Below, one piece after another: positions 1 to 21,616 of a stretch of 21,616 nucleotides of DNA. Within the stretch, counting starts at the first letter, position 1. The number at the start of each line of letters is the position of its first letter. The notes beneath the pieces are model-generated. The model saw only the letters and a program-made list of their open reading frames with translations. It did no database searches and was not told the origin of the DNA. A program made the position numbers and the translations under genes. The stretch is from a virus: positions 1 through 21,616 of the IMG/VR virus record IMGVR_UViG_3300033149_005412; one strand, 5' to 3'.

Positions 1-308
1 ATGTTAATAAAGTAAGATTAGGTACAACTACTTTAACAAGTGGAAATTATTTAATTATGTATAGTTGTGAAATAAGTAATTCACAAGCAAATAAAGCAAC
101 TGAAGCAAGATTGCAAATGAATGATACGATTACTATAGCTGAAGTAGATGGAGCCCCAGCAGCAAGTGATTGTTTTGCTTCACCGTCAGGCATTAAAAAA
201 ATAACATTATCTGATGGAGATTATTACTTTGATTTTGATTATAAAATAGGAACAACAGGGACCGCAAGGATAAGAAGGGCAAGAATAATATTACAAAAAT
301 TAGATTAA
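1..308 (+). CDS. C-terminal fragment of a fibre-like virion protein (5' partial)
   Basis: The reading frame is already open at position 3 and runs to TAA at 306-308, so the gene enters from outside the window; the ATG at 57 is internal. The 101 visible residues alternate beta-strand-like stretches (TLTSGNYLIMYSCEIS, then KITLSDGDYYFDFDYKIG) and end RIRRARIILQKLD. From memory, this resembles the terminal domain of phage proteins that sit beside tail-fibre genes, with a 'GxYxI ... R(V/L)Q(L/M)DD ... LSxGxYxxDxDY ... ARIxRAxI' pattern; I could not check this. It ends 11 bases before the next start, so the two are probably cotranscribed. A receptor-binding or fibre-tip role is inference. The missing N-terminus limits confidence. 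Confidence 0.6.
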   Translation, partial: VNKVRLGTTTLTSGNYLIMYSCEISNSQANKATEARLQMNDTITIAEVDGAPAASDCFASPSGIKKITLSDGDYYFDFDYKIGTTGTARIRRARIILQKLD

Positions 309-319
309 TGGAGGTTAAA

Positions 320-993
320 ATGAGAAAATTATTTTTTATATTAGTTTTTTGTTTGTTCAGCAATTCATTATTTGCTGCCACATTTGTTTGTTCAGCAATT
401 CATTATTTGCTGCCACATACAATTATTCAAAATCAGGTGTTAATCTAGATAGACTGAAATATGAAATTGAAAATAGTGATATAACAATAGCTATTGATAG
501 TTTGAATTATGTAGGAACAGATCTGACAATAAATATGAAATCCGAATTATCATCTGAAGAAGAAAATATATTGAATTCTATTGTTAGTTCTCATACAGGA
601 GAACCAATGCCAAATGAAAACAATATGGAAATATTGTTAGGCGAAGGAAAAAATAAAAGACTTAAATTTAAAGGGTATTCGTTTACTGCATATGCTAATT
701 CGGTATCAACATATAATTTTGCAATGCCTTTTGATGCTAATTTGCAAGGTGGAAAATTTTTAGGCACATCAGCAGAAGGAGATGAAGTCTCGTTTATCCT
801 GATGCCTGATACACCATACGAGTACTGGTATGTGGAAAAAGTTAGTTTTCCAGAAGGAACTTTTTTACTTGATTTAATGGAAGATTTTTCTATGAGTCAA
901 TTATTGCCCGAAGGAACACCATTAAGAGTAATATATAAAAACAACAGCGGAACAGATAAAAATATTCATTTTATTATGGTCTATAGATTATAG
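320..993 (+). CDS. Secreted fibre-associated phage protein, frameshifted by a 35-bp tandem duplication
   Basis: ATG at 320 follows a GGAGG at 309-313 and starts a classic signal peptide: MRK, a hydrophobic core (LFFILVFCLFSNSLF), then an AxA-type site at SLFA|AT. As written, this frame stops at TAG 446-448 after 42 residues because positions 348-382 are repeated exactly at 383-417. Deleting one copy joins the signal peptide to the frame ending at 993 and gives a 212-residue protein starting ATYNYSKSGVNLDRL. The mature part has 'LDRLKYEIENSDITIAIDSLNY', 'HTGEP', 'WYVEKVSFPEGT' and 'LPEGTPLRVIYKNNSGTD', which from memory recall a phage family encoded next to tail fibres. An alternative TTG start at 349 would give an odd N-terminus and is less convincing. 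A signal peptide on such a protein is unusual. The function is not known. Confidence 0.65.
348..417 (+). repeat. Perfect 35-bp tandem duplication inside a signal-peptide gene
   Basis: Positions 348-382 and 383-417 are identical over 35 bases. The flanks differ (T before copy 1, A before copy 2; TTT after copy 1, TAC after copy 2), so the unit is exactly 35 bp. Because 35 is not a multiple of three, the second copy shifts the frame and truncates the protein begun at 320. A second duplication of the same length lies at 21081-21150. Confidence 0.97.
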
Positions 994-1006
994 GAGAAAA
1001 TTAAAA

Positions 1007-1270
1007 ATGTCATTTTACAGAACATCACAATTTGGTGAAATTATTTTTTTGAAATCAAGTGGGATTGATTATGTTAATGTTTATTCTGATCCTGAAGATA
1101 AAAATAAAGTTATTTTTCAGTTTGAAGATTCAGATAAAAGACAAAAACTGACAAATGATTTTTATAATCATAAAGGAAAAATAAATGATGCTTTAGGATT
1201 TTTGGATGAAATAAGACATGTAAAATCTATTATTTATAATTATTTGAATTCAGAGAGGAAAGAAAAATGA
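1007..1270 (+). CDS. Hypothetical protein, 87 residues
   Basis: This is a small acidic/basic mixed protein with no recognised motif, signal peptide or membrane segment. The ATG is preceded by AGGAG at 993-997, overlapping the last base of the previous stop codon, so translation is probably linked. The sequence begins MSFYRTSQFGEIIFLKSSG and ends in a charged, probably helical tail (RHVKSIIYNYLNSERKEK). Its stop overlaps the next start as ATGA, which supports a real gene in one transcription unit. No function can be assigned; its place between fibre and neck genes suggests an accessory virion or lysis-region protein, but this is only context. Confidence 0.6.
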   Translation: MSFYRTSQFGEIIFLKSSGIDYVNVYSDPEDKNKVIFQFEDSDKRQKLTNDFYNHKGKINDALGFLDEIRHVKSIIYNYLNSERKEK

Positions 1271-1596
1271 ATGGGGAACAACTTAATAGAGAAACATTAG
1301 AATTAATAAAGCAAGTGCATAGAATGAGTGGTGAAGTAAAAACTTCTATTGCTTCCTTACACGAAAGGGATGTTAAATTAGAAAAAAAATTAGATGAAGT
1401 TCTTAAAGAGATACCTAAAATAGAACAAAATTCAAAAGCCATAGAATCTCATATTAAAGGACATGATATAAGATTCAGAAAAACAGTTATGATAATTACT
1501 ATCATAATAGCAATTGTAAATTTATTGACATCTGTGATAATAAAAAGTTTTGACAAACAAAATATAATAACGCAATCACAGGAGATTAACAAATAA
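1267..1596 (+). CDS. Coiled-coil protein with a C-terminal membrane segment (XhlA/holin-like?)
   Basis: The 109-residue product has a heptad-rich, highly charged helix over about residues 5-65 (HERDVKLEKKLDEVLKEIPKIEQ), then a basic hinge (DIRFRKT) and one strongly hydrophobic segment at about residues 73-92 (VMIITIIIAIVNLLTSVII). It ends in a short polar tail. This coiled coil plus single C-terminal transmembrane helix is the architecture of XhlA-type haemolysin/holin-accessory proteins of phages, and also of some membrane-anchored virion accessory proteins. There is no endolysin next to it, which weakens a lysis call. It overlaps the previous gene by ATGA and touches the next start (stop TAA 1594-1596, ATG 1597). 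The topology is visible; the function is inference. Confidence 0.5.
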   Translation: MNGEQLNRETLELIKQVHRMSGEVKTSIASLHERDVKLEKKLDEVLKEIPKIEQNSKAIESHIKGHDIRFRKTVMIITIIIAIVNLLTSVIIKSFDKQNIITQSQEINK

Positions 1597-2232
1597 ATGA
1601 CATATTTTGATTTTGATCCTATAGAAGGAGAAGATATTTTATATGACATTCATATAGATGATGACTATAATGCTTTTCTTTTAGAGGATATAAAAGTGAG
1701 AAACGTAGTTCTTTTGAAGAATTTTGGTGAAAAAGGATTTCTTTATAAACGCAGATGGGAAGGGGATATTTGTCCTCATGAAACAATAAAAACTCCTTCA
1801 CCTTCATCACCAGAAAGAAGTCCTTTTTTCTCAGATGATTTAAGGGAAGAAGTGGATGAAGATACTAATATGAGCATTATTCATAGATGTCCTGATTGTT
1901 TCGGAACTGGATTTATTGGTGGTTATTATCCTCAAATAGAACTGGGTTTCAGATATGGAGATATGCCAGACAAAAAAATAATATATGAACAGTTTGGTAT
2001 TAAATTATCAGAAGATTTTAATTCATGGACACTTTGGGAACCTGAAATAAAAGAAAAAGATATTATTGTAAGAGAAAATGGTCAAAGATTCAGAGTAGAA
2101 AATACAGCATATAGTTATTGGAGAGGTCATAAATTACATCAGAAAATGAGATTATTATATTTAGATCCAAATGATATAGTTTATAAAGTAACGGATGAAT
2201 CAATAAATGAAGCAATACAAAAATATGAATAA
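1597..2232 (+). CDS. Zinc-ribbon neck/head-completion-type protein
   Basis: The 211-residue protein starts directly after the previous stop. It has a likely metal site made of C59-P-H61 and C98-P-D-C101, the latter followed by FGTGFIGGYY, reminiscent of the CxxCxGxG ribbon of DnaJ. The C-terminal half contains 'KDIIVRENGQRFRVENTAYSYWRGHKLHQKMRL', which matches the general layout of small phage head-closure/stopper proteins (aspartate + hydrophobic, G-x-x-[FY]-x-V, then a polar loop and strand). Its place upstream of the terminator and sheath genes fits a neck component. The cysteines could also be purely structural. The neck role is inference from motif layout and gene order; no close family was recognised. 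Confidence 0.5.
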   Translation: MTYFDFDPIEGEDILYDIHIDDDYNAFLLEDIKVRNVVLLKNFGEKGFLYKRRWEGDICPHETIKTPSPSSPERSPFFSDDLREEVDEDTNMSIIHRCPDCFGTGFIGGYYPQIELGFRYGDMPDKKIIYEQFGIKLSEDFNSWTLWEPEIKEKDIIVRENGQRFRVENTAYSYWRGHKLHQKMRLLYLDPNDIVYKVTDESINEAIQKYE

Positions 2233-2356
2233 AGAAAAAACTGTTCAAATAACAATGGAAATTCCTATTTCTGTGTTTTTTGAAATACTTGAATATATAA
2301 GGCCATTTTTAAAAAAAACAGATTATTGGGAAAAACATATAAAAGAGAAAAAATAG
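2225..2356 (+). CDS. Small ORF of 43 residues overlapping the preceding gene
   Basis: ATG at 2225 lies inside the last codons of the previous gene (stop 2230-2232) and the frame runs to TAG 2354-2356. The product begins MNKEKTVQITMEIPISVFF and ends in a lysine-rich tail (HIKEKK). It combines a short hydrophobic/amphipathic middle (SVFFEILEYIRPFL) with charged ends. The overlap geometry matches other junctions in this operon and the ORF fills an otherwise empty gap, both of which support a real gene. No convincing independent ribosome binding site is visible, so it would rely on translational coupling. The function is unknown. Confidence 0.45.
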   Translation: MNKEKTVQITMEIPISVFFEILEYIRPFLKKTDYWEKHIKEKK

Positions 2357-2379
2357 TTATAAAATATACTAATATATAG
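2357..2379 (+). promoter_or_regulatory. Shared AT-rich promoter-like block, copy 1
   Basis: This 23-base block (core TATAAAATATACTAATATA) is repeated exactly at 18138-18160. Both copies sit in two of the few real intergenic gaps, directly upstream of a ribosome binding site and start codon. The TATAAAATA core recalls T4-type late promoters (TATAAATA), which need no -35 box. A canonical sigma-70 reading is poor because no well-spaced -35 is present. This copy would drive the terminator-sheath-tube block. Confidence 0.5.
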
Positions 2380-2397
2380 AAGGAGATATTGATTTTT

Positions 2398-2988
2398 ATG
2401 GGAATATTAAAGCTTGAATCTGATGCCAAACTGGTCTTTCAAATATTACTTAGAACAGCTTATGGATCAGGATATATACCTGAATTTAAATATGATAAAG
2501 ACAGAGAAAAAAGTTTGATTGATATTAGAAGAGATTTCCCAAAAAGACTTTTAAAATTACCGACAATTGTAGTTGGAGCGTCAGCTGCTGATACATCAAT
2601 AAATGAATTAGGCCCAAATGCTCCAAGAAAAGACATTTTAGATGAAGAACCATATATAGAATATCGAGGATCTTCAACTATAACAGTTAGATTTTCAATT
2701 TTTGCAGGTTCTTCTGATGATAGAGATATGATAACAGATTTTACAGCTTTTTGTCTTAGATTTTTGTTTAGACATAAAGCAGCAGAAAATGGATTTGAAT
2801 ATTCAAAAATAACTGTGGGATCAGATAATCAGCAAACTTTAAACGGAGAACTAGTATTTACACAATCAATAACAATAAATAATTGTTTGACAGAGTTTAA
2901 TTATACAGTTCCAATTGAATTAGTGGATATTATTAATAAGATGAATCTTGATAATATAAAAATAGACGGAGAAAATTTTTATGAATAA
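2398..2988 (+). CDS. Probable tail terminator / tail-completion protein
   Basis: ATG 2398 was chosen, giving 196 residues; the ORF also has an in-frame TTG at 2389, but the AAGGAG at 2380-2385 is too close to it. The protein contains 'DIRRDFPKRLLKLPTIVVGAS', then 'YIEYRGSSTITVRFSIFAGSSDDRDMITDF' and 'FLFRHKAAENGFEYSKITVG', followed by 'ITINNCLTEFNYTVP'. This order (precision strand with alternating residues, R-D-x-[IL]-x-D segment, short helix, late strand ending in an aromatic) fits phage tail terminators such as gpU and T4 gp3, although sequence similarity within that family is very weak. The position just before the tail sheath agrees. It is probably the first gene of a unit driven from the promoter-like block upstream. 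Terminator identity is inference. Confidence 0.5.
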   Translation: MGILKLESDAKLVFQILLRTAYGSGYIPEFKYDKDREKSLIDIRRDFPKRLLKLPTIVVGASAADTSINELGPNAPRKDILDEEPYIEYRGSSTITVRFSIFAGSSDDRDMITDFTAFCLRFLFRHKAAENGFEYSKITVGSDNQQTLNGELVFTQSITINNCLTEFNYTVPIELVDIINKMNLDNIKIDGENFYE

Positions 2989-3005
2989 ATTAGGAGGAAA
3001 ATAAA

Positions 3006-4370
3006 ATGCCTACATTTTCAGTATCGTATATTGAACCAGGTACCTATGTAAATATTCGCACAATATCTATACCAGCAACAGCACCTGGCACAATAAATTT
3101 AGCTATTATAGGAAACGGTAAAAGGGAAAAAAATGTATTAAATGTTGAAATTGTTAGAGGTTCAGGTGACACAGATGAACTTCCATATGATGAAGAAAGA
3201 ATAATTTCTATTAGCCCTCAGATAACGGATGAATATGGTGATATATATAAATCCCCAGATGATTATGAAAAAACAGAATACGAAAATTCTATTACTTGGA
3301 AAGGTAATCAGCCATTAGAAGGAACAAAATATTATGTAAATATGGTTGTTACTAAAACAGAGGAAGAAAATGATTTTGATCCGCAATATATAGAATCAGA
3401 AGATATTGCTTATGATCTTTATGGTAATAGAATGGAAGTGAATTCTATGGATGAATATTGTACATTGCCAACAGCTATTTCACTTGCCATGAGGAATGGT
3501 TCTGGACCCGTAATTGGTGTTCAAGTAAATGAAGAAGATGCTGATCCATATGAAACAGCTCTCAATAAATTACAGTCAGAAGATGTTCAGTTAATAGTGA
3601 TAGCAAAAGATATAGATGCTTCTTTACTATCAGCTTTAAGCACTCATTTAACAAACATGAGTACTTTATTAGAGGGAAAATTTAGAAGAGGTTTAGTAGG
3701 CATACCGAAAGATACTGATAATCAGGAAAATTTTTCTGATATATTATCTTCATATTCTGATTTTGCTTCTGTGAACAATAAAAGACTTGGTTTGATAGGC
3801 GTATCAAATTGTGAAATAAGTACACCATCAGGTAATATGGAAATAGGAGCATGGGGATTAGCAGCAGCTATTGGAGGTATAGTATCTAACCCCAATAATG
3901 ATCCAGGTGAACCAATAACAGGAAAATTAGTTACAGGATTTGAATCTATTAAAGATAAATTTATTAGAAAACAGAAAAATAGAATCGCTGGCAATGGAGT
4001 AACTATTGTGGAAAAAGATGGAGCTGTGAATATTATAAGACATTTCTTGTCAACTGATATGTCAACTCCTGCCACACAAGAACTGAAAATCACAGGAATA
4101 GCAGATTATTTTGCTATATTGCTTATTAAGACACTTAATGCAGTGGTTGTTAACACAAGAAATTTAGGAACAGAAACAATTAATAATATAAAAGCGATTA
4201 TTAATTTATTATCAAGTGCCCAAGTTGATAATAGAATATTAGAAGAGCCAGCAAGAAATGTTTCTGTTGTGAGAAGTGAAATAGATCCAAGACAAATGAA
4301 TGTTGGATTAGAAATATTACCAGTCGGTGATGTCAATTGGATATACATCGATATGGGAGTTGTATTTTAA
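3006..4370 (+). CDS. Contractile tail sheath protein
   Basis: The 454-residue product forms the contractile outer sheath around the tail tube. It opens like sheath proteins, MPTFSVSYIEPGTYVNIRTI followed by an alanine/proline stretch and 'NLAIIGNG'. The middle contains 'YETALNKLQSEDVQLIVIA', a count of helix-strand typical of the sheath core, then 'FRRGLVGIPKDTD' and 'GLIGVSNCEIS'. The C-terminal part has 'RIAGNGVTIVEKDGAVNIIRHFLSTD' and closes with 'VGLEILPVGDVNWIYIDMGVVF', the usual C-terminal strand used to interlock neighbouring subunits. The length is at the compact end of the family. It has a strong AGGAGG at 2993-2998 and is followed 18 bases later by the tube gene, the conserved sheath-tube order. 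This call establishes the contractile tail type. Confidence 0.92.
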   Translation: MPTFSVSYIEPGTYVNIRTISIPATAPGTINLAIIGNGKREKNVLNVEIVRGSGDTDELPYDEERIISISPQITDEYGDIYKSPDDYEKTEYENSITWKGNQPLEGTKYYVNMVVTKTEEENDFDPQYIESEDIAYDLYGNRMEVNSMDEYCTLPTAISLAMRNGSGPVIGVQVNEEDADPYETALNKLQSEDVQLIVIAKDIDASLLSALSTHLTNMSTLLEGKFRRGLVGIPKDTDNQENFSDILSSYSDFASVNNKRLGLIGVSNCEISTPSGNMEIGAWGLAAAIGGIVSNPNNDPGEPITGKLVTGFESIKDKFIRKQKNRIAGNGVTIVEKDGAVNIIRHFLSTDMSTPATQELKITGIADYFAILLIKTLNAVVVNTRNLGTETINNIKAIINLLSSAQVDNRILEEPARNVSVVRSEIDPRQMNVGLEILPVGDVNWIYIDMGVVF

Positions 4371-4388
4371 AATAGGAGGATAAATTAA

Positions 4389-4952
4389 ATGCCAAATATT
4401 CCACAAACCAAATTAAGGTTACAGCCATATATAACTATTAGCACAATAAAATCAGACGAAGAAGGCGGCGGCGGGGCACAATTGCAAACACCAGAAGATA
4501 TATTGTCGATAGTGGAAGGTGGGAAAAAATTAACTCAGTTAGGTGCTATACAGAAAGTTGATATAAAGCAAACAAGAACAATAAACCAATGGAGGAACTT
4601 GGATGCTTCAACATATGGTAAAATAGTTGAAACGTATCCTGGATTACCAAATTATTCATTGACACTTGATAGATTAGTTCTTTATGAAGAAAACGTATTA
4701 GAGGCTTTTGGGTTTGATGGTAGTGATTTAATTGAGCAATTTAAACCGTTTTTAATAATTATTTCTTTGTTTGGTCCCGAAACTGCAAAAACAGAAAAAT
4801 CTAATTACACATGGATTTATCATAATTGCTGGTTTGAAAATTTTGGATTGTCATTTGATATAGAAGCAGGTAATCTTAAAATGAATCAATCTACTAATGT
4901 GGCTACTGCAGGTGTTATACCATCAAAAAAAGTAATTACATACGAAGATTAA
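4389..4952 (+). CDS. Tail tube protein, copy A
   Basis: The 187-residue product directly follows the sheath gene, the normal place for the inner tube protein. It carries 'TRTINQWRNLDASTYGKIVETYPG' followed by 'YSLTLDRLVLYEENVLEAF', the pattern of T4 gp19-like tubes in which a strand reading x-L-x-x-x-R-x-x-L-Y precedes the outer helix. The C-terminal part has 'YHNCWFENFGLSFDIEAGNLKMNQSTNVATAG'. A glycine run (EEGGGGAQ, near residue 28) forms a GC-rich spot in an AT-rich gene and probably marks a flexible loop. It shares the late CWFE segment with the next gene, so the two are paralogues. Which one forms the bulk tube cannot be told from sequence. Confidence 0.75.
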   Translation: MPNIPQTKLRLQPYITISTIKSDEEGGGGAQLQTPEDILSIVEGGKKLTQLGAIQKVDIKQTRTINQWRNLDASTYGKIVETYPGLPNYSLTLDRLVLYEENVLEAFGFDGSDLIEQFKPFLIIISLFGPETAKTEKSNYTWIYHNCWFENFGLSFDIEAGNLKMNQSTNVATAGVIPSKKVITYED

Positions 4953-5005
4953 ACAATAATTAAAAATTAAAATCCCTTGCTCCATGAATCAACAGGAGAA
5001 ATATA

Positions 5006-5575
5006 ATGCCATATAGAAGAGGAAGAATACCATATACTGAAGGCAGATTAGCACAATCTCTTATAATCAGAGCATATAATATAAAGGATAATTATAATTC
5101 AGAAAAAAATCCATCTGATTATAGCGCTGGTAAGATAATAGGTGCTTGTACTGAATTTAATAGAATAGAAAAAAGAACAACTATAAAAAGGAAATCAATA
5201 GGCAAAAAAGGCATGAGACCTTTTCATGTTATACCCCAATCAACAGATATTGAATTGAGTCTCAAAAGAGTTTCTTTATACAAAAAAGAATTTTTGTCGG
5301 AAATTGGGGGGATTTCCGGCTCTCTTCTTCATCAGGATAGACCATTGATATTACAGGAAAGTCAGACAACACCAACAGGAAAAGTAGAAAATTATCAATA
5401 TCATGATTGCTGGTTTGAAACAAATCCAATAAATTATAATATCATGGGAGATTTGTTAATTATACAAGATATAAAAGTATCAGCAGCTTATATGAAACCA
5501 ATAGGAGCTGCTTTTGGCGGCTGGTCATGGATAATAAATCAATCAGTTAATGTATTAAAAGATTATTCATTATAA
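5006..5575 (+). CDS. Tail tube-like protein, copy B
   Basis: The 189-residue product is a diverged paralogue of the preceding tube protein. It keeps 'RIEKRTTIKRKSIGKKGMRPFHVIP', then 'TDIELSLKRVSLYKKEFLSEI', and 'YHDCWFETNPINYNIMGDLLIIQDIKVSAA', which lines up with YHNCWFE...L..NQSTNVATA in copy A. The start follows AGGAG at 4993-4997. A GC-rich hairpin-like patch (5298-5318, six G's in the loop) lies inside the coding sequence without breaking it. Possible roles are a second tube subunit, a tube-initiation ring or the terminal ring contacting the baseplate or neck. The gene lies between the tube and the chaperone, a common place for a second tube-like protein. The paralogy is visible; the specific role is unknown. 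Confidence 0.65.
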   Translation: MPYRRGRIPYTEGRLAQSLIIRAYNIKDNYNSEKNPSDYSAGKIIGACTEFNRIEKRTTIKRKSIGKKGMRPFHVIPQSTDIELSLKRVSLYKKEFLSEIGGISGSLLHQDRPLILQESQTTPTGKVENYQYHDCWFETNPINYNIMGDLLIIQDIKVSAAYMKPIGAAFGGWSWIINQSVNVLKDYSL

Positions 5576-5587
5576 GGAGAAATTAAA

Positions 5588-6091
5588 ATGAAAGAAAAAA
5601 TTGAAAAAAAACTGGAAGTAGTAGAAAAGATTAAAGAAAATGTTGTTGAATTATCTGCAATAGATAAATTAGAACAATTGATTTTTGAAGGCAAACATGA
5701 AAAAGAAATAAAATCTATCAAAGGACATGTGATAAAAATGAAAGTGTTATCAGATGAAGAAAGAAGTAAAGCATATAAATTGGCTAATTTTAATGAAGAA
5801 TTGTTTGCCGAAGAAACTGATAATATGTCTGATGAAGAAAAAGAAGCTTTTGCAGATAAAATAATTGATGAATTTGCCAAAACCAAATGGGCTTTGTTGT
5901 CATATGCTATTATTGAAATAGATGGCACTTCAATGATAGATATTGATAAAAAAGTTTATATGGAAAGAATAAAAAAATTCAATCCTGATGTAGTTGATTT
6001 ATTATACCTTGAATATAGAAAGATGACTGATGAGCATTTTGAAAGGGTAGCAGATTTATCATCTTTTAAAAAAAAACAAAAGACACAGTAA
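5588..6091 (+). CDS. Tail assembly chaperone (short, unshifted form)
   Basis: The 167-residue product is acidic, mostly helical and lysine/glutamate rich, lies directly upstream of the tape measure gene, and has the size of a lambda gpG-like tail assembly chaperone. These proteins bind the unfolded tape measure and recruit tube subunits, and are not kept in the virion. The sequence includes 'LSDEERSKAYKLANFNEEL', 'FAKTKWALLSYAIIEIDG' and 'FNPDVVDLLYLEYRKMTDEHFERV'. The last of these, followed by a loose charged end (SSFKKKQKTQ), resembles the C-terminal helix of this family. The gene ends just after a run of nine A's that allows entry into the downstream frame. The start has AGGAGA at 5576-5581. 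Confidence 0.75.
   Translation: MKEKIEKKLEVVEKIKENVVELSAIDKLEQLIFEGKHEKEIKSIKGHVIKMKVLSDEERSKAYKLANFNEELFAEETDNMSDEEKEAFADKIIDEFAKTKWALLSYAIIEIDGTSMIDIDKKVYMERIKKFNPDVVDLLYLEYRKMTDEHFERVADLSSFKKKQKTQ
6068..6076 (+). promoter_or_regulatory. A9 slippery site for -1 frameshifting in the chaperone gene
   Basis: Nine consecutive A's read as three lysine codons (AAA at 6068, 6071, 6074). An A_AAA_AAA heptamer at 6070-6076 lets both decoding tRNAs re-pair one base back. In the -1 frame the last upstream stop is TAA 6067-6069 and the frame is open from 6070 to the TGA at 6373-6375, while the zero-frame stop is TAA 6089-6091. The shift must therefore happen inside 6070-6091, exactly where the A-run lies. 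RNA polymerase slippage on A9 could give the same product. I saw no strong downstream pseudoknot. Confidence 0.75.
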
Positions 6092-6375
6092 GTAACATAA
6101 TTTTATGGACAATATGTGATTATTTTAAGGTTTTGCCAAATGATCCGAATGTGAAATCACTTACAGAATTTCAACGCAGATGGATATATTATAATATATT
6201 ATCAGATAATGAAAAACACATAAAAGACTTGGAGCAACTTGATAATAGAGTGAATGAAACAAGTTATAAAATAGGTAATACAGAATATACAAAAACATCA
6301 TATCAAGTTGATGATGATGTATTTGAAGAGAGATTGAGAAAACGCAAGGAAAGAAAAAATGCCAGAAACTCCTGA
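6076..6375 (+). CDS. Frameshift extension of the tail assembly chaperone (GT-like)
   Basis: This is the -1 frame partner of the preceding gene. Joined after codon 163 it adds 99 residues and makes a 262-residue fusion (GT-like, as in lambda gpGT). The connecting part reads 'TKDTVSNIILWTICDYFKVLPNDPNVKSLTEFQ', which looks like normal protein and not random sequence, and the rest ends in an arginine/lysine-rich tail (RLRKRKERKNARNS). A stand-alone start would have to be TTG at 6133, with only a poorly spaced AAGG upstream; the residues before it are in frame and protein-like, so I prefer the frameshift model. Its stop overlaps the tape measure start at 6359. The final T-like domain would contact tube subunits. 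Confidence 0.7.
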   Translation, partial: TKDTVSNIILWTICDYFKVLPNDPNVKSLTEFQRRWIYYNILSDNEKHIKDLEQLDNRVNETSYKIGNTEYTKTSYQVDDDVFEERLRKRKERKNARNS

Positions 6376-8257
6376 TTTTTCAGAACAACAAAAAAATTTG
6401 TTAGAACAACTTAGCAGAGTAAAAGTAGAATTTAAAGATTTTGGTGAGATAATGACTAATTTGTCAGATGTTGGCGGCAAACAAAGTTCTACAATAAAAT
6501 CTTTAAAAAATGATATGAATCTTTTAACTGCAGTATTGAGTGAGGTTAGGATACGAACAAAATTGCTTAAATCTCAAGGAAAAGATGTTGCTGATCTATA
6601 TTCAATTCAGATAAAACTAACAAATGAATTAGCTAATAGTTTAAAAAAACTTGTTCCATCTTCAAGAGCTGAAATAGATTCAATAAAAACAAGAATAGAT
6701 ACCTTTGACGATTTAATAAATAAAGAAAAAGAAAACATTAAGGTAATTCAAGAAAGAGGAGAAAATTTAGAAGAATTAAAATTTCACGAAGAAACTTTAA
6801 CAGATTATTTAGTTGCCCAAGATAAATTAAAATCTGAATTGATTAGAAAAGAGACAAGTAGAATAAAAGAAGAATATGCTAGTCGTGGTGGTTTGCATAG
6901 AAAATGGATGCTCATTTCACAAGAAATGACAGAGAAAGTTTTTAGCGGTTTTCAAACAGTTTTTGGCACAACTACAGCAGAAGCCCTTCAACCGCTCATA
7001 AAAACTGTTGGCGGCATGGCAGTGCCTTTTTTAGCTTTAAATCAAGTATTAAAAACTTTATGGGGATCACTTGGAAGAACTGTGGAATTCATGGGAACAA
7101 TGCAGCAGTTTGGCGGTGTTGCTGGCAGAGCATCAGAAATGGGAATGTTAAGAGCAAGAGTAATGGGAGCTTCTATGCTGACTATGTTAAGCGCAGAAGA
7201 ATCACAAAAATTATATACTACGGCAGTGGAAGAACATCTATATGCATTAGCAGATGCTAATGAATTATATGATGAACATGGAAATATGCAAAGAATGACC
7301 ATTGCCACCACAAGAGAATTGGTGGAACAAACTGCAAATGTTACATTTGCAGTTCAAAGACTTGGCAAAACAATTGGTCTAACAAATGAACAATCAATAT
7401 CAGTTGCATCTCAATTATATAACAGATTCAATGTTGAATTAAATAAATCGGCAAGATATATGAATTTAGCAGCTTCAATGGCAAGACAAATGCAAGTATC
7501 ATTTATGGAATTTTTTGAACCATTAAGTAATGTAGCATCAGATCTTGCTTTTATGGATGTAAGTTTTGATCAAATTTTAGGCAATTCTGCTATCATGATG
7601 AGAGCTATGGATGATCTATCAAGGGCAGGCGAAAGATTTTGGGCTGATATTACGCCTGAACAAAAACTTAGAATTTTTACTGAAGGTGTTCAAAAATTAC
7701 ATAATATAACAGCAGAAATGGTTATGGCATGGAAGGGCGGATTAGCGCCTGGAGAAACATTAGGAGAAGCATATGTTAGTGCATTTGAAATGGGGCCTAT
7801 TCAGAAAGGTATTTTAGGAGTAGAAAAAGCTTTTGAACTAGGGTTTCAAAGATTTGGCAAGACAGCAGAAGAACAAGCAGCAGTTATACAGCAGATGATA
7901 GGTTTGGAAGGTAGAGAAGGAATGAGAATAACACAAACACTTATGAAAGCTGCTGAAAGATTTTCTCCAGAACAAATAGTAAAAATGACTCAACCAGAGT
8001 TATTAGATGAGCTTCAAAGATTAACTGGTATGACAGAAGCAGAAAGAATGGAATTAGGATCGGTAATGAATGCCGCATCAAAAGAACCATTGGAATTGAT
8101 AAAAGATATATTGCAAAAAATGCTGGAACAAGTAAGTACTATTGCGTCATCACCATTATTAAGATTGGGTTTTGGTAGAGCGAGATCACTTGTAGGAACT
8201 CCATCATCAACACCTACAGGAGTGGCGAGAATAAGAGGATTGGAAGCAATTAAATGA
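6359..8257 (+). CDS. Tape measure protein
   Basis: The 632-residue product is mostly helical and lies right after the chaperone pair, where the tape measure always sits. Residues 1-170 are rich in coiled-coil heptads (SQLLE/KELL style charged helices). Around residues 207-232 a hydrophobic glycine-containing stretch (ALQPLIKTVGGMAVPFLALN) could be the membrane-active part ejected into the host. The rest has methionine-rich amphipathic helices ('GRASEMGMLRARVMGASMLTML', 'LNLAASMARQMQ'). The length sets tail length: at about 1.5 Angstrom per residue, near 95 nm. The C-terminus (SSTPTGVARIRGLEAIK) is flexible and basic. It is moderate in size for a myovirus. The start overlaps the chaperone extension by 17 bases. 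No peptidase motif was seen. Confidence 0.85.
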   Translation: MPETPDFSEQQKNLLEQLSRVKVEFKDFGEIMTNLSDVGGKQSSTIKSLKNDMNLLTAVLSEVRIRTKLLKSQGKDVADLYSIQIKLTNELANSLKKLVPSSRAEIDSIKTRIDTFDDLINKEKENIKVIQERGENLEELKFHEETLTDYLVAQDKLKSELIRKETSRIKEEYASRGGLHRKWMLISQEMTEKVFSGFQTVFGTTTAEALQPLIKTVGGMAVPFLALNQVLKTLWGSLGRTVEFMGTMQQFGGVAGRASEMGMLRARVMGASMLTMLSAEESQKLYTTAVEEHLYALADANELYDEHGNMQRMTIATTRELVEQTANVTFAVQRLGKTIGLTNEQSISVASQLYNRFNVELNKSARYMNLAASMARQMQVSFMEFFEPLSNVASDLAFMDVSFDQILGNSAIMMRAMDDLSRAGERFWADITPEQKLRIFTEGVQKLHNITAEMVMAWKGGLAPGETLGEAYVSAFEMGPIQKGILGVEKAFELGFQRFGKTAEEQAAVIQQMIGLEGREGMRITQTLMKAAERFSPEQIVKMTQPELLDELQRLTGMTEAERMELGSVMNAASKEPLELIKDILQKMLEQVSTIASSPLLRLGFGRARSLVGTPSSTPTGVARIRGLEAIK

Positions 8258-8946
8258 CAACAAGACGTTTAAAAACAAGAGAAGTGCATTTATATATCAG
8301 CTTTTATCCAAAAGTAGTTTTAACAGAAGTTAATAATCTTCAAATAGATTATCCTCAATTAATAGGATTCAAAGAAGGATTAACGAAAAATTTTGATTGG
8401 TATTGGAGAACTGGAATAGTAACTATAACCATTCAAGGGAATTCATATATAGGAGCTTTTGTTCCGGAAAAACAATTTGATAGAGTAGATAAAGATATGA
8501 AATTGATAAAACAATATCTTCAATCTTTTAGAGAAATAACTGTTAATCAATCAAGAGAAATGACTTTATGGATATTTGATGATTCGGGCGATACAGAATT
8601 TTATGTTGGTAAAATATCGGATTTTAAAACAACCGAATCATCAGAAAAACCTTTTTATATATCTTACAATATAACTTTTAAATCTACAAAATATAATACT
8701 AGTTTAGAAAGTATTAAAGAATTAGCATTATTAGATGCTTCTCAAAAGTTTTTTACAAGACAAGGCTCAATCGAATTTGAACAAAATATAGAAACAATTA
8801 ATAAATTAATTGAAGAGAGAAAAATAACAGAAGAGGAAATGGTGGTGTCTGATGTTACAAATCCAAAAGAAATAAAAGGTGTAAAATCCAAAAAGTTAGA
8901 AGAACAACAAGAAATTAATCCTCTTATTTTACAAAGAAAATTATGA
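8254..8946 (+). CDS. Probable baseplate / tail-tube initiation protein
   Basis: The 230-residue product overlaps the tape measure stop by ATGA and the next start by ATGA, so it is translationally coupled on both sides. Its first part is strand-rich ('REVHLYISFYPKVVLTEVNNLQIDYPQLIGFKEGL', 'WYWRTGIVTITIQGNSYIGAFV'). A charged helix follows at the end. The segment 'FYVGKISDFKTTESSEKPFYISYNITFKS' recalls the hub-adaptor/distal-tail and LysM-type baseplate proteins, in which 'F...ESSEKPFxxxYxxxF' marks a strand pair that binds the tube. Position between the tape measure and hub agrees with a role connecting tube and baseplate. I could not name a specific family, so the role is inference. Confidence 0.55.
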   Translation: MTTRRLKTREVHLYISFYPKVVLTEVNNLQIDYPQLIGFKEGLTKNFDWYWRTGIVTITIQGNSYIGAFVPEKQFDRVDKDMKLIKQYLQSFREITVNQSREMTLWIFDDSGDTEFYVGKISDFKTTESSEKPFYISYNITFKSTKYNTSLESIKELALLDASQKFFTRQGSIEFEQNIETINKLIEERKITEEEMVVSDVTNPKEIKGVKSKKLEEQQEINPLILQRKL

Positions 8947-11900
8947 GATTTAAAGATATAAAAATATATTTATATAAAATAACTGAATTTCCTTCAACGC
9001 CAATTCAGGAATTATATGAATCTGATCCAGAGGATTATACGACTGAAAAAATATTAAAAGAAACATATAAAGTTGATTGGCAGAATATGTTCGAAGAAGG
9101 GTATCAAAAATATAAAGATCGATGGAATAATGTAATTAGAAATTTGAAAATGCAATTGTTCAATAAAATAAATAATATTAAAGTTTCGAAATATGATATA
9201 TCAGATAAAATAATTTCTATAGGTGATATATATAGAGGTTTAGATATAAAAAATGATTTTTCTTTGGTTGTTAAGATGAATGATTCTGATATATCAGAAA
9301 ATGATATAATTGCAGTTGATACAACTGACGAAGAAGGTGAAAAGAGAATTTATCAAGGATGGATAACAGCATTAGATTCATCTGTAACTGCTGGAGACAT
9401 AGGAACAATATCAATAACTACAGCAGGTTTGTATAAATTTTTATCTTTGACAACAATTGTATCTAATCCTGCAATATCATCACAATTTGAAGAAAGTGGG
9501 GAAATAACAAATCCAAATGTTACTCCTTTTGCTGATTTATTTACAGGTAAAACAATAACAAGAATTTTTCATGGATTTATGCATAATGTGCTTTGTTTAT
9601 CATCAGATGAAAAAGAAAGTAAAGAATATGATAAAAAATCTTATGAAGAAGCCAAACAGAAAACATATATAGATAAAGTTGATTATATGAAAAAAATTAA
9701 TTTTTTTGCTGATGCATCTAAAATAATTAAAAGAGGTTATGAAAAAGATCTTGCTTCACAAATACAGGAAGAAATAAATGATTTACAACAACAAATAAAA
9801 AAATTGAATGAGAATTTGGACGAAGAAACAAAGCAATCAATACAAAACATTCAGACAAAAATAAATGATTTACAAAGTCAGATAGCTACTAAAATTGCAG
9901 AATACAGAAGATTTAATTTACATATATTATTATTATATTTATGGTTTTATGCTTATAATGATTCTCCGAGCAAAGAAGAATATAATAATCATGCAATAAT
10001 AGCAAAATTTGATTTGGGCGATTGGAAAGGCATAAAACAAGGCAATTGGACAGCTCCTATTGTGTGGCTTGAGTCAATGAAAAAAAATTATGAGAAATTT
10101 TATTCAGGATTAGCAACGCCATTAGAAAAGATGAAAGCATCAATCAGTTTAGCTCATTATGAATTATTTGAAAATGATAAAAATCAGTTAATCGTTAGAC
10201 CACCTGAATATAACAGAATAGGAGAATTAGAGGAAATAGAAGAAGGTATTATTAACGAAAAAGAATTATATACAACTCACAAATCAAATACGATTTTTGA
10301 CAATGAAATAACAGGTGAAGTAAATTTTTCTAAAGATGATTCAAATTTAAGATCTCGTTGGGATCATTATATGACTATGCCATTTATAGGCACATTTCCG
10401 TTTAGGGGAGGTCATTTCACAGATTTGAATTTATTATTTAAATATGGATTAAGAACGCTTGCTCCACAAGAACATCCATTTGCTCAAAACGAAACACTAG
10501 CTGGTTTGATGTCTGCTCTTACATTAATAAATGAAAATGCTATTACAAGAACAGGATCAATCACTGTTCAAGCATTAGATAAATTTAAATTAGGCAAATT
10601 GTTTTATATACCAAAATACAAAAAAGTAGGATATGTAAATGATATAACATTGATGTTTAATTTAAACTCTGGAATAGTTGAAAAAAAATTATCATTTGTA
10701 TTTGTCAGAAATGTGGAACAAACAGAAAAAAATATTTTAAGATTTAGAAAGCTGCCAAAGATAACTGATATAAGTCAGGAAGTCATGAATAATATTGAAT
10801 CAGATGATTCTATTAAAACATCAGATGAAAAATTACGAGATAGATTATATCAAGATAAAAAGGTTTCTTTGGCTAAAATAGTAGCAGACAAATTTGAAGC
10901 AGATATAAGAATAGTAAAAGAAAAAATATTAAGTTATGTATTTACAGGTAAAGATTTTCCAGATAAATTATCTTTAACAGATAAAGAAAAAGAAATAGAC
11001 GAAGTTTATAATATAAATAAATTATTGATAAATTATTTAATGACGATATTTGATTATTCTGAATTTGTAGCAAAAAATATAGTAAATAATAATTCAAAGT
11101 TTAGAAGTTATGATGTTTCCAAATTCCCGAGCACTTTATTAACAAACGATTTATTACATTGTTTAATAGCAGCTGATTTTTTGACTGAATATAATTTTGG
11201 GATATTAGGGCCTGAATTAAAAAAATTAAATTTGTCTTTTACAATTCCTATTGCTCATGCTATGGATTTAGACGAAGCGAGATATAGACATTTTAGATCT
11301 TTATTTCACGAGGATAGCACACCTCAAATGTATATGATAAAACCTTTTTTAGATAAGATAAAAGAGATTGATGATGGATATGATCTTTGGTATCCTGATA
11401 TAAATCGAATGAGTTATGATATGATAGAAAGCCCGTCAACAACTGTTGAAATTACTCGTGATAAAAAAGAAATTAATACAGATTTAGTTGGTGAAAAAAC
11501 AGTAATAACAGAAAAACCTTTTTATATTTATTATAGGAATAAAGATATAAAAGAAAAAGATAAAAATATCAAAGAAGAATTTTTTGTTGATATAGGTGAT
11601 TTGGTTTATTATAAAAAAGATGAAAATAGTTTGGGAAGTGATTATATAATAACAGAAAAGAGCGGCAATGATATAAAAATAGCTTTAATAGAGAATTATT
11701 TAGATCATGAATATATTGGAATTGATTTAGATGAAATTGAATTAACTCTTGAACCTACTCAAGAATTTCATATAGAAAAATTAATAGTTATTGACAAAGA
11801 AAATTATTCTATAAAAACATATGATTCTAAAACATATATTGAATGGCATCCAGTTCTAATAGAAAGAGGAGTGGTTTATAAATTTGCTTATTTAAAAGCC

Positions 11901-12944
11901 GAAACAACAAAAGAAGAAGAATATGTATTAAATAAAATGAAAGAATTTCCACCAGGTTTATTATTTATAGATACATACAGCACTGATCCTGATATAGAAA
12001 AAAATACAGGGATTTTTTCAAAAGAGACTTTTGAGATTATAAGAAAAAATGGTTATTTACCAATAGGTGCATATGATTCAGTATCAGGAGATTTCGGCAC
12101 AGATGAGCAATGGAGAGATACATGGAGTATAATAAAAGATATATTTAAAACATCAATCACATGGGATCAGGTATATGAAAATTATAAAAAATATGTTGAA
12201 CGAACAACAACTGATGAAAACAGACATTTTTATATGGTATTTGCAACTACTGAATCAAGACATACTTTAAATAATATAATAGATAAAAATGGTATTTTAT
12301 ACAGCACTATGAATAAGGATGAATTTATGAGAACGATTAAATTTATGGAAAAAAAGTATTATTTGAGTAATCCAGATGAAGATATATCTAAAGATAATTT
12401 ATCTGATCCGAATAAAAAAATAGAAGTTTATAACGCAAAAGATTTAACAAAAACATTTATTCCATCAGATGATCAGATTCGACAAGGAAATACATTGTAT
12501 GTTCAATTAGAAGATGATAGTTATTATCATATTATTGAACAGCCAAAAGGGGATAAAATAAAAAATCTTGAAATGACACCTCATTTACAGGCAAGGGCAA
12601 TAGATTTTGTAACAGGAAATTTATTAATGTTAAGTGATTTTTCTGTTTTTGGAAATTATACTGAAGAAATTGAAAAAGAGAAAGACATAAATAAGAAGTT
12701 TGATAAAATTTTAGAAAGACTTAATGATTCAAGGAATGTAGGATATAAAAAATTTTATGATATATTGGCTTTCTTTTTTAAAGATGATGATAATATTGGC
12801 CGTGGAGCACCATTAATAAATGTGTTTAAAGTATCAAAAGATGTTTTGCCGAAAAATTATTGGTTTTCAGAATATGAACATTTTTATCATATAGCTGTTC
12901 CTCCTCCTCCGTTGCCGCAAATATCATCTTATGAGGAAGGTTAA
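8943..12944 (+). CDS. Giant baseplate hub protein with a possible C-terminal M15-type peptidase domain
   Basis: At 1333 residues this is the largest protein here. Residues 1-600 look like a gp27/gpD-type hub: 'FSLVVKMNDSDISENDIIAVD', 'RIYQGWITALDSSV' and 'ISITTAGLYKFLS', closing with 'ALDKFKLGKLFYIPKYKKVGYVNDITLMF' and a final strand. A coiled coil (about 276-318) and other insertions expand it. Residues 600-1200 are unassigned, with beta-rich segments. Near the end H1214-LQARAI-D1221 matches the H-x2-[GA]-x-A-x-D metal motif of M15/VanY-like D,D-peptidases (preceded by TP, as in SxH), and E1312-HFYH1316 could supply the catalytic acid and last zinc ligand. That would be a tail-borne cell-wall peptidase. 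The gene ends PPPPLPQ. The hub call is moderate; the peptidase call is speculative because distances are longer than usual. Confidence 0.6.
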   Translation: MRFKDIKIYLYKITEFPSTPIQELYESDPEDYTTEKILKETYKVDWQNMFEEGYQKYKDRWNNVIRNLKMQLFNKINNIKVSKYDISDKIISIGDIYRGLDIKNDFSLVVKMNDSDISENDIIAVDTTDEEGEKRIYQGWITALDSSVTAGDIGTISITTAGLYKFLSLTTIVSNPAISSQFEESGEITNPNVTPFADLFTGKTITRIFHGFMHNVLCLSSDEKESKEYDKKSYEEAKQKTYIDKVDYMKKINFFADASKIIKRGYEKDLASQIQEEINDLQQQIKKLNENLDEETKQSIQNIQTKINDLQSQIATKIAEYRRFNLHILLLYLWFYAYNDSPSKEEYNNHAIIAKFDLGDWKGIKQGNWTAPIVWLESMKKNYEKFYSGLATPLEKMKASISLAHYELFENDKNQLIVRPPEYNRIGELEEIEEGIINEKELYTTHKSNTIFDNEITGEVNFSKDDSNLRSRWDHYMTMPFIGTFPFRGGHFTDLNLLFKYGLRTLAPQEHPFAQNETLAGLMSALTLINENAITRTGSITVQALDKFKLGKLFYIPKYKKVGYVNDITLMFNLNSGIVEKKLSFVFVRNVEQTEKNILRFRKLPKITDISQEVMNNIESDDSIKTSDEKLRDRLYQDKKVSLAKIVADKFEADIRIVKEKILSYVFTGKDFPDKLSLTDKEKEIDEVYNINKLLINYLMTIFDYSEFVAKNIVNNNSKFRSYDVSKFPSTLLTNDLLHCLIAADFLTEYNFGILGPELKKLNLSFTIPIAHAMDLDEARYRHFRSLFHEDSTPQMYMIKPFLDKIKEIDDGYDLWYPDINRMSYDMIESPSTTVEITRDKKEINTDLVGEKTVITEKPFYIYYRNKDIKEKDKNIKEEFFVDIGDLVYYKKDENSLGSDYIITEKSGNDIKIALIENYLDHEYIGIDLDEIELTLEPTQEFHIEKLIVIDKENYSIKTYDSKTYIEWHPVLIERGVVYKFAYLKAETTKEEEYVLNKMKEFPPGLLFIDTYSTDPDIEKNTGIFSKETFEIIRKNGYLPIGAYDSVSGDFGTDEQWRDTWSIIKDIFKTSITWDQVYENYKKYVERTTTDENRHFYMVFATTESRHTLNNIIDKNGILYSTMNKDEFMRTIKFMEKKYYLSNPDEDISKDNLSDPNKKIEVYNAKDLTKTFIPSDDQIRQGNTLYVQLEDDSYYHIIEQPKGDKIKNLEMTPHLQARAIDFVTGNLLMLSDFSVFGNYTEEIEKEKDINKKFDKILERLNDSRNVGYKKFYDILAFFFKDDDNIGRGAPLINVFKVSKDVLPKNYWFSEYEHFYHIAVPPPPLPQISSYEEG

Positions 12945-12946
12945 AT

Positions 12947-13666
12947 ATGCAGATAGTATTAGCACAAGTAACAAATGTGGATAAAAACAGGCAATTGGTT
13001 GATGTGATGGACTTTACCACTGGCAATGTGTATAAAGGAATATCACTTGATAGTGAAGTAAATTTTCAACAATTACCAAAAAGGGGATCTATTGTGGCTC
13101 TTTTGCTTGATAAAATAAGTGCATCAACAGGCCAGCGAATATTAAAAATATGGGGAACAGGAAAAAAGTTCAGAAGGCAATTAGAACCAAACGAAGTTCA
13201 AATTCAGGCTGGTGATGAAGATGTTATTGATTCTGGAGCTTATTTGTTTCTTGATAAATTTGGAAATGTAGAACTATCAGATGGATCTTTCAGAAATATG
13301 ATTCAGATTGATCAGGAAACAGCAAGCATTATAACAAAATCAAGCAATTTTTATTTTACTAATTTTTCTAATTCAGAAATATATGGAGACGAAGATGGAA
13401 ATATAGTTATACAAAATACATCAAATGGTTCAAAAATAGAGTTATCTAGAACTGGTAAAATAACTATTGTAGCAGGAACAGATATAGATATAGAAGGAAA
13501 TAGGATTAATCTCGGATTTGGAGCAGAAGAAATGAACGTATTGGGGAATAAATTAATGCAATTGTTCAATAATCATGTGCATACATCACCAGTTGGACCA
13601 ACTGGAGTTCCCACAATACCTATGACAGAAGAAGAACATTTAAGTAGTAAGGTAAGGGTAAAATAA
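12947..13666 (+). CDS. Baseplate spike protein with HxH tip
   Basis: The 239-residue product is a gpV/gp45-like spike. The N-terminal ~100 residues form an OB-fold-like barrel ('VLAQVTNVDKNRQLVDVMDF', then 'PKRGSIVALLLDK' and a basic strand), followed by a repetitive narrow beta-helix region ('DGNIVIQNTSNGSKIELSRTGKITI' and 'GTDIDIEGNRINLGFGAEE'). The end carries 'LFNNHVHTSPVGPTGVPTIPM', where H210-V-H212 is the HxH tip motif that binds an iron ion in P2 and Phi92 spikes; residues after it are a short C-terminal tail. A trimer would cap the hub and puncture the outer membrane. Gene order hub, spike, wedge is typical. The tip motif and domain order make this one of the surer calls. Confidence 0.85.
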   Translation: MQIVLAQVTNVDKNRQLVDVMDFTTGNVYKGISLDSEVNFQQLPKRGSIVALLLDKISASTGQRILKIWGTGKKFRRQLEPNEVQIQAGDEDVIDSGAYLFLDKFGNVELSDGSFRNMIQIDQETASIITKSSNFYFTNFSNSEIYGDEDGNIVIQNTSNGSKIELSRTGKITIVAGTDIDIEGNRINLGFGAEEMNVLGNKLMQLFNNHVHTSPVGPTGVPTIPMTEEEHLSSKVRVK

Positions 13667-14184
13667 TGTTTTTTGCACCACAAATAACACAAACAGTACA
13701 ATATCAAGAAGAAGAAAAAATAGAGCCTTCTGATAATCAAAAAAAATTATTGAGTTCGTTAGGGATAACAATTATGAAATCTCTTAGACCAATATTAGAA
13801 ATGTGGATATCCCAGTTAAGAGCTCAATTGATTATATATACAAATAAAAAACTTGAAAATATTTTAAGACAAAGACAGATAATAAATGATAAAGAAATAA
13901 TAGAAAGAGGGGTTCAGATTATAGAAAAAGGAGCATCATACGCCAATTCTTTACCGATAGAAGCATTGAAGGGAATACCGTTTTTATATGAATTAGCGAA
14001 TAAATCAAGAGATATTTTAGATCAATCATCAAGCAGAGCAAGAAATTGGGATTATACAATAAATATGATAAACGATAAAGAAATGGCTTATGATGTTATT
14101 ATTCAAAAACTTGATTCGCTCATAAGACAAGGGAAAGGCATTTTAGATCAGATAGAAATATATTTGGAAAGAGGAACAGTATAA
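13666..14184 (+). CDS. Hypothetical baseplate-region protein, helical
   Basis: The 172-residue product sits between the spike and the gp25-like wedge, with TAATG overlaps at both ends (13664-13668 and 14182-14186), so it is translated as part of the baseplate set. It is mostly helical, with a hydrophilic N-terminal tail (QEEEKIEPSDNQKK), then 'LRPILEMWISQLRAQLIIYTNKKLENILRQRQ' and two further charged amphipathic helices. There is no signal peptide or catalytic motif. It could be a wedge connector, a spike chaperone or a small structural adapter. No family was recognised; its operon position is the only guide to function. Confidence 0.6.
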   Translation: MFFAPQITQTVQYQEEEKIEPSDNQKKLLSSLGITIMKSLRPILEMWISQLRAQLIIYTNKKLENILRQRQIINDKEIIERGVQIIEKGASYANSLPIEALKGIPFLYELANKSRDILDQSSSRARNWDYTINMINDKEMAYDVIIQKLDSLIRQGKGILDQIEIYLERGTV

Positions 14185-14621
14185 TGGAAGATTTGAAACT
14201 TTTAAGAACAAGAACAGGTCAATATTATGGCGATTTTAATGATATACAGTTTGATGAAAAAAATGATCTTGATTTAATATCAGGATCGGCAAGAACAAGA
14301 CAAAATATAGTAAAAATATTATTGACTATTCGGGGAACAAATAAAAAATATCCTCATTATGGAACTTATATGCAGAAAATAGGGAATATCAGTAATGATT
14401 ATTCTCAAAAACAATTGCTTATAAGAGAATCAATTATTCAAGCATTAAAATATCTTCAGATAGTGGAAGAATCAGAAGAAGAAAATGAATTACTTGAAAG
14501 TATTCAATCAATAGATTTTTGTCCTTCTGAAGATTCAAGAGAATATAGAATTAATATAAATATTGTTTTAGAATCGGGTGATTTAATAAAAATAGAATTA
14601 GAGGAAAATGAAAATGCTTAA
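14184..14621 (+). CDS. Baseplate wedge protein, gp25-like
   Basis: The 145-residue product matches the GPW/gp25 wedge family, which links the sheath to the baseplate and has a lysozyme-like fold without activity. The family signs are 'DLDLISGSARTRQNIVKILLTIRGTNKKYPHYGTYM': a short acidic lead, an R-Q-x-I helix, the strand/turn that carries a G-[ST]-x-x-x-x-P-x-x-G-type stretch, and the later 'RESIIQALKYLQ' helix. The C-terminal strands ('YRININIVLESGDLIKIEL') close the domain. TAATG overlap on the left and an 8-base overlap with the next gene keep it coupled to the wedge gene, which is the usual gp25-gpJ order. Confidence 0.8.
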   Translation: MEDLKLLRTRTGQYYGDFNDIQFDEKNDLDLISGSARTRQNIVKILLTIRGTNKKYPHYGTYMQKIGNISNDYSQKQLLIRESIIQALKYLQIVEESEEENELLESIQSIDFCPSEDSREYRININIVLESGDLIKIELEENENA

Positions 14622-16047
14622 TAAAAGTGATATAGCAAATGAATTAAGACAATCAATTAAAACTATTAGAGAAAGAATAAATACTCAGCCAGGATCAGCA
14701 GTTAATGACATTATATTAACGCCATTAACGGATATGGTTTTCAAACAAAGAGTTCGGTCTCAATTGATATCAATTTTTCAATCACTTGATCTGGTATTAG
14801 ATTTGCTGAATGATGAAACTTTAAAAACTCAAACTGCGAATGATCTAGATATATCAGTGCAGGAATTAGAAGAAACATTGACTGAAATAGTGGAAAAAAC
14901 TGCATCAAATTGGGGAATCACTAGAAGGTCAGCAACAAAAGCAACGGGGTTTGTATATTTTTATATATCAGAAGATGATTATGTATCTCCAATAACAATA
15001 CCAGCAAACACTGTTGTTAATAGGGTGGATGGAATAGAATATGAAACTCCTGATCAAGAATATAAAATAACAGATAAAAATTTTTCAAGTATTTTAAATG
15101 CTTATTATGTAAAAGTCCCTATAACGGCAATTGAGTCTGGCACACAATCAAATGCTCTTGCAAGCAGCATTGTTGAATATCCCGAAGGGCTTCAAATAAC
15201 AGGAGTGATAAATTTAGAAGCTTTATCAAATGGGTTAAATGAACAAACTAATGAAGAATTGGTAGAAGCAGTAAGGCTTAAGTTAACAGGAAATAATATA
15301 GGCATAGAAGATGGATATACGTCTTTAATACTTGATAATTTTAGTTATGTAGATGAATTATTGCTTGTTGGACCAAATGATCCTGAAATGCAGAGAAATG
15401 AATTTGGAGGATCAATAGATGTATATATTAAAGGAAGTTTACCGACACAAATAGAATATGTTATGATAGCCAGACCTGATCAGCAAGAATATATATTAAA
15501 TTATTTACCTGCAAGTGATATATCAATAGATGGTTATTCAAGTGGAATTGATTATGAATTTGTTAAAGATGAATTATTATTTAAAGATAGTGCAAGATCA
15601 AATGATAAGATTGTGTGGTTAATAGATCCTCCTGCTCAATGGGTTGTGAAACATACATATGATAAATTGTTGTTTGATATTCAATCATTTTTAGATGACA
15701 AAGATAATAAAATACTTGATTCTGATGTATTAGTCAGAAAAGCATATGAAATAATAGCGAATGTATCTTTGCAAGTATCACTTTTCAGCGGATATGTGTT
15801 TGACGATGTAGAAATTCAAATACAAAATATTGTTGCCCAACACATATTTGATTTAGCATTAAATGATTCATTGCTTATTGCTGACATAATTGATAAAGTT
15901 CAGTCTTTGGAAGCTGTTGAAAATACAAGAAATGTAGTTATAACAGTAGACCCAGAATATCAGGATTTATTAAATAGTGATGGTGATTTAATTATTAATA
16001 GAACACAATATATATCACCTGGAATTGTATCAGTTGCGAGAATATAA
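14614..16047 (+). CDS. Baseplate wedge protein, gpJ-like
   Basis: The product is a Baseplate_J-family wedge protein (gp6/gpJ-like) of about 477 residues. ATG 14614 is preferred over 14608 because GAGG at 14601-14604 is 9 bases from it but only 3 from the upstream ATG; both lie in one frame. Family signs are 'ATGFVYFYISEDDYVSPITIPANTVVN' (strand then G-x-x-[IV]-P-x-G/N-T turn), 'YETPDQEYKI', 'VPITAIESGTQSNALASSIVEY', and 'ALSNGLNEQTNEELVEAVRLKL' followed by 'GIEDGYTSLIL'. The C-terminal part ('DVLVRKAYEIIANVSLQVSLFSGYVFDDVEIQI') corresponds to the terminal domain that joins wedges in a ring. This is among the best-supported calls. Confidence 0.85.
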   Translation: MLNKSDIANELRQSIKTIRERINTQPGSAVNDIILTPLTDMVFKQRVRSQLISIFQSLDLVLDLLNDETLKTQTANDLDISVQELEETLTEIVEKTASNWGITRRSATKATGFVYFYISEDDYVSPITIPANTVVNRVDGIEYETPDQEYKITDKNFSSILNAYYVKVPITAIESGTQSNALASSIVEYPEGLQITGVINLEALSNGLNEQTNEELVEAVRLKLTGNNIGIEDGYTSLILDNFSYVDELLLVGPNDPEMQRNEFGGSIDVYIKGSLPTQIEYVMIARPDQQEYILNYLPASDISIDGYSSGIDYEFVKDELLFKDSARSNDKIVWLIDPPAQWVVKHTYDKLLFDIQSFLDDKDNKILDSDVLVRKAYEIIANVSLQVSLFSGYVFDDVEIQIQNIVAQHIFDLALNDSLLIADIIDKVQSLEAVENTRNVVITVDPEYQDLLNSDGDLIINRTQYISPGIVSVARI

Positions 16048-16532
16048 TGTTGAACATAGAAGAATTAAAAAATAATTTTTATGAACTTATATATGAAGAA
16101 TATATATATGACGTGGAAGAATTAGCAGATAATTGGCAAATAACTTATACTGATTATGCAGTTAATGGACAAACATTATTTGCATCTATATCGGAAATAA
16201 AAGAAGATGCAAAACAGTTATTGACAAATGGATTAAAAATTATTTTTGAAAAATTGTATGATGATCAAAATATAGCTATAGATAGTTTTCAATCAGATAT
16301 GAATTCTTTATTTGCTGCTTTTTGGTTAACTCCGTCAAATATTGTATTTGCTCCCAATCCGATAACAACAATAGTTGTTTCTGCTGGTTCATTTAATTTT
16401 CAATCATTAAAAAATAAATATATTGATTCAAAACAAGAAGGCATTAATTTATTATCACAAATATTTGATAGTTATACAAGAACAGTTCAAATATCAGATT
16501 CATCTATACCACAGACAGGATATTTAACATGA
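16047..16532 (+). CDS. Hypothetical baseplate protein between gpJ-like and gpI-like genes
   Basis: The 161-residue product begins with a TAATG overlap and ends ATGA-overlapped with the next gene, so it belongs to the baseplate operon. The N-terminus is acidic and helical (NIEELKNNFYELIYEEYIYDVEELADNW). The middle contains 'FAAFWLTPSNIVFAPNPITTIVVSAGSF', a hydrophobic strand-rich stretch. It ends in a flexible tail (SIPQTGYLT). No family was recognised. Proteins in this place are often wedge or adapter components needed to attach fibres, but no motif supports that here. Confidence 0.6.
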   Translation: MLNIEELKNNFYELIYEEYIYDVEELADNWQITYTDYAVNGQTLFASISEIKEDAKQLLTNGLKIIFEKLYDDQNIAIDSFQSDMNSLFAAFWLTPSNIVFAPNPITTIVVSAGSFNFQSLKNKYIDSKQEGINLLSQIFDSYTRTVQISDSSIPQTGYLT

Positions 16533-18130
16533 TAGATTATGAAATAATACAACATGATTTATATGTAGAAATTGATTTTTCTTATGATGATGAAATCATT
16601 AATAATATATCTGTATATAAAATCAGGTATGGGGAAACAGAAGAACAACAGGAATTTGAAATAATCGCTGACGAATCTGAAACTTATAATTTTAAAATAG
16701 CAAGTTCAAGACCTTTGACAATAGAAATAAAAGCTTTTGATAATGAAACAGAAATAGAATCAGTTTCTTTTGAAGCAAAAGCAAGATTAATATCACAAAC
16801 TTTTTCTGTTATAAGTTTTTCATATAACAAAGAAATAGAAAATAATATATGGTATTATAAAATTATTTATGATGGAACAGAAGAAAAACTAATTGCTAGC
16901 CAATCACCGATATATAATTTTATTATTGAATTAGAAGAAATAAATGAAGTGCAAGTAATTGCAGTAAATTTTGAAGATGATGAAGTGGAAGAAATAGAAT
17001 ATGAATTTGTTGATTATGTATCACCATTGACAATAAATGAATTATATGGATATTGGTCTGATCATTCAAAACAAAATCATAGGATAATGCATTGGAAACT
17101 TCCTATAATTATTTTTCAACAATCAGAATTTCTTAATTATGAGTTGGAGTTGAAAGAAGATGATGATGTTAAATATTATACAGAAACTAGTGAAGCAGAA
17201 GAGTTTGTTGAATTTCAAAACGGAAAATTTGTGAAAGCTTTTGCTATTGATGTCAAAAACAGAAAACAAAAAATTGATAGGAATTTTCAATGGAGAGTAA
17301 GAACATTTTTTCAACAAGAAGGAATTTATGGCATATGGAGATCTCCTTGGTCCGAATATAGGCATTTTGTTTTAAAAAAACAAAATGATTTGGAAGAAAC
17401 AGAAAACAGATTTTTTGATTTAGCAGACGACAATATATATAATAAAGATATTTTAAAATTGTCATTGGAAGAAAGGGAAAAATATAATGTATGGAAGGTA
17501 ATGAGATTTCTTTCAAAAACAATAGAAGAAGAGAATTGGGATTTAGAAAGAAAGGTAAGTGATTTAGATTTTGAAGAAATAAGAGATAATGCATTGCAAA
17601 ATTTTTCTAATTTTCATTTATCTATTAACAAAAAGGAATCTGAAACATGGTCAGAATATAGATATAAATTATTAAAAATAAAAAATGCTTTTGCAAGTTG
17701 GTCAGGGAGATATAGAGCAGTAGAAGAAGTTGTGGAAGCATTTACTGGCATAAAACCTATTATATCACCTTTTAAAATGTCTTATGGATGGGTATTGGGT
17801 GATTTTGGAGTTGAAAGCCATATATTAACAAAAACTTTTAATTATTTTATAAATGAAGAAGGTAATACATATAAAGAAGTTAATAAAGAATTACCAGGGA
17901 CATACAAGGATTCAACCTTATATCATAAAAACACATATGGTTATGGAATATTAATAAAAGTATACGATCCTTTTGAATTGTTAGATGATGAAGACAAACA
18001 ATTAATGGAGCATATAGTTAGAAAGATAATTCAAAAACATTATAAAGTATATTTTGAATATATTTTGGATTTTGCTCCTGAATTGCTTGTTTGGGATGTT
18101 GGCATGTGGGATGTTGGCATGTGGGATTAA
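16529..18130 (+). CDS. gpI-like tail protein with two N-terminal beta-sandwich-like repeats
   Basis: The 533-residue product appears to be a fibre-attaching tail protein I. Residues 1-165 form two similar strand-rich units (VEIDFSYDDEIINNISVYKIRYG and VISFSYNKEIENNIWYYKIIYDG), a possible FN3/Ig-like pair; a third beta domain follows with 'RNFQWRVRTFFQQEGIYGIWRSPWSEYRHF'. The C-terminal half has 'LNLEERxKYNVWK', 'IRDNALQNFSNF' and 'WSEYRYKLLKIKNAFASWSGRYRAVEEVVEAFTG', then 'GILIKVYDPFELLDDEDKQLMEHIVRKIIQKHYKVYFEY', the layout of gpI/DUF2313 proteins. It ends with a WDVGM repeat (18092-18127). The order gpJ, small gene, gpI, fibre is conserved. The extra N-terminal repeats are unusual for P2-type gpI. 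Confidence 0.65.
   Translation: MIDYEIIQHDLYVEIDFSYDDEIINNISVYKIRYGETEEQQEFEIIADESETYNFKIASSRPLTIEIKAFDNETEIESVSFEAKARLISQTFSVISFSYNKEIENNIWYYKIIYDGTEEKLIASQSPIYNFIIELEEINEVQVIAVNFEDDEVEEIEYEFVDYVSPLTINELYGYWSDHSKQNHRIMHWKLPIIIFQQSEFLNYELELKEDDDVKYYTETSEAEEFVEFQNGKFVKAFAIDVKNRKQKIDRNFQWRVRTFFQQEGIYGIWRSPWSEYRHFVLKKQNDLEETENRFFDLADDNIYNKDILKLSLEEREKYNVWKVMRFLSKTIEEENWDLERKVSDLDFEEIRDNALQNFSNFHLSINKKESETWSEYRYKLLKIKNAFASWSGRYRAVEEVVEAFTGIKPIISPFKMSYGWVLGDFGVESHILTKTFNYFINEEGNTYKEVNKELPGTYKDSTLYHKNTYGYGILIKVYDPFELLDDEDKQLMEHIVRKIIQKHYKVYFEYILDFAPELLVWDVGMWDVGMWD
18092..18127 (+). repeat. 15-bp in-frame tandem repeat, 2.4 copies, at the gpI-like C-terminus
   Basis: TGGGATGTTGGCATG occurs at 18092-18106 and 18107-18121 without mismatch, followed by TGGGAT before the stop TAA. 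It encodes WDVGM twice plus WD, the last residues of the protein. The unit is a multiple of three, so copy number can change without a frameshift. This repeat differs in length and frame effect from the two 35-bp duplications. Confidence 0.9.
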
Positions 18131-18137
18131 AAATTGT

Positions 18138-18160
18138 TTATAAAATATACTAATATATAG
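18138..18160 (+). promoter_or_regulatory. Shared AT-rich promoter-like block, copy 2
   Basis: This block is identical to 2357-2379 over 23 bases (core TATAAAATATACTAATATA). It lies in the 42-base gap before the first fibre gene and runs directly into its GGAG ribosome binding site (18160-18163). If transcription starts near the end of the block, the leader would be very short. It would let the fibre genes be expressed separately from the baseplate operon. Confidence 0.5.
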
Positions 18161-18172
18161 GAGATAAATTAA

Positions 18173-18541
18173 ATGATAGAAAGAATAGTATTTCAACCAT
18201 TAACAACAGCAAAAGCAGCAGAAGTTAATTATAACTTTGAAAAGATATTTTCTGGTGATTTTCATCAAAAACTTCCTGTTTGGAATTCTGAAACCAGACC
18301 AGAAACTCCACAAATTAACAGAACAATTGGGTTTAATACTGATTATCTCGGAATGGAAATATATATAGATGCCGAAGGAACGGGAAAGTGGTTAATAATA
18401 AATGGCAGATGGACAACACACCCAAATGCTGTTGAAGGAAATTTAGCACCTGGCTCAATGGGATTTAATTATAACAATGGGCAATGGGAGGGATATACGG
18501 GTAAAGACGGAGAACCAGATGAGTGGGTGTTTTTAGGATAA
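18173..18541 (+). CDS. Short tail-fibre-like protein
   Basis: The 122-residue product starts with 'MIERIVFQPLTTAKAAEVNYNFEKIFSGDF', a typical opening of baseplate-attached fibre proteins. It then holds two short glycine-aromatic modules: 'NRTIGFNTDYLGMEIYIDAEGTGKWLIINGRW' and 'GSMGFNYNNGQWEGYTGKDGEPDEWVFLG'. These 'GFN...W' units are common in phage fibres and collar domains, where an N/D-rich loop and a Trp pack in a small beta domain. No signal peptide is present, unlike the next gene. The preceding gap holds the promoter-like block. The next gene begins 14 bases after its stop. A fibre or fibre-connector role is likely; the receptor is unknown. Confidence 0.6.
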   Translation: MIERIVFQPLTTAKAAEVNYNFEKIFSGDFHQKLPVWNSETRPETPQINRTIGFNTDYLGMEIYIDAEGTGKWLIINGRWTTHPNAVEGNLAPGSMGFNYNNGQWEGYTGKDGEPDEWVFLG

Positions 18542-18555
18542 TAAAGGTCATGAAT

Positions 18556-21162
18556 ATGAAAAAAATTATTTTATCAATAAGTTTATTTTTCTTGTCATCA
18601 ATAGCATTTGCAAGAAATTACGGAGTTTATCCTATCACTTCTCCTATTGCAGGTGTTAGATTAGCTGTTGTTGGAGAAATAGCCGTTAGTAGCTCACCAG
18701 CAAATATGCCTATTATATTGCTGGAGTCCGATGGAACAATTAATGGTATTGTAGGCAATTTTCAAGAAATTAATGTATCATCGGCTTCATCAGCAACTGG
18801 AGATTTTGATTTAATTTTAACTTCTTCTATTACAGGAAAAGGATATGGAGTAAATATTATTACTGATACTACAATAACAAAGGATTTATTTGTTGATGGT
18901 TTGCTTGGCATAGGAACTAATATTCCATCAGAAAAACTTCATGTAAATGGAAATATACTATCTGATTATGGGGTGATAGGTTCCACAGGAACTTTTAATC
19001 ATATATATGTTTCATCAATTACAGGAACTTCACCATTAAATATTATTGGAGGAGCAATTATAAAAAATGGAAATTTGGAATTGGGTGTAAATAATATAAT
19101 TATTGAAGGCCTTGTAGATGGTAGAGATATTTCGATTCTCGGAAGCACAGTAGATCAAATTCAGATAGACACTACAACTTTAAGAAATGATTTATCAACT
19201 GAAACTTTTGAAAGAATAGCAGCTGATAATCAGATAGCTATAGACACTACAACTTTAAGAAATGATTTAAATGATCATATAGCATATACAACTACAACTT
19301 TCAACGAGGTAGCTATAGACACTACAACTTTAAGAAATGATTTGGAAGGTTATTTGAGCTATACAACTACAACTTTTAATCAGATAGCTATAGACACTAC
19401 AACTTTAAGAAATGATTTATCAACTGAAACTTCTGAAAGAATAGCAGCTGATAATCAGATAGCTATAGATACTACAACTTTAAGAAATGATTTAAATGAT
19501 CATATAACATATACAACTACAACTTTTTATGATGTTGGTTTATCAACTACAAGTCTTTATGAAAGTAAAGTATCAACATCAGGTGATAATGTTAGTGGAG
19601 ATATAAATTTCAAAAATGCTGCCATACGATTATATGATGGATTTGCAAATCATAAAATAAATGAAGATGGTACTGCACTTAAAATTGAAGGCTCAGAACC
19701 AAATAGTTATGTACTCATGGATGGTCCATTATATATGATTGATGGGGGAATAAATCTTAATGGACAACCATTATATGATAATGTAAGTGAAGCAGTAAAC
19801 ATTACTACAAATGTAGTTATTTCGGGAAATTTGTCCGCAGATGAAGGAGATTTTAATCATATATATGTTTCTTCTATCACAGGAAAATCCCCAGTTAACG
19901 TATTATCAGACATAAATTTTAAAGAGGATATTAATCTTACACCTGGAAAATTATTCAGATTTAATGACAACTCATATTTTAATGCAAATGCAGGAACGGT
20001 TTATTTATCAGCAGGAACAGGAGACAAAATACAAATTAAAAGTAACAACGAAATAGCTTTAGAAACTACAGCAGATAATAGTGAAATAGATTTTAAAACC
20101 AATATAGATTTGGAAGATAATAATTTAAGGAATGTGTCAACAGGAACATTTAAAAATGTAAAAACTAACGTGATAGAAAATAACGAAAATTCTAATATTG
20201 TTTTTAAAGTCAATAATTCTACAACTCATATTGTAAGTGATACTGATTTTAAATTTTATAAAGACATAAATGCTTTGGATAATGATTATGTATCAACAGG
20301 AAAAATCACTGTTTCATCAGGTATTTTTAATTATATAAATGTTGATCGCATTTATGCTCTTGAATCGCATATTTCTAGTGAGACAGTAACTTTAACAACA
20401 GCAACATATTTGTCAGTTGATGAAATATTTGCAAATGACGGATTAATAATTATTAGAGATGATATTGATATGGATGCAAATAATATTTTGAATGTTTCTA
20501 CTATTACAGGAACTTCTCCTGTTAATATTAGTGGCGGAATTAAAGTGTTGAATGGGAATGTGGATTTAAACGGAAATAACTTATTCGATGGTACTGGAAA
20601 TGTATTTGTAAACGATTCCATTCAAACAGCAGGAAATGTAAGAATTGATGGAGGTTATTTATTAGATTCAGATGGCAACGCTGCAGCGAAGGTAGATAAT
20701 CAATCGATTTATCTCGGAGGTGGTGAACATACATATGTGAACAATAACGGCCAATTAACAATTGGAAATGGCCAAAAAGCAGCTATTACGGGTGTGACAG
20801 AAGCACAAGGAGGGATACAAACAAATGATATAGATCCCTATATTGGAACTGAAATAAATATCAGCAATAAGGTTAATATATCTACTTTGAATGTTGCAGG
20901 TGAGTCTGATTTTAATGGCAATTTAGATATGAATGATTTTGCAATTCAAAATATTGACTGGACAAACACAGATAAAGATTTAGAAAATCAATTAATAATT
21001 AATTCATCAACTTCTCCAATTAATGATTCTGATTTAACAGCTAAAAAATATGTTGATGATTTGGTAGCTAATTCAACTTCAACATTGTTGGACAATGAAA
21101 CAGATCCTATTTTTAAACATTGTTGGACAATGAAACAGATCCTATTTTTATTTCTTGGATAG
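18556..21162 (+). CDS. Large secreted-type tail-fibre protein, truncated by a 35-bp tandem duplication
   Basis: ATG 18556 is preferred because AAAGG (18543-18547) is 8 bases away; ATG 18550 is too close. The protein begins with a strong signal peptide (MKK, then IILSISLFFLSSIAFA, cleavage before RNYG). It then has 'IGTNIPSEKLHVNGNI' at about residues 118-135, 'LVDGRDISILGSTVDQ' at about 185-201, five 25-residue repeats at about 203-328, and 'FNHIYVSSITG' type repeats near 147 and 433. As assembled it stops at TAG 21160-21162 after 868 residues, with a junk end (KHCWTMKQILFLFLG), because 21081-21115 is repeated. Without one copy the frame runs on to the window end. Similar domains occur in trimeric phage fibres that end in an S74 chaperone, which may lie beyond the window. 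Confidence 0.75.
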   Translation: MKKIILSISLFFLSSIAFARNYGVYPITSPIAGVRLAVVGEIAVSSSPANMPIILLESDGTINGIVGNFQEINVSSASSATGDFDLILTSSITGKGYGVNIITDTTITKDLFVDGLLGIGTNIPSEKLHVNGNILSDYGVIGSTGTFNHIYVSSITGTSPLNIIGGAIIKNGNLELGVNNIIIEGLVDGRDISILGSTVDQIQIDTTTLRNDLSTETFERIAADNQIAIDTTTLRNDLNDHIAYTTTTFNEVAIDTTTLRNDLEGYLSYTTTTFNQIAIDTTTLRNDLSTETSERIAADNQIAIDTTTLRNDLNDHITYTTTTFYDVGLSTTSLYESKVSTSGDNVSGDINFKNAAIRLYDGFANHKINEDGTALKIEGSEPNSYVLMDGPLYMIDGGINLNGQPLYDNVSEAVNITTNVVISGNLSADEGDFNHIYVSSITGKSPVNVLSDINFKEDINLTPGKLFRFNDNSYFNANAGTVYLSAGTGDKIQIKSNNEIALETTADNSEIDFKTNIDLEDNNLRNVSTGTFKNVKTNVIENNENSNIVFKVNNSTTHIVSDTDFKFYKDINALDNDYVSTGKITVSSGIFNYINVDRIYALESHISSETVTLTTATYLSVDEIFANDGLIIIRDDIDMDANNILNVSTITGTSPVNISGGIKVLNGNVDLNGNNLFDGTGNVFVNDSIQTAGNVRIDGGYLLDSDGNAAAKVDNQSIYLGGGEHTYVNNNGQLTIGNGQKAAITGVTEAQGGIQTNDIDPYIGTEINISNKVNISTLNVAGESDFNGNLDMNDFAIQNIDWTNTDKDLENQLIINSSTSPINDSDLTAKKYVDDLVANSTSTLLDNETDPIFKHCWTMKQILFLFLG
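19165..19539 (+). repeat. 75-bp (25-residue) tandem repeat, five copies, in the fibre gene
   Basis: The motif IDTTTLRNDL recurs with its conserved G of the GAC/GAT codon at 19168, 19243, 19318, 19393 and 19468, an exact 75-base step. The 15 residues between alternate between STETxERIAADNQIA and a tyrosine/threonine-rich form. Copies 1-2 and 4-5 match best, a 225-base super-repeat. A decayed sixth copy (VGLSTTSLYESK) follows at 19540. All units are in frame. Confidence 0.92.
21081..21150 (+). repeat. Perfect 35-bp tandem duplication disrupting the fibre gene
   Basis: Positions 21081-21115 and 21116-21150 are identical over 35 bases. The copy moves the frame by one and brings in TAG at 21160-21162. 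It has the same length as the duplication at 348-417 but an unrelated sequence, apart from a weak shared TTGTTnnnCAAT near the 5' end of each unit. Confidence 0.97.
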
Positions 21163-21616
21163 AAACAGAAATTCAAGATATTCAATTGCCAGGAAATGTT
21201 ATTAATGATGCATCAGTTGGTGTTGTACCATGGACGAACACTGTTAATGCAAAGTTAGAAGATGGAAATTTTGCAGCAGCCGAACAAGCCGGTGCCTCAG
21301 CTTCAAATTATCTTTATTTTGATGATTTTGGATTTAATATACCGGAAAGTGCAACAATAATAGCAATAACTGTTAGGTTTAAAAGAAAATATGATGAATC
21401 AGGATTACCAGCGGAACCATCTGCTGTATATACTAATAATTTAAAGTTGATTAAACCAAATGGTAGTTTTACAAATAATAGTTATTATACTGCTTCGCCT
21501 ATAAGGAATCTAGGTTCTAATTTTGATCAATGGACACAATCAAATAGCATGAGTGTAGAACACACAAAAGATACAAATGAAGATGTTTTGTGGAGTGAAA
21601 CTTGGACACCAGCAGA
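21117..21616 (+). CDS. C-terminal continuation of the fibre gene in the displaced frame (3' partial)
   Basis: This frame is open from 21117, just after TAA 21114-21116, to the window end. It repeats TLLDNETDPIF from the second duplicate copy and continues ISWIETEIQDIQLPGNVIND. The following 'VGVVPWTNTVNAKLEDGNFAAAE' and 'SNYLYFDDFGFNIPESATIIAITVRFKRKYDESG' form a beta-sandwich-like domain of the 'W.N..NA...DG ... LYF.DFGF.IP..A.I..I.V...R' kind seen in phage fibres and some bacterial surface proteins. There is no start codon or ribosome binding site of its own, so it is best read as the rest of the preceding gene after removal of one repeat copy. Receptor or glycan binding is inference. Confidence 0.7.

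Follow-up and report, generated by a model that had tools for sequence, protein, structure and literature searches.

The IMG/VR virus record analysed here carries two perfect tandem duplications with the same step of 35 bases, one near each of its ends, and each of them breaks a gene. With a probability of about 0.9, both are artefacts of assembly, left where overlaps between joined pieces were not trimmed, and not a real feature of the phage. The window, as the whole analysed stretch of 21,616 bases is called below, is the complete record. It is AT-rich, with G+C content of 29%, and is written in the letters A, C, G, and T only, without Ns. A terminal-repeat reading of the duplications was dropped because the record has no direct terminal repeat of 10–200 bases. 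The coordinates of the two genes, the four unit copies, and the putative pieces are collected in Table 1.

Table 1. Genes, duplicated units, and putative assembly pieces in the 21,616-base record
Feature	Position	Strand	Remarks
Gene A	320..993	+	signal-peptide-like N-terminus MRKLFFILVFCLFSNSLFAA; frame change at unit 1; body without family match
Gene B	18556..21616	+	fibre-like; signal-peptide-like N-terminus MKKIILSISLFFLSSIAFA; frame change at unit 2; runs off the record; phrog_404
Unit 1, first copy	348..382	+	identical to 383-417, exact match one base longer (348-383 = 383-418); would be the end of the left piece if an overlap
Unit 1, second copy	383..417	+	would be the start of the central node if an overlap
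Unit 2, first copy	21081..21115	+	identical to 21116-21150, run of exactly 35; would be the end of the central node if an overlap
Unit 2, second copy	21116..21150	+	would be the start of the right piece if an overlap
Putative left piece	1..382		382 bases; GC 0.296 against 0.289 in the node
Putative single assembly node	383..21115		20,733 bases, with a unit at either end
Putative right piece	21116..21616		501 bases; GC 0.331 against 0.289 in the node

Tandem Repeats Finder reported 348-418 and 21081-21150, each with a period of 35 and a 100% match. In a scan for exact self-matches (offsets 8–2999, runs of at least 18 bases), offset 35 gave a run of 36 bases at 348-383 and one of 35 bases at 21081-21115, which is 1 base beyond the step in unit 1 and 0 bases in unit 2; from composition alone an extension of 0–1 bases is expected, with P 0.78 per seam. 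Both methods agree with the first-pass annotation, in which two perfect tandem duplications with one 35-base step had been described. The sequences of the two units are unrelated to each other. When the whole record was scanned for further exact 35-base tandem duplications, none was found besides these two, and the only other tandem row in the self-match scan is an in-frame 15-base repeat at 18092-18127. The duplications begin 347 bases from the left end of the record and finish 466 bases from its right end. Two random points would both fall less than 500 bases from opposite ends with P ~0.001 (post hoc), and a chance placement of one unit in gene A and one in gene B has P ~0.009 (post hoc); these two values overlap, because A and B, the signal-peptide genes, are also the end genes.

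The step of 35 bases is not a multiple of 3, and the reading frame is shifted by each duplication. Translated from ATG at 320, gene A begins with MRKLFFILVFCLFSNSLFAATFVCS and stops after 42 residues, and a second frame, containing CLFSNSLFAATYNYSK, is open to 993. The start of gene B was placed at ATG 18556 (18550 or GTG 18523 are also possible), and its frame stops at 21160-21162; the downstream frame, containing LLDNETDPIFISWIE, has no stop between the start of the second unit 2 copy and the end of the record. In the record as written, both genes are broken by the duplications, as had been claimed. At the seam of unit 1, the peptide CLFSNSLFAA ends the upstream frame in the first copy and begins the downstream frame in the second copy, and at the seam of unit 2 the same is true of LLDNETDPIF. 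A codon-usage score trained on 16 interior genes is 0.25–0.33 per codon for the expected frame in 3-308, 421-990, 18559-21114, and 21120-21614, with the other two frames negative; gene A entered this score only with its part after the seam. Since the same peptides and the same codon usage are met on both sides of the seams, both genes seem to have been intact until recently, if they are not so still. A chimera of unrelated sequences was dropped as an explanation on the same grounds.

That genes A and B are the only two signal-peptide genes was supported by a crude scan of ATG starts on the + strand, which flags just these two. Their description as genes for fibre-type proteins has one weak PHROGs match behind it for gene B (phrog_404, minor tail protein, E 2.6e-5) and none for gene A, as neither Pfam nor PHROGs gave a match to the body of gene A at a threshold of E 0.1. 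The structure predicted for this body (190 aa) has mean pLDDT of 46.7 and is too poor for use. Likewise, both signal-peptide genes are broken, but not at equivalent sites: the seam of unit 1 is within the signal-peptide-like N-terminus of gene A, and that of unit 2 is about 2.5 kb downstream of the corresponding part of gene B. Imperfect 75-base repeats are present in gene B at 19165-19527. A link of the 35-base units to these repeats was considered and dropped, as a period of 75 bases keeps the frame.

The record is a fragment of the tail module of a phage with a distant relationship to jumbo phage G. PHROGs matches identify a tail sheath (phrog_2839, E 1.5e-21) as well as a wedge protein (phrog_6, E 2.4e-23) and a further protein (phrog_975, E 2.2e-6) of the baseplate. 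The top match of the sheath is Bacillus phage G, a jumbo phage of 497 kb, with 29% identity over 68% of the query. The same phage is the top match of the wedge, with 27% identity over 57% of the query, and LR745208.1, an uncultured phage of 485 kb, matches the wedge as well. From sheath to wedge, five proteins of the record are collinear with phage G, two of them by weak matches (E 0.005 and 0.004). The profile searches covered 19 of the 23 record proteins against PHROGs and 10 against Pfam, many of them giving no match; the four proteins at 5588-6091, 6133-6375, 8254-8946, and 13666-14184 were outside these scans. A three-sequence alignment of the wedge, searched against viral contigs, yielded 22 phage-G-like IMG/VR loci, several of which look like one phage in different assemblies, with the same identities and E-values. 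No match was obtained with a sheath alignment against genome contigs, and no relative with the sheath, gene B, the wedge, and the right-hand piece as single-protein queries against viral contigs. Megablast of the whole window against phages and tblastn with gene B, the gene A body, a 1333-aa protein, and the right-hand piece gave no match, and exact patterns of both 35-base units found no relative carrying either of them. None of these protein, pattern, megablast, and tblastn searches thus turned up a homologue of either broken gene with a single copy of the unit. The motif TDPxFxxW or TDPxWxxW had no match in 135 loci.

The frequency of such duplications was estimated on a background of about 2.13 Mb, composed of LR745208.1 (485 kb), phage G (91 kb), the 22 phage-G-like IMG/VR loci (300 kb), and T4-like sequences (1.26 Mb). 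The T4-like sample consists of 76 distinct IMG/VR loci from the best 80 of 108 stretches encoding a relative, 39 of isolate type and 37 of metagenome type by our own sorting of record numbers. Exact tandem duplications with a period of 15–400 were collected, and rows with a unit that is itself a shorter repeat were dropped. Fourteen are listed, an 18-base row in loci L060 and L087 being apparently the same one counted twice. The period is a multiple of 3 in 11 of the 14 and is 35 in none. The remaining periods are 127 and 32, both in LR745208.1, and 26 (locus L063); duplications of at least 30 bases with a period that is not a multiple of 3 thus number two in about 2.13 Mb, and none is in the 22 phage-G-like loci. 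At this rate, two in one 21.6-kb record have P ~2e-4, which rises to 4.5e-4 if the 26-base case is included; all P values of this kind are post hoc, because the window was picked for its duplications.

The 127-base duplication of LR745208.1 is exact, breaks an open frame (L003:9738), and is probably a second case of assembly duplication, in a deposited genome of a huge phage. The same phage has this unit only once in its other records G001 (485,040 bases) and G002 (68,374 bases): in both, the query aligns as two halves with 132 bases in common, and each of the loci L027–L030 has a single unit. In G001, the one record of the two that was translated, the frame is open across the site (locus L028). 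The number 127 belongs to a metaSPAdes k list given in the COBRA paper (k-mer passage of PMC10914622). The run has 5 extra matching bases, an extension with P ~0.01 under the composition of the window, and slippage may still account for this duplication.

Replication slippage could also be considered for the record itself. Two real and independent tandem duplications would then have broken two genes that happen to lie at the ends, either throughout the phage population or in some of its members, and would have entered the consensus. The isolate Citrobacter phage CF1 ERZ-2017 has an exact 26-base frame-breaking tandem duplication in its hoc-like gene; the site is covered by two annotated CDS, the frame differs on its two sides, and the alignment of the relatives Merlin and NM4.3 spans 525 bases compared to 551 in CF1, a difference of 26. 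The 32-base duplication of LR745208.1, which may or may not break a gene, recurs in the second record of that phage, as both the 32- and the 27-base duplications are unchanged in G001 with 100% identity. Short direct repeats are the usual starting points of slippage and recombination, and they make the matching run longer. In the record, however, this run exceeds the step by just 1 and 0 bases, compared to 6 in CF1, so the short direct repeat and the microhomology expected of slippage are absent. Moreover, the same 35-base step would have to arise twice by coincidence, both events lie within about 500 bases of the record ends, one at each, and two of them in one window are hardly expected at the background rate given above. 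Slippage is thus considered improbable here.

The first-pass annotation had also raised a dedicated switch of surface-recognition genes. In the most far-reaching form of this reading, a relative of jumbo phages would toggle two secreted surface proteins by gain or loss of exactly one 35-base unit, with a fixed step unlike that of known phase variation. Both units do lie in the only two flagged signal-peptide-like genes and both shift the frame (the P ~0.009 above), yet these are also the end genes, and the units fall into signal-peptide genes because those genes sit at the two ends of the record. A second argument was TTGTTnnnCAAT, which the window has, both strands considered, only in the unit copies, one per copy. 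The suspicion that its sharing may be due to chance proved well founded, as a 9-of-12 match is reached by 36% of 600 random pairs of 35-mers from the window in any register and by 6.6% of 2000 random pairs if the registers may differ by one base at most. The units occupy unlike sites, the signal peptide in gene A and a position about 2.5 kb into gene B. Phase-variable tracts usually consist of many copies of short units, whereas two long copies are found here. No recombinase was named among the record proteins scanned (19 of 23 in PHROGs, 10 in Pfam), and no exact 35-base tandem duplication occurs in any of the 22 related loci. With no positive support for it beyond the location of the units, a fixed-step switch is scarcely credible.

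Under the favoured reading of untrimmed overlaps, the record would be a scaffold of three pieces of 382, 20,733, and 501 bases. In a de Bruijn graph, adjacent pieces have an end sequence in common over a length set by the k-mer size, and if pieces with a common 35-base end were joined without trimming, each overlap would be written twice; such a gapless doubling is what we infer here. The phage itself would most likely carry each unit once, with both genes probably open. Overlaps of this origin should have one length per assembly, identical copies with microhomology at the level of chance, and flanks that belong together. Within the record, the lengths are 35 and 35, the copies are identical with 1 and 0 extra bases, and the same peptide is encoded on the two sides of each seam. 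The G+C content of 400-base windows has a mean of 0.290 and s.d. of 0.035, to which the values of the pieces in Table 1 can be compared. Taken together, the equal length, the perfection of the copies, the nearly absent extra match, the placement at the ends, the matching peptides, and the 127-base parallel favour the simplest reading of the first-pass annotation, in which 383-21115 is one node and an overlap of 35 bases was left untrimmed at either join.

The step of 35 is itself a point against an artefact. In the passages of PMC10914622 and PMC7111523 (Chen et al. 2020) dealing with contig ends, these are stated to share an overlap of maxK or maxK-1, and the two sources assign k and k-1 to metaSPAdes and IDBA-UD in opposite ways. 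The k lists quoted in the COBRA paper (PMC10914622) are 20 to 100 or 140 in steps of 20 for IDBA_UD; 21, 33, 55, 77, 99, and 127 for metaSPAdes; and 21, 29, 39, 59, 79, 99, and 119, 141 for MEGAHIT. Neither 35 nor 36 is in any of these quoted lists.

The duplications probably have no biological importance. They are a warning that exact tandem duplications of equal length near the ends of records may split genes in public virus records, and that such seams may mimic phase variation or pseudogenes. A screen for exact two-copy tandem duplications of one length per record or assembly, without microhomology and with breaking of the frame, would flag seams of this kind.

Compared to known systems, the record shares with slipped-strand phase-variable tracts a change of copy number that would shift the frame of surface genes, as supposed for a switch, but those tracts have many short units, while here two 35-base copies of unrelated units lie in two genes. 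The 26-base case of CF1 resembles it in being an exact two-copy tandem that splits a gene, and differs in that it is a single event in an isolate genome, away from the end of the record and with the 6 extra bases that slippage would give. Scaffolding is described in PMC7111523, in its passage on scaffold errors, as able to leave "duplicate sequence" at overlapping flanks with Ns between the copies, whereas the present record has no Ns. The 127-base case of LR745208.1 is, like the duplications described here, a perfect two-copy tandem that breaks a frame, and its unit is single in two other records; it differs in being a single duplication with a step of 127, inside a long record and with 5 extra bases. 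Contig overlaps from de Bruijn graphs, as presented in the overlap passages of PMC10914622 (COBRA) and PMC7111523, follow the largest k (e.g., 99) and not a step of 35, but they have the same exact shared ends and one length per assembly as the two seams of this record.

The 127-base unit duplicated in LR745208.1, a deposited huge-phage genome of 485 kb, is present in single copy in two other records from the same phage, and the duplication is probably an assembly error of this record. At the duplication in the hoc-like gene of Citrobacter phage CF1 ERZ-2017, two CDS are annotated, and the alignments of the related phages Merlin and NM4.3 to CF1 are 26 bases shorter at this site.

Repeats that keep the reading frame were also seen in the window. 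The fibre-like gene B carries imperfect 75-base (25-residue) repeats at 19165-19527, and a 533-aa protein has an exact 15-base in-frame repeat (WDVGM) at its C-terminal extremity (18092-18127). Signal-peptide-like N-termini were found on two proteins at the two ends of the phage tail module (320-993 and 18556-21616), one of them fibre-like. Among + strand ORFs of at least 150 aa in comparison loci L002-L025, three were flagged by a crude signal-peptide scan, and none of the three had a typical signal peptide when judged by eye. The small protein coded at 1007-1270 matches DUF5659 (PF18903, E 9.4e-12).

Features located in the window and in comparison loci
Feature	Location	Source
Exact 127-base tandem duplication, open frame broken	L003:9738-9996	LR745208.1
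Exact 26-base tandem duplication, hoc-like gene	L063:16095-16152	Citrobacter phage CF1 ERZ-2017
Tail assembly chaperone-like pair	5588-6375	Window

The tail assembly chaperone-like pair is a possible candidate for a programmed -1 frameshift. An A-rich, slippery-looking run, TTTTAAAAAAAAAC, lies near the end of the ORF at 5588-6091, past which a different frame stays open up to 6375. The second part of the pair has a weak match to phage G (24 residues, E 0.005) downstream of gp181, and at the matched place the phage G gp182 annotation consists of two pieces joined.

Follow-up and report, generated by a model that had tools for sequence, protein, structure and literature searches.

Probable duplicated overlaps in assembled phage records

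Neighbouring pieces of a scaffold often share a perfect overlap whose length approximates that of the largest k-mer, and scaffolding may leave this overlap in the sequence twice, around a run of Ns, an error through which incorrect protein-coding sequences reportedly enter databases (Chen et al., 2020; PMC7111523). The locus described here lies in a window that comprises an entire virus record of 21,616 bases (IMGVR_UViG_3300033149_005412), and it resembles the published error in three respects: the duplicate is perfect and has the size of a short join overlap, genes are broken by it, and the record is public and metagenome-derived. Whereas the duplicates reported by these authors flank inserted Ns (PMC7111523), the copies in the window have no Ns between them, and the overlap would be 35 nt long.

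A second comparable case is found in LR745208.1, the published record of a distantly related, uncultured 485-kb phage, in which a perfect 127-nt tandem duplication breaks an ORF on the minus strand (around position 276,000; 4738-4996 of our locus L003). In two IMG/VR records of this phage, the 127-nt unit is present once and the frame stays open for 729 codons. The open frame, together with the agreement of two records against one, favours the single copy, and the duplication in this huge-phage record is thus probably an assembly error, as judged from the compared sequences. Like the duplications in the window, it consists of two perfect copies of a unit whose length is not a multiple of three, it disrupts an ORF, and it occurs in a phage that encodes a related baseplate protein. 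Unlike them, it is contradicted by two other records with a single copy, whereas none was found for the virus of the window, and it is located far from the contig ends, whereas both duplications of the window lie close to them. A simple check for duplications also brought a likely error to light in this published record.

Such duplications were counted in a control set that comprises 199 phage loci with 1.97 Mb in total. Most of these loci are IMG/VR contigs, picked either by unrelated DNA patterns or for their relationship to the baseplate protein. In this set, 15 tandem duplications are perfect and have a unit of at least 21 nt; the unit is divisible by three in 13 of them, as would be anticipated of repeats residing in genes. 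The two remaining units measure 127 nt, which is the LR745208 case, and 38 nt, the latter located at a contig end; a unit of 35 nt does not occur among the 15 duplications of these 199 loci.

Two perfect 35-nt duplications near opposite ends of the record

The earlier note on this DNA had drawn attention to a perfect 35-bp duplication that truncates a large fibre gene. The duplication is indeed present: two head-to-tail copies of AACATTGTTGGACAATGAAACAGATCCTATTTTTA, without a single mismatch, occupy positions 21081-21115 and 21116-21150 of the plus strand, within a fibre-like gene. Shuffling never produced such a match, and tandem matches in 20 composition-matched Markov sequences reached 17 nt at most, indicating that the duplication is not given by chance. 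Its proposed effect on the reading frame was likewise borne out. Specifically, the fibre-like ORF (18556-21162, plus strand) runs for 868 codons from the ATG at 18556 and, as it stands in the record, ends in a short out-of-frame tail, since the duplication shifts the frame and a stop codon is reached at 21160-21162, a few codons later.

Coding potential also continues beyond the duplication, as the earlier note had suspected. The upstream frame has a positive codon score (trained on the remaining genes of the window) as far as about position 21119; from 21120 onwards, and until the window ends, the positive score belongs to a different frame. None of 20,000 random sequences kept a stretch of 155 codons open. 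Taken together, the switch in codon score and the rarity of such an open stretch indicate that coding truly changes frame at 21081-21150. The same gene probably continues in the frame that is open on the plus strand from 21120 to 21616 and runs off the contig end.

Tandem Repeats Finder revealed a second perfect 35-nt tandem duplication at 348-418 (plus strand), close to the left end of the record, which consists of two 35-nt copies plus one further matching base and whose sequence is unrelated to that of the 21081-21150 unit; this twin had been overlooked in the earlier note. It falls within a gene spanning 320-993 on the plus strand, which it breaks in the same manner: the break comes right after the signal peptide (MRKLFFILVFCLFSNSLFAAT), which is encoded in one frame, and the main body of the protein follows in another. 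The coding score of the signal-peptide frame is lost after the duplication, and strong coding continues to 993 in the other frame. A TTG start at 349, should the ORF at 349-993 be annotated with one, is probably wrong.

Thus, the coding frame switches at two perfect duplications of equal length, one near each end of the contig, with coding intact on either side of each as judged by codon score. Between the duplications and the respective ends of the 21,616-base contig lie 347 and 466 bases, and the two are the only tandem matches of at least 20 nt in the window besides a set of 75-nt repeats (~19165-19527) and a 15-nt repeat (18092-18127). By our own arithmetic, the chance that two randomly placed duplications would fall one in the first 418 and one in the last 536 bases is about 0.001, a figure that does not count their equal lengths.

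Origin of the duplications

The duplication at 21081-21150 is very probably an assembly artefact, the trace of one of two contig joins in which a 35-nt overlap was left untrimmed, and the twin at 348-418 most likely marks a join of the same type. According to this scenario, short end pieces of about 382 bases on the left (about 1-382) and about 501 bases on the right (about 21116-21616) would have been attached to the contig body, and the 35 nt common to neighbouring pieces would have been left in, so that the overlap came to be written twice at each join. Since a length of 35 nt is not divisible by three, each of the two genes spanning a putative join looks frameshifted. A process of this kind would account for all the features described. 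We infer both the joining step and a fibre gene that is intact in the virus; there the gene would most likely continue in the open frame that follows 21150, with its true end outside the 21,616-base fragment.

The twin itself speaks for an artefact, since it has an unrelated sequence and the same length and lies by the other end of the record, such that the same overlap length recurs at both putative joins. So do the change of coding frame at both sites, each inside a gene, the control set with 13 of its 15 units divisible by three and none of 35 nt, the LR745208 case, and the join error described by Chen et al. (PMC7111523). Counting against it, errors of this kind seem uncommon in IMG/VR at large, with no other case of period 35 in the control set. 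A search of viral contigs with the exact 35-mer and with the contig's final 24 bases, aimed at a second assembly or a neighbouring contig, returned none, and the two contig ends share no terminal repeat longer than 10 nt.

Among the alternatives, the one that survives best is a real duplication that arose through slippage during replication or through recombination and cuts the fibre short, either as a fixed loss-of-function mutation or as a minority variant. In its favour, tandem duplications do occur naturally, the copies at 21081-21150 are perfect, and the break leaves all but the far end of the gene untouched. Nevertheless, the equal-length twin in another gene at the other contig end would require a second independent event. 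Moreover, the frame past the duplication is free of stops and still constrained as coding sequence by codon score, and a real break could therefore only be of very recent date, and this at both sites. We consider this explanation improbable.

Still less credible is a phase-variable switch, in which gain or loss of the 35-nt unit would toggle production of the full-length fibre, as in contingency loci. Tandem units of non-triplet length can change the frame, and the signal-peptide-like starts on both genes mean that both products could be exposed; that two probably exported or exposed phage proteins are switched by gain and loss of unrelated 35-nt tandem units is, however, very unlikely. There are only two copies of a long unit at each site, the two units are unrelated in sequence, both sites lie beside contig ends, and the search for relatives brought up none with a different copy number; in addition, the switch would need the same coincidence of equal lengths at both contig ends. 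Finally, a programmed -1 frameshift that bridges both frames, so that the two-copy form still yields a long product, agrees with the -1 register of the downstream frame and with a TTTAAAC heptamer at the copy junction (21112), but it is highly improbable, given that this heptamer and another at 21043 are both out of phase with the upstream frame, that no in-phase X XXY YYZ heptamer exists between 20900 and 21160, and that the twin at 348-418 would be left unexplained.

An untrimmed overlap thus remains the preferred reading, and the duplication, although present in the record, is most likely absent from the virus; truncation of the fibre is therefore not to be claimed from the sequence of this record. 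Correspondingly, the suggestion that the virus might make a fibre without its far end found no support, the duplication bearing the marks of an assembly error, including an equal-length twin by the opposite contig end that also breaks a gene. The earlier note had itself allowed for an assembly error, with its proviso "if real" and its proposal of read mapping. If the duplication is such an error, it tells us nothing new about the virus, and its value lies in a caution: where perfect tandem duplications of non-triplet unit share one recurring length and lie near contig ends, joins should be suspected before a truncation is called.

The fibre-like protein and its far end

The fibre-like protein gave one weak family match, to the minor tail protein family PHROG 404 (E 2e-5), which falls near the repeat stretch at ~19165-19527. 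Here a 75-nt coding repeat (IAIDTTTLRNDL... / YTTTTF) occurs about four times; its copies are imperfect and in frame and probably represent a real coiled-coil or stalk repeat. No homologues of the protein were found in phage records, viral contigs, genome contigs or the fetched related loci.

For the part encoded after the duplication, neither a family nor a homologue was found, including by tblastn of that part, and the AlphaFold model of its 165 residues reached a mean pLDDT of 33.6 and is unusable. The beta-sandwich fold and the receptor role that had been proposed for the part after 21150 accordingly remain guesses. The sole PDB sequence match of this part, an immunoglobulin chain (E 0.02), was taken as a chance hit.

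The N-terminus of the fibre-like protein, MKKIILSISLFFLSSIAFA, is a classical signal-peptide-like start, and it is one of two such Sec-type starts on genes of the tail region (18556-18620, MKKIILSISLFFLSSIAFA; 320-382, MRKLFFILVFCLFSNSLFA). Starts of this kind are odd for virion parts that are put together in the cytoplasm. Judging from its sequence, the fibre-like protein may be exported and not mounted on the tail.

Genomic context and relatives

The window encodes a contractile-tail module, which includes a sheath (3006-4370) that matches PHROG tail-sheath families, baseplate proteins (14184-14621 and 14608-16047) and others. The tail sheath, when used as bait for relatives, recovered none. 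Of the named relatives found, Bacillus phage G is the nearest; its gp188 shares 27% identity over 57% of the length with the baseplate J-like protein of the window (14608-16047). In the related contigs fetched for this comparison, only two window proteins have matches, both of them baseplate proteins, and the fibre is without detectable relatives. The baseplate J-like protein is also related to proteins of uncultured huge phages, such as LR745208. Given this kinship with phage G gp188 and with huge phages, the contig probably represents part of a far larger genome. Elsewhere in the window, an in-frame 15-nt repeat of 2.4 copies (18092-18127) encodes the C-terminal WDVGMWDVGMWD of a 533-aa protein (16529-18130).
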